From contig NC_061065.1 of NCBI RefSeq assembly GCF_021917145.1, positions 8,013,314-8,077,313 of the forward strand: a stretch of 64,000 nucleotides of DNA. Direction: 5' to 3'. The translations under genes were made by a program, and so were the position numbers. This DNA is from Hypomesus transpacificus. Lineage: Eukaryota > Chordata > Actinopteri > Osmeriformes > Osmeridae. Shown in pieces: positions 1 through 64,000 of the stretch. The notes under the pieces were generated by a model. That model saw only the letters and a list, made by a program, of their open reading frames with translations. It searched no databases and was not told where the DNA came from. Within the stretch, counting starts at the first letter, position 1, and each line of letters opens with the position of its first letter.

Positions 1-137
1 TAGACACACACACACACACAGAGTCTATAATTATCATACAAATAAAGGGAGAGATTGACATCCTCATTCCAGCTTGGAAGCCTGAGCGACCAAGGAAATA
101 AAGACCTGGTGATAATGAAAAGCCTGGTTCAACTGGG

Positions 138-212
138 TGTGGGTGTGTGTGTGTCTGTTTGTCTGTGTGTGTTTGTCCATATGTGTGTGTGTGTCTGTGT
201 GTGTGTGTGTGT
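138..212. repeat. GT microsatellite
   Basis: Interrupted (GT)n tract with a few C and A interruptions. The short open frames across it encode only Val/Cys or Thr/His alternations and are not genes. Confidence 0.9.
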
Positions 213-940
213 ATTCCCCCTTCTCATGTGGACCTGCTGTGAATGCTGCAGAGTGAAATTAATATCTAACAAGAGAAGCCTCTTGGGAGCTGTGCTCGGG
301 TCGATTTCACAGTGAGGGGCAGATGCAATCATGCCCACTGTAAGATTCACAAGTGACATTTTACTTAAGCCCTCCACAATGTAGCCGGGAAATACCACCG
401 CAAACAAGGCTTGGCACCTGAGAGGGAAGGTGGTTTCCCTGAATATGACTACAGATAAATGGATCCTTTTTAGATTGGACTTCCCAGCTCGCCTGCCCAC
501 TGACAGATTGGTCGACCAGCTGGAGCTGGTCATGAAGGCTGGTCGGCTACAGCTAAAACACATAAAAAAAAACAGCTGAGCGAGACGTTCTGAACGTGTT
601 TACCCTATAGACAACCTATAGTCTACAGAAATTCGACTTCCACTTAACTTCCATGAGTCTCTTTAGACAGAGGTGACATTTAGTTTATTACCAAGTGCAA
701 ATTTGATTGAATTCTGGTATCATTTGCCGGTCTCTTGTCAACAGCCAGCTGACATGAGGCACCCTTTATCAGTTCAGCTCTCTAATATGCAAATGTTAAA
801 CTTATCTCCTCCAAGTTGTCCCCGCTTTAATAATGACACCAATTAGGTATGCAGGTCCGGTAGGTGATTGAGCTGTTGTTATCTCCATTGAGTAAACAAG
901 GTTTCTGTCTCCCAGTATCCTGCTTCGTTAGCAATCACAA

Positions 941-1080
941 CACACACCCACGGCCTGGCACACGCACACACTCACGCACACACACATTCACACACACACT
1001 CACACACACATGCACACACCCACGGCCTGGCTGGCACACACACACTCACTCACACACACAGACAGACAGACAGACAGACA
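941..1080. repeat. CA-rich microsatellite with GACA tail
   Basis: Interrupted (CA)n containing two copies of a CACCCACGGCCTGGC motif near 945 and 1017, followed by a (GACA)n stretch ending near 1080. Confidence 0.85.
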
Positions 1081-1587
1081 TGCATTTACCTAAGCGAAGA
1101 GAAGACATGCACAGACACAATCTGAAACACACATTGTTAAAGAATATGTAGGGACACAAACATAGATAATGCTCAACTGGAATCCCAGGGATTAGACTAG
1201 CAATCAGCAGCCACACAACGTTACATACATCTACTCCTGGAAATTACAGGTTGAGAATAAGCGAGGGTACGGTGAATGGAAAACGAAAGGATAGATTTAA
1301 TGATTTTTAAAAACATTTTCTCATATTCCTTTGTTGTAGGTGACCATGTTCATTTTCTATGTGCTAGTCAGATTCCTCCGAGAAGAGGGCCATTCAACCA
1401 AAACATTATCCAATCATCCTCCATCCATATGAATTCAACCAAGCACAGACTCCACCTGTCCCTGATCTTGTCTTCAACCTACACTGACCTTCATGTGAAA
1501 GGAGGAAAAATGGAACCCTTTTTTTTTCCTTTGCAGTGCAAATAAAGCTTGTGGAGATGGTGTCTTTTACTTCTGGTCTACCTCTCT

Positions 1588-1594
1588 CTCCTTT

Positions 1595-1636
<42 letters not shown>

Positions 1637-1740
1637 TATGTCTCTCTCTCTCTCTCTCTACTCTCTCTCTCTCTCTCCTCTCTATCCTTCTCGCTCGCTC
1701 TCTCCTTCACGCACTCTCTATTTTCTCTCTCTCTCTTTCT
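1588..1740. repeat. CT microsatellite
   Basis: Long interrupted (CT)n tract. Overlapping Leu/Ser-rich open frames are repeat translations. Confidence 0.9.
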
Positions 1741-4700
1741 CAGAATGGTTTTCATGCTACATTAGCCATAGCACAGTGGGTTTCCATTTAATTCCATTAC
1801 AGTAGAAAGCTCAGTGATACACAGTGGTGATGATGTTCTCATGGACCCATTTAAGAATTCATTGCAGTTAAAATTAGCAATCATCAAATTCCCAAGTAAT
1901 AATGATGTGAGGCCCACTGGGGTTCCAGTCGTACCTGCCTTTACTTGAACACGGCTATTCAAACATGTAGCTACTGATGGAAAAAAAAAAGACCCTAAAT
2001 TGCTGTTACAGCCCTGTAAAAGGTGCGGCTTAATTTCCCTCATCACAGCGTGGGAGATTGTGTCATCGTTTCAGCCCTGATCCTGGGATGAGAGTGGATG
2101 CAGGATGGGAGCGGATGTGGAACATGAGCCCCCCCCCCCCCCCCTCCTAGCTGCAGTTAGGGCTTTTATTAACGTTGATAAAGCTCCCACCTGAACATGC
2201 TCTCTCTGTCTCCTCCTGCACAGCTCTGCCCAACTCCATTAGGTTACAATCAGCTCTTCCAGTCCTCTTCTTATCTCTCCCGGCTAAATTATGCCTCGTA
2301 CATCATCATTTACGTGATCCCTCACAGATGTTCTAAATAGAGTAAGGTTGGAGGGGAGTCTCAAATTAATCTCAATAATTGGTCCTAGCTTGTTGGAAAG
2401 CTCTGCCTCATGCATTTAAACCGGTTAGATGACAGTGACCTGCTCTGAGATGAGGTTGGCTTGTCCAGGCCCCTGACACGTTCACTGCACATGTTGCTCT
2501 TGAAACGCAGGAATGAGACTACAATGTACTTATGACCCAGAACTCATAAATCATGAAGTGTGTGTTGGTGTCCAAATTGTGATTATTAATAATATCCTCA
2601 GCTCCAAGCATGGTGAATAATTCATGTTTCAGTAATGGAGGTAAAATGAAATTCTATGTTTCCATACATGTATAATGTGAACAATTAACCTCGATAAATC
2701 ATTTACAAAAGGCTCATGGGAAATGTATGTTTTAACCAGGGGCTTAGTCAGGCAATACCTTGTTGTTTGTGTTGATAAGCCTCCATATCCCCATAGACAG
2801 CAAGGACAAGCCAGTAGTCAAGGGCAACAGTTGGAGCATGTTAACCAGAGCGTCCAGATCCTCTACACATCCTGCTTGCTCACTTCAGTTCCCCAGCAGC
2901 GTGTTTGTCCAGCCAATTCAGATCATTCCATCCGATAGATTTGTTTTTCTAATATATACCTACTGAAGCATACTCGGGTCCTTGTGGCAGGCAATAGCAG
3001 ATGACTGACGGCAGATGACAGAGTATTTACCTTCGACTCAACATAACAAAATGACACGACATTTGACTACCTTCTTGGTAAAGATGTTCATCTTTAGGGA
3101 GACAGACATTCTTCTAGCCTGACCTTGGTCTCTGTGTGGGTCGTAGACGTAAATCAGTCAGATGCAGATGAAAACAAAACCACTGGATTGATTTGATTGT
3201 TCTGGGGTGCAGTCTGAACAACTCTGTGGACAGTTTCTGTTTTGCCAAAAGTTGCTTTGATTAACTATGTTTTAAAAGATATGATGGATGTGGAAGAACA
3301 ACGGGAGAGAACAGACAGGAGGAGGGAGGAGAGCAGTCCTGATGGATGACTGGAGGAACGAGAGAGGAGATGAGAGAGGAGGAGTTTGGAGAGGGCTGCA
3401 CAGTGGTTGGTGACTTTTAAGTTGCTCGAGTAACCATGACTTTTAAATTCCCAAACCGGTCGTCATTTTGCACCACACTGATCCTCTCTGACATTTATGA
3501 ATTAATAAAAAGACGGCAGAATGTCAGGATATCTATTTGTAGGTTTGCCCGGAGAGCAGATGCACACGCTTAGGCCCGCGTGTACTCCTCTCCCTCTCCC
3601 TGTTTGCTCTCTTGCTCCCTCTATCTCTTTTCAACACACACACACACAGGTGCACACATACATGCTAAATGATTAAATGTAAACACACACACGGACAATT
3701 TCCAAATGAACACGAAGGCTGCACGTATCAAACGCTCTATGTAAAACTGTGAGAACGCGAAATGTTATTTTACTTCCTGTGAGCATGCAGCCTTGGTTCA
3801 GCCAGGAGGACTCAGTAGCAGTATTAACTTGATCCTTTATTACACACGATACAATACATGTTTTGTCCTTATGGTTCTGATCGGAGCGGCTCCCTGCCGC
3901 AACCTACGGAGACACCGTCTCGACTATGACCGCCCTGTACTGGTCTGGTCATCATCAATAAATAGAGGGCTGCTATTCTCTGTGACGTGTGTTCACTCAC
4001 CCACACACTTTAATGAATCCACTCTATTCACATTCGGTAGGGATTTGGAGGAAGTGCCCATTTTAATAAAGATCACACATTTCAGTCAACTGCTGTCTTT
4101 GTTGATGGAATTCTTTTTCATCTCATTCATTTTTTGAGAGACCAGTCCATTCAGAGTAGCTCATTCAGAGAGAGACAAATCACTTTGGCATTGAATGTTT
4201 CATATTTAATGAGATTTGAAAAGGACCACACAGACATGATGCAGGTGATGTTTTCCAGAGTGAGAAAAATGGTCTTGTCATTCCAGCAACAGTTTAGATC
4301 CAGTCTATAACCAGTCATCGTCAGGGCCGACAGGGAAGAGTTCACTTGCCTCCATTTTGTCTCTTCAATTGAACCTGATGTGTTTGACATCTATTTACAT
4401 GTATGTAATGCACAGGCTGCCCAGAGACAATAGCTTTAGAGTAAGAGTGCTCTTCTGACACACCCACACACATCCAGAGAACTAATGTCTGCAGTGATTT
4501 GATTAAGGGATCATGGCATCAGATGGATGGAGTGGATTCCCAGAAACACCCTTCCAGTGGTGTCCTTAGAGCAAACAAAACACCTCTGAATAAAAACATG
4601 TTTCTGTCACCTTTAAAGGGGTCTTCACAATATGACCAAAGGGAAGGAGAGTGAGTCACATCATAATCGCAAACAGGAATTTCTCATGCAGAACCTGCTG

Positions 4701-5220
4701 TCAAACATGCTCTGTCAGAGATAGGCAGTGCTGTCTGTGCACCTGCACACACACACACACACTCCTACAGAGGAGGGGCATGCACCTGTCTGACCCCTCA
4801 GAATTGATGAAGTCATTGTAACAGACAGCCAGAGTAAGCGTCTGAGGATCAACAGCAGTCAAACAGTCTAACAGCAAATGTTCCTGGTAAAGGTCAGGGG
4901 TCAGGTTCCTACCAGTCCCTGTCCCAGTTATAATCCCTTCTCTTCCACTCTGGATGTCTGTGACTGTGACACTGCTGAATCCCCGAGACATGGAGACCCG
5001 AGATACTAATTACGGTTTCAACCTCCTGTTCCTTTCAGTTTGACACTGCTCCACACTCCTGACATTTCAACCTCCGACATTTTGTAGTTTATATTCTCTC
5101 TCTGCCACACCTTCTCTCTCTTTCCCCTCCCTCCCTCTCTCTCTCTCTTACACTCTGTCTTTCCCACTCTCTCTCACTCATCTTCTCTGACACCTCTTTT
5201 TTCTATAGAAATATACTACA

Positions 5221-5730
5221 CAGTGGCTGATCCAAGGGGTGGCAAGGGGTGGCAGCTGCCACCCCAATAAAAAATACTGCCTCCCCAATCTTTTTTTTTA
5301 AAAATGCATTTAGCAGACGCTTTTATCTAAAGCGACTTGCAAGAGAGAGCTTTACAAAAGTGCATAGGTCTCTGATCATAACAACGAGATAGCCCCAAAC
5401 ATTGCGGGTAGCCAAAACATGAAGCATAAATTGTGAAAAAACAGTCCCAAAGGGAAGAACCATAAGAGCATGTAGTGAAACAAGTTACAATTAAACAACA
5501 GAAACCTCAACCTTCCCTTTGAAAAATATTATTTGTACATTACAGAAGATTTCAATAAATAATATGAATGTACTGTTTAATTTAAACTACAATGTTCTAG
5601 CCTAATCATTTACCATAGGGAGTACTGTACCCCCCTACTTTGGGTTTGATTCGCCTCCAGGAGGCCACCCAACAACTTCCTTCTACCACCCCATTGCCAC
5701 CCCGAATAAAAATCTCTAGATCCGCCCCTG
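5221..5730. mobile_element. non-autonomous hAT-like element
   Basis: The ends are similar inverted termini: CAGTGGCTGATCC at the left and, read on the minus strand, CAGGGGCGGATCTAG at the right. Both are followed inward by GGGGTGGCAA-type sequence. The 8 bp ATACTACA occurs immediately before (5213-5220) and after (5731-5738), a perfect target duplication of hAT length. No transposase frame is present. Inside, about 5295-5340 carries in reverse the teleost repeat motif AGCGTCTGCTAAATG, suggesting a nested insertion or a shared tail. Family assignment rests on TIR and TSD form only. Confidence 0.85.
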
Positions 5731-6062
5731 ATACTACATAATTGTGTCATCGTTGCTTTGTATTTACAGTAACTGGGTTAGGAAATACAATATCCAAGAG
5801 AACCATGTACAGTTTAATGTAAGTCGTTTTGCCTTGAAACAAGTAAACAAACCGCATATCCACTTTTTATCTCAAACCGCAAGAAATTGTATACTGATAG
5901 CTTTCAGCCATTTTGTTCCAGAGACACACACTGATACACAGTGTGCACTTCTCTTTCCATTGGTTCATTCTGTAAAGACCTGATGCACTCCACATCCTCA
6001 CTTACCCAGGTGGAGGGAGGGAGGAAGGTGCAAAAAGGAGGCGTTAAGAGAAGCAAGAGAGA

Positions 6063-6252
<190 letters not shown>

Positions 6253-9200
6253 GAAAATGGGAGGAAGTGTTAAAAATACTTGGAGCTGTGGAACCTGCAA
6301 CCTGAGGCCCAGAGTAAATAGAAATGCTGGGTAGTTAGAGGAGGTGGGGGTGTTTGGGGTTGGGGGGGTGGGGGGTGTTGCGTGCGTGTTTGTTTGCGTT
6401 TTCAGGGTAGCTCTGGGCTGTATGATATGAAGGAGGCTGTCTGGCAGAGTTGGGCAGGCCGGCGGACCTGAAGAGTAAACATGACAGATGCTGATAGACC
6501 CTGACAGAGCCAGATAAGCACCTCTCTGGAAGCCAGGACTGTTGTCCACACTGGTGCGGAAATGTTATCGCACATTGCACTAACGCACCAAGTCCTCTGT
6601 CTCCCCCCCCCTCCCTTACCCTCATCCTCACCCCTCAAGTCTCCACCCTCATGTCAGCCTATCTCACCAAGGCTTCCTGTCTCTCCTCAACCTTTTCCCC
6701 TTGGTAATCTGACTGGCTGGCATGCTGGTTTGTCTGGCTAGCTGGCTGGATTGACTGGGTTGAGCCATATTACCTAAATTATGATTCCTTCTACACAATC
6801 TACTATTGTTGTTTCTTGGTGACCCAAAAAAAGATACCTAACTTGCATGGCATTGTCACCTAACCTGCTCATTAGTGCTTTTCAAAATGGCTATAATTTC
6901 CATTGACCTATTTTTATTGATCTCACTATCTGTTTATACCCCAGCCTGATCGATAGGAACCTGCTCTAACTGATCCCTATCATTCTCAATTACTCTCATC
7001 ACAGACCTGTCCACAGATACCCTGCGGCCCTTATATATATGGACGCTGCATCATGTTAACTGGTATTGGATCCTTTAGCGACCGGACAAGTGAGATCAAT
7101 AGCCCCAGAGTCTTTTCACCTTTCTCTCTCTCTTTCATTCTTTTTTCTCTCTTACTCACTCTCTCCTTTACTCTCCTTCACTCTCTCTCTCTCTTCCTCT
7201 CTTTCTCCATCTTTTTTTTCCCCATCTCTCTCTCTCTCTCTGATATCAGAGAGAGAGTAGGAGGAACAACGTTTAGCCAGAGGCACAGCTAACCACCTGG
7301 GAGCTCCACCATCACCTAACGCATGTCCAACAACCAACAATGGTCTATCTCCACCTCCAGCATTTTTGAATCCTGCAACTTTTAGATACCGAATGCCCAT
7401 ATATCCGTTCTCTTAACCCAATCATTTAACCTTTTGTAATGCCTGAAGGAAGTACACATAACCAGTGGGAAACTGAATCAGGCTTGAAGTGATTCCAGTG
7501 TAAATGAATGCATAACATTTACCACACACTGCTAGAATAACACATTTACATTTACAGAACTAGACATTCAGTGGCCCTTTGCTTCATATGAGCGGCTGCT
7601 GTTCCCACATGAAGAGAAGCTCAGGGAAGGTAGTTTGGAGTCTCTTCAGCCAGACCGACTATTTGAAAGGTGCTCTGGAAGCTGTTGATCCTTGTGTCCT
7701 TGAGTTAGGGCACTCGCTGTAGAAAACATCATCCGCGGCAAGCGAGGACAGGTCAAAACGGAAGGTCGTTGTGTGTGCGAGGGGTCAACGTTTTCATGGC
7801 GAATGGCAGCCAATCTGCATTTCAAATACTCTTCTGGTGAGTAACCCTGCAAGTCATCGAATTATTCAGACGGGGGGGTCAAAAATAAACCGTCTCATAA
7901 CTATTCATCGGTACATTTCCCACCAGGCTCCCACTTGCTGAATTGAGATTCACGTTTTTGATAAAGAAGGCGAGATTCTCAAAGTTACGTGATTCAATTC
8001 TAGCTTCTCTTTGTTAAACAAACACCTGCCTGGAAACAACATTGTCTTCCATTTCTTTGAAATGGAGATGAAGACCATGTCTTCTGCCTCCAGACTTTAC
8101 AGCAATCGGTGAATACGATTGGTGGTTCTGTAAGTTGTTTGGATTTAGTTGTTGCTATGGTAAAGGTCATTTTGGCAAGGGGACTACACATTGTACAAAC
8201 TGATCATGGGCAATGGTAGGTTACTTGAGCTGTTTTCATAGAAACTATTATCCACTTTTAACCATAAAAATCCAAATGTTTTTCCCATATTACAAGTGGA
8301 GGGCGCTGGTATCTGCATGGACACATTAAAGGCCACACACTATCAAACCATGATGATTTTCCCAAGCGTGGAGACAAAAAGTTGAAAGAATTAACAACTG
8401 CTAACAAGGATAGTGGGAGGCAGACCCTGACCTCAGACCAGGATGTGAAGCCTGCTCCGGATGCCTTGCAAGAAAGCAATGTGTAAAATAATTATTAAAT
8501 CAGAAACAAAGGACTAAAGTGTAAACAGGATGAATGGAAGCCCGGGACCAAGGATTGAGAGCAAAATGTTAATTGTAAAGGTGCTGGAAAAATTGAATTC
8601 CATGAGAACTCTCAAAGTAAACACTTTCAAGGCCTTGGAAAATGTTTGACAATTCTTTCATTTACAAACAGGTGGTGACATCTCCACTCCGTATTTTAAC
8701 CGTGGGTTATTGATTGCTGAGCAGTAGCCTTGGCACATAACAACGCTGTTTCCTGTAAACAATGTCAAATATTTGTCAACATTCCAAGGTTATCTTAGAG
8801 TTCCATTTAAGTAGGTATGTTAAAGGTTACTTTCAGTTTGCGGTACATCAACCTCTTTGAAAGAGGAGAGCAGGGATTAGAGAATTCCAGGAGCAGCTAA
8901 CAGTTATAGACATAATAGAATGAGATCCTCACCGGTCAAGTGTGGACTAGTGCAGCAATTTAGCAGAGCAAAAAAGGGTATTTGATGCAGCCCTAGACAC
9001 TAAGACAGTGCCAGCCCCCCTCGGTTGGAACATGAAATCTGGGAATATGGTTCATGGTTATATCTGTTCCCATGAAACCCACCAATAACGCTGACCATCT
9101 GAACACACATGCTGTATTGCATGCTGTCTGCCACCCAGTCAGGAACATGGTGTAATTATCAATCCATGGCTGGTTGCATAAATAAAAAACAGTGTGAGAG

Positions 9201-9458
9201 GAATATTAGACACTTGTGGCCTAAGGGGAATCAGTCACGTTTGCAGTGACACCATGTCACTTCCATATTGTTAAATGTCACTATTTGGTCTTTACCACTT
9301 ATAAGTAATTTTAAAGAGCAGGAAAATGTGCTAAGTTATATAGAGCGTTAAAAGAGCAAGTCATCTCTGGCAGTATGTCATGTTGTCTCTCTCTTGCTGT
9401 TTCTGTAACAAGCACATTCAGACAGTCTTTTTTACTTTCTTGCATGCGTGTGTATATT

Positions 9459-9562
<104 letters not shown>

Positions 9563-10569
9563 AGGGAGAGAGGAGAAAACAGATGGAGTACATAATGAAG
9601 ATCCCTCTTTCTTTCTGCCTGTTTCTCTATTTCTCCTTGTCAGTCCTTGTCACTCATCCATTCCCCATTCCTTTTCCTTATATCTCTCTCTCTCTTTCAC
9701 ACACACACACATACACACACACACACATACACACACATCCAGAGAGCAACATCAGACAGATCAGTGAAGAATCTATTTGATTTTGCATGTCTACCCTTTG
9801 ACTCAGCCCTCCCTTGTTGTTTGGTGAAGGCCGCAGCCCTACTGCACCCTCTCCACACGGTCTCACCCTCCACCACAGCCGGCCCTGGCACTTCAAATGG
9901 ATGTGGAGTATTCAATTAGGTATGCCCCCAGCTCAAAGCCTTGTCAAGACTGTTACCATTGTCAATTTGCATCTCTTTCTTAACAGTGGGTGGAGAGTCA
10001 CTCCCCAGGGTGCTGCACAAGCACCCCGCTGATTTGCCTTTGAACGCTTGCTCTCATCTCCACGTCCCATTGCGGTGCACTGCTGCCCCCTTGGGCAGGA
10101 TTGGGTATTGCAGTCTTTCAGAGCAGTCACGTAAATGTTTGAGATAATGCGGTTACACAACACATTCCTTAATACTGGAGCCTCCTGTGAAGATGTTTTA
10201 CTAAGATAGTATTCCAACTGGGCTGATCAGCATGTCCATGAGAGCTCTCAGCAAGTCTCAGCCTCTTTCTGTCATAGCAGCAGAGAGCAGGTGACCCAGT
10301 GGGATGTTTCCATGCCAACAGGGAAGTCAAGCATTCTGAACTTCATTTATTTTCCGTGATCTCAGCGATGGATGGGAGTGGGACAGCTGTGCTACGTGAC
10401 TGGCCGTCAGTGTTATAGTAAGAGAGTTGGTTTGCATGGCTTCGACAGCCCATTTCATTAATCGTCCCCTAAAAAATTACAGCATTAACAACACACACTC
10501 AGAAACATTTGCATCAGTGTATTTATCACACACATAGACACATAGCATACACACGGTGATTGGTTAATG

Positions 10570-11220
10570 CCCAATTTTGGGGGTTTTGAAAATATTTTTC
10601 AACCTTTTAAAGTTGGATTTATGTTTTGACAACAGCTTTCAGTTCCAGGTGTAAAACATTTTAATAATTTTTATTTTATCCTTCTGAAACCTTTTTTCAG
10701 AAAAAATGTTTCAACCTGAGGACAGATAACAAAATATGTGACATATTGTGCCCAGGTCCAGTTGTTGACCAGATCAGTGATTGTCTTTTGTTCATAGCCT
10801 ACAGTGCAAGGATAGATAATTCACCTGAGATGGTTTGGTTGGTGTGTCAGACATTATGAGGTCACATATTCTGACAACACCTATCAAGTCCAGATGTGCA
10901 AAAAAAAGTTTTGAACCTTTTTTTCTAGAAAAAAAATCTAACTTTTGAAACTTTATTTCACATAGGCCTATATTTTTTCAACCTGATGACAGCTATCAAA
11001 ATATGTGACCTGTTGTGACCAGGGAGGTCACCTATTCTGATGACAGATGGTCCAGATGTGAAAAAAAGTATTGAAAGGAAATTTCAATACTAATAATAAT
11101 TTTCAAACTTTTGAAAAAAATCAACCTTCTATCCAAAAGCTTTTTTCAAACTTTCGAAACTTTTTTTGACATATATTTTTTGGAAAACTGACGACAGTTA
11201 TCAATATATGTTACCTCTTG
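10570..11220. repeat. degenerate direct repeats
   Basis: The segment TTCAACCTGA-GACAG-TA-CAAAATATGTGAC recurs in diverged form near 10710, 10977 and 11175. It alternates with a GGTCAC-TATTCTGA-GACA motif near 10860 and 11025 and T-rich or A-rich linkers. It reads as an old, decayed tandem repeat; family unknown. Confidence 0.6.
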
Positions 11221-11436
11221 AAGGCTAAGCGGGTAGATCGGATAATGGCCCCCCGAGCAGCGTGGCGTGTTCGATCGCACTTTGGAGCGAACTTCAGCCA
11301 ACTCTAACAACCCCTAGTCTCTTGAAACTCTAAAAACGCCACAGGGTGTCAGTATAAGTCTATGAAGTTTTTTCGAGTCAACGCATTAGTGTAATACTAC
11401 ATCAGAAAAAAAGGATACCTTTATTTCTTTATAAAC

Positions 11437-11644
11437 ACTTCAGTTCAGATAAATTGCCACGGCTGAGCTGCAGCGGCTATTCACACCACAATCACTGGAC
11501 GTACAGTACGGGGGCTTTGAACTGATCTGTTTCCGACCTGGGCCGGTACACTCATGACTATGGGTACAACCCCCCGGCTCATTCGATCCGACAACCTCAG
11601 CCTCCCGGTAACTTGGATTACAGGCACGCGCCACCGTGTCCGAC
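11437..11644 (-). pseudogene. truncated SRP (7SL) RNA pseudogene
   Basis: Read on the minus strand, the copy begins at 11644 with GTCGGACACGGTGGCGCG and continues through the Alu-domain TGTAATCC and the GAGGTTGTCGGATCGAATGAG segment. About 90 bases net are then missing (the helix 5/6 region). It resumes at GTACCGGCCCAGGTCGGAAA (helix 8) and runs to the GTGAATAGCCGCTGCAGCTC 3' part. The flank just upstream, CCTGCAGCTTCAGATCTC, matches the promoter-proximal flank of the array at 21-44 kb, but the TGACGTCA site is absent (TCACGACG-like sequence instead). So this looks like a DNA-level duplicate, not a retroposed RNA copy. It lies about 1.2 kb downstream of rps29. Confidence 0.85.
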
Positions 11645-12187
11645 GAGATCTGAAGCTGCAGGTATGCGTCGTGAGGTGATGGAATGTGATATCACTAACA
11701 TGTCTTGCCCTTTTCTCTTGACACGTGTAGATCTGTAGTAACAAATGGACAATATGGTTTCAGTTTGTTTTCCCAATAGGAAAATAAAACAATCATGAGT
11801 ATTTTAGGGAAATCACTGGAGTTAATACCATTAGGCCCATTGTCGTGTTGCCTAAATATGCTTTCAATATCAATTTTAAACACATTTTTATAATCGATGT
11901 CCATGAAACCCTTTGGGGTCTGACACTATTCTAGGATTTTTCCAGGTCCAACACTTCTAAGAGCTCAACTCAGATGGAACACTGCTGCCATCTAGTGTCC
12001 AACAATGTAAAAGAAAAAATCAGTTTGACACAGTGGAGCCATTCGAACTCACATTACATGTTTACAAAACTTTCTCTTGAAAAGTAAACGTCCTCCGTGA
12101 AAAGATAAGAAAATGATTAAATAACAATTGGCTCAAGGGATGTCCCAGGTCCAATTTCTCAATGCTCTTGGGGTCATGTCTGCCCAC

Positions 12188-12504
12188 CAGTGGCAATTGT
12201 AGACCCTTTTCAGGGCTGCTCAAGCACCCCCACATTTTATCTTAGCACCCCTAAAAATTATAATTAAAAAATGTAAATGATTATTGTTTATTATCATTTG
12301 ATGCTGGTAGTTCATGAAGGGAACATCCTTGGTTTTTTCATTCATTCAATATTTTGCATAATAATACATGTATGAATTTTTTATCCATTGAAATTTGGGA
12401 TTTATTAGCCAGGGGGTTTAACACTTTTGCAAGGCACTGTATTCATGGCACATTTTCATTGGGGGCTGAGGACCCCTAAAGGTCTGATCCTAGAATTGCC
12501 CCTG
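12188..12504. mobile_element. small non-autonomous hAT-like element
   Basis: The left end reads CAGTGGCAATTGTAGACC. The right end, on the minus strand, reads CAGGGGCAATTCTAGGATC. Flanking octamers CTGCCCAC (12180-12187) and CTGCCTAC (12505-12512) match at 7 of 8, a decayed target duplication. The interior is AT-rich and carries no frame. Confidence 0.7.
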
Positions 12505-12779
12505 CTGCCTACCCTAAAACATTAGTTAACACTTGTACTAGCCTATTTCACCGCAGGGCTAAAATAGTGTCATTTTATCCTAGTTGGTGTGTACCATGAA
12601 TATAGGCACGTCATTTGCCAGGAATTAAGCATGTTTAATGAGACTGGCATTCAATAAGACACAGGGCCTAATACATAACAGTCGACATTATGAAAGCTGA
12701 TTGTGTCAATTATATTTATACATTAAACTCGATACCAGTTTGAAAGAAAAAAAGAAAGACAATACACGATTTGGACAAA

Positions 12780-13735
<956 letters not shown>

Positions 13736-14640
13736 GCGTGCGCAAGTAAAACTCTTCAGCACATCCTTCTTCCGTTCACGGCAAAATATGGTGCCTACTA
13801 GCGGTAAACGAAACAGGATCATAATAATAATAACAATAAACCCTGGGAAGGAAGACTAAGTTGTTTTTTAATGATGCTACACTGTATTATTTTACGTCAC
13901 CTAGATACCTAGCAGTGGCCCAGTTGGGTCGAAGTTTGTGCTAATACAGCAATACCATGTCTTTGCTTGCGTTGTGAGTTCAGTTCTAACGTGGGCTACT
14001 ATAGTATTCAAGTGTGACCTGAGCCAAATAGGATGTTGTCCTTTAATGTCTTTCACTTTAAGAGCACAAAGGAACAGTTAACAGGGACAAGTTTCTATAG
14101 GCTTAGCACCGCAGGTCTTTGTATTATGTGTGTAACTATGTGGGCCTACTAGGCTATGGGCCAACTGGACAAGCTAAGCCAAAATTCCGTAAATAACTAC
14201 AGCTTTCACGTTTGGATTGAAGATGGTGAGGTGCGTGCAATGCTTTGTGAAGTAAATTAATGTCAAATACATTAATTAAGTATGTCTGACTGAATTAGAT
14301 CAGTGTAGTAGGCTACAGTTAGACTATTATCATACGTACTATCTGATAATGGTAGAAATGAGCAGCCCTTTATTCCATCATTCATCCATCTTGTTCTTTA
14401 CATGCATAACGTTTGACATTATAGTTCTTAAAAGTAGTTTGTTAATGCATACTAAAGAACTACAAGAAATGCCATATTAGATGAACATGAATACGTTATG
14501 AATTTCACAGTAGAGTTATACGTTAATAATCGTGATTTTAAAGCATTGGTGCTGTACAATTTAAGATAACGCGTTATGGTTATTTCAGACGTTATCACTT
14601 TATTTCTGACGTTGTGGTCCTCCCTCACTTAGCCAGTGCA
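13736..14640. other. rps29-mgat2 intergenic region
   Basis: Spacer between the divergently transcribed rps29 and mgat2. It holds a GCGCGTGCGCA-rich stretch just upstream of rps29 and otherwise AT-rich DNA. No further gene is seen. Confidence 0.6.
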
Positions 14641-15718
14641 TTGTGGGAGACTTGCAAGCGGCCAGGCAACCAGGCAGCAAGCAGTCGTTCCGTAGTTGGT
14701 ATTTTCAGCCAGCCCTAGCTTACTGTTGGATGGCGTTTTTTATCCAGACATCTGGAGCTGGATAAAAGGAATGGAGGAGAATGAATCTTTGACGTATATT
14801 CTTGGTTGAATTTTGGTGACGAAGCCGCACTCTACGTTACCGTTTTTTGGTAATTATTAAAATCTTTATTTACACTTGAGTTTGCAACACTGCTGGCAAC
14901 GATTAATTATTTTGGGGGTGGGGGGCGCAACCGAAGAGGCTCTTGTTGTAAATAGCTAACACTAGCTACGTCGTCACTCAGCTCAATAGTTTGGCGTACT
15001 GGGTGTTTCATCTTGCTAAGGAACATTAGCTTGGTTATAACGTTTGAATACAGTACAGTTGTCTTCCGTAGCTATTCTGTAGCTCGAATACGCTGCCATA
15101 TCATTTGCTCGGAAGCGCCGTGAGTGGGCTGATTGTAGTGACTTGCCAAACGATTTTACATTGAAGGAAGGAACGCTTCAGTGTAGAATAATTTACATAT
15201 GGTTAGCTAGATTGTCAACGTCAGCTAGATGGCTGACGACCACGATTTCCTCATCGCATGTTATGTACATTGCTAGCTATTTAGCTAGATATCCTATCGG
15301 AAAGTAACGGCAAATATTTCAATTAAATGCATGTTGCACAGGTCTGTTGCACAGCACCCTTTTACAGCAAATTATTAGTTACTTTATTCCTGTATTGTTC
15401 TGTGCTAGTATACCATTTGTCGTCTCAGTATGCAATTCATGTCGACTTAATGTAGTACAGTTCTTTCCATTTTATGAATCTACATGGATTGTTAAAGGGG
15501 CCAATAGAGATGGGAGTAAATATAGCGGAAACAAAGTGGAATTTTGGTATTATCAACAACTTAAATTATATATTTTCAACTGTGGGGTAGGGAATCTCGT
15601 AAAATGTGTATAGGACACCCGATTTCTTGATTTATGTATGTTTGGTATTATTATGTACCTAACTTAAGCTACACAACTGAAACATAACAACATCTCCCCT
15701 TTTCCCTTTTTATTTCAG
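14641..15718 (+). other. mgat2: probable mgat2 5' UTR exon and intron
   Basis: GC-richer DNA near 14640-14860 is a likely promoter and first noncoding exon. A good acceptor (pyrimidine tract and TTTATTTCAG) ends at 15718, about 250 bp before the mgat2 ATG. Possible donors include GGTAATT near 14850; I cannot choose between them without transcripts. Confidence 0.45.
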
Positions 15719-15967
15719 TGATTACATGCACACCACTACCCAGCTGCCTACCAGCAACCAACATGCCTTATGGGATATTCATCTGGCATCATTGACATTC
15801 CAGAACAATCCATGTTTACATTCCAAAAGTTGGCCTAAGTGTCAATTTAATTTCCGAAGAGTATCAAAACCAGCTGTCCGGCCCAGCACAACCCATTAGC
15901 AATCATAAAACCGACCTTTCCGTTTCTCTACAATCAACTCCTCTCCCTTCCCAAGGGACTGCCTATC

Positions 15968-16117
15968 ATGAGATTCCGAATCTACAAGAGGAAGGTGGTG
16001 ATTCTGACACTGGTGGTGGTCATCTGTGGGCTGGCATTCTGGAGCAGTGGAAAGCAGAAGAAGAGTAACAGCACATCTGTCCCTAAAGAAGTGGAGCCTG
16101 TGAAAAGAAGCAGTAGC

Positions 16118-16151
<34 letters not shown>

Positions 16152-17377
16152 ACCAGGTACAGGTCACACCAGTGGTCAGTAAGGTACCCCCACCTGTCAT
16201 CCCTGCTGCGATTGCCAACGAGACTCACCAGGAGAAGGTAAAGGAGAAGGAGAAAGTGTTGAAGCCGGATGTAGACAACACCACCTTGGTATACCGTGGC
16301 ATTGTGTTCCAGCTCAACTTTGACCAGATCGTGAGAAACGAGGAGAAGTTCAAGACGGTCAGACATAAAGATGATCTGGTCGTTGTGGTCCAAGTGCACA
16401 ATAGACCCGACTACTTGAAACTGCTTGTGGAGAGTCTGAGGAAGGCCGAGGGCATTGAGAGGGTGCTGTTGGTGTTCAGCCATGATTTCTGGTCCCCGGA
16501 GGTCAACCAGGTGGTGGCCTCAGTTGATTTCTGTCAGGTCCTTCAGATCTTCTTTCCATTCAGCATACAACTCTACCCCCAGGAGTTCCCTGGTAATGAC
16601 CCCAAAGACTGCCCCAGAGACATTTCCAAGACAGAAGCCTTAAAGCTGGGTTGCATCAATGCAGAGTACCCTGACTCGTTCGGACACTACCGCGAAGCCA
16701 AGTTCTCCCAGACCAAACACCACTGGTGGTGGAAGCTGCATTTTGTTTGGGACAGAGTCAGGGCTATGAAGGACCACAATGGTCTGGTCCTGCTGATTGA
16801 AGAGGACCACTTCCTGTCACCTGATTTCATCCACACCCTGAAGCTGATGACAGTCCTGAAGACAGAGCAGTGCCCTGACTGTGACATCCTGTCTATGGGG
16901 AGTTACACCCACATTGGCTACTCCGGCAAAGCCAACAAGGTGGAGGTGAAAGCCTGGAAGTCTACTGAGCACAACATGGGGATGGCTCTGGGCAGAGCCA
17001 CCTATCAGAAGCTCATCCACTGTACTGATGCTTTTTGCACTTATGATGACTACAACTGGGACTGGTCGCTGCAGCACCTGACTGTTACCTGCCTGCCCTC
17101 CTACTGGAAGGTGATGGTGTGCGAGGCTCCTAGGATCTTCCACGCTGGGGACTGTGGCATGCACCACAAGAAGGCAGTGTGCATGCCGGCCAGCCAGAAA
17201 ATCAAGATAGAGAACATTCTCCAGAGCAGTGGAAACCAGCTGTTTCCAAAGAACCTCTTGATAACTAAGAGACTTCCCGCCCCTGGTGTTGGAGGTGTGG
17301 CCCCCCATGTGAAGAACGGAGGTTGGGGGGATATTAGGGACCATGAACTCTGCAAGAGCTACCTTCGATTACAGTGA
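15968..17377 (+). CDS. mgat2: alpha-1,6-mannosyl-glycoprotein 2-beta-N-acetylglucosaminyltransferase
   Basis: GlcNAc-transferase II (family GT16) adds beta-1,2-GlcNAc to the alpha-1,6 mannose arm of N-glycans in the Golgi, opening the way to complex bi-antennary glycans. The 469-aa frame is uninterrupted, as in vertebrates where the coding region is one exon (human protein 447 aa). It shows a short cytosolic tail, a type II membrane anchor (about residues 10-27, ILTLVVVICGLAFW) and a stem with a poly-Ser run (48-62). The catalytic domain carries VQVHNRPDYL (142-151) and the acidic metal-site motif IEEDH (E279, E280, D281), followed by many cysteines expected to form disulfides. Sequons lie at N34, N85 and N105. 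The start is the first in-frame ATG giving the basic tail and anchor. The poly-Ser run is encoded by an AGT/AGC microsatellite and may vary in length. AATAAA-type signals lie near 17443 and 17497. Confidence 0.96.
16106..16151 (+). repeat. AGY trinucleotide repeat inside mgat2
   Basis: About 15 AGC/AGT codons encode the serine run in the luminal stem. Being in triplets, length changes keep frame. Confidence 0.9.
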
Positions 17378-17529
17378 CCTTATTACAACTCTTATTATTA
17401 TCATCTCTTTTGCATCCTCTTTAAAGAAAAGAAAGCCTTTTAAAAATAAATCTTTATGGACTATTCTTCATATTGCCTGTTTTACTGGACTGTTCCAAAT
17501 AAAAAAAAGTATGTTTGGTTTGGGCTTTT

Positions 17530-19459
17530 TTGTTCCTAGTTTCTTTGTTACTTATAATGATGAGGTAAGATCTTCAGTGTTATATGCCAATGTAAACCAC
17601 GTAGCACATTAGTAATTAGAATAGGTGTCTATAATAAGTGAAATTCATCTTGGAGGTTGTAAATTGGAGGCAGAACTGCAGGTTGGAGCAGTTGTAAATC
17701 AGTGCACTTCACAGTCCCTCTGTGCATGCATAATTAATTTTGAGGTATTTTTAACTCATAAAATTGTCAAGATCAAAGTGGATCCACAGAGATACCTCGT
17801 CCCCATTTAAAATATCTAATTTGGCTTATTCTCCACAGGTTTACATGTCTGATCCGGATATCGTTTCTGTGATCAGTGAGATCCTATCAAGTACTGATGC
17901 TGTGTGTATTACATCATTAACTAGCTGTAACTCCACAGCATCTAAGCTATTTATATCAGGTTTCTTCTTGAGGCTGCACGTTAAGCTTCCTCTGCCCAAC
18001 CATGTCATCACAGTGAAGTGGTCTTAGTCAATATCAATTCACAGATAACGCACGGAAGTCCCTAGCTGGATTTACCAGATACAGACACAAGTTTCTCCTT
18101 ATTCTTTGTGTTTGCGTGGTAAGGGAGTGCCTTTACATTTTAAGAACTCAAGAGTCCAGAGCTCAGTATTGACTGTTTCCTCAGAGGGTCGTGCTCAGTG
18201 GCTTTACTGAGGCAGCATTGATTTTCCCCTCCCTCAGGGGCCATGTTGTAAAGCAAGGCCAGACTTTCTGTTCCAAGACCTGGAATAACTGCTAACCCTC
18301 CAGTCTCCCCCCAACTCTATCCATATTATTAATTATTCACAATATCAAGTGTTGATGTTGCACCCTTTGCACGTCCTGAACAATAGAAGAAACCGACATT
18401 TGGCTGTGTTTATCATGATGCGTACTTGTATAAGCAAAATGATCCACAGATAAATAGATGCATAAAAAATATCCACATTTTCCATGGTCTATTTGATGGA
18501 TATATAGAAGTTGCATTTCATCAGAACATAAAATACACAGGTCAGGAAGCAGTTCCCTTTTCTGTTATGGCCTTTTGTAACGGCAAATGACAGCGCTCTG
18601 GGATGCTGAGTGACCATGTGACTAGTGAATTTTACTCACATCATGACTGAGCCTAATAATCAGCTTTGCATTTCTTATGGGTTGGCTTTTGCCCAGAACA
18701 GGTATCTATAGTGATTCAGTGTTGGTTTTAGGTTCGAGACAAAAGCCACATTGGTTGAGTATTCTTTTACCATCCATTAATATCCATTACAGACTACGAG
18801 AAATAAGGTGTCCAGGAAGCAAATAAGTCATTTGCATTCCAATCTTATGAGTTTTGTCTGTTTTGAGTTGTATTAATGTTGTATAACATTGTTGTGTTAC
18901 AGCCTCTCAATCGAGAACAACCATGCTTTCAACAGCCCAAAGCTTTTACGTTTCTGAGTGGCTATACTTATAAATCATTGATGACCACTGCACACTGCTG
19001 TATAAATAGGTCAATACGGAAGCATATACACATGAGAGAATTTCACTGGATGAGTAATACAGCTTAGAGAAACGGTTCATTCTGTTCTCAGACTCAAGAA
19101 AGACCCATATCCTATTATGCATTCTCTTGCAGGTTGTTGCTTTGGACCAACTGACTGTTTTTGGTGCACAGTATGATCTAATGTTTGCAACTGTCCTACC
19201 CAACACTCACAAATACACATTTAACACTGACCATCACCCATCAAGATCTACTTAACAGCAACGTGAAAATATGAAAAGTAAATGGTTAATATAACCTCAT
19301 TCCAGGAATTATTTAGACACATACAGGCCTCTTTTGATTTAGGTAGTGCATTAGGTTCGTATGAGACATTTACTTGACTCCAATCTGGATTTACACCCAC
19401 TCAGTGTAATAGAACATTGATTTGTGCTTCCTGGAGGAGAGTTAGCTGTCAGTGGTGGA
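17530..19459. other. gene-free region downstream of mgat2
   Basis: AT-rich intergenic sequence. Open frames of 60-87 codons show no recognisable family and no flanking splice logic. Nothing else is supported. Confidence 0.6.
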
Positions 19460-20385
19460 CAGGGGCGGTGCGTCCCATTGGGCAAGTCGGGTGGTTGCCC
19501 AGGGCCTCGTCGTATTTACGATTTTTTGTTTATTATTAAAATAAATCACTTGTCATTGCAAACAAATGACAATTCAAATTAGGCATGAAAACACAATTCT
19601 ATAATTCTATTCTTTAGAGCTACATTTTATCTTTGAAATCCATCATGGATCATATGATTCAGGTCAAATGACGTTTCTGTCAGGGTGGTGTGGTGGAGTG
19701 TGTATGATTGCGGGGAAATTAAAAGATTTCAAAGTGGCAGTGAAAAAATTCATAAGAAAAAGGAGGAGGAGAAGTTAAGGGAGAAATGACCTAAGCTAAC
19801 GCAGTTTTTCCAATCAAAGAATGCGTCCGTGGAAGACATTTCTGATAATGTTTCAAGTGCTGCTGGGCCAGGTTTAGCTATTGCTAGCAGACAAACAGTC
19901 ACTTTAACAGCAACTAGCCCTCCCTGCCTTGCTTCTAAAAACGATGAGCCATCATCATGTACTACATCTGCCCATATCCCTGACACTGACCCCTGCACTG
20001 AGGAGGCACATGATACTGTCATGGTCATCACACTCATTTACTCACTTTCTCACACTCACTCTCTCTTCTCACTCTCTCTTCTCACTCTCTCTCTCACTCT
20101 CTCTCTTCTCTCTCTCTTCTCTCTTTCTCTCTCTCTTTCTTACTCACACACACACACATAGTAACACATGTTAAAGTCAGCCGTTTTGCTGTAAAGTTAA
20201 TCATTATGAAGTAAATAATTGTTTACATGTTTCCATTCACAATAAATGTAAATTTCACATAACATGGCTCATTAAGTGTGTGTGTGCCTGGGTGTGTGTG
20301 GGGTTGGAGGGGATTGGTGCTTTGGGGGGGGGGGGGGGGGAATTGTTCTTTGCCCAGGGCCTCCAATTAGCCAAAACCACCCCTG
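19460..20385 (+). mobile_element. hAT-like element remnant with transposase-like fragment
   Basis: The left end is CAGGGGCGGTGCG followed by TTGCCCAGGGCC. The right end, on the minus strand, is CAGGGGTGGTTTTGG followed by GGCCCTGGGCAA, so the termini are inverted repeats with an inner shared motif. Flanks GTGGTGGA (19452-19459) and GTACTGGA (20386-20393) match at 6 of 8. Inside, 19719-20030 in shifted or broken frames encodes a Lys/Glu-rich then Ser-rich stretch resembling the N-terminal region of ZMYM1/hAT-type transposase-like proteins. The rest is replaced by CT repeats (20040-20160) and a G17 run (20324-20340). I judge it an internally deleted, inactive copy. Confidence 0.65.
20040..20160. 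repeat. CT/CA microsatellite
   Basis: Interrupted CACT/CTCT repeat ending in (CA)n, inside the hAT-like remnant. Confidence 0.9.
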
Positions 20386-20393
20386 GTACTGGA

Positions 20394-21014
20394 GAGACTC
20401 TTACCTGTGATGAGACATTGTCCATGAGAGGGACGCAGTGTGTCCTCAAGTCTGGCGGGCTTGCCTCCCCTCAGGCCCCCAGTGGTGGAACAACAGATCT
20501 GCAAAGAGAACGGCCGAATCCAAGTTTCTCATCACAGACACAATTTATAGGGTAAGTAAAGGTATTGGAAAGCTTGAAATCAACTTTACACAACTCTCCC
20601 AACATTTCTTCAAATGTCTGTGATAAAAACTGATGCTAATGACTTTACGCTGCCTGCTTGCAGCAAGAAGGTCCTGGATTCGATTCCTGCTTGGGGCCTG
20701 TCATCGCTCAGGAGGCAGTAGGAGCTAAATCTTTTTTTGCGTTTTGGACGTCCATATGGACGTCCATAGACTGGGCCATATCCCGGTCCTTTCGATGTGG
20801 ATTTTGCATGTTCTCTGCGGGCATGCGTGGGTTCCAAAAAGAACCCTAATGAATAATGTTATTTTTCTTCTTCAACTTGACGAGCTGATCAAATGTTTAA
20901 TGGAATTGAGTTGTCATTATGAACATACCTGCATGAATGTTGTTGTGATTCATCTGTAATTTATTAAAAAAATTGCACACAAAACTACCGATCTGGTAGC
21001 CAACGAATGAGCAG
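20394..21014. other. left flank of the SRP RNA array
   Basis: About 20640-20840 resembles a dispersed teleost repeat (the GGTCCTGGATTCGATTCC segment with its tRNA B-box-like core, then GCATGTTCTCTGCGGGC), interrupted by a 22-bp palindrome at 20745-20766. No gene is seen. Similarity to the array starts abruptly at 21015. Confidence 0.5.
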
Positions 21015-21022
21015 TGACGTCA
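21015..21022 (+). promoter_or_regulatory. ATF/CREB site of SRP RNA copy 1
   Basis: TGACGTCA at -49 from the RNA start. The human 7SL promoter is known to use an ATF/CREB site near -50 together with internal Pol III elements, so position and sequence both fit. Copy 1 lacks one C in the ATGGCCCACACC segment between site and start, hence 1 bp closer. Confidence 0.85.
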
Positions 21023-21063
21023 CATGAAATCAACTCATGGCCACACCTGCAGCTTCAGATCTC

Positions 21064-21362
21064 GCCGGACACGGTGGCGCGTGCCTGTAATCCAAGTTGC
21101 CGGGAGGCTGAGGTTGTCGGATCGAATGAGCCTGGGGTTTGTGGGATGCAGTCCGCTATGTCGAACGGGTGTCCAGACTAAGTTCGGTATCGATATGGTG
21201 CTCCTGGGGGAGCCCGGGACTACCAGGTCGTCTAAGGAGAGGTGTACCGGCCCAGGTCGGAAACGGAGCAGGTCAAAGCCCCCGTACCGTCCAGTAGTGG
21301 GTTAGCGCCTGTGAATAGACGCTGCAGCTCAGCCTGGGCAATACTTCGGAACCCAAACTTTT
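21064..21362 (+). ncRNA. rn7sl: SRP (7SL) RNA, copy 1
   Basis: 7SL RNA is the scaffold of the signal recognition particle, which binds signal peptides and targets ribosomes to the ER. The 299-nt sequence starts GCCGGACACGGTGGCGCG and carries the Alu-domain TGTAAT turn (23-28), which contacts SRP9/14. Helix 6 is at about 133-164. Helix 8 (about 186-212, CCAGGTCGGAAACGGAGCAG) is nearly identical to human. The GTGAATAG strand closes the S domain and a TTTT Pol III terminator ends the gene. Haplotype H1. A C-to-A change precedes the T-run (CCCAAACTTTT). Its spacer is an older type with TTGCGTTGATAAAT and TTAATCCTTGG. Confidence 0.95.
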
Positions 21363-21598
21363 AATTCTTCTCCGTTGCGTTGATAAATAAAACAACAGTT
21401 CCTTTCGTTGCTTATTATGTCACAGAGAAGATCCAAAACGACAGGCTGTTAATCCTTGGGGGTTTCATAGAACCTCACGTTCCCAAAAAGGCTGGCCTAA
21501 CACACTTGATTTCATTTATTTAGAATGCACTGAATACAGACCAGAGAATTCGACTCAAGACAAATGAATAGGCTGTCCAGAATGTAGCCCATTCTCGA

Positions 21599-21606
21599 TG
21601 ACGTCA
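21599..21606 (+). promoter_or_regulatory. ATF/CREB site, typical of array units
   Basis: TGACGTCA at -50 to -43 of copy 2. The same octamer at the same offset precedes copies 3-41, in the context CTCGATGACGTCACATG. Confidence 0.88.
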
Positions 21607-21648
21607 CATGAAATCAACTCATGGCCCACACCTGCAGCTTCAGATCTC

Positions 21649-21947
21649 GCCGGACACGGTGGCGCGTGCCTGTAATCCAAGTTGCCGGGAGGCTGAGGTT
21701 GTCGGATCGAATGAGCCTGGGGTTTGTGGGATGCAGTCCGCTATGTCGAACGGGTGTCCAGACTAAGTTCGGTATCGATATGGTGCTCCTGGGGGAGCCC
21801 GGGACTACCAGGTCGTCTAAGGAGAGGTGTACCGGCCCAGGTCGGAAACGGAGCAGGTCAAAGCCCCCGTACCGTCCAGTAGTGGGTTAGCGCCTGTGAA
21901 TAGACGCTGCAGCTCAGCCTGGGCAATACTTCGGAACCCAACCTTTT
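21649..21947 (+). ncRNA. rn7sl: SRP RNA, copy 2
   Basis: H1, 299 nt. Its spacer is of the same older type as that of copy 1 (TTGCGTTGATAAAT, TTAATCC). Confidence 0.96.
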
Positions 21948-22233
21948 AATTCTTCTCCGTTGCGTTGATAAATAAAACAACAGTTCCTTTCGTTGCTTAT
22001 TATGTCACAGAGAAGATCCAAAACGACAGGCTGTTAATCCTTGGGGGTTTCATAGAACCTCACGTTCCCAAAAAGGCTGGCCTAACACACTTGATTTCAT
22101 TTATTTAGAATGCACTGAATACAGACCAGAGAATTCGACTCAAGACAAATGAATAGGCTGTCCAGAATGTAGCCCATTCTCGATGACGTCACATGAAATC
22201 AACTCATGGCCCACACCTGCAGCTTCAGATCTC

Positions 22234-22532
22234 GCCGGACACGGTGGCGCGTGCCTGTAATCCAAGTTGCCGGGAGGCTGAGGTTGTCGGATCGAATGAG
22301 CCTGGGGTTTGTGGGATGCAGTCCGCTATGTCGAACGGGTGTCCAGACTAAGTTCGGTATCGATATGGTGCTCCTGGGGGAGCCCGGGACTACCAGGTCG
22401 TCTAAGGAGAGGTGTACCGGCCCAGGTCGGAAACGGAGCAGGTCAAAGCCCCCGTACCGTCCAGTAGTGGGTTAGCGCCTGTGAATAGACGCTGCAGCTC
22501 AGCCTGGGCAATACTTCGGAACCCAACCTTTT
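22234..22532 (+). ncRNA. rn7sl: SRP RNA, copy 3
   Basis: H1. The spacer has TTGTGTTGATAAAT and private changes CCAAATAGG and TTATTTGGAATGC. Confidence 0.96.
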
Positions 22533-22818
22533 AATTCTTCTCCGTTGTGTTGATAAATAAAACAACAGTTCCTTTCGTTGCTTATTATGTCACAGAGAAG
22601 ATCCAAAACGACAGGCTATTCATCTTTGGGGGTTTCATAGAACCTCACGTTCCCAAATAGGCTGGCCTAACACACTTGATTTCATTTATTTGGAATGCAC
22701 TGAATACAGACCAGAGAATTCGACTCAAGACAAATGAATAGGCTGTCCAGAATGTAGCCCATTCTCGATGACGTCACATGAAATCAACTCATGGCCCACA
22801 CCTGCAGCTTCAGATCTC

Positions 22819-23117
22819 GCCGGACACGGTGGCGCGTGCCTGTAATCCAAGTTGCCGGGAGGCTGAGGTTGTCGGATCGAATGAGCCTGGGGTTTGTGGG
22901 ATGCAGTCCGCTATGTCGAACGGGTGTCCAGACTAAGTTCGGTATCGATATGGTGCTCCTGGGGGAGCCCGGGACTACCAGGTCGTCTAAGGAGAGGTGT
23001 ACCGGCCCAGGTCGGAAACGGAGCAGGTCAAAGCCCCCGTACCGTCCAGTAGTGGGTTAGCGCCTGTGAATAGACGCTGCAGCTCAGCCTGGGCAATACT
23101 TCGGAACCCAACCTTTT
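22819..23117 (+). ncRNA. rn7sl: SRP RNA, copy 4
   Basis: H1. Last unit with the TTGATAAAT spacer; later units have TTGATCAAT. Confidence 0.96.
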
Positions 23118-23403
23118 AATTCTTCTCCGTTGTGTTGATAAATAAAACAACAGTTCCTTTCGTTGCTTATTATGTCACAGAGAAGATCCAAAACGACAGG
23201 CTATTCATCTTTGGGGGTTTCATAGAACCTCACGTTCCCAAAAAGGCTGGCCTAACACACTTGATTTCATTTATTTAGAATGCACTGAATACAGACCAGA
23301 GAATTCGACTCAAGACAAATGAATAGGCTGTCCAGAATGTAGCCCATTCTCGATGACGTCACATGAAATCAACTCATGGCCCACACCTGCAGCTTCAGAT
23401 CTC

Positions 23404-23702
23404 GCCGGACACGGTGGCGCGTGCCTGTAATCCAAGTTGCCGGGAGGCTGAGGTTGTCGGATCGAATGAGCCTGGGGTTTGTGGGACGCAGTCCGCTATG
23501 TCGAACGGGTGTCCAGACTAAGTTCGGTATCGATATGGTGCTCCTGGGGGAGCCCGGGACTACCAGGTCGTCTAAGGAGAGGTGTACCGGCCCAGGTCGG
23601 AAACGGAGCAGGTCAAAGCCCCCGTACCGTCCAGTAGTGGGTTAGCGCCTGTGAATAGACGCTGCAGCTCAGCCTGGGCAATACTTCGGAACCCAACCTT
23701 TT
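23404..23702 (+). ncRNA. rn7sl: SRP RNA, copy 5
   Basis: H2, followed by the first class A spacer. Confidence 0.96.
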
Positions 23703-23988
23703 AATTCTTCTCCGTTGTGTTGATCAATAAAACAACCGTTCCTTTGGTTGCTTATTATGTCACAGAGAAGATCCAAAACGACAGGCTATTCACCTTTGGG
23801 GGTTTCATAGAACCTCACGTTCCCAAAAAGGCTGGCCTAACACACTTGATGTCATTTATTCAGGATGCACTGAATACAGACCAGAGAATTCGACTCAAGA
23901 CAAATGAATAGGCTGTCCAGAATGTAGCCCATTCTCGATGACGTCACATGAAATCAACTCATGGCCCACACCTGCAGCTTCAGATCTC

Positions 23989-24287
23989 GCCGGACACGGT
24001 GGCGCGTGCCTGTAATCCAAGTTGCCGGGAGGCTGAGGTTGTCGGATCGAATGAGCCTGGGGTTTGTGGGACGCAGTTCGCTATGTCGAACGGGTGTCCA
24101 GACTAAGTTCGGTATCGATATGGTGCTCCTGGGGGAGCCCGGGACTACCAGGTCGTCTAAGGAGAGGTGTACCGGCCCAGGTCGGAAACGGAGCAGGTCA
24201 AAGCCCCCGTACCGTCCAGTAGTGGGTTAGCGCCTGTGAATAGACGCTGCAGCTCAGCCTGGGCAATACTTCGGAACCCAACCTTTT
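23989..24287 (+). ncRNA. rn7sl: SRP RNA, copy 6
   Basis: First H3 copy; spacer A. Confidence 0.96.
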
Positions 24288-24573
24288 AATTCTTCTCCGT
24301 TGTGTTGATCAATAAAACAACCGTTCCTTTGGTTGCTTATTATGTCACAGAGAAGATCCAAAACGACAGGCTATTCACCTTTGGGGGTTTCATAGAACCT
24401 CACGTTCCCAAAAAGGCTGGCCTAACACACTTGATGTCATTTATTCAGGATGCACTGAATACAGACCAGAGAATTCGACTCAAGACAAATGAATAGGCTG
24501 TCCAGAATGTAGCCCATTCTCGATGACGTCACATGAAATCAACTCATGGCCCACACCTGCAGCTTCAGATCTC

Positions 24574-24872
24574 GCCGGACACGGTGGCGCGTGCCTGTAA
24601 TCCAAGTTGCCGGGAGGCTGAGGTTGTCGGATCGAATGAGCCTGGGGTTTGTGGGACGCAGTCCGCTATGTCGAACGGGTGTCCAGACTAAGTTCGGTAT
24701 CGATATGGTGCTCCTGGGGGAGCCCGGGACTACCAGGTCGTCTAAGGAGAGGTGTACCGGCCCAGGTCGGAAACGGAGCAGGTCAAAGCCCCCGTACCGT
24801 CCAGTAGTGGGTTAGCGCCTGTGAATAGACGCTGCAGCTCAGCCTGGGCAATACTTCGGAACCCAACCTTTT
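24574..24872 (+). ncRNA. rn7sl: SRP RNA, copy 7
   Basis: H2; spacer A. Confidence 0.96.
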
Positions 24873-25158
24873 AATTCTTCTCCGTTGTGTTGATCAATAA
24901 AACAACCGTTCCTTTGGTTGCTTATTATGTCACAGAGAAGATCCAAAACGACAGGCTATTCACCTTTGGGGGTTTCATAGAACCTCACGTTCCCAAAAAG
25001 GCTGGCCTAACACACTTGATGTCATTTATTCAGGATGCACTGAATACAGACCAGAGAATTCGACTCAAGACAAATGAATAGGCTGTCCAGAATGTAGCCC
25101 ATTCTCGATGACGTCACATGAAATCAACTCATGGCCCACACCTGCAGCTTCAGATCTC

Positions 25159-25457
25159 GCCGGACACGGTGGCGCGTGCCTGTAATCCAAGTTGCCGGGA
25201 GGCTGAGGTTGTCGGATCGAATGAGCCTGGGGTTTGTGGGACGCAGTCCGCTATGTCGAACGGGTGTCCAGACTAAGTTCGGTATCGATATGGTGCTCCT
25301 GGGGGAGCCCGGGACTACCAGGTCGTCTAAGGAGAGGTGTACCGGCCCAGGTCGGAAACGGAGCAGGTCAAAGCCCCCGTACCGTCCAGTAGTGGGTTAG
25401 CGCCTGTGAATAGACGCTGCAGCTCAGCCTGGGCAATACTTCGGAACCCAACCTTTT
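25159..25457 (+). ncRNA. rn7sl: SRP RNA, copy 8
   Basis: H2; spacer B with one extra C (CATCCTTTGGG), which makes this unit 586 bp. Confidence 0.96.
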
Positions 25458-25744
25458 AATTCTTCTCCGTTGTGTTGATCAATAAAACAACAGTTCCTTT
25501 CGTTGCTTATTATGTCACAGAGAAGATCCAAAACGACAGGCTATTCATCCTTTGGGGGTTTCATAGAACCTCACGTTCCCAAAAAGGCTGGCCTAACACA
25601 CTTGATTTCATTTATTCAGAATGCACTGAATACAGACCAGAGAATTCGACTCAAGACAAATGAATAGGCTGTCCAGAATGTAGCCCATTCTCGATGACGT
25701 CACATGAAATCAACTCATGGCCCACACCTGCAGCTTCAGATCTC

Positions 25745-26043
25745 GCCGGACACGGTGGCGCGTGCCTGTAATCCAAGTTGCCGGGAGGCTGAGGTTGTCG
25801 GATCGAATGAGCCTGGGGTTTGTGGGACGCAGTTCGCTATGTCGAACGGGTGTCCAGACTAAGTTCGGTATCGATATGGTGCTCCTGGGGGAGCCCGGGA
25901 CTACCAGGTCGTCTAAGGAGAGGTGTACCGGCCCAGGTCGGAAACGGAGCAGGTCAAAGCCCCCGTACCGTCCAGTAGTGGGTTAGCGCCTGTGAATAGA
26001 CGCTGCAGCTCAGCCTGGGCAATACTTCGGAACCCAACCTTTT
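25745..26043 (+). ncRNA. rn7sl: SRP RNA, copy 9
   Basis: H3; spacer AV. Confidence 0.96.
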
Positions 26044-26329
26044 AATTCTTCTCCGTTGTGTTGATCAATAAAACAACCGTTCCTTTGGTTGCTTATTATG
26101 TCACAGAGAAGATCCAAAACGACAGGCTATTCACCTTTGGGGGTTTCATAGAACCTCACGTTCCCAAAAAGGCTGGCCTAACACACGTGATGTCATTTAT
26201 TCAGGATGCACTGAATACAGACCAGAGAATTCGACTCAAGACAAATGAATAGGCTGTCCAGAATGTAGCCCATTCTCGATGACGTCACATGAAATCAACT
26301 CATGGCCCACACCTGCAGCTTCAGATCTC

Positions 26330-26628
26330 GCCGGACACGGTGGCGCGTGCCTGTAATCCAAGTTGCCGGGAGGCTGAGGTTGTCGGATCGAATGAGCCTG
26401 GGGTTTGTGGGACGCAGTTCGCTATGTCGAACGGGTGTCCAGACTAAGTTCGGTATCGATATGGTGCTCCTGGGGGAGCCCGGGACTACCAGGTCGTCTA
26501 AGGAGAGGTGTACCGGCCCAGGTCGGAAACGGAGCAGGTCAAAGCCCCCGTACCGTCCAGTAGTGGGTTAGCGCCTGTGAATAGACGCTGCAGCTCAGCC
26601 TGGGCAATACTTCGGAACCCAACCTTTT
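26330..26628 (+). ncRNA. rn7sl: SRP RNA, copy 10
   Basis: H3; spacer A. Confidence 0.96.
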
Positions 26629-26914
26629 AATTCTTCTCCGTTGTGTTGATCAATAAAACAACCGTTCCTTTGGTTGCTTATTATGTCACAGAGAAGATCC
26701 AAAACGACAGGCTATTCACCTTTGGGGGTTTCATAGAACCTCACGTTCCCAAAAAGGCTGGCCTAACACACTTGATGTCATTTATTCAGGATGCACTGAA
26801 TACAGACCAGAGAATTCGACTCAAGACAAATGAATAGGCTGTCCAGAATGTAGCCCATTCTCGATGACGTCACATGAAATCAACTCATGGCCCACACCTG
26901 CAGCTTCAGATCTC

Positions 26915-27213
26915 GCCGGACACGGTGGCGCGTGCCTGTAATCCAAGTTGCCGGGAGGCTGAGGTTGTCGGATCGAATGAGCCTGGGGTTTGTGGGACGC
27001 AGTCCGCTATGTCGAACGGGTGTCCAGACTAAGTTCGGTATCGATATGGTGCTCCTGGGGGAGCCCGGGACTACCAGGTCGTCTAAGGAGAGGTGTACCG
27101 GCCCAGGTCGGAAACGGAGCAGGTCAAAGCCCCCGTACCGTCCAGTAGTGGGTTAGCGCCTGTGAATAGACGCTGCAGCTCAGCCTGGGCAATACTTCGG
27201 AACCCAACCTTTT
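26915..27213 (+). ncRNA. rn7sl: SRP RNA, copy 11
   Basis: H2; spacer B. Confidence 0.96.
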
Positions 27214-27499
27214 AATTCTTCTCCGTTGTGTTGATCAATAAAACAACAGTTCCTTTCGTTGCTTATTATGTCACAGAGAAGATCCAAAACGACAGGCTAT
27301 TCATCTTTGGGGGTTTCATAGAACCTCACGTTCCCAAAAAGGCTGGCCTAACACACTTGATTTCATTTATTCAGAATGCACTGAATACAGACCAGAGAAT
27401 TCGACTCAAGACAAATGAATAGGCTGTCCAGAATGTAGCCCATTCTCGATGACGTCACATGAAATCAACTCATGGCCCACACCTGCAGCTTCAGATCTC

Positions 27500-27798
27500 G
27501 CCGGACACGGTGGCGCGTGCCTGTAATCCAAGTTGCCGGGAGGCTGAGGTTGTCGGATCGAATGAGCCTGGGGTTTGTGGGACGCAGTTCGCTATGTCGA
27601 ACGGGTGTCCAGACTAAGTTCGGTATCGATATGGTGCTCCTGGGGGAGCCCGGGACTACCAGGTCGTCTAAGGAGAGGTGTACCGGCCCAGGTCGGAAAC
27701 GGAGCAGGTCAAAGCCCCCGTACCGTCCAGTAGTGGGTTAGCGCCTGTGAATAGACGCTGCAGCTCAGCCTGGGCAATACTTCGGAACCCAACCTTTT
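27500..27798 (+). ncRNA. rn7sl: SRP RNA, copy 12
   Basis: H3; spacer A. Confidence 0.96.
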
Positions 27799-28084
27799 AA
27801 TTCTTCTCCGTTGTGTTGATCAATAAAACAACCGTTCCTTTGGTTGCTTATTATGTCACAGAGAAGATCCAAAACGACAGGCTATTCACCTTTGGGGGTT
27901 TCATAGAACCTCACGTTCCCAAAAAGGCTGGCCTAACACACTTGATGTCATTTATTCAGGATGCACTGAATACAGACCAGAGAATTCGACTCAAGACAAA
28001 TGAATAGGCTGTCCAGAATGTAGCCCATTCTCGATGACGTCACATGAAATCAACTCATGGCCCACACCTGCAGCTTCAGATCTC

Positions 28085-28383
28085 GCCGGACACGGTGGCG
28101 CGTGCCTGTAATCCAAGTTGCCGGGAGGCTGAGGTTGTCGGATCGAATGAGCCTGGGGTTTGTGGGACGCAGTCCGCTATGTCGAACGGGTGTCCAGACT
28201 AAGTTCGGTATCGATATGGTGCTCCTGGGGGAGCCCGGGACTACCAGGTCGTCTAAGGAGAGGTGTACCGGCCCAGGTCGGAAACGGAGCAGGTCAAAGC
28301 CCCCGTACCGTCCAGTAGTGGGTTAGCGCCTGTGAATAGACGCTGCAGCTCAGCCTGGGCAATACTTCGGAACCCAACCTTTT
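28085..28383 (+). ncRNA. rn7sl: SRP RNA, copy 13
   Basis: H2; spacer A. Confidence 0.96.
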
Positions 28384-28669
28384 AATTCTTCTCCGTTGTG
28401 TTGATCAATAAAACAACCGTTCCTTTGGTTGCTTATTATGTCACAGAGAAGATCCAAAACGACAGGCTATTCACCTTTGGGGGTTTCATAGAACCTCACG
28501 TTCCCAAAAAGGCTGGCCTAACACACTTGATGTCATTTATTCAGGATGCACTGAATACAGACCAGAGAATTCGACTCAAGACAAATGAATAGGCTGTCCA
28601 GAATGTAGCCCATTCTCGATGACGTCACATGAAATCAACTCATGGCCCACACCTGCAGCTTCAGATCTC

Positions 28670-28968
28670 GCCGGACACGGTGGCGCGTGCCTGTAATCCA
28701 AGTTGCCGGGAGGCTGAGGTTGTCGGATCGAATGAGCCTGGGGTTTGTGGGACGCAGTCCGCTATGTCGAACGGGTGTCCAGACTAAGTTCGGTATCGAT
28801 ATGGTGCTCCTGGGGGAGCCCGGGACTACCAGGTCGTCTAAGGAGAGGTGTACCGGCCCAGGTCGGAAACGGAGCAGGTCAAAGCCCCCGTACCGTCCAG
28901 TAGTGGGTTAGCGCCTGTGAATAGACGCTGCAGCTCAGCCTGGGCAATACTTCGGAACCCAACCTTTT
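28670..28968 (+). ncRNA. rn7sl: SRP RNA, copy 14
   Basis: H2; spacer B but with TTATTTAGAATGC as in the left-edge units. Confidence 0.96.
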
Positions 28969-29254
28969 AATTCTTCTCCGTTGTGTTGATCAATAAAACA
29001 ACAGTTCCTTTCGTTGCTTATTATGTCACAGAGAAGATCCAAAACGACAGGCTATTCATCTTTGGGGGTTTCATAGAACCTCACGTTCCCAAAAAGGCTG
29101 GCCTAACACACTTGATTTCATTTATTTAGAATGCACTGAATACAGACCAGAGAATTCGACTCAAGACAAATGAATAGGCTGTCCAGAATGTAGCCCATTC
29201 TCGATGACGTCACATGAAATCAACTCATGGCCCACACCTGCAGCTTCAGATCTC

Positions 29255-29553
29255 GCCGGACACGGTGGCGCGTGCCTGTAATCCAAGTTGCCGGGAGGCT
29301 GAGGTTGTCGGATCGAATGAGCCTGGGGTTTGTGGGATGCAGTCCGCTATGTCGAACGGGTGTCCAGACTAAGTTCGGTATCGATATGGTGCTCCTGGGG
29401 GAGCCCGGGACTACCAGGTCGTCTAAGGAGAGGTGTACCGGCCCAGGTCGGAAACGGAGCAGGTCAAAGCCCCCGTACCGTCCAGTAGTGGGTTAGCGCC
29501 TGTGAATAGACGCTGCAGCTCAGCCTGGGCAATACTTCGGAACCCAACCTTTT
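29255..29553 (+). ncRNA. rn7sl: SRP RNA, copy 15
   Basis: H1; spacer B. First of three identical-class units (15-17). Confidence 0.96.
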
Positions 29554-29839
29554 AATTCTTCTCCGTTGTGTTGATCAATAAAACAACAGTTCCTTTCGTT
29601 GCTTATTATGTCACAGAGAAGATCCAAAACGACAGGCTATTCATCTTTGGGGGTTTCATAGAACCTCACGTTCCCAAAAAGGCTGGCCTAACACACTTGA
29701 TTTCATTTATTCAGAATGCACTGAATACAGACCAGAGAATTCGACTCAAGACAAATGAATAGGCTGTCCAGAATGTAGCCCATTCTCGATGACGTCACAT
29801 GAAATCAACTCATGGCCCACACCTGCAGCTTCAGATCTC

Positions 29840-30138
29840 GCCGGACACGGTGGCGCGTGCCTGTAATCCAAGTTGCCGGGAGGCTGAGGTTGTCGGATCG
29901 AATGAGCCTGGGGTTTGTGGGATGCAGTCCGCTATGTCGAACGGGTGTCCAGACTAAGTTCGGTATCGATATGGTGCTCCTGGGGGAGCCCGGGACTACC
30001 AGGTCGTCTAAGGAGAGGTGTACCGGCCCAGGTCGGAAACGGAGCAGGTCAAAGCCCCCGTACCGTCCAGTAGTGGGTTAGCGCCTGTGAATAGACGCTG
30101 CAGCTCAGCCTGGGCAATACTTCGGAACCCAACCTTTT
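29840..30138 (+). ncRNA. rn7sl: SRP RNA, copy 16
   Basis: H1; spacer B, same class as its neighbours on both sides. Confidence 0.96.
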
Positions 30139-30424
30139 AATTCTTCTCCGTTGTGTTGATCAATAAAACAACAGTTCCTTTCGTTGCTTATTATGTCACA
30201 GAGAAGATCCAAAACGACAGGCTATTCATCTTTGGGGGTTTCATAGAACCTCACGTTCCCAAAAAGGCTGGCCTAACACACTTGATTTCATTTATTCAGA
30301 ATGCACTGAATACAGACCAGAGAATTCGACTCAAGACAAATGAATAGGCTGTCCAGAATGTAGCCCATTCTCGATGACGTCACATGAAATCAACTCATGG
30401 CCCACACCTGCAGCTTCAGATCTC

Positions 30425-30723
30425 GCCGGACACGGTGGCGCGTGCCTGTAATCCAAGTTGCCGGGAGGCTGAGGTTGTCGGATCGAATGAGCCTGGGGTT
30501 TGTGGGATGCAGTCCGCTATGTCGAACGGGTGTCCAGACTAAGTTCGGTATCGATATGGTGCTCCTGGGGGAGCCCGGGACTACCAGGTCGTCTAAGGAG
30601 AGGTGTACCGGCCCAGGTCGGAAACGGAGCAGGTCAAAGCCCCCGTACCGTCCAGTAGTGGGTTAGCGCCTGTGAATAGACGCTGCAGCTCAGCCTGGGC
30701 AATACTTCGGAACCCAACCTTTT
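30425..30723 (+). ncRNA. rn7sl: SRP RNA, copy 17
   Basis: H1; spacer B. Ends the 15-17 run. Confidence 0.96.
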
Positions 30724-31009
30724 AATTCTTCTCCGTTGTGTTGATCAATAAAACAACAGTTCCTTTCGTTGCTTATTATGTCACAGAGAAGATCCAAAAC
30801 GACAGGCTATTCATCTTTGGGGGTTTCATAGAACCTCACGTTCCCAAAAAGGCTGGCCTAACACACTTGATTTCATTTATTCAGAATGCACTGAATACAG
30901 ACCAGAGAATTCGACTCAAGACAAATGAATAGGCTGTCCAGAATGTAGCCCATTCTCGATGACGTCACATGAAATCAACTCATGGCCCACACCTGCAGCT
31001 TCAGATCTC

Positions 31010-31308
31010 GCCGGACACGGTGGCGCGTGCCTGTAATCCAAGTTGCCGGGAGGCTGAGGTTGTCGGATCGAATGAGCCTGGGGTTTGTGGGACGCAGTCC
31101 GCTATGTCGAACGGGTGTCCAGACTAAGTTCGGTATCGATATGGTGCTCCTGGGGGAGCCCGGGACTACCAGGTCGTCTAAGGAGAGGTGTACCGGCCCA
31201 GGTCGGAAACGGAGCAGGTCAAAGCCCCCGTACCGTCCAGTAGTGGGTTAGCGCCTGTGAATAGACGCTGCAGCTCAGCCTGGGCAATACTTCGGAACCC
31301 AACCTTTT
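31010..31308 (+). ncRNA. rn7sl: SRP RNA, copy 18
   Basis: H2; spacer B'. Confidence 0.96.
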
Positions 31309-31594
31309 AATTCTTCTCCGTTGTGTTGATCAATAAAACAACAGTTCCTTTGGTTGCTTATTATGTCACAGAGAAGATCCAAAACGACAGGCTATTCATC
31401 TTTGGGGGTTTCATAGAACCTCACGTTCCCAAAAAGGCTGGCCTAACACACTTGATTTCATTTATTCAGAATGCACTGAATACAGACCAGAGAATTCGAC
31501 TCAAGACAAATGAATAGGCTGTCCAGAATGTAGCCCATTCTCGATGACGTCACATGAAATCAACTCATGGCCCACACCTGCAGCTTCAGATCTC

Positions 31595-31893
31595 GCCGGA
31601 CACGGTGGCGCGTGCCTGTAATCCAAGTTGCCGGGAGGCTGAGGTTGTCGGATCGAATGAGCCTGGGGTTTGTGGGACGCAGTTCGCTATGTCGAACGGG
31701 TGTCCAGACTAAGTTCGGTATCGATATGGTGCTCCTGGGGGAGCCCGGGACTACCAGGTCGTCTAAGGAGAGGTGTACCGGCCCAGGTCGGAAACGGAGC
31801 AGGTCAAAGCCCCCGTACCGTCCAGTAGTGGGTTAGCGCCTGTGAATAGACGCTGCAGCTCAGCCTGGGCAATACTTCGGAACCCAACCTTTT
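31595..31893 (+). ncRNA. rn7sl: SRP RNA, copy 19
   Basis: H3; spacer A. Confidence 0.96.
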
Positions 31894-32179
31894 AATTCTT
31901 CTCCGTTGTGTTGATCAATAAAACAACCGTTCCTTTGGTTGCTTATTATGTCACAGAGAAGATCCAAAACGACAGGCTATTCACCTTTGGGGGTTTCATA
32001 GAACCTCACGTTCCCAAAAAGGCTGGCCTAACACACTTGATGTCATTTATTCAGGATGCACTGAATACAGACCAGAGAATTCGACTCAAGACAAATGAAT
32101 AGGCTGTCCAGAATGTAGCCCATTCTCGATGACGTCACATGAAATCAACTCATGGCCCACACCTGCAGCTTCAGATCTC

Positions 32180-32478
32180 GCCGGACACGGTGGCGCGTGC
32201 CTGTAATCCAAGTTGCCGGGAGGCTGAGGTTGTCGGATCGAATGAGCCTGGGGTTTGTGGGACGCAGTCCGCTATGTCGAACGGGTGTCCAGACTAAGTT
32301 CGGTATCGATATGGTGCTCCTGGGGGAGCCCGGGACTACCAGGTCGTCTAAGGAGAGGTGTACCGGCCCAGGTCGGAAACGGAGCAGGTCAAAGCCCCCG
32401 TACCGTCCAGTAGTGGGTTAGCGCCTGTGAATAGACGCTGCAGCTCAGCCTGGGCAATACTTCGGAACCCAACCTTTT
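32180..32478 (+). ncRNA. rn7sl: SRP RNA, copy 20
   Basis: H2; spacer B'. Copies 18-19 and 20-21 repeat an H2-B'/H3-A-type pair. Confidence 0.96.
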
Positions 32479-32764
32479 AATTCTTCTCCGTTGTGTTGAT
32501 CAATAAAACAACAGTTCCTTTGGTTGCTTATTATGTCACAGAGAAGATCCAAAACGACAGGCTATTCATCTTTGGGGGTTTCATAGAACCTCACGTTCCC
32601 AAAAAGGCTGGCCTAACACACTTGATTTCATTTATTCAGAATGCACTGAATACAGACCAGAGAATTCGACTCAAGACAAATGAATAGGCTGTCCAGAATG
32701 TAGCCCATTCTCGATGACGTCACATGAAATCAACTCATGGCCCACACCTGCAGCTTCAGATCTC

Positions 32765-33063
32765 GCCGGACACGGTGGCGCGTGCCTGTAATCCAAGTTG
32801 CCGGGAGGCTGAGGTTGTCGGATCGAATGAGCCTGGGGTTTGTGGGACGCAGTTCGCTATGTCGAACGGGTGTCCAGACTAAGTTCGGTATCGATATGGT
32901 GCTCCTGGGGGAGCCCGGGACTACCAGGTCGTCTAAGGAGAGGTGTACCGGCCCAGGTCGGAAACGGAGCAGGTCAAAGCCCCCGTACCGTCCAGTAGTG
33001 GGTTAGCGCCTGTGAATAGACGCTGCAGCTCAGCCTGGGCAATACTTCGGAACCCAACCTTTT
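32765..33063 (+). ncRNA. rn7sl: SRP RNA, copy 21
   Basis: H3; spacer AV. Confidence 0.96.
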
Positions 33064-33349
33064 AATTCTTCTCCGTTGTGTTGATCAATAAAACAACCGT
33101 TCCTTTGGTTGCTTATTATGTCACAGAGAAGATCCAAAACGACAGGCTATTCACCTTTGGGGGTTTCATAGAACCTCACGTTCCCAAAAAGGCTGGCCTA
33201 ACACACGTGATGTCATTTATTCAGGATGCACTGAATACAGACCAGAGAATTCGACTCAAGACAAATGAATAGGCTGTCCAGAATGTAGCCCATTCTCGAT
33301 GACGTCACATGAAATCAACTCATGGCCCACACCTGCAGCTTCAGATCTC

Positions 33350-33648
33350 GCCGGACACGGTGGCGCGTGCCTGTAATCCAAGTTGCCGGGAGGCTGAGGT
33401 TGTCGGATCGAATGAGCCTGGGGTTTGTGGGACGCAGTTCGCTATGTCGAACGGGTGTCCAGACTAAGTTCGGTATCGATATGGTGCTCCTGGGGGAGCC
33501 CGGGACTACCAGGTCGTCTAAGGAGAGGTGTACCGGCCCAGGTCGGAAACGGAGCAGGTCAAAGCCCCCGTACCGTCCAGTAGTGGGTTAGCGCCTGTGA
33601 ATAGACGCTGCAGCTCAGCCTGGGCAATACTTCGGAACCCAACCTTTT
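33350..33648 (+). ncRNA. rn7sl: SRP RNA, copy 22
   Basis: H3; mixed spacer, A on its left half (CCGTTCCTTTGG) and B on its right (CATC, GATTTC, AGAATGC). Confidence 0.96.
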
Positions 33649-33934
33649 AATTCTTCTCCGTTGTGTTGATCAATAAAACAACCGTTCCTTTGGTTGCTTA
33701 TTATGTCACAGAGAAGATCCAAAACGACAGGCTATTCATCTTTGGGGGTTTCATAGAACCTCACGTTCCCAAAAAGGCTGGCCTAACACACTTGATTTCA
33801 TTTATTCAGAATGCACTGAATACAGACCAGAGAATTCGACTCAAGACAAATGAATAGGCTGTCCAGAATGTAGCCCATTCTCGATGACGTCACATGAAAT
33901 CAACTCATGGCCCACACCTGCAGCTTCAGATCTC

Positions 33935-34233
33935 GCCGGACACGGTGGCGCGTGCCTGTAATCCAAGTTGCCGGGAGGCTGAGGTTGTCGGATCGAATGA
34001 GCCTGGGGTTTGTGGGATGCAGTCCGCTATGTCGAACGGGTGTCCAGACTAAGTTCGGTATCGATATGGTGCTCCTGGGGGAGCCCGGGACTACCAGGTC
34101 GTCTAAGGAGAGGTGTACCGGCCCAGGTCGGAAACGGAGCAGGTCAAAGCCCCCGTACCGTCCAGTAGTGGGTTAGCGCCTGTGAATAGACGCTGCAGCT
34201 CAGCCTGGGCAATACTTCGGAACCCAACCTTTT
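33935..34233 (+). ncRNA. rn7sl: SRP RNA, copy 23
   Basis: H1; spacer B. Confidence 0.96.
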
Positions 34234-34519
34234 AATTCTTCTCCGTTGTGTTGATCAATAAAACAACAGTTCCTTTCGTTGCTTATTATGTCACAGAGAA
34301 GATCCAAAACGACAGGCTATTCATCTTTGGGGGTTTCATAGAACCTCACGTTCCCAAAAAGGCTGGCCTAACACACTTGATTTCATTTATTCAGAATGCA
34401 CTGAATACAGACCAGAGAATTCGACTCAAGACAAATGAATAGGCTGTCCAGAATGTAGCCCATTCTCGATGACGTCACATGAAATCAACTCATGGCCCAC
34501 ACCTGCAGCTTCAGATCTC

Positions 34520-34818
34520 GCCGGACACGGTGGCGCGTGCCTGTAATCCAAGTTGCCGGGAGGCTGAGGTTGTCGGATCGAATGAGCCTGGGGTTTGTGG
34601 GATGCAGTCCGCTATGTCGAACGGGTGTCCAGACTAAGTTCGGTATCGATATGGTGCTCCTGGGGGAGCCCGGGACTACCAGGTCGTCTAAGGAGAGGTG
34701 TACCGGCCCAGGTCGGAAACGGAGCAGGTCAAAGCCCCCGTACCGTCCAGTAGTGGGTTAGCGCCTGTGAATAGACGCTGCAGCTCAGCCTGGGCAATAC
34801 TTCGGAACCCAACCTTTT
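34520..34818 (+). ncRNA. rn7sl: SRP RNA, copy 24
   Basis: H1; spacer B'. Confidence 0.96.
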
Positions 34819-35104
34819 AATTCTTCTCCGTTGTGTTGATCAATAAAACAACAGTTCCTTTGGTTGCTTATTATGTCACAGAGAAGATCCAAAACGACAG
34901 GCTATTCATCTTTGGGGGTTTCATAGAACCTCACGTTCCCAAAAAGGCTGGCCTAACACACTTGATTTCATTTATTCAGAATGCACTGAATACAGACCAG
35001 AGAATTCGACTCAAGACAAATGAATAGGCTGTCCAGAATGTAGCCCATTCTCGATGACGTCACATGAAATCAACTCATGGCCCACACCTGCAGCTTCAGA
35101 TCTC

Positions 35105-35403
35105 GCCGGACACGGTGGCGCGTGCCTGTAATCCAAGTTGCCGGGAGGCTGAGGTTGTCGGATCGAATGAGCCTGGGGTTTGTGGGATGCAGTCCGCTAT
35201 GTCGAACGGGTGTCCAGACTAAGTTCGGTATCGATATGGTGCTCCTGGGGGAGCCCGGGACTACCAGGTCGTCTAAGGAGAGGTGTACCGGCCCAGGTCG
35301 GAAACGGAGCAGGTCAAAGCCCCCGTACCGTCCAGTAGTGGGTTAGCGCCTGTGAATAGACGCTGCAGCTCAGCCTGGGCAATACTTCGGAACCCAACCT
35401 TTT
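35105..35403 (+). ncRNA. rn7sl: SRP RNA, copy 25
   Basis: H1; spacer B'. Confidence 0.96.
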
Positions 35404-35689
35404 AATTCTTCTCCGTTGTGTTGATCAATAAAACAACAGTTCCTTTGGTTGCTTATTATGTCACAGAGAAGATCCAAAACGACAGGCTATTCATCTTTGG
35501 GGGTTTCATAGAACCTCACGTTCCCAAAAAGGCTGGCCTAACACACTTGATTTCATTTATTCAGAATGCACTGAATACAGACCAGAGAATTCGACTCAAG
35601 ACAAATGAATAGGCTGTCCAGAATGTAGCCCATTCTCGATGACGTCACATGAAATCAACTCATGGCCCACACCTGCAGCTTCAGATCTC

Positions 35690-35988
35690 GCCGGACACGG
35701 TGGCGCGTGCCTGTAATCCAAGTTGCCGGGAGGCTGAGGTTGTCGGATCGAATGAGCCTGGGGTTTGTGGGACGCAGTTCGCTATGTCGAACGGGTGTCC
35801 AGACTAAGTTCGGTATCGATATGGTGCTCCTGGGGGAGCCCGGGACTACCAGGTCGTCTAAGGAGAGGTGTACCGGCCCAGGTCGGAAACGGAGCAGGTC
35901 AAAGCCCCCGTACCGTCCAGTAGTGGGTTAGCGCCTGTGAATAGACGCTGCAGCTCAGCCTGGGCAATACTTCGGAACCCAACCTTTT
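35690..35988 (+). ncRNA. rn7sl: SRP RNA, copy 26
   Basis: H3; mixed spacer (CCGTTCC and AGGATGC ends of A, CATC and GATTTC middle of B). Confidence 0.96.
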
Positions 35989-36274
35989 AATTCTTCTCCG
36001 TTGTGTTGATCAATAAAACAACCGTTCCTTTGGTTGCTTATTATGTCACAGAGAAGATCCAAAACGACAGGCTATTCATCTTTGGGGGTTTCATAGAACC
36101 TCACGTTCCCAAAAAGGCTGGCCTAACACACTTGATTTCATTTATTCAGGATGCACTGAATACAGACCAGAGAATTCGACTCAAGACAAATGAATAGGCT
36201 GTCCAGAATGTAGCCCATTCTCGATGACGTCACATGAAATCAACTCATGGCCCACACCTGCAGCTTCAGATCTC

Positions 36275-36573
36275 GCCGGACACGGTGGCGCGTGCCTGTA
36301 ATCCAAGTTGCCGGGAGGCTGAGGTTGTCGGATCGAATGAGCCTGGGGTTTGTGGGACGCAGTTCGCTATGTCGAACGGGTGTCCAGACTAAGTTCGGTA
36401 TCGATATGGTGCTCCTGGGGGAGCCCGGGACTACCAGGTCGTCTAAGGAGAGGTGTACCGGCCCAGGTCGGAAACGGAGCAGGTCAAAGCCCCCGTACCG
36501 TCCAGTAGTGGGTTAGCGCCTGTGAATAGACGCTGCAGCTCAGCCTGGGCAATACTTCGGAACCCAACCTTTT
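36275..36573 (+). ncRNA. rn7sl: SRP RNA, copy 27
   Basis: H3; spacer AV. Confidence 0.96.
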
Positions 36574-36859
36574 AATTCTTCTCCGTTGTGTTGATCAATA
36601 AAACAACCGTTCCTTTGGTTGCTTATTATGTCACAGAGAAGATCCAAAACGACAGGCTATTCACCTTTGGGGGTTTCATAGAACCTCACGTTCCCAAAAA
36701 GGCTGGCCTAACACACGTGATGTCATTTATTCAGGATGCACTGAATACAGACCAGAGAATTCGACTCAAGACAAATGAATAGGCTGTCCAGAATGTAGCC
36801 CATTCTCGATGACGTCACATGAAATCAACTCATGGCCCACACCTGCAGCTTCAGATCTC

Positions 36860-37158
36860 GCCGGACACGGTGGCGCGTGCCTGTAATCCAAGTTGCCGGG
36901 AGGCTGAGGTTGTCGGATCGAATGAGCCTGGGGTTTGTGGGACGCAGTTCGCTATGTCGAACGGGTGTCCAGACTAAGTTCGGTATCGATATGGTGCTCC
37001 TGGGGGAGCCCGGGACTACCAGGTCGTCTAAGGAGAGGTGTACCGGCCCAGGTCGGAAACGGAGCAGGTCAAAGCCCCCGTACCGTCCAGTAGTGGGTTA
37101 GCGCCTGTGAATAGACGCTGCAGCTCAGCCTGGGCAATACTTCGGAACCCAACCTTTT
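36860..37158 (+). ncRNA. rn7sl: SRP RNA, copy 28
   Basis: H3; spacer AV, the same class as copy 27. Confidence 0.96.
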
Positions 37159-37444
37159 AATTCTTCTCCGTTGTGTTGATCAATAAAACAACCGTTCCTT
37201 TGGTTGCTTATTATGTCACAGAGAAGATCCAAAACGACAGGCTATTCACCTTTGGGGGTTTCATAGAACCTCACGTTCCCAAAAAGGCTGGCCTAACACA
37301 CGTGATGTCATTTATTCAGGATGCACTGAATACAGACCAGAGAATTCGACTCAAGACAAATGAATAGGCTGTCCAGAATGTAGCCCATTCTCGATGACGT
37401 CACATGAAATCAACTCATGGCCCACACCTGCAGCTTCAGATCTC

Positions 37445-37743
37445 GCCGGACACGGTGGCGCGTGCCTGTAATCCAAGTTGCCGGGAGGCTGAGGTTGTCG
37501 GATCGAATGAGCCTGGGGTTTGTGGGACGCAGTTCGCTATGTCGAACGGGTGTCCAGACTAAGTTCGGTATCGATATGGTGCTCCTGGGGGAGCCCGGGA
37601 CTACCAGGTCGTCTAAGGAGAGGTGTACCGGCCCAGGTCGGAAACGGAGCAGGTCAAAGCCCCCGTACCGTCCAGTAGTGGGTTAGCGCCTGTGAATAGA
37701 CGCTGCAGCTCAGCCTGGGCAATACTTCGGAACCCAACCTTTT
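37445..37743 (+). ncRNA. rn7sl: SRP RNA, copy 29
   Basis: H3; mixed spacer (CAGTTCCTTTGG, CATC, then GATGTC and AGAATGC). Confidence 0.96.
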
Positions 37744-38029
37744 AATTCTTCTCCGTTGTGTTGATCAATAAAACAACAGTTCCTTTGGTTGCTTATTATG
37801 TCACAGAGAAGATCCAAAACGACAGGCTATTCATCTTTGGGGGTTTCATAGAACCTCACGTTCCCAAAAAGGCTGGCCTAACACACTTGATGTCATTTAT
37901 TCAGAATGCACTGAATACAGACCAGAGAATTCGACTCAAGACAAATGAATAGGCTGTCCAGAATGTAGCCCATTCTCGATGACGTCACATGAAATCAACT
38001 CATGGCCCACACCTGCAGCTTCAGATCTC

Positions 38030-38328
38030 GCCGGACACGGTGGCGCGTGCCTGTAATCCAAGTTGCCGGGAGGCTGAGGTTGTCGGATCGAATGAGCCTG
38101 GGGTTTGTGGGACGCAGTTCGCTATGTCGAACGGGTGTCCAGACTAAGTTCGGTATCGATATGGTGCTCCTGGGGGAGCCCGGGACTACCAGGTCGTCTA
38201 AGGAGAGGTGTACCGGCCCAGGTCGGAAACGGAGCAGGTCAAAGCCCCCGTACCGTCCAGTAGTGGGTTAGCGCCTGTGAATAGACGCTGCAGCTCAGCC
38301 TGGGCAATACTTCGGAACCCAACCTTTT
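38030..38328 (+). ncRNA. rn7sl: SRP RNA, copy 30
   Basis: H3 joined to a full class B spacer, an unusual pairing within this array. Confidence 0.96.
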
Positions 38329-38614
38329 AATTCTTCTCCGTTGTGTTGATCAATAAAACAACAGTTCCTTTCGTTGCTTATTATGTCACAGAGAAGATCC
38401 AAAACGACAGGCTATTCATCTTTGGGGGTTTCATAGAACCTCACGTTCCCAAAAAGGCTGGCCTAACACACTTGATTTCATTTATTCAGAATGCACTGAA
38501 TACAGACCAGAGAATTCGACTCAAGACAAATGAATAGGCTGTCCAGAATGTAGCCCATTCTCGATGACGTCACATGAAATCAACTCATGGCCCACACCTG
38601 CAGCTTCAGATCTC

Positions 38615-38913
38615 GCCGGACACGGTGGCGCGTGCCTGTAATCCAAGTTGCCGGGAGGCTGAGGTTGTCGGATCGAATGAGCCTGGGGTTTGTGGGATGC
38701 AGTCCGCTATGTCGAACGGGTGTCCAGACTAAGTTCGGTATCGATATGGTGCTCCTGGGGGAGCCCGGGACTACCAGGTCGTCTAAGGAGAGGTGTACCG
38801 GCCCAGGTCGGAAACGGAGCAGGTCAAAGCCCCCGTACCGTCCAGTAGTGGGTTAGCGCCTGTGAATAGACGCTGCAGCTCAGCCTGGGCAATACTTCGG
38901 AACCCAACCTTTT
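38615..38913 (+). ncRNA. rn7sl: SRP RNA, copy 31
   Basis: H1; spacer B' with one T lost (GTTCCTTGG), which makes this unit 584 bp. Confidence 0.96.
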
Positions 38914-39198
38914 AATTCTTCTCCGTTGTGTTGATCAATAAAACAACAGTTCCTTGGTTGCTTATTATGTCACAGAGAAGATCCAAAACGACAGGCTATT
39001 CATCTTTGGGGGTTTCATAGAACCTCACGTTCCCAAAAAGGCTGGCCTAACACACTTGATTTCATTTATTCAGAATGCACTGAATACAGACCAGAGAATT
39101 CGACTCAAGACAAATGAATAGGCTGTCCAGAATGTAGCCCATTCTCGATGACGTCACATGAAATCAACTCATGGCCCACACCTGCAGCTTCAGATCTC

Positions 39199-39497
39199 GC
39201 CGGACACGGTGGCGCGTGCCTGTAATCCAAGTTGCCGGGAGGCTGAGGTTGTCGGATCGAATGAGCCTGGGGTTTGTGGGACGCAGTTCGCTATGTCGAA
39301 CGGGTGTCCAGACTAAGTTCGGTATCGATATGGTGCTCCTGGGGGAGCCCGGGACTACCAGGTCGTCTAAGGAGAGGTGTACCGGCCCAGGTCGGAAACG
39401 GAGCAGGTCAAAGCCCCCGTACCGTCCAGTAGTGGGTTAGCGCCTGTGAATAGACGCTGCAGCTCAGCCTGGGCAATACTTCGGAACCCAACCTTTT
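39199..39497 (+). ncRNA. rn7sl: SRP RNA, copy 32
   Basis: H3; spacer AV. Confidence 0.96.
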
Positions 39498-39783
39498 AAT
39501 TCTTCTCCGTTGTGTTGATCAATAAAACAACCGTTCCTTTGGTTGCTTATTATGTCACAGAGAAGATCCAAAACGACAGGCTATTCACCTTTGGGGGTTT
39601 CATAGAACCTCACGTTCCCAAAAAGGCTGGCCTAACACACGTGATGTCATTTATTCAGGATGCACTGAATACAGACCAGAGAATTCGACTCAAGACAAAT
39701 GAATAGGCTGTCCAGAATGTAGCCCATTCTCGATGACGTCACATGAAATCAACTCATGGCCCACACCTGCAGCTTCAGATCTC

Positions 39784-40082
39784 GCCGGACACGGTGGCGC
39801 GTGCCTGTAATCCAAGTTGCCGGGAGGCTGAGGTTGTCGGATCGAATGAGCCTGGGGTTTGTGGGACGCAGTTCGCTATGTCGAACGGGTGTCCAGACTA
39901 AGTTCGGTATCGATATGGTGCTCCTGGGGGAGCCCGGGACTACCAGGTCGTCTAAGGAGAGGTGTACCGGCCCAGGTCGGAAACGGAGCAGGTCAAAGCC
40001 CCCGTACCGTCCAGTAGTGGGTTAGCGCCTGTGAATAGACGCTGCAGCTCAGCCTGGGCAATACTTCGGAACCCAACCTTTT
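39784..40082 (+). ncRNA. rn7sl: SRP RNA, copy 33
   Basis: H3; spacer AV. Confidence 0.96.
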
Positions 40083-40368
40083 AATTCTTCTCCGTTGTGT
40101 TGATCAATAAAACAACCGTTCCTTTGGTTGCTTATTATGTCACAGAGAAGATCCAAAACGACAGGCTATTCACCTTTGGGGGTTTCATAGAACCTCACGT
40201 TCCCAAAAAGGCTGGCCTAACACACGTGATGTCATTTATTCAGGATGCACTGAATACAGACCAGAGAATTCGACTCAAGACAAATGAATAGGCTGTCCAG
40301 AATGTAGCCCATTCTCGATGACGTCACATGAAATCAACTCATGGCCCACACCTGCAGCTTCAGATCTC

Positions 40369-40667
40369 GCCGGACACGGTGGCGCGTGCCTGTAATCCAA
40401 GTTGCCGGGAGGCTGAGGTTGTCGGATCGAATGAGCCTGGGGTTTGTGGGACGCAGTCCGCTATGTCGAACGGGTGTCCAGACTAAGTTCGGTATCGATA
40501 TGGTGCTCCTGGGGGAGCCCGGGACTACCAGGTCGTCTAAGGAGAGGTGTACCGGCCCAGGTCGGAAACGGAGCAGGTCAAAGCCCCCGTACCGTCCAGT
40601 AGTGGGTTAGCGCCTGTGAATAGACGCTGCAGCTCAGCCTGGGCAATACTTCGGAACCCAACCTTTT
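40369..40667 (+). ncRNA. rn7sl: SRP RNA, copy 34
   Basis: H2; spacer B with one extra G (CAGGAATGC), which makes this unit 586 bp. Confidence 0.96.
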
Positions 40668-40954
40668 AATTCTTCTCCGTTGTGTTGATCAATAAAACAA
40701 CAGTTCCTTTCGTTGCTTATTATGTCACAGAGAAGATCCAAAACGACAGGCTATTCATCTTTGGGGGTTTCATAGAACCTCACGTTCCCAAAAAGGCTGG
40801 CCTAACACACTTGATTTCATTTATTCAGGAATGCACTGAATACAGACCAGAGAATTCGACTCAAGACAAATGAATAGGCTGTCCAGAATGTAGCCCATTC
40901 TCGATGACGTCACATGAAATCAACTCATGGCCCACACCTGCAGCTTCAGATCTC

Positions 40955-41253
40955 GCCGGACACGGTGGCGCGTGCCTGTAATCCAAGTTGCCGGGAGGCT
41001 GAGGTTGTCGGATCGAATGAGCCTGGGGTTTGTGGGATGCAGTCCGCTATGTCGAACGGGTGTCCAGACTAAGTTCGGTATCGATATGGTGCTCCTGGGG
41101 GAGCCCGGGACTACCAGGTCGTCTAAGGAGAGGTGTACCGGCCCAGGTCGGAAACGGAGCAGGTCAAAGCCCCCGTACCGTCCAGTAGTGGGTTAGCGCC
41201 TGTGAATAGACGCTGCAGCTCAGCCTGGGCAATACTTCGGAACCCAACCTTTT
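40955..41253 (+). ncRNA. rn7sl: SRP RNA, copy 35
   Basis: H1; spacer B. Confidence 0.96.
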
Positions 41254-41539
41254 AATTCTTCTCCGTTGTGTTGATCAATAAAACAACAGTTCCTTTCGTT
41301 GCTTATTATGTCACAGAGAAGATCCAAAACGACAGGCTATTCATCTTTGGGGGTTTCATAGAACCTCACGTTCCCAAAAAGGCTGGCCTAACACACTTGA
41401 TTTCATTTATTCAGAATGCACTGAATACAGACCAGAGAATTCGACTCAAGACAAATGAATAGGCTGTCCAGAATGTAGCCCATTCTCGATGACGTCACAT
41501 GAAATCAACTCATGGCCCACACCTGCAGCTTCAGATCTC

Positions 41540-41838
41540 GCCGGACACGGTGGCGCGTGCCTGTAATCCAAGTTGCCGGGAGGCTGAGGTTGTCGGATCG
41601 AATGAGCCTGGGGTTTGTGGGATGCAGTCCGCTATGTCGAACGGGTGTCCAGACTAAGTTCGGTATCGATATGGTGCTCCTGGGGGAGCCCGGGACTACC
41701 AGGTCGTCTAAGGAGAGGTGTACCGGCCCAGGTCGGAAACGGAGCAGGTCAAAGCCCCCGTACCGTCCAGTAGTGGGTTAGCGCCTGTGAATAGACGCTG
41801 CAGCTCAGCCTGGGCAATACTTCGGAACCCAACCTTTT
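41540..41838 (+). ncRNA. rn7sl: SRP RNA, copy 36
   Basis: H1; spacer B'. Confidence 0.96.
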
Positions 41839-42124
41839 AATTCTTCTCCGTTGTGTTGATCAATAAAACAACAGTTCCTTTGGTTGCTTATTATGTCACA
41901 GAGAAGATCCAAAACGACAGGCTATTCATCTTTGGGGGTTTCATAGAACCTCACGTTCCCAAAAAGGCTGGCCTAACACACTTGATTTCATTTATTCAGA
42001 ATGCACTGAATACAGACCAGAGAATTCGACTCAAGACAAATGAATAGGCTGTCCAGAATGTAGCCCATTCTCGATGACGTCACATGAAATCAACTCATGG
42101 CCCACACCTGCAGCTTCAGATCTC

Positions 42125-42423
42125 GCCGGACACGGTGGCGCGTGCCTGTAATCCAAGTTGCCGGGAGGCTGAGGTTGTCGGATCGAATGAGCCTGGGGTT
42201 TGTGGGACGCAGTTCGCTATGTCGAACGGGTGTCCAGACTAAGTTCGGTATCGATATGGTGCTCCTGGGGGAGCCCGGGACTACCAGGTCGTCTAAGGAG
42301 AGGTGTACCGGCCCAGGTCGGAAACGGAGCAGGTCAAAGCCCCCGTACCGTCCAGTAGTGGGTTAGCGCCTGTGAATAGACGCTGCAGCTCAGCCTGGGC
42401 AATACTTCGGAACCCAACCTTTT
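42125..42423 (+). ncRNA. rn7sl: SRP RNA, copy 37
   Basis: H3; mixed spacer, B' on its left half and AV on its right (CACACGTGATG, AGGATGC). Confidence 0.96.
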
Positions 42424-42709
42424 AATTCTTCTCCGTTGTGTTGATCAATAAAACAACAGTTCCTTTGGTTGCTTATTATGTCACAGAGAAGATCCAAAAC
42501 GACAGGCTATTCATCTTTGGGGGTTTCATAGAACCTCACGTTCCCAAAAAGGCTGGCCTAACACACGTGATGTCATTTATTCAGGATGCACTGAATACAG
42601 ACCAGAGAATTCGACTCAAGACAAATGAATAGGCTGTCCAGAATGTAGCCCATTCTCGATGACGTCACATGAAATCAACTCATGGCCCACACCTGCAGCT
42701 TCAGATCTC

Positions 42710-43008
42710 GCCGGACACGGTGGCGCGTGCCTGTAATCCAAGTTGCCGGGAGGCTGAGGTTGTCGGATCGAATGAGCCTGGGGTTTGTGGGACGCAGTTC
42801 GCTATGTCGAACGGGTGTCCAGACTAAGTTCGGTATCGATATGGTGCTCCTGGGGGAGCCCGGGACTACCAGGTCGTCTAAGGAGAGGTGTACCGGCCCA
42901 GGTCGGAAACGGAGCAGGTCAAAGCCCCCGTACCGTCCAGTAGTGGGTTAGCGCCTGTGAATAGACGCTGCAGCTCAGCCTGGGCAATACTTCGGAACCC
43001 AACCTTTT
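42710..43008 (+). ncRNA. rn7sl: SRP RNA, copy 38
   Basis: H3; spacer AV. Confidence 0.96.
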
Positions 43009-43294
43009 AATTCTTCTCCGTTGTGTTGATCAATAAAACAACCGTTCCTTTGGTTGCTTATTATGTCACAGAGAAGATCCAAAACGACAGGCTATTCACC
43101 TTTGGGGGTTTCATAGAACCTCACGTTCCCAAAAAGGCTGGCCTAACACACGTGATGTCATTTATTCAGGATGCACTGAATACAGACCAGAGAATTCGAC
43201 TCAAGACAAATGAATAGGCTGTCCAGAATGTAGCCCATTCTCGATGACGTCACATGAAATCAACTCATGGCCCACACCTGCAGCTTCAGATCTC

Positions 43295-43593
43295 GCCGGA
43301 CACGGTGGCGCGTGCCTGTAATCCAAGTTGCCGGGAGGCTGAGGTTGTCGGATCGAATGAGCCTGGGGTTTGTGGGACGCAGTTCGCTATGTCGAACGGG
43401 TGTCCAGACTAAGTTCGGTATCGATATGGTGCTCCTGGGGGAGCCCGGGACTACCAGGTCGTCTAAGGAGAGGTGTACCGGCCCAGGTCGGAAACGGAGC
43501 AGGTCAAAGCCCCCGTACCGTCCAGTAGTGGGTTAGCGCCTGTGAATAGACGCTGCAGCTCAGCCTGGGCAATACTTCGGAACCCAACCTTTT
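43295..43593 (+). ncRNA. rn7sl: SRP RNA, copy 39
   Basis: H3; spacer AV. Confidence 0.96.
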
Positions 43594-43879
43594 AATTCTT
43601 CTCCGTTGTGTTGATCAATAAAACAACCGTTCCTTTGGTTGCTTATTATGTCACAGAGAAGATCCAAAACGACAGGCTATTCACCTTTGGGGGTTTCATA
43701 GAACCTCACGTTCCCAAAAAGGCTGGCCTAACACACGTGATGTCATTTATTCAGGATGCACTGAATACAGACCAGAGAATTCGACTCAAGACAAATGAAT
43801 AGGCTGTCCAGAATGTAGCCCATTCTCGATGACGTCACATGAAATCAACTCATGGCCCACACCTGCAGCTTCAGATCTC

Positions 43880-44177
43880 GCCGGACACGTGGCGCGTGCC
43901 TGTAATCCAAGTTGCCGGGAGGCTGAGGTTGTCGGATCGAATGAGTCTGGGGTTTGTGGGACGCAGTTCGCTATGTCGAACGGGTGTCCAGACTAAGTTC
44001 GGTATCGATATGGTGCTCCTGGGGGAGCCCGGGACTACCAGGTCGTCTAAGGAGAGGTGTACCGGCCCAGGTCGGAAACGGAGCAGGTCAAAGCCCCCGT
44101 ACCGTCCAGTAGTGGGTTAGCGCCTGTGAATAGACGCTGCAGCTCAGCCTGGGCAATATTTCGAAACCCGACCTTTT
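43880..44177 (+). ncRNA. rn7sl: SRP RNA, copy 40 (diverged)
   Basis: H3, 298 nt. One G is missing in the Alu domain (GACACGTGG instead of GACACGGTGG). Other private changes are GAGTCTGG, CAATATTTCGAAAC and CCCGACC. The ATF site and T-run remain. It may be on the way to a pseudogene, as expected near an array edge. Spacer A with one more private change (ACCAAAGAATT). Confidence 0.85.
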
Positions 44178-44463
44178 AATTCTTCTCCGTTGTGTTGATC
44201 AATAAAACAACCGTTCCTTTGGTTGCTTATTATGTCACAGAGAAGATCCAAAACGACAGGCTATTCACCTTTGGGGGTTTCATAGAACCTCACGTTCCCA
44301 AAAAGGCTGGCCTAACACACTTGATGTCATTTATTCAGGATGCACTGAATACAGACCAAAGAATTCGACTCAAGACAAATGAATAGGCTGTCCAGAATGT
44401 AGCCCATTCTCGATGACGTCACATGAAATCAACTCATGGCCCACACCTGCAGCTTCAGATCTC

Positions 44464-44762
44464 GCCGGACACGGTGGCGCGTGCCTGTAATCCAAGTTGC
44501 CGGGAGGCTGAGGTTGTCGGATCGAATGAGCCTGGGGTTTGTGGGACGCAGTCCGCTATGTCGAACGGGTGTCCAGACTAAGTTCGGTATCGATATGGTG
44601 CTCCTGGGGGAGCCCGGGACTACCAGGTCGTCTAAGGAGAGGTGTACCGGCCCAGGTCGGAAACGGAGCAGGTCAAAGCCCCCGTACCGTCCAGTAGTGG
44701 GTTAGCGCCTGTGAATAGACGCTGCAGCTCAGCCTGGGCAATACTTCGGAACCCAACCTTTT
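44464..44762 (+). ncRNA. rn7sl: SRP RNA, copy 41
   Basis: H2, RNA intact. Its spacer stops after TTGTGTTGAT at 44784, where non-array DNA begins. Confidence 0.95.
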
Positions 44763-44784
44763 AATTCTTCTCCGTTGTGTTGAT

Positions 44785-45135
44785 GTCTGTAGAAGAGCGT
44801 CTGCTAAATGAAATGATGAAAGTGCGTCCAGCCAATACTTCGGAACGAACATTTTTGATATCTTTTTAGTTGTTAAGCGTACTTTGAATGTGTTTTGTTC
44901 AATTATTTGTTATTTATACTGCCTCCTATTGAAATTACCCCTAAATTGCAGCTTTGTTTCAGCCGTTACTTGGCAGAGGCCTCTTATGACCCTCAGAATG
45001 ATGTCATAATTTCCCATTAATGTGTCATTGGGATATGTTGTGATGTCTGTGTCTGTATTACACATCAGTCTACATTTTAATTGTGGCTATGTGAAAAGCA
45101 GTATGTCATTCAGAGCTCTACCTTCAAACTGAAGA
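44785..45135. other. right flank of the array with SINE-tail motif and 7SL relic
   Basis: The junction is followed by AAGAGCGTCTGCTAAATGAA (about 44793-44812), a motif found at the 3' end of many teleost dispersed repeats. Next comes CAGCCAATACTTCGGAACGA (about 44829-44848), which matches the last bases of the SRP RNA gene. The remainder up to mok is AT-rich with no gene seen. Confidence 0.65.
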
Positions 45136-48100
45136 ATGAATAGTAAGAATTTTCGTGCACATTTATATTATTTTAACTTAAGTCATTTGTGTTTTTACTT
45201 GTAGCACAATGGGGTGTGATGTTTTGTCTCCTTGTGGGCCGGCCACAAGCAATAAAGCTTTCTTAAACTTGTTCACCGACTGACTATGCTTGATAGATTA
45301 ATACTGTTAATATATTCTTCCTGGCAGTACCCAAGCCTTTCAGTAATTCATGTTTTTTGTGGTCTGTCACAGAATATAGAACAATCAAGAAGATCGGAGA
45401 GGGGACATTTGCTGTTGTGGTTAAGGCCAAAAGTCTGGAGGATGGAAAATACTATGCCTGTAAGACATTGAAGCACACTCTAAGAAGGTAACTCACAACA
45501 CTTGTAAATTGATACTACCTCTTTTTATACTTACACTGACACCAGTTGAACACAAAAAGTAATATCATGGCACAGATTTAGATATTCATTCCTGTAAATC
45601 TTCCGTGTGGTTTTTCAGTTGGAACCATGTTAACAACCTGAGAGAGGTCCAAGCTTTGAGGATGCTGGACTCACACCCCAACCTCCTGCAGCTCCATGAT
45701 ATCCTTTTGTGAGGATTGAGCAACCGTACTAGATAAAGTTAATGTGTGGTGGTTGATTTAGGCAACTTGGCTGATTGGTATAAGATGTGTTGTAGTGGTG
45801 ACATTACCTGCTTCCCAGCAGTATCTTATTTTGCTGTTTGTTTAATCAGTAGGTCTTTTGAAACATTCAAGCCAATTCATTCACTTATTGCTCCAACTAT
45901 CCAGGTCATCCTGCCAATAGATCAACTGAAAAAAACAGACGCAAAATCAAAATGACTCATTTTCTTTGGTCTTGTGGGCTGTTTAGTGATCTGGAAACTG
46001 GATCAGTGTGCCTGGTATTTGAACTGATGGAGATGAATATATTTGAGTTGATCAAAGGTCAGTGACATGAGGCAACATGTCCATCCAAAAGTTCTGTTCT
46101 ATCCATCAATGTGTCTGTCTGTCCATCCGTCCATCCATCCATCCACGTCTTCTCCTTCCATCATCCCACTCACCAATCCACCCATGTGATTGTAACTAAG
46201 GAACAGTACAAGTTATGCAAAATACAAACAATACAGGCTATCTAATGTTGGACAGTTCACCATTCTGTTCACAGCATGACGTTGACCAGAAAGCAATCCG
46301 AACTATCTGATGTGCTAAAAAGTGTTTTATTTTAAGCCCGCCAGTATCCCATGCCAGAGAACAAGATCCAGAACTACATGTACCAGCTTTGCAAGTCTCT
46401 CCATCACCTGCACAGGTATGCTCTGGAGTTATTCTGCAAGCACAGTCTAGTAGTCCTAGTAAATTATTGTTTATAACAATTAGAAATATGATAAAAACAG
46501 GCATGGTGGACAAAACACAACCTGTCTTCACTTTGTCAGCAACGGGATCTTCCACAGGGATGTTAAACCTGAAAACATTCTGATCAAGGTGAGACAGCCA
46601 GTCAACTCCACAACACTTCACATCTCAACATCATTTAATACAGAACCAAATACCCCAACAGCACAACACTCTGAAGCTGGGAGACTTTGGCTCCTGTAAT
46701 AGTCTGTATGCAGGACCTCCCTACACCGAGTACATCTCCACCAGGTGGTACCGCGCACCCGAGTGTCTGCTTACTGATGGACACTACTCACACAAGATGG
46801 ACTTGTGGAGCACTGGCTGCGTCTTCTATGAGATCCTCACGTAAGAAGACATTACACTGGGCATCAGAACAAGCGGTCAACCTATGAAACATGTGAACTA
46901 TTGAAAAATTGTGGTGAAACAAAAATGTCTCTTTAGAGAATGCTGTTATTTGTGGTTTCATTTTTTTTCTGTTCAAGTTTTCACCCCTTGTCATGACTTC
47001 CTGTCCACTCCAGGTTTAGACCGCTCTTCCCTGGATCCAGTGATCTTGACCAGGTGTCAAAGATCCATGATGTCTTGGGAACACCCAAACCCACTGTTCT
47101 TAGGAAGTTCAAGCCGTGAGTAAAGGGCTTCTACCACTTTGACATCCACAGTTGATCAGCCAGTCCCTCTTCCAAAACCAGTAATAGTAAAAGAAAAATG
47201 ACTCATGTCCTTCTCTAAATCAGGCTGATTGCTGTCACTAAGCATTTCAAATGCTACTTTCTACCCTATATCCATTTATTTGAAACCACTGTTTGAAAGT
47301 AGACTCATACTCAGATATCGTCAGATATCGTAAGGTGGCCTTCAACTTTACTAAGAGGAAAGGCAGAGGTCTGTCTGCTCTGATCCCTCAGTGCTCCGAG
47401 ACGAACATGTCCTTGCTGCGCCTCATGCTGCAGTACGACCCAGAGGAGCGCATCAGCTCCAGAGCTGCACTGCAGCACTTCTGGTTCAGAGAACAGCGGT
47501 CAGTGTCTGGGACACCAACCCACTCTGCCAGTCTAGCCTGACTGAACACAATGATTGTATTGGTGACTGTCCCAACTGTTTGCAGACAAAACTGTGTTGT
47601 GTGCGTGTGAGCATGTTGATTTTTCTGGCAGGCTGGAGAAGAGGAGAGCCACTAGCCTGACCCAACAAACCAGCATGGATTTAGAGAGAGGACAGAGAAG
47701 CACCCACTGTCCCAGCACTGGAGACAACCAGAAACACGGGATGCGACAGGTCCTTACACACACAGACACAGAATTTTGGAACACCAATCAACTAGAATGC
47801 CAAGCCAATATGGCCGCCCAACATTCCAAATGCAAAAGTAATCAACACTCCACAGTCTGTTTGATCGTGTCTCCTTTCCAGGCCTGTCAGGCAGTGAAGC
47901 TGCCCAGGCTGAACCAAGCCATCCAGCCTTCCCCCAGGGCCTGCCTTGACTCCCTGCCCTTCTGTCCAGCCAGGGGCAACCAAGAACGCCTTCCACCCAT
48001 TACCAACAGGACCAATCGCTCCACTTGCCAGAAGGTAAGGATTCTGAAACTTTCAAATACATAGAAAGGGAGATTGAGAACTTCTACGAGTTAAGTAAGT

Positions 48101-48636
48101 TGTATGAATATTGTAAGAGCAACCTAGGGGCTTAGCATGGACAGTCAGATTGTTCATGTCCATACTACTGTATGTATCAGTGACCTGTCAATCTGAACTG
48201 AGTGGTGATGTCCTACTGAACTCCACTCATGGCCGTTCTATGGTTGTATCAGTGACCTGTCAATCTGAACTGAGTGGTGATGTCCTACTGAACTCCACTT
48301 ATGGCTGTTCTATGGTTGTATCAGTGACCTGTCAATCTGAACTGAGTGGTGATGTCCTACTGAACTCCACTCATGGCTGTTCTATGGCTGTATCAGTGAC
48401 CTATCAATCTGAACTGAGTGGTGATGTCCTACTGAACTCCACTCACGGCTGTTCTATGGTTGTATCAGTGACCTGTCAATCTGAACTGAGTGATGATGTC
48501 CTGCTGAACTCCACTCATGGCTGTTCTGGTTTTCCCGCAGCCCAGAGATGAGGTTCCACTGCAGACCAAGGAGAGAACCATCTTTCCCCCTCTGGGTAAC
48601 ACCAACAGGAAGGAGTCACGAAGCCCTCACGCATAA
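45136..48636 (+). CDS. mok: MOK protein kinase (MAPK/MAK/MRK overlapping kinase)
   Basis: Ser/Thr kinase of the RCK group (with MAK and CILK1), linked to ciliary function. Twelve exons give a continuous 410-aa frame (human 419): 45136-45142, 45373-45487, 45619-45708, 45987-46057, 46337-46415, 46540-46588, 46662-46840, 47014-47115, 47325-47498, 47632-47749, 47882-48034, 48541-48636. Kinase landmarks: glycine loop GEGTF (11-15), K33, alphaC E50, HRD D128, DFG D145, the TEY activation motif 159-161 and APE (169-171). The C-terminal tail is divergent, as usual in this family. The 7-nt first coding exon is inferred: ATGAATA followed by GTAAG gives MNKYRTIKKIG, colinear with human MKNYKAIGKIG; all other junctions have GT/AG and exact phase. 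It converges on wdr20. Confidence is lowest for exon 1 and the last two exons. Confidence 0.93.
48173..48530 (+). repeat. 72-bp minisatellite in mok intron 11
   Basis: Five copies starting at 48173, 48245, 48317, 48389 and 48461, each beginning TGTATCAGTGACCT. The last runs almost into the exon 12 acceptor (AG at 48539-48540). The unit length is a multiple of three and lacks stops in one frame, producing a spurious 133-codon frame. Confidence 0.95.
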
Positions 48637-50686
48637 TATGTTAATCTTAGCTTCTCTCATACCACGTGCCAAGTTATTAAAACTAGATTCAACTTTACAC
48701 AGAGTGTATAATTTCACAGCATGCTTGAGGACAATTCTGTGCATAATCCTCATAACCCAAGCTTTTTGAAAAAAAAAAACAAAAACAAACTGCTCTAATG
48801 TTACTTGTTCCCTATGTGCAAGAAAGAGGTCAGAGACAGGTGGTCTGTCAAAGCTGTTTAATAGATATAACATGGAGGAAAAAAGCTCCCACTGTTAGAA
48901 TCCTCATACCCCTCCTATGTGGGTGCTCCAAGTACTTGCTGGATCCAAGCACCCTTACCATCAAGTACTGACGTTAAATCAACACAGTGTCCGTCAGTTC
49001 ACACAATGACGACATCAGTCCCCATCATGGGTCCTCATAGCACCCATGACGCCCACTCCCATGACGCAACACCGGACCAGTCTGGTTGGTTATGTAGGTG
49101 AGTGAGTTATTCACACATGTCAATGCACTGGTGCTAATGGGTGAAGGGACTATGTCAGTCTTAGTCTTCTGTGGTTTACCTGAGCTCTGAGTGATGGCTG
49201 AGTTAGACTGCTGCACTTCGGCCTTCCTGCCTACCTGGAGGACCCTGTAGCCACAGGCTAGCTAGCGCTCAGCACTACCTATTAGTTAAGAGGATTTCAT
49301 AGACATCTCCTATACCAAATGTTTCATTAAGAAAAATACACCTGAATTTTCTTTATGTACAACAGAAAAGAAACATTAACCTGCATATTCAAGATTCATT
49401 TTAATATTATTATGTATATATTTTCTGCATTAGAAATTTCACTATTTTCTGAAATGAGGAACTTCCAACTAGAAATAATGATAATTTCACCCATAAATCA
49501 TTGAAGTACAATATTTACATATATAATACAGAGCCCATTTTAATCTGAAACAATATTAAAATAAATGTTCAATAGATACAAAGGTTTTTATTCTATTTAT
49601 ATTCCAACCTTGTCAGGGAGTCCTTGCACACTCCAAAATTGTAAAGCCATTCTCTTCTAATAAACTATTAAGTGCAAACAATTTTATCTTATTTTTCTTT
49701 CTTTAAAAAAAAAAAAACTATGATTGCAGCATCCAGAGTTCAGACAGAGGGGGATGACGTCATAATCCCATAATCCCAAGTGCATCCAAGGCCGTCTTCC
49801 CCCAAAGAAAAAAAAAAAAAAAAAACACGTTATGTCCCGTCAGACTTAAATGAATTAAAAAATCAAAAGAAACAGAAAATGACAGAACAAGAAAAATCAG
49901 TGCAAAATACTCAAGCTATGATATTCTGATTGAGATTTTCAAAAGCCTTTTTTTGTCTTGGCAAAGGAAGCAAAGACTCCAGTCTCCCTTATCTGTGAGC
50001 TTGAGATCAAGCTGTATCAGGAAGGTGAGACCAGAAGGTGAGACCAGAGGAGAGACCAGAGGTACAACTAGAGGAAACACCAGAGGAAAGACCAGAGGAG
50101 AGACCAGAGGAGAGACCAGAGGAGAGACCAGAGGAGAGACCAGAGCCTAGTCTGACAACAACCTGCCTGTCCTTACGTCCTGTGCGGTTTGTTTGGAAGA
50201 AGCCAGGTACAAGAGATGTGTATAAAATATGGCAGAAGTTCCCACATAGGACCCTGTTGTCGGCCTGGATAAAGGCTTCCCCACACTGCGCTTACCCCCG
50301 TCCAATCTCCTTCAGGTCAGTCCACACGTGGAAAGGAAGCCACAGGTTTTCAGACTAAGCGGGACACAAGCTGATTAGAACCAAGGTCGAAGCACACTGA
50401 AAGCAGCCTGCTCAGATCCCTGATCAAACGAAACAGTAAAAGTCTCCAAGACCTGTCCAAGCTTGCATCTCTCATATCCTTTCCCCACTTGTCAGACAGC
50501 GTGTTGGTACTACCATACACAGTCACAGCTATCTGGACATGAAAAGGAACCCAATCAGAGCATGGTAGGTGGGGATCACACTGATGATGGTGATGATGAT
50601 GGAGGTGATGATGATGATGTGAGAGTGAAGAGCAGCGCTGCAGGGCCTGGGTCTGGGTGATCCCGTCTCTGTGCAATGGAGCTAGG
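48637..50686. other. mok-wdr20 convergent 3' region
   Basis: AT-rich DNA between convergent genes, likely including both 3' UTRs. Candidate AATAAA signals on the minus strand lie near 49587. It contains A-runs (48770-48785, 49807-49824) and a 12-bp minisatellite (about 50030-50147). No coding frame is supported except the possible wdr20 terminal exon just beyond. Confidence 0.5.
50030..50147 (+). repeat. 12-bp minisatellite
   Basis: Repeats of AGGAGAGACCAG, pure at the right and degenerate at the left. The Glu-Glu-Arg-Pro and Gly-Glu-Thr-Arg frames are repeat translations. Confidence 0.9.
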
Positions 50687-50771
50687 TTAAGCAGCAGCAG
50701 CAGGAGCCAGGGCTATACTACTGTCCCACTGGGGGAGTTGGCTGGGTTTTGGGATGATAGTAAACCCTGTG

Positions 50772-50814
<43 letters not shown>

Positions 50815-53800
50815 AAGAAAGAGAGAGTGTTGGGTTAGACTGAGAGGAACACATAATGAACACATGACAATTTTAAAAGTATCATGGGGTTAGTCCTATT
50901 GGTAAGTTAGGGTGGTTGGCACCTCTGTTTATAAATGAGGTGTCTTCGACCCAAACAAACCAACATGTATGAAACTATTATACAGCGTACTATTAATCAA
51001 TGTAATTATTAAACAAGTTATTACATTTAGATATAGTTTTGTCCAATCTATAGGGACTGATTTCGCAGCATAGGCCAGCAGATTAATTACATCCCAGTAA
51101 CCAGGGGGGAGGGATCAACAACTCACCACTTTCCCCGGCCTGGCCCATGTGCAAATGAAGCCCTCCTGACAGGCTGTGACCAGACAGTCCTCCAGGAAGA
51201 TTAACACAGTGAGTCTCTCGTGAGCGATCTTCTTACACACCAGGGGCTCCAGCAGAGGAACGTCCTCCATGCGCGGGCACAGCAGGGTGCCCAGAGTCTT
51301 AGCGGCGTCTGCCTTGGCCGTCCGCGCCGAGCTCAGCTGGTTGAGCTTGTCGCTGCTCTTGCTGCTGATGTGGCCCATGCTGTGGTTGCGTTTGTGGTCC
51401 TTCTCGTGGCGCTCCTTGCGCGTGTCGTGCAGCGACAGCGTGGCGAACTTGCTGACGCCCGTGGCGATGAAGGCGCTGTCGATGATGCTGCCACCCTTCG
51501 TACTGCTGCCGCTGCTCCCGGTGTGGCTGTTGGGGGTGCTGCCCCCTGCTGGGTTGGAGGAGTGTGGCAGGCTGTTGGAGCGAGGCAGGGGGGCAGGGAG
51601 GGAGTTAGCGGGGTTGCCACTGTTACTACCACTGCTTACACTGTTGTTGCCGTTTGTGCCGGAGGGATTTGAGATGGTGGAGTTGGTGGTGGTGGTCGTA
51701 GTGGTGGTAGTGGTAGCAACAGTCACCCCAGTGGCAGGAGGGGTGGTGGTGGCACTCATGACGTTAGTTTGAGTTCTGGTACGAGACAGGGGGAGATGGG
51801 GGAAGAGAATGTCCTCTGTGAGGTCCCACAGGCACAGCTGTGTGTCCTGCCCCACCGAGCCAAACCGGTAGGTCACGCTGACCGGCCTCCCATCTGTGGA
51901 GTTCCTTTTGGAGAGGCCTGACTGGCCGCTGTTGGCCCGGTCTCGACCCGCTCCAAAATGGATCTGCTCGTGGAATTCCTCGTCGCTGCCGCTGAACTCA
52001 GCCGGCGGGTCGCTGTCCTCCACGCTGGTCGTGCAGTGATCGAACGCCACCACGCTCACCCACGACTTGTGACCGTGACCCCTCGCGATCACCCTGCAGT
52101 CTGAGAACGACCACACGGTCACCAGGTCGTCCTCGCCGCCCGCTACGATGTACCGTCCGTCCGGGCTCCAGCACACACACAGCAGCCCGCCAAAATAGCT
52201 CTTCATGGTTCCGTGGAGCTCCGCGGCATCGAAGCCAAACACCCGCAAGAAGCCGTCCTGGCTGGCACAGGCCAGGAACTTACCGTCTGGGGAGAAGGCA
52301 AATTCGTTGAGCGCCCCCTCACCCACCGTCCAGCGGAGTAAGGGATTGCGGGCGGACTTGCTCTTGCAGGTGTGCACGGCGTAGCTGTCGCCCTGCTTTA
52401 GGAGCTGGTAGTGAGGCGCCGTGGTGCCACAGGTGTGCTCCACATTGTACAGGTACAAACTGCCGCTGGAGTGGGCCACCAGGAACAGGCTCTCAGAACC
52501 AGGGACCCACCGCACGCACGTCACCCGAGACTTGTCTATTAGTCTCTGGGGGAGGAGAGACAAAGAAGCTTGTGAGGGCTTGTGAGAACACCTGCTTTTC
52601 AGAAAAGTATGGCACTCTTAGAATTTGACACTCGATCATTGACAATCCTACATGGAAATGATCTGTCTACGCCTCACAGAAAGTAGACATTCATTGACTA
52701 CCTGTATTTATTTTATTTTTTTTCATTTACAGTGCCCTCCAAAAGTATTGGAACAGTGAGGCGAATTCCTTTATTTTTGCTGTAGACTGAAAACATTTGG
52801 GCTTGACATCAAATAATGAACGTGAGACCAGAGATCAACGTTTCAGCTTTTATTTCCAGGTATTTACATCAGGATCTGATGCACAACTAAGAAAATATCA
52901 CATTTTGTTTGAATCCACCCATTTGTCATGTGATCAAAAGTATTGGAACAGATATACTTAAAACATATTTAAGTGAATAAGACTTAATATTTAGTTGCAA
53001 ATCCTTTGCTTTCAATAACTGCAGCAAGTCTGTGACCCATTGACGTCACCAAACTTTTGCATTCTTCCTTTTTGATGCTTTCCCAGGCTTTCACTGCAGC
53101 CTCTTTCAGTTGTTGTTTGTTTTGTGGGGTTCCTCCCTTCAGTCTCCTCTTAAGCAGGTAAAATGCATGCTCTATAGGGTTTAAGTCTGGAGATTGACTT
53201 GGCCAGTCTAATACCTTCCATTTCTTGCCCCTGATGAACTCCTTTGTTGTTTTGGCAGTGTGTTTTGGGTCGTTATCTTGCTGCATGATGAAGGCTCTGC
53301 CAATCAGTTTGGTTGCATCTTTCCTTAAATTGGCAGACAAAATGTTTCTGTAGACTTCCGAGTTCATTTTGCTGCTGCCATCATGTGTTACATCCTCAAT
53401 GAAGATTAATGAGCCCGTCCCAGAAGAAGCCATGCAAGCCCAAGCCATGACATTACCTCCACCGTGTTTCACAGATGAGCTTGTGTGTTTGGGATCATGA
53501 GCAGTTCCTTTCTTTCTCCAAACTTTAGCCTTTCCATCACTTTGGTAAAAGTTAATCTTTGTCTCATCAGTCCATAAAACTTTGTCCCAGAATTTTTGAG
53601 GTTCATCTCTGTACTTTTTGGCAAATTCCAGCCTGGCCTTCCTATTCTTCTTGCTAATGAGTGGTTTGCATCTTCTGGTGTAGCCCTTGTACTTTTGTTC
53701 ATGAAGTCTTCTGCGAACAGTAGATAGTGATACCTTCACTCCTGCCATCTGGAGGTTGTTGCTGATCTCACTAACAGTTGTTTTAGGGTCTTTCTTTACA

Positions 53801-56521
53801 GCTCTTACAATGTTTATGTCATCAACTGCTGATGTTTTCCTTGGTCTACCTGTTCGACGTCTGTTACTTAGTACACCAGTAGTTTTCTTCTTCTTCAGGA
53901 CATTCCAAATGGTTGTACTGGCTATGGCCAATGTTTCTGCAATGGCTCTGATTGATTTTCCATCTTCTCTAAGACTCACAATTGCTTGTTTTTCACCCAA
54001 AGACAGCGCTCTGGTTTTCATGTTGTTTTCACCTCTGAATACAGTCTGCATAGACAAAACCTATCTTACCCAATTTGAACCTGAGTGTAGACATTCAGTG
54101 GTATTTATTGATTGAATAATGTATGTAATAGGACACACCTGGGCAACAAAACACACCTGTCAGTCACATGTTCCAATACTTTTGCTCACGTGACAAATGG
54201 GTGGGTTCGAACAAAAAGGTGATATTTTCTCATTTGTGCATCAGATCCTGATGTAAATACCTGGAAATAAAAGCTGAAACGTTGATCTCTGGTTTCACAT
54301 TCATCGTTTGATGTCAAGCCCAAATGTTTTCAGTCTACAGCAAAAATAAAGGAATTGGCCTCACTGTTCCAATACTTTTGGAGGGCACTGTATGTACTGA
54401 CTTGTGTGAGACAAGCAGAGAAGAGAGGCTGTGGTGGAGATGCAATCTGCTTTCAAGATTGTAATTAAAAGACACAAACTCTGATCCATAAGGGAGTGGG
54501 GTACCCACCTCCTCATTGAAGAGCTTGCTGGTCTCCTTCTTGATGGGGTCGATGAGCTGCACCTGTCCGGCAGAGAAGCCCACCAGCAGGGAGACGCTCT
54601 CCGCCGTGGCAGTGAGGGGGTTGAAGTCATGACAAGTGGGCTGCGTTCCTTTGTATATCCTCTTGTCTATAGGCTTGCTGAGATCTGCTGCCTGGAAGGT
54701 TCGAGGACACGTTATTACCTACCACATACGCCTTTAGTTCATAGTCATAAAAAGATTTGCTGTAACTAATTCCGACATATCCAAGCCCGATGACTTTGAA
54801 CAGCCCAACAACAATCTGACTTGTCTTCAGGGATTGTCTTGTAGAAGATGTTGACACAGAAAATGCACCAACAGCACAAACACAATCAAAAATAAACCTC
54901 CAGTCCCAGGCTACAGCAGATCCAATCAATTGACTTCATCAAACAAGTAGCAACTGGTAATACTTGTTATCTACACTGGACCGAAGACACTGCACCTATC
55001 TGGGGGTAATGATGTTTGAAACACTGGCAATCATTACCCTAGAGACTGAGGCCCAGAAGGGAATGTAGGTTACCCTGCAGTGCCTGTGTCTACCAACAGG
55101 TGGCTGGGCTATGCAAAGTTAAAACTAGATCAAGCTGAATTAGGGCCAAACTGGTGAAAATGTTAAGTTGCTGTTATGTGAACTCCAGAAACATCACCTA
55201 CAATTAACTTGCTACTTGCTAGTTCAGAGTTTATAGGATTGATGTTATCAATGTAATAAATGATTCACTCGCAAATTGGATAAGATTGAGATTATCAATA
55301 TGGCCAATGATGCACCGGCAACCATTCAACTGGGGTTGCAATGGGATATAGGCAAGGCAGCACCTAGTCAATGGGATGATTAGATGTAAATAGACACAAA
55401 ATGTCAACTTTTGTTGGACTATAACTTCACAACCAGTTCTAAAAACATTCAATATCAGGGTTAAATGTAAGAAACCACAGCTGTTTGTGATGATCATCAC
55501 CACAACCACCTCTGTCAACAACCACTTCTTGCTAAAATGCCAACACCCCCCCATGTACAAACATGAGGTCACCACGGCTGCAACCCGCAAGGCTCACTTG
55601 AGCATGACATCAACAAAAACAGAACTGCCCAGCAATGTTCCACACAAACACACCGTCATTAAATGACAGACACACAAACACTGTCTCCCTTCAGACTAAC
55701 ATCGAGGCCTGTCTAACGACCATTCTGTGTAATGTTAGCACACAATACATTATTATAACCCCTAGCTAACTGAACAGGTCAGTACTGCAATGAATCTGTC
55801 AATATAATTTCTACTTTACAGTGCCAATCGTCAATGACGGGACGTGTCACCCTGGATGTCAACATCGTGTCGCACTCATCTCATGACGAGCCATTCCTTC
55901 ACTCCAAGGTTAAGCGTGAACATTTCGAGTGCAATTCAGCCTCGAAAGAATGTAATGTCAGACATGCTGCACCGGCAAGCTGAAAGGTTCGCCAGCACTA
56001 GAATGCAAACGTTAACTTCGTAACAACTAGTTAGCTACCGAACTACACATAGCACATCCCGGACAAGGTACAGGGAAAACAAACTGTGGCGATGCTAGCT
56101 AAATTAGCTTGGTAGCTAACGTTAGCTATCTGGCCAGATATATGGCCTAGCTTGACTGGCTATCTGCGTACGTCAATGAAACAACCAAATTGACAGGCAT
56201 AATGCAACATATTTGAAGACAGACATTAACTCCACAGGTTTAAATGCGTTGTATTAAAACAATGTTATTTACCTTTCTCACGCCTTTGTAAATATAAAAG
56301 TACAGTTCCCGGCCCACATTGAAACAGATTCTGTCGCCGTTACCGGACTGATCGTTCACATTAACGAATGATACCTTGACTGGATTCGAGCCCTGTGAGT
56401 TAAAAGGCACCCTGTTTGGGCGGCTGTATTCGGAGTGAGTGAGGAGTTTATAGACACCTTCCCGAGTGGTGAATTGAGTTTTAATTTCGTTCATCTCCTT
56501 CCCTCCTCCCTCCGCCGCCAT
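50687..56521 (-). CDS. wdr20: WD repeat-containing protein 20
   Basis: WD40 protein that binds and activates the deubiquitinases USP12 and USP46 together with WDR48. Minus-strand coding exons: 56273-56521 (ATG at 56521, 83 codons, MAAEGGGKEMNEIKTQFTTR), 54509-54691 (61 codons, ending KLFNEE) and 51127-52545 (473 codons), all phase 0 with GT/AG. The large exon carries the WD repeats (for example FSPDGKFLACASQDGFLRVF and CWSPDGRYIVAGGEDDLVTV), then a low-complexity Thr/Asn/Ser linker (about 51590-51760) longer than in human, and ends GRPGKV-like. A donor GTGAGT follows GTG at 51127. A plausible terminal exon at 50687-50728 follows TCCCCCAG and reads WDSSIALAPAAAA then stop. Without it, read-through gives Val-Ser-Cys-stop. 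A Tc1 transposon lies in intron 2. Confidence 0.93.
50776..50811. repeat. GA microsatellite
   Basis: Pure (GA)n of about 17 units, located in the putative last wdr20 intron. Confidence 0.9.
52730..54390 (-). mobile_element. Tc1-like transposon, apparently complete
   Basis: A 1661-bp element flanked by TA on both sides (52728-52729 and 54391-54392). Its terminal inverted repeats are about 221 bp (52730-52950 and 54169-54390) with roughly 95% match by eye. Each carries an outer CCAAAAGTATTGGAACA and an inner CAAAAGTATTGGAACA motif, the IR/DR arrangement of many Tc1 elements. It sits in wdr20 intron 2, transposase in the same orientation as the host gene. Confidence 0.95.
52984..54057 (-). CDS. 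Tc1-family transposase (DD34E)
   Basis: The 357-codon uninterrupted frame is about the usual length of Tc1 transposases (about 340 aa). The alternative start at residue 13 (MKTRALSLGEKQ) gives 345. N-terminal paired-type helix-turn-helix regions flank the GRPRK motif (70-74). The catalytic triad is complete: D164 in WTDET, D261 in QQDNDPKHT and E296 in DLNPIEH, with 34 residues between the second D and the E. No stop or frameshift is seen, so the protein could be functional; whether it is expressed cannot be told. Confidence 0.95.
   Translation of the reverse strand: MSMQTVFRGENNMKTRALSLGEKQAIVSLREDGKSIRAIAETLAIASTTIWNVLKKKKTTGVLSNRRRTGRPRKTSAVDDINIVRAVKKDPKTTVSEISNNLQMAGVKVSLSTVRRRLHEQKYKGYTRRCKPLISKKNRKARLEFAKKYRDEPQKFWDKVLWTDETKINFYQSDGKAKVWRKKGTAHDPKHTSSSVKHGGGNVMAWACMASSGTGSLIFIEDVTHDGSSKMNSEVYRNILSANLRKDATKLIGRAFIMQQDNDPKHTAKTTKEFIRGKKWKVLDWPSQSPDLNPIEHAFYLLKRRLKGGTPQNKQQLKEAAVKAWESIKKEECKSLVTSMGHRLAAVIESKGFATKY
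54692..56272 (-). other. wdr20: wdr20 intron 1
   Basis: Intron between coding exons 1 and 2. It contains short open frames without family resemblance and no repeats I can name. Confidence 0.7.
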
Positions 56522-56529
56522 CTTGGAAA

Positions 56530-57990
56530 TTGGCGTTCATCCTGTCCAAACCCCGGATCTTACCCACAGTGCATGCGTTCAACCGTTGATTCCAGAACTT
56601 AGGAGTAACTTTTGTTAAGAGTACTTGGGCTATCCTGCGGTGTACTGTGTTCCGATTTATCAAGGTTTTTGCAAGGCTACTTTACGGAAATTGTAGGAAT
56701 TAAACAAAACTATGGTCATGTGCTTTCAGGGGGATGAGTAAAGTCTTTCGCGATTGTTGAGTAAACTTCTTAGCTTAAGAAAGATGCCAGAATTAGACAA
56801 ATGGTATTGTATAAGCTATATATAGTATATAACAGCTAAATTATGTAAAAAAATATAACAAAATAAACATGTATGTTCATACCCGAGTGTGCTCACGTCT
56901 GCGCTAAAATATTCCATACTGAAACGTTAAACATTTGCTCAATTGTAACTAATTTTTCTCTAATCCTCTCCCTTGTCTGATCAAGGTATAAAAAAGAGAA
57001 CAGTGAATTTGAAACGCCAGTTGAAATTAAATGAAAACATGACTAGCATAAACCCACGACTCAGAGACTAGAAGATCACAATCATATTGTGTCAACTTGC
57101 ACTGTAGAAGTTGGAAACCAAGAAGCGATGATTCATCATGCTCAATTGAGGTCAGGGTACATTTAAAATGTTCTGCTGTCTCATCTGGATGTTTCTAAAG
57201 AAACAGCTTACAACTTTTAACGTTCAGATTACTGGTGTGGTAGAAATGAATAGCAGTGCCATCCTCTGTATAGCTGAAGTCATAGCACCCTAGTCATCAC
57301 TACACGAATATTCTAGTCTTTACTAGTATAAGCAATTATCTTCTACCGACTCTAGGCCTATGTGTTTTACGTTTGAACTGGTTTCATGTACGCATTAAGA
57401 AAGATAATACATGTTTATACCATTTTTGTTGATTGTGATGTATGACTTTCAAAAGCAATACATTGAACACTTAGGCAACATGTATGTGTCATTTTGGTTT
57501 ATTTTCCATGTGTGCCAGCATTTATAACAAAACGTTCTTGAATATGAAAGAAAAATGCATTTAATTTGAATGTGTTCAACTATATGAGATCTAATGAACA
57601 ACAATTTAAGTGTAAAAGCTCTGAATCTGAGGTGTACACCTGTTTTTTTTCTTAAACAGAAAAGGACCAAAATAACCACCAGCCCACGGCCTGACTGAAT
57701 CTCTAGTGCAACTGTGGCTTAAGCACATGAGCTATTCTCCACAATCTCACCGTCCCAAAAAAGATTGGAGGCCTGTTTTCTCTCAGAGGCCTTCTGGCCC
57801 GCGTTTATCCAGTGCTGGAAGCAGGTGGTGTCAGAGCAGGCTGCGCACAGCTGTGACGTTAACAAAGGCGCCCGGAGGTGGGCCAGGCCTACTATACTCT
57901 ATCAGAAGATGGCTTGCGCTGACTGACAGATACCCCTTGTGACTCCACAGCCCTATAAGGACACAAGCGGTTTACGGCTACAAACCCCTC
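56530..57990. other. wdr20-hsp90aa1 intergenic region
   Basis: Divergent intergenic spacer, mostly AT-rich, with the wdr20 promoter at its left end. No gene is seen; ORFs are short. Confidence 0.6.
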
Positions 57991-58013
57991 ACACACCCGA
58001 CCCCCGCCCTGGC

Positions 58014-58074
58014 GTTTATTCTAGAACCTTCTGAATGGGAGCTTCCAGAAAGGCACCCCTTGAGTATATAAAGA
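58014..58074 (+). promoter_or_regulatory. heat-shock promoter of hsp90aa1 copy 1
   Basis: Contiguous heat-shock elements ATTCT-AGAAC-CTTCT (58018-58032) with a further GAA, then CTTCC-AGAAA (58042-58051). TATATAAAG follows at about 58066-58073. HSF1 trimers bind alternating nGAAn pentamers, so strong heat induction is expected. Confidence 0.88.
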
Positions 58075-58094
58075 CCAGGACAGACCTGGGGGTC

Positions 58095-58264
58095 TGAAGC
58101 CAGTGAGAAGACATTGACCTGAAAGGTTAGAGGACTACGACACACAGGACGAGCAGTGGTACACTGAGATTTATACTACTCAGCTATAATACTCAACTCA
58201 GCTATTCGTTCTACTAACAAATTCAGGAAGACGCAAAGCTCAGAAGGTCATAAATAAATTCAAG
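58095..58264 (+). other. hsp90aa1.1: hsp90aa1 copy 1 noncoding exon 1
   Basis: The transcript should start about 25-30 bp after the TATA box. The exon ends at 58264 before GTAAGA. A noncoding first exon is typical of hsp90a genes. The intron (58265-59324) holds no other gene. Confidence 0.75.
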
Positions 58265-59324
58265 GTAAGACATTCTACTCATCTGATGACATAATTATTA
58301 CATCATTTAATGATGATAATTTGATGTTACAATCGAGGGGATGCAAGGGAGCATGCTTGCAAACAAAGGAGAAAATACAGAAATGCATTACCATCATACA
58401 GAATAGCTCTGCCATGATAAAAGCTCACTGGGTGGAAGGCAACAAATGATTTCTGGATACTGTAGATGTCTTTGTGAAAGGACGAGAGCACATGGCCAAA
58501 AGCATGACCCTGAAGGAAAGACACATGCTGTATACCTGTTACACAAAGTCTCACAGGCAATGGTATTTTAAATGAACAGAAATTGTGAATTGTGGGTCAT
58601 TTTGATGACGGTGATTTTTATAAAGAAACATTTGCTTGAGTGGTTAACGACTAACTTTCAATGCAGAAGTTTAAAGCCTCAGAGCTTGCCACGGCTATCA
58701 TGGGGCCTATGTAACTTCAGGACAATTGACCTAAAACCTTTAAATAAAGATGCAGCCAAGCACTTTGAAAGATATTCTTCTGCTAAAAGATTAAATGAAA
58801 CCGTATTTGAGACAAAAGTTGAAATTTCTAGTGCTCCGTTTCAGAGAACCGGAGTCACATGTTGCTATTGCAGCTGTTGCCATGTGGGTGTGAATGACCG
58901 TCTTTTGAAACGGCAAGGGTTTGATTGACAGATGGGGCTTGTGCAATGTGATCCTGAGCTGCAGCTGCCTCCGCGTCTCCATTAGTCTCCTAGCTTTTGA
59001 GATGACCACTGGCTTCATGAACAAAATGAATGTCAAAACCTGGGATTGTCCAAAGCAACAACCAAAATGTGCAAAATAACGAGATATTAAATAAAAACTG
59101 TAATTTGAGTCGATGTAGGTCACACTTGATTAATTATTATTATTTCCCATTTTACTGACACTCACTTTTAATAGTTGATAACAGGGGTCCAAACTGGATT
59201 GTTTATGGTTTTCTATCTCCTGTACATTATTTGAAAAATGCGTTCTTAACATATACAGACAGAGGCAGGGATTTGACTGGATATTCCTGCATGAAAAATG
59301 TAACATCTGCCATTTTTTTTGCAG

Positions 59325-62300
59325 ATGCCAGAGAAAGCCGGCCCCGCAATGGAGGAGGATGTGGAGACCTTCGCTTTCCAGGCTGAGATTGCTCAGTTGA
59401 TGTCTCTGATCATTAACACCTTCTACTCCAACAAGGAGATCTTCCTCAGAGAGCTCATCTCCAACTCCTCTGATGTGAGTAAATAAAATATACATCTGAA
59501 GTTAACCCGTCTATAATTGACACCATCACCGTCATATAAAGAAATTGTTTTCAACTTCCCTGTCCGGTTTGATAAAGCCTTAATATGAAACAAACTACCT
59601 GATAAAAGGTTGTGCACATTCAGTATTCTATACATGTTTTACACTGGTTATTATGAACTCCATCAGTGAACATCATTAACCACATCACTAAACCCCTATT
59701 ATGATTCTCCTTTCATTATTATGGCAGGCTTTGGACAAAATCAGATATGAGAGCCTGACTGACCCCAGCAAACTTGAGTCCTGCAAGGACCTGAAGATTG
59801 AGATCACACCTGACTTGCGTACTCGCACCCTGACCCTGGTCGACACGGGCATCGGCATGACCAAGGCCGACCTGATCAACAACCTGGGAACCATTGCCAA
59901 GTCTGGTACCAAGGCCTTCATGGAGGCCCTGCAGGCTGGAGCTGACATCTCCATGATTGGCCAGTTCGGTGTGGGTTTCTACTCTGCTTATCTGGTAGCT
60001 GAGAGGGTGACCGTCATCACCAAGCACAATGATGACGAGCAGTACATCTGGGAGTCAGCAGCTGGCGGCTCCTTCACAGTTAAAGTTGACACTGGTAAGC
60101 TACTCAATCACAACAATTCAAACACAGATTGTACCTATTAAAATGCTTGTTCCACATAATTTAATTCCACATCCAATGATTGTTTGTTTTTTACACATCC
60201 AACAGGCGAACCTATTGGCCGGGGAACCAGAGTGATCCTGCACTTAAAGGAGGACCAATCAGAATATTGTGAGGAGAAGCGCGTTAAGGAAGTTGTGAAG
60301 AAGCACTCACAGTTCATTGGCTACCCAATCACACTCTATGTAAGTTCAATTTGAATCCTTACTAAATCTTTATTATACCTCTTGAATCAACATAATACTA
60401 ACAAAATCCTCCATTAAGTTACCCTAAAACCAGTTTAAAATACAAATATATTTATTTGAAGGTGGAGAAGTCTAGAGAGAAGGAGGTTGACCTTGAAGAT
60501 GGAGAGAAGGAGGAGGATGCTGCTACCGCTGAGGACAAAGACAAACCTAAGATTGAGGACGTAGGCTCTGATGAAGACGAGGACACCAAGGACGGGAAGA
60601 ACAAGAGGAAGAAGAAGGTCAAGGAGAAGTACATTGATGCCCAGGAGCTGAACAAGACCAAGCCCATCTGGACCCGTAACCCAGACGACATCACCAACGA
60701 CGAGTATGGAGAGTTTTACAAGAGCCTCACCAACGACTGGGAGGACCACCTGGCAGTCAAGGTAAATATTTAAATATTTGACAAAACACACTAAATCTCA
60801 TGTTTCCCCCCCCCCCCCCCCCCCCCCCAGAAAGGATGTTTAACAATCCTTATGAGACAGAATGGGTAAATGCTTATCTCATGAATTCATGTTTTTTGCA
60901 GCATTTCTCGGTGGAGGGCCAACTGGAATTCCGTGCCCTGCTTTTTGTGCCCAGAAGGGCTTCATTTGACCTCTTTGAGAACAAGAAGAGAAGAAACAAC
61001 ATCAAGCTGTACGTGCGCAGGGTGTTCATCATGGACAACTGTGATGAGCTGATGCCAGAGTACCTTAGTGAGTGCTTCACACCTGCAATAGTAACTTCAC
61101 CATCAGTGTTTCTACCACAATACCTAGGTCCTTGGTTGAGAGTTGACCAATTGCTTTTGTGATCCTTGTCAGACTTCATCAAGGGTGTGGTGGACTCCGA
61201 GGATCTCCCCCTGAACATCTCCAGAGAGATGCTGCAGCAGAGCAAGATCCTGAAGGTGATCCGCAAGAACCTGGTCAAGAAGTGCCTGGACCTCTTCACA
61301 GAGCTGTCAGAAGACAAGGAAAATTACAAGAAGTGTTATGAACAATTCTCCAAGAATATCAAGGTAAGCCCATCTGAAAATGGATACTTGCAACTTTCCA
61401 AGCCATCTTTTTGAGACTACTTTACCTGTCTAAGTGTATAATAACAGATTCAAAACTAGTTGCTTTTCTTCTTTGTCTAGCTGGGTATCCACGAGGACTC
61501 TCAGAACAGGAAGAAGCTGTCAGAGCTGCTGCGCTACTACACTTCCTCCTCTGGAGATGAGATGCTGTCTCTCCAGGACTATGTTGCACGCATGAAGGAC
61601 ACCCAGAAACATATCTATTACATCACTGGTGAGTTATTTAAATCCACGTTCCTTCTTTTGGAGCACATTCAGTTGAACATACATTTTTGCAAAAAACAAA
61701 ACCTCAAACAACATGACTCATCATGCACTCTCTCTTTTAGGCGAGACTAAAGAGCAAGTGGCAAACTCTGCCTTTGTGGAGCGCCTTCGCAAAGCTGGTC
61801 TGGAGGTCATCTACATGATTGAGCCTATTGATGAGTACTGCGTCCAACAGCTGAAGGAGTATGATGGCAAGAACCTGGTTTCAGTGACCAAGGAGGGTCT
61901 GGAGCTGCCTGAGGATGAGGATGAGAAGAAGAAGCAGGAAGAGCTGAAGACCAAGTTTGAGAACCTCTGCAAGATCATGAAGGACATTCTTGACAAGAAG
62001 ATTGAGAAGGTATGCTTACAGTTTCAACTTTGCTCAAACACAGCAGCAACGTAACAACACAATCGCAAAGAATATGATAACCCATATATTGTTTTCAATA
62101 ATAACAGGTCACAGTCTCCAACCGCCTAGTCTCCTCTCCCTGCTGCATCGTCACCAGCACATACGGCTGGACGGCCAACATGGAGAGGATAATGAAGTCT
62201 CAGGCTCTCAGAGACAACTCCACCATGGGCTACATGACAGCCAAAAAGCACCTGGAGATTAACCCCAGTCATCCTATTGTGGAGACCCTTAGAGAGAAGG

Positions 62301-62681
62301 CAGAGGCGGACAAAAATGACAAAGCAGTTAAGGATCTTGTCATCCTGTTGTTCGAGACAGCTCTGTTGTCATCGGGCTTCACTCTGGAGGACCCCCAGAC
62401 CCATGCAAACCGTATTTACAGGATGATTAAGCTAGGCCTTGGTGAGTTCAGTTGACTTTCCTTGACAACATAAAGATACAAGGATTTGATCATTATTTTT
62501 GGGGGTCTAATACGCACTAGATAGGAGGACTGTTCTTTACTCATGTTGTCCTTATCTTTTCTGCATTTCAGGCATTGATGATGATGATTCAGCAGTTGAT
62601 GATATCCTTCAGCCCAGTGAGGATGATATGCCTGTCTTGGAAGGTGATGATGACACATCAAGAATGGAGGAAGTTGACTAA
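59325..62681 (+). CDS. hsp90aa1.1: heat shock protein HSP 90-alpha, copy 1
   Basis: Cytosolic ATP-driven chaperone. Ten coding exons in exact phase: 59325-59474, 59728-60094, 60206-60339, 60462-60761, 60902-61067, 61173-61363, 61481-61628, 61741-62009, 62108-62441, 62572-62681; product 722 aa, normal for the family. The N-terminal ATP site shows E43, N47, D50 ([14 protein letters not shown]) and D89 (LVDTGIGM), then [15 protein letters not shown] charged linker occupies about 220-272. The middle domain includes the [15 protein letters not shown] segment with the ATP-contacting Arg. The protein ends MEEVD, the TPR co-chaperone dock. The start follows directly after the exon 2 acceptor TTTTTTTTGCAG. 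AATAAA is at 62954-62959. Naming as .1 follows the zebrafish convention for the first of two tandem copies and is tentative. Confidence 0.96.
60806..60828 (+). repeat. C23 run in hsp90aa1 intron 5
   Basis: An uninterrupted C run followed by AG, about 70 bp upstream of the true exon 6 acceptor (60900-60901). Confidence 0.9.
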
Positions 62682-62959
62682 TGATTATGGAAGTACATAT
62701 TTTCCGTTTGCCATTTTAATCTGTTAAATTATATCAATGTTTATCATTTTAAGTTAACTTCACTGTGAGGTCCTTCACTTGATTGTAATATATCAGCTAT
62801 TCATTATCAATTCATCAACTATAATTACACATTTTCTGTCTGTTCGATTGCACTTGAAGTGTCAACAACACTTCAGTAAGAATTCAACGGGAGTTTTACC
62901 AATTTCATTTTTGTAAGAGTGAAATATTTTGTATGAAAAAAATAAGGCTTTGTAATAAA

Positions 62960-63220
62960 ACATATATATTCAAATATACAACCAGTTTGGCTTCTTTTAA
63001 TTAATCGTATCATTTGTATAACTCATTATGCAACTATGTCGACAAAAACAGCAGCAAATGTATCTACATGAAATCCACGTTCTTGTCTTCACTATTGAAT
63101 CTGAACCACTTCTCTATGCCCACCTTCCAACAGAATTGAATGAACGATGGGCGTGGACAGAGTAACTATCCTGTATGATTGACATTGGTTTGCCCCACTC
63201 ACACAGCACACTCACGAGCT
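62960..63220. other. spacer between tandem hsp90aa1 genes
   Basis: Short intergenic spacer. An inverted CCAAT (GATTGACATTGG context) lies near 63178. Confidence 0.6.
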
Positions 63221-63227
63221 ATAGCCT

Positions 63228-63288
63228 GGAATATTCCAGACTGTTCTCGAAGCTGAAGATTTCTCGAACACTCCAGGACGGTATAAAA
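63228..63288 (+). promoter_or_regulatory. heat-shock promoter of hsp90aa1 copy 2
   Basis: Three heat-shock element clusters: GGAATATTCCAGA (63228-63240), TTCTCGAAG (63244-63252) and TTTCTCGAAC (about 63260-63269), then TATAAAA at 63282-63288. Confidence 0.88.
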
Positions 63289-63311
63289 CCCATCCTGCTC
63301 TCCCTTCCCCA

Positions 63312-63384
63312 TCGTTAGGCAAGACAGTGTTGTTGCCAACTGAGGACCAACCTCACACGAAGACTAGGCAAACCTAATAGAAAG
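63312..63384 (+). other. hsp90aa1.2: hsp90aa1 copy 2 noncoding exon 1 (gene continues past the window)
   Basis: Promoter-proximal sequence ending AATAGAAAG before GTAAGAC, parallel to exon 1 of copy 1, which ends AATTCAAG before GTAAGAC. Coding exons lie beyond the window; 63385-64000 is the expected first intron with no other gene seen. Identity as a second hsp90aa1 is inferred from promoter architecture and the known tandem pair in fish. Confidence 0.75.
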
Positions 63385-64000
63385 GTAAGACACACTAGTC
63401 ACAAGAGAACAACTTATATAGCTAACCTAACGCTACATCAATTAGAAAAGTAGGATTTAAGGTAGCTAGCTAGCTATTATTACACGTACTGTACCAAACG
63501 ATACTGTGGAGAATGATGAAAATATGAAAATGACATCGTCGTGTTTTAAAACGTTAAATCACAATTGGTTTTCATAATTTAACTGCTGTAGTCGGTGCCT
63601 GAGAAGTATTTTGTCTAACGTCATCCAATGTATTTATTGTACTTGACACATTTATTGTACCTACTGTGATCAAATCTTTTCCTTGCTATATGTGGTCTAA
63701 CCTGCTGCCACGTGCTTAGATCCTCTCAAAGACGGATTAATTCATTTGTAATGTCAGTTAATTTAACGTTACTGTACTGTTAATTTAAGTTGACTGTGCG
63801 CATTTTACTTGAGTGATTTTCCGTTCGTACACTAACTGTCGTGACACACTGATAATTAGCTTCCCAAGGTTTCTCTTAATCATGAAAACAGAGTTTCGGT
63901 TTGAGATGAATTAATCGTGTTATCTAGTAGTTTCTAGAAACATCATGTCGTTTGCTGCGCGAACCGACAGGTGGAGTATTCTCCTAAGGCTATGGCATCT

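Follow-up and report, generated by a model that had tools for sequence, protein, structure and literature searches.

A tandem array of 41 divergent SRP RNA genes beside rps29 and mgat2 in Hypomesus transpacificus

The array and its surroundings

The window (the whole 64,000-nucleotide stretch of Hypomesus transpacificus DNA that was analysed) carries an array of 41 SRP RNA genes with a period of 585 bp at 21015..44784 (+), or C6:8034328-8058097 in the assembly, in which all genes lie on the plus strand, head-to-tail, at 21064-44762. A sequence-only reading had described 41 near-identical SRP RNA genes organised like 5S rRNA genes, and both the number and the tandem layout hold. In the covariance check that it named, a profile search with RF00017 (gathering score 70 bits), 41/41 units gave full-length Metazoa_SRP matches over model positions 1-299 with 226.8-241 bits, and any two of units 1-40 are 95.2-100% identical (mean 99.0%). 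Homology extends from the CRE of unit 1 to ~22 nt past the T-run of unit 41, and the length of units 1-40 is 585 bp in 36 of them, 584 in 2 and 586 in 2. The array is gap-free in a window without any N, and both of its flanks lie within one 15.1-Mb contig; the copy number of 41 is the count in the assembly.

In unit 2 (21599..22183, +) the CRE/ATF site (21599..21606, +) and promoter are followed by the SRP RNA (21649..21947, +), which has haplotype TC at +84/+90, scores 241 bits against RF00017 and ends in TTTT, and by a spacer of about 236 bp (21948..22183, +) that holds most of the between-unit variation. A single gene was recognised per unit. When 225 spacer bases (21949-22173) were searched across the 437-Mb assembly, matches were found in the array only (40/40), and when the origin of the spacer was sought in 1 kb of either flank, on both strands, similarity was not above that of shuffles. 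Unit 41, the final copy, has an intact RNA (44464..44762, +) and, since homology stops at 44784, no spacer.

The array adjoins rps29, with exons at 13081..13690 (-) by protein match, and mgat2, whose open reading frame at 15851..17374 (+) matches Pfam MGAT2 with 532 bits; in this it is like human RN7SL1. We take human RPPH1 to sit in another band than 14q21.3. PMC10999094 regards RPS29 and MGAT2 as genes neighbouring RN7SL1, at a distance of up to 50 kb, and in PMC11209625 one table row under 14q21.3 holds RN7SL2, RPS29 and RN7SL1; because RPPH1 is listed in that row too, we regard it as weak support for the human neighbourhood.

A decayed copy of the array type lies at 11453..11689 (-); it lacks RNA +80 to about +178, has a mutated CRE (TGATATCA) and, at 28 diagnostic sites, is array-type at 25, canonical at 2 and neither at 1. 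Two further full-length SRP RNA genes, L001 and L002, were found 3-5 Mb from the array; with 284 and 278 bits they are closer to the RF00017 model than the array, and they are called canonical here. By our accounting the SRP RNA tally is 41 array genes, two canonical genes and one decayed copy. This total rests on two DNA searches of the genome (44 candidates each, 40 scored), which could miss a far more divergent gene, because the genome profile search scored only 26 of 7203 SRP candidates. Among 20 open frames from the flanks of L001 and L002, comparison with Pfam gave two MFS_1 matches, one above the cut-off, and neither ARF6 nor RPL36A was matched in the window or in the four flanks nearest these genes. 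N stands at 3,394 bases beside L002 and at 1,607 of another stretch. One exact pattern each, sought in viral and in prokaryote contigs, gave 0 matches, as expected for an animal sequence.

Gene structure and divergence of the array RNA

The CRE/ATF site TGACGTCA stands at -50/-43 in 40/41 units and one nt closer to the start in unit 1, and 41 of its 43 occurrences in the window are at array promoters. Two internal stretches, presumably the A box and the B box, are identical at fixed positions in 40/41 units, those of unit 40 being shifted by its own deletion, and the array B box is the nearer to the tRNA consensus (8/11 vs 6/11). The T4 end is present in 41/41 units. Where a TATA-like box was sought near -30, the -31/-22 stretch is CTCATGGCCC in the array, GTCAAAAGAA in L001 and TTCTTAAACA in L002; the region is GC-rich in the array, unlike in the canonical genes, which counts against the main reading given below. 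In the human 7SL-1 gene the CRE/ATF site is also at -50/-43 (PMC7279448). Judged by the upstream CRE/ATF site, the internal boxes and the T-run, the units appear to be 7SL-type genes, and each would act as a self-contained RNA polymerase III gene.

The array RNA is 83.3% identical to L001 and 81.9% to L002. The human SRP RNA, in the version used here, is 86.1% identical to L001 and 79.5% to the array, and in a relative-rate test with the same human sequence the array branch is the longer (33 vs 12 changes, p=0.002). Changes in the Alu/helix-5 part are skewed 38 vs 12 between the array and the canonical type, and 9 vs 3 between L001 and L002. Few changes fall in the S-domain core (4/96), and positions conserved in the model changed at 5/68 vs 45/231 elsewhere (p=0.017).

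To compare the fold, the array and L001 were placed on a single model structure, under a null of uniform substitution. Both sides of 8 model pairs differ between them, vs 3.3 by chance (p=0.004), and in the array 7 of the 8 form a pair (p=0.008); six of these seven are paired in L001 too and one is newly paired. Several results count against our main reading: array pairs are broken by one-sided changes in six cases and by a double change in one, the array forms 96/120 model pairs where L001, L002 and human each form 101, the energy of the array RNA on that structure is -91 and that of the three others -120, -118 and -121, respectively, and at 68 strongly conserved positions the array departs at 7 (A240 included), L001 at 2 and L002 at 3.

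The helix 8 GGAA loop with its flanking SRP54 motif and the helix 6 GGAG loop, which we take to have roles in SRP RNA, are present, and the stretches compared match L001 with a single C to U change in helix 8. In the Alu domain UGUAAUCC, G13, G14 and C37 are retained and C34 is replaced by U, with a possible G-U pair, if the loop bases G13, G14, C34 and C37 pair as we assume.

The position equivalent to human A240, in the 5e motif and at the SRP72 contact, is RNA position 239 (21887..21887 in unit 2, +). It is U in 41/41 array units and A in both canonical genes, and further array changes in the 5e region are found at 98, 102, 112, 113 and 241. Another diagnostic difference lies at RNA 62-63, AA in the array and UU in the canonical type. 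In the quoted passage of PMC2905702, A240 is reported to be conserved among 141 eukaryal sequences and required for SRP72 binding, and A240G, the only substitution quoted there as assayed (not A240U), abolished this binding. Since the array RNA lacks A240, we call it a divergent second SRP RNA isotype by homology and not a proven SRP subunit. An exon-by-exon genome search for SRP72, over model positions 30-58, gave one RNA-binding-domain match, in which the published motif is kept apart from L to M; with this single match and its near-published motif, no partner SRP72 isotype was seen. The earlier description of an amplified 7SL gene is therefore only partly borne out: these are SRP RNA genes with a 7SL-type CRE/ATF site and T-run, but they are not simply ordinary 7SL, being a divergent isotype with A240U while the canonical genes lie elsewhere. 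That dosage drove the amplification, as had been proposed, is a conjecture.

Variation among the units

Units 1-40 comprise 21 distinct sequences. Of the 40 units whose start motif is exact, 39 carry one of three RNA haplotypes, which differ at +84 and +90; the sole exception is unit 1, where +294C>A is joined by the loss of 1 nt from the promoter, and unit 40 stands outside that count. The RNA of unit 40 (43880..44177, +) lacks one nt at +10 and carries private substitutions at +68, +281, +286 and +292, so the unit is possibly an impaired edge copy. That all 41 units keep the RNA, the activator site and the T-run, as had been claimed, is true of the CRE and of T4 and is slightly too strong for the RNA, given units 1 and 40.

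Among units 2-39 the variable sites are 2/299 in the RNA, 0/50 in the promoter and 17/236 in the spacer (Fisher p=1e-5), units 1, 40 and 41 being excluded from this main test. Over units 1-40 the RNA has 8/299 variable sites vs 18/236 in the spacer (p=0.014), a weaker constraint that counts against the main reading. Four-gamete violations occur in 12/45 site pairs, and 8/38 adjacent units are identical vs 3.3 when shuffled (p=0.01). Dips at lag 6 and lag 12 were seen along the array as raw values only. The array is homogenised and, with like units, diverged edge units and recombinant, shuffled haplotypes, it fits the concerted evolution that had been proposed for it. Unequal crossing-over together with gene conversion may keep the units alike, and selection would hold the RNA and promoter steadier than the spacer.

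Known systems and possible roles of the array

Human 7SL has three loci, RN7SL1, RN7SL2 and RN7SL3 (PMC7073466), which are SRP RNA genes too but not an array, and the contrast drawn with the few functional human genes is upheld. Smaller clusters of adjacent 7SL genes are already known in one fish: the 7SL family of the miiuy croaker has 24 genes, eight adjacent on one chromosome and others elsewhere, 19 being >90% like the active gene (PMC11893794). Adjacent copies are thus found in both fish, 8 vs 41, and here the array is 83% identical to L001. Among the matches listed in open-licence PMC literature, none describes a long, regular array of SRP RNA genes, and passages of PMC4110674, PMC10886601, PMC7245038, PMC12193147, PMC2770079, PMC5807370 and PMC8185352 hold nothing on SRP RNA arrays. 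Fish and amphibian 5S rRNA genes form tandem arrays of oocyte and somatic types (PMC5513064). The SRP array shares with them tandem units and more than one sequence type, and its RNA is a sequence type distinct from the canonical genes, as in oocyte-type arrays; they differ in the RNA and the promoter type, and stage-specific use, a 5S feature, could be carried over only by analogy.

In this genome, 5S genes form an array of ~860-bp period on C23, which is the best-scoring type (47/12567 candidates scored), and a lower-scoring group on C21. The C23 array is interleaved with U1, a Pol II snRNA, in contrast to the SRP array, in whose units a single gene was recognised. As in the SRP array, the amplified U1 copies score below a small cluster (159.8 bits vs 166-168 on C89). 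Amplified copies are not divergent as a rule here, because the C23 array outscores some of the dispersed U1 genes (42/5505 candidates scored) and the 5S array is the best-scoring.

The reading that we prefer, with a probability of roughly 0.6, is a real in-place tandem amplification in the RN7SL1 neighbourhood, encoding a second, divergent SRP RNA isotype in self-contained Pol III units that are homogenised and likely give bulk supply. The array is probably transcribed; its likely use, as with oocyte-type 5S arrays, would be bulk SRP RNA when demand is high, as in secretory tissue, the oocyte or the embryo, and the two canonical genes would supply the remaining needs. A narrower case, whose odds for that reason overlap with those of the main reading, is that the array RNA enters a dedicated SRP in which the SRP72 contact, and perhaps the SRP9/14 contacts, are altered and the Alu/helix-5 arm is remodelled; targeting or elongation arrest would therefore differ, and the particle would serve particular stages, tissues or cell types such as the oocyte, in parallel to oocyte-type 5S rRNA. 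It is favoured by A240U in every unit, the nearby 5e-region changes, the age of the array type, which is old enough to include a decayed copy, and the lower-scoring amplified U1 array. We nevertheless hold it as a tentative and rather doubtful proposal: the single SRP72 match offers no partner isotype, the quoted binding loss concerns A240G (PMC2905702), the Alu/helix-5 skew is no stronger than that of the canonical pair, and the U1 and 5S comparisons cut both ways.

Another explanation is that a degenerating 7SL copy was amplified like a satellite, remaining mostly silent and homogenised by recombination, while the canonical genes do all the work. The longer branch, the departures at conserved positions, the weaker fold, the two canonical genes and the decayed copy nearby would all suit it, but a CRE and T4 in 41/41 units, the compensating pair changes, the steadier RNA and promoter and the few S-domain core changes make it unlikely. 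Identical units do recur, so the count may be off by some units; that the assembler duplicated far fewer true units is, however, very improbable in a window without N and with both flanks in one contig, with 21 distinct unit sequences, and with the spacer matching within the array 40/40. Most mammalian 7SL copies are retropseudogenes or 7SL-derived SINEs. Primates have over two thousand 7SL copies (PMC11893794), and a string of retropseudogenes or of a 7SL-derived SINE could be imagined; we give it almost no credence, as spacing is regular and head-to-tail and, with 40/44 candidates scored per search, L001 and L002 were the only full copies found away from the array. A 7SL retropseudogene identity is contradicted by the promoter in each unit, the absence of poly-A directly after the T-run and the tandem, not dispersed, arrangement.

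Our preferred reading, an amplified second isotype, suggests that the rps29-mgat2 neighbourhood is a candidate SRP RNA locus common to vertebrates and capable of expanding in place. Each species is usually taken to have one uniform SRP RNA that evolves slowly, yet here a divergent type, in which the SRP72-critical adenosine is replaced, accounts for 41 of the 43 full-length genes found for this RNA. The array RNA offers a natural variant of both the 5e kink and the Alu arm, and a second SRP RNA in 41 copies hints that one form may be specialised or supplied in high dose. If this is true, it raises the question of whether the SRP is tuned to particular stages or tissues, in the way that ribosomes are through their 5S types.

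Content and layout of the SRP RNA array

In the window, the covariance search (cmscan) identified 41 Metazoa_SRP genes that share the + strand and span 21064 to 44762; each covers model positions 1-299 with 226.8-241 bits, far above the gathering score of 70 bits. This bears out the 41 tandem genes that the sequence-only reading had placed in the array (21015..44784). The window contains 0 N. Of units 1-40 (numbered left to right), 36 measure 585 bp, two 584 bp and two 586 bp. It was also suggested that all units keep the RNA, the upstream site and the T-run. The CRE/ATF site and the terminal TTTT are indeed kept throughout, the latter as the RNA end in 41/41 units, but the edge units 1 and 40 deviate. 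The site TGACGTCA lies at -50/-43 of 40 array RNAs and one nucleotide nearer in unit 1; the human 7SL-1 ATF/CRE site is tabulated at -50/-43 with the identical eight letters (PMC7279448). In unit 1 the promoter has lost 1 nt and the RNA differs at one private site, whilst the RNA of unit 40 carries, besides a deletion at +10, four private changes; the private RNA changes among units 1-40 sit in these two units.

Two canonical full-length SRP RNA genes are found elsewhere on the same contig: L001 (C6:11438649, 283.8 bits), with TTGCGCAA at -52/-45, and L002 (C6:12621536, 277.6 bits), with TGACGTAA at -50/-43. RNA position 13 of L002 (L002:1513) is U, where the model has a conserved G. A decayed array-type gene (window 11453-11689, - strand) lacks the RNA middle (+80 to about +178) and has a still recognisable promoter with a mutated CRE. 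L001 and the decayed copy, used as DNA queries against the genome, each gave 44 candidates, 40 of them scored, which fits 41 array units, L001, L002 and the decayed copy. A 225-base spacer piece gave 40 matches in the genome, every one within the array.

Divergence and constraint of the array RNA

Judged by its sequence, the array appears to encode a divergent SRP RNA isotype. Its RNA is 83.3% identical to L001 and 81.9% to L002, which are 96.0% identical to each other; against human 7SL the array has 79.5% and L001 86.1%. With human as the outgroup, lineage-specific changes number 33 in the array vs 12 in L001 (p=0.0025) and 35 vs 16 in L002 (p=0.011). At 28 diagnostic positions the decayed copy is of array type in 25, of L001 type in 2 and of neither in 1, which indicates that most of the characteristic array changes predate its decay.

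Several observations point to constraint. Between L001 and the array, both sides of a model pair are changed in 8 cases vs 3.3 by chance (p=0.004), and 7 of these 8 pair in the array (6 kept and 1 gained; null 3.2, p=0.008). Changes hit 5/68 strongly conserved model positions vs 45/231 others (p=0.017) and 4/96 in positions 127-222, and the varying sites of units 2-39 number 2/299 in the RNA, 0/50 in the promoter and 17/236 in the spacer. Other counts speak against constraint: the array forms 96/120 model pairs while L001, L002 and human form 101 each, 6 of its pairs are broken by a one-sided and 1 by a two-sided change, and, placed on the model structure, the array RNA has an energy of -91 compared with -120 (L001), -118 (L002) and -121 (human). 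Adding units 1 and 40 also weakens the RNA-spacer contrast (8/299 vs 18/236, p=0.014). The changes from L001 concentrate in the Alu/helix-5 part (38/148 vs 12/151 in the rest), yet this is not special to the array, since the L001-L002 skew is equally strong (9 vs 3).

One change falls on the SRP72 contact. Array RNA position 239, equivalent to human A240 in the 5e motif, is U in 41/41 units, whereas L001 and L002 both have A; further array changes lie at positions 98, 102, 112, 113 and 241. Across 141 eukaryal and 28 archaeal sequences compared in one study, A240 was reported as conserved in the eukaryotes, and the A240G change abolished complex formation with full-length human SRP72 (PMC2905702); the residue is located in a kink-turn (PMC2995471). 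The genome has one match to the SRP72 RNA-binding domain, covering model 30-58, with the motif PDPERWMPMRER vs the published PDPXRWLPXXER (PMC2905702). A second SRP72, possibly adapted to the array type, was not found in the genome with this domain (model 30-58).

Neighbourhood and evolution of the array

The window corresponds to C6:8013314-8077313 in a 437-Mb assembly of 376 contigs. Within it, rps29 and mgat2 lie left of the array, and wdr20 and one hsp90 exon lie to the right. RPS29, MGAT2, ARF6 and POLE2 are named as cis-neighbours (within 50 kb) of human RN7SL1 (PMC10999094), and a table row for 14q21.3 holds RN7SL2, RPS29 and RN7SL1, also RPPH1 (PMC11209625). The array thus looks to occupy the human RN7SL1 neighbourhood, which argues for growth in place. 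RPPH1 lies elsewhere than 14q21.3, at odds with that row. Directly past the last unit (44786-44860) there is sequence that looks like the tail of a fish SINE, and after it a short segment similar to the 3' end of the SRP RNA. The window also holds a 72-bp tandem repeat (48173-48527; 4.9 copies, 96% matches) and an open frame of 358 aa for a Tc1/mariner-like transposase (52987-54060, - strand).

In units 2-40 the four-gamete test is failed by 12/45 informative site pairs, and identical neighbours are commoner than in shuffled orders (8/38 vs a mean of 3.3, p=0.01), a pattern that fits unequal crossing-over together with gene conversion. In the observed unit order, dips in haplotype distance are apparent at lags 6 and 12, and crossing-over perhaps involves blocks of about six units.

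Comparison with other RNA gene clusters

Clustering of 7SL genes is already known, since the miiuy croaker has 24 of them, eight adjacent on chromosome 12; zebrafish and rainbow trout have more copies than other fish (PMC11893794). Neither a long regular SRP RNA array nor a divergent array isotype was reported among the literature matches listed. In the same genome, contig C23 carries interleaved 5S rRNA and U1 snRNA genes on opposite strands (C23:16595282-16611747 and 16712455-16717439; units about 857 bp). Its 5S array has a period of about 860 bp and scores 117.8 bits, and a lower-scoring 5S group lies on C21, so that, unlike the SRP case, the highest scores belong to the larger array. U1 is partly like the SRP case: the amplified C23 genes (159.8 bits) score under a small cluster of six C89 genes (166-168 bits) and one C7 gene (164.1 bits), although some dispersed U1 genes score below them. 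Maternal and somatic rRNA types exist in fish (PMC5513064), and by this analogy we would guess that the SRP RNA array may be used stage-specifically.
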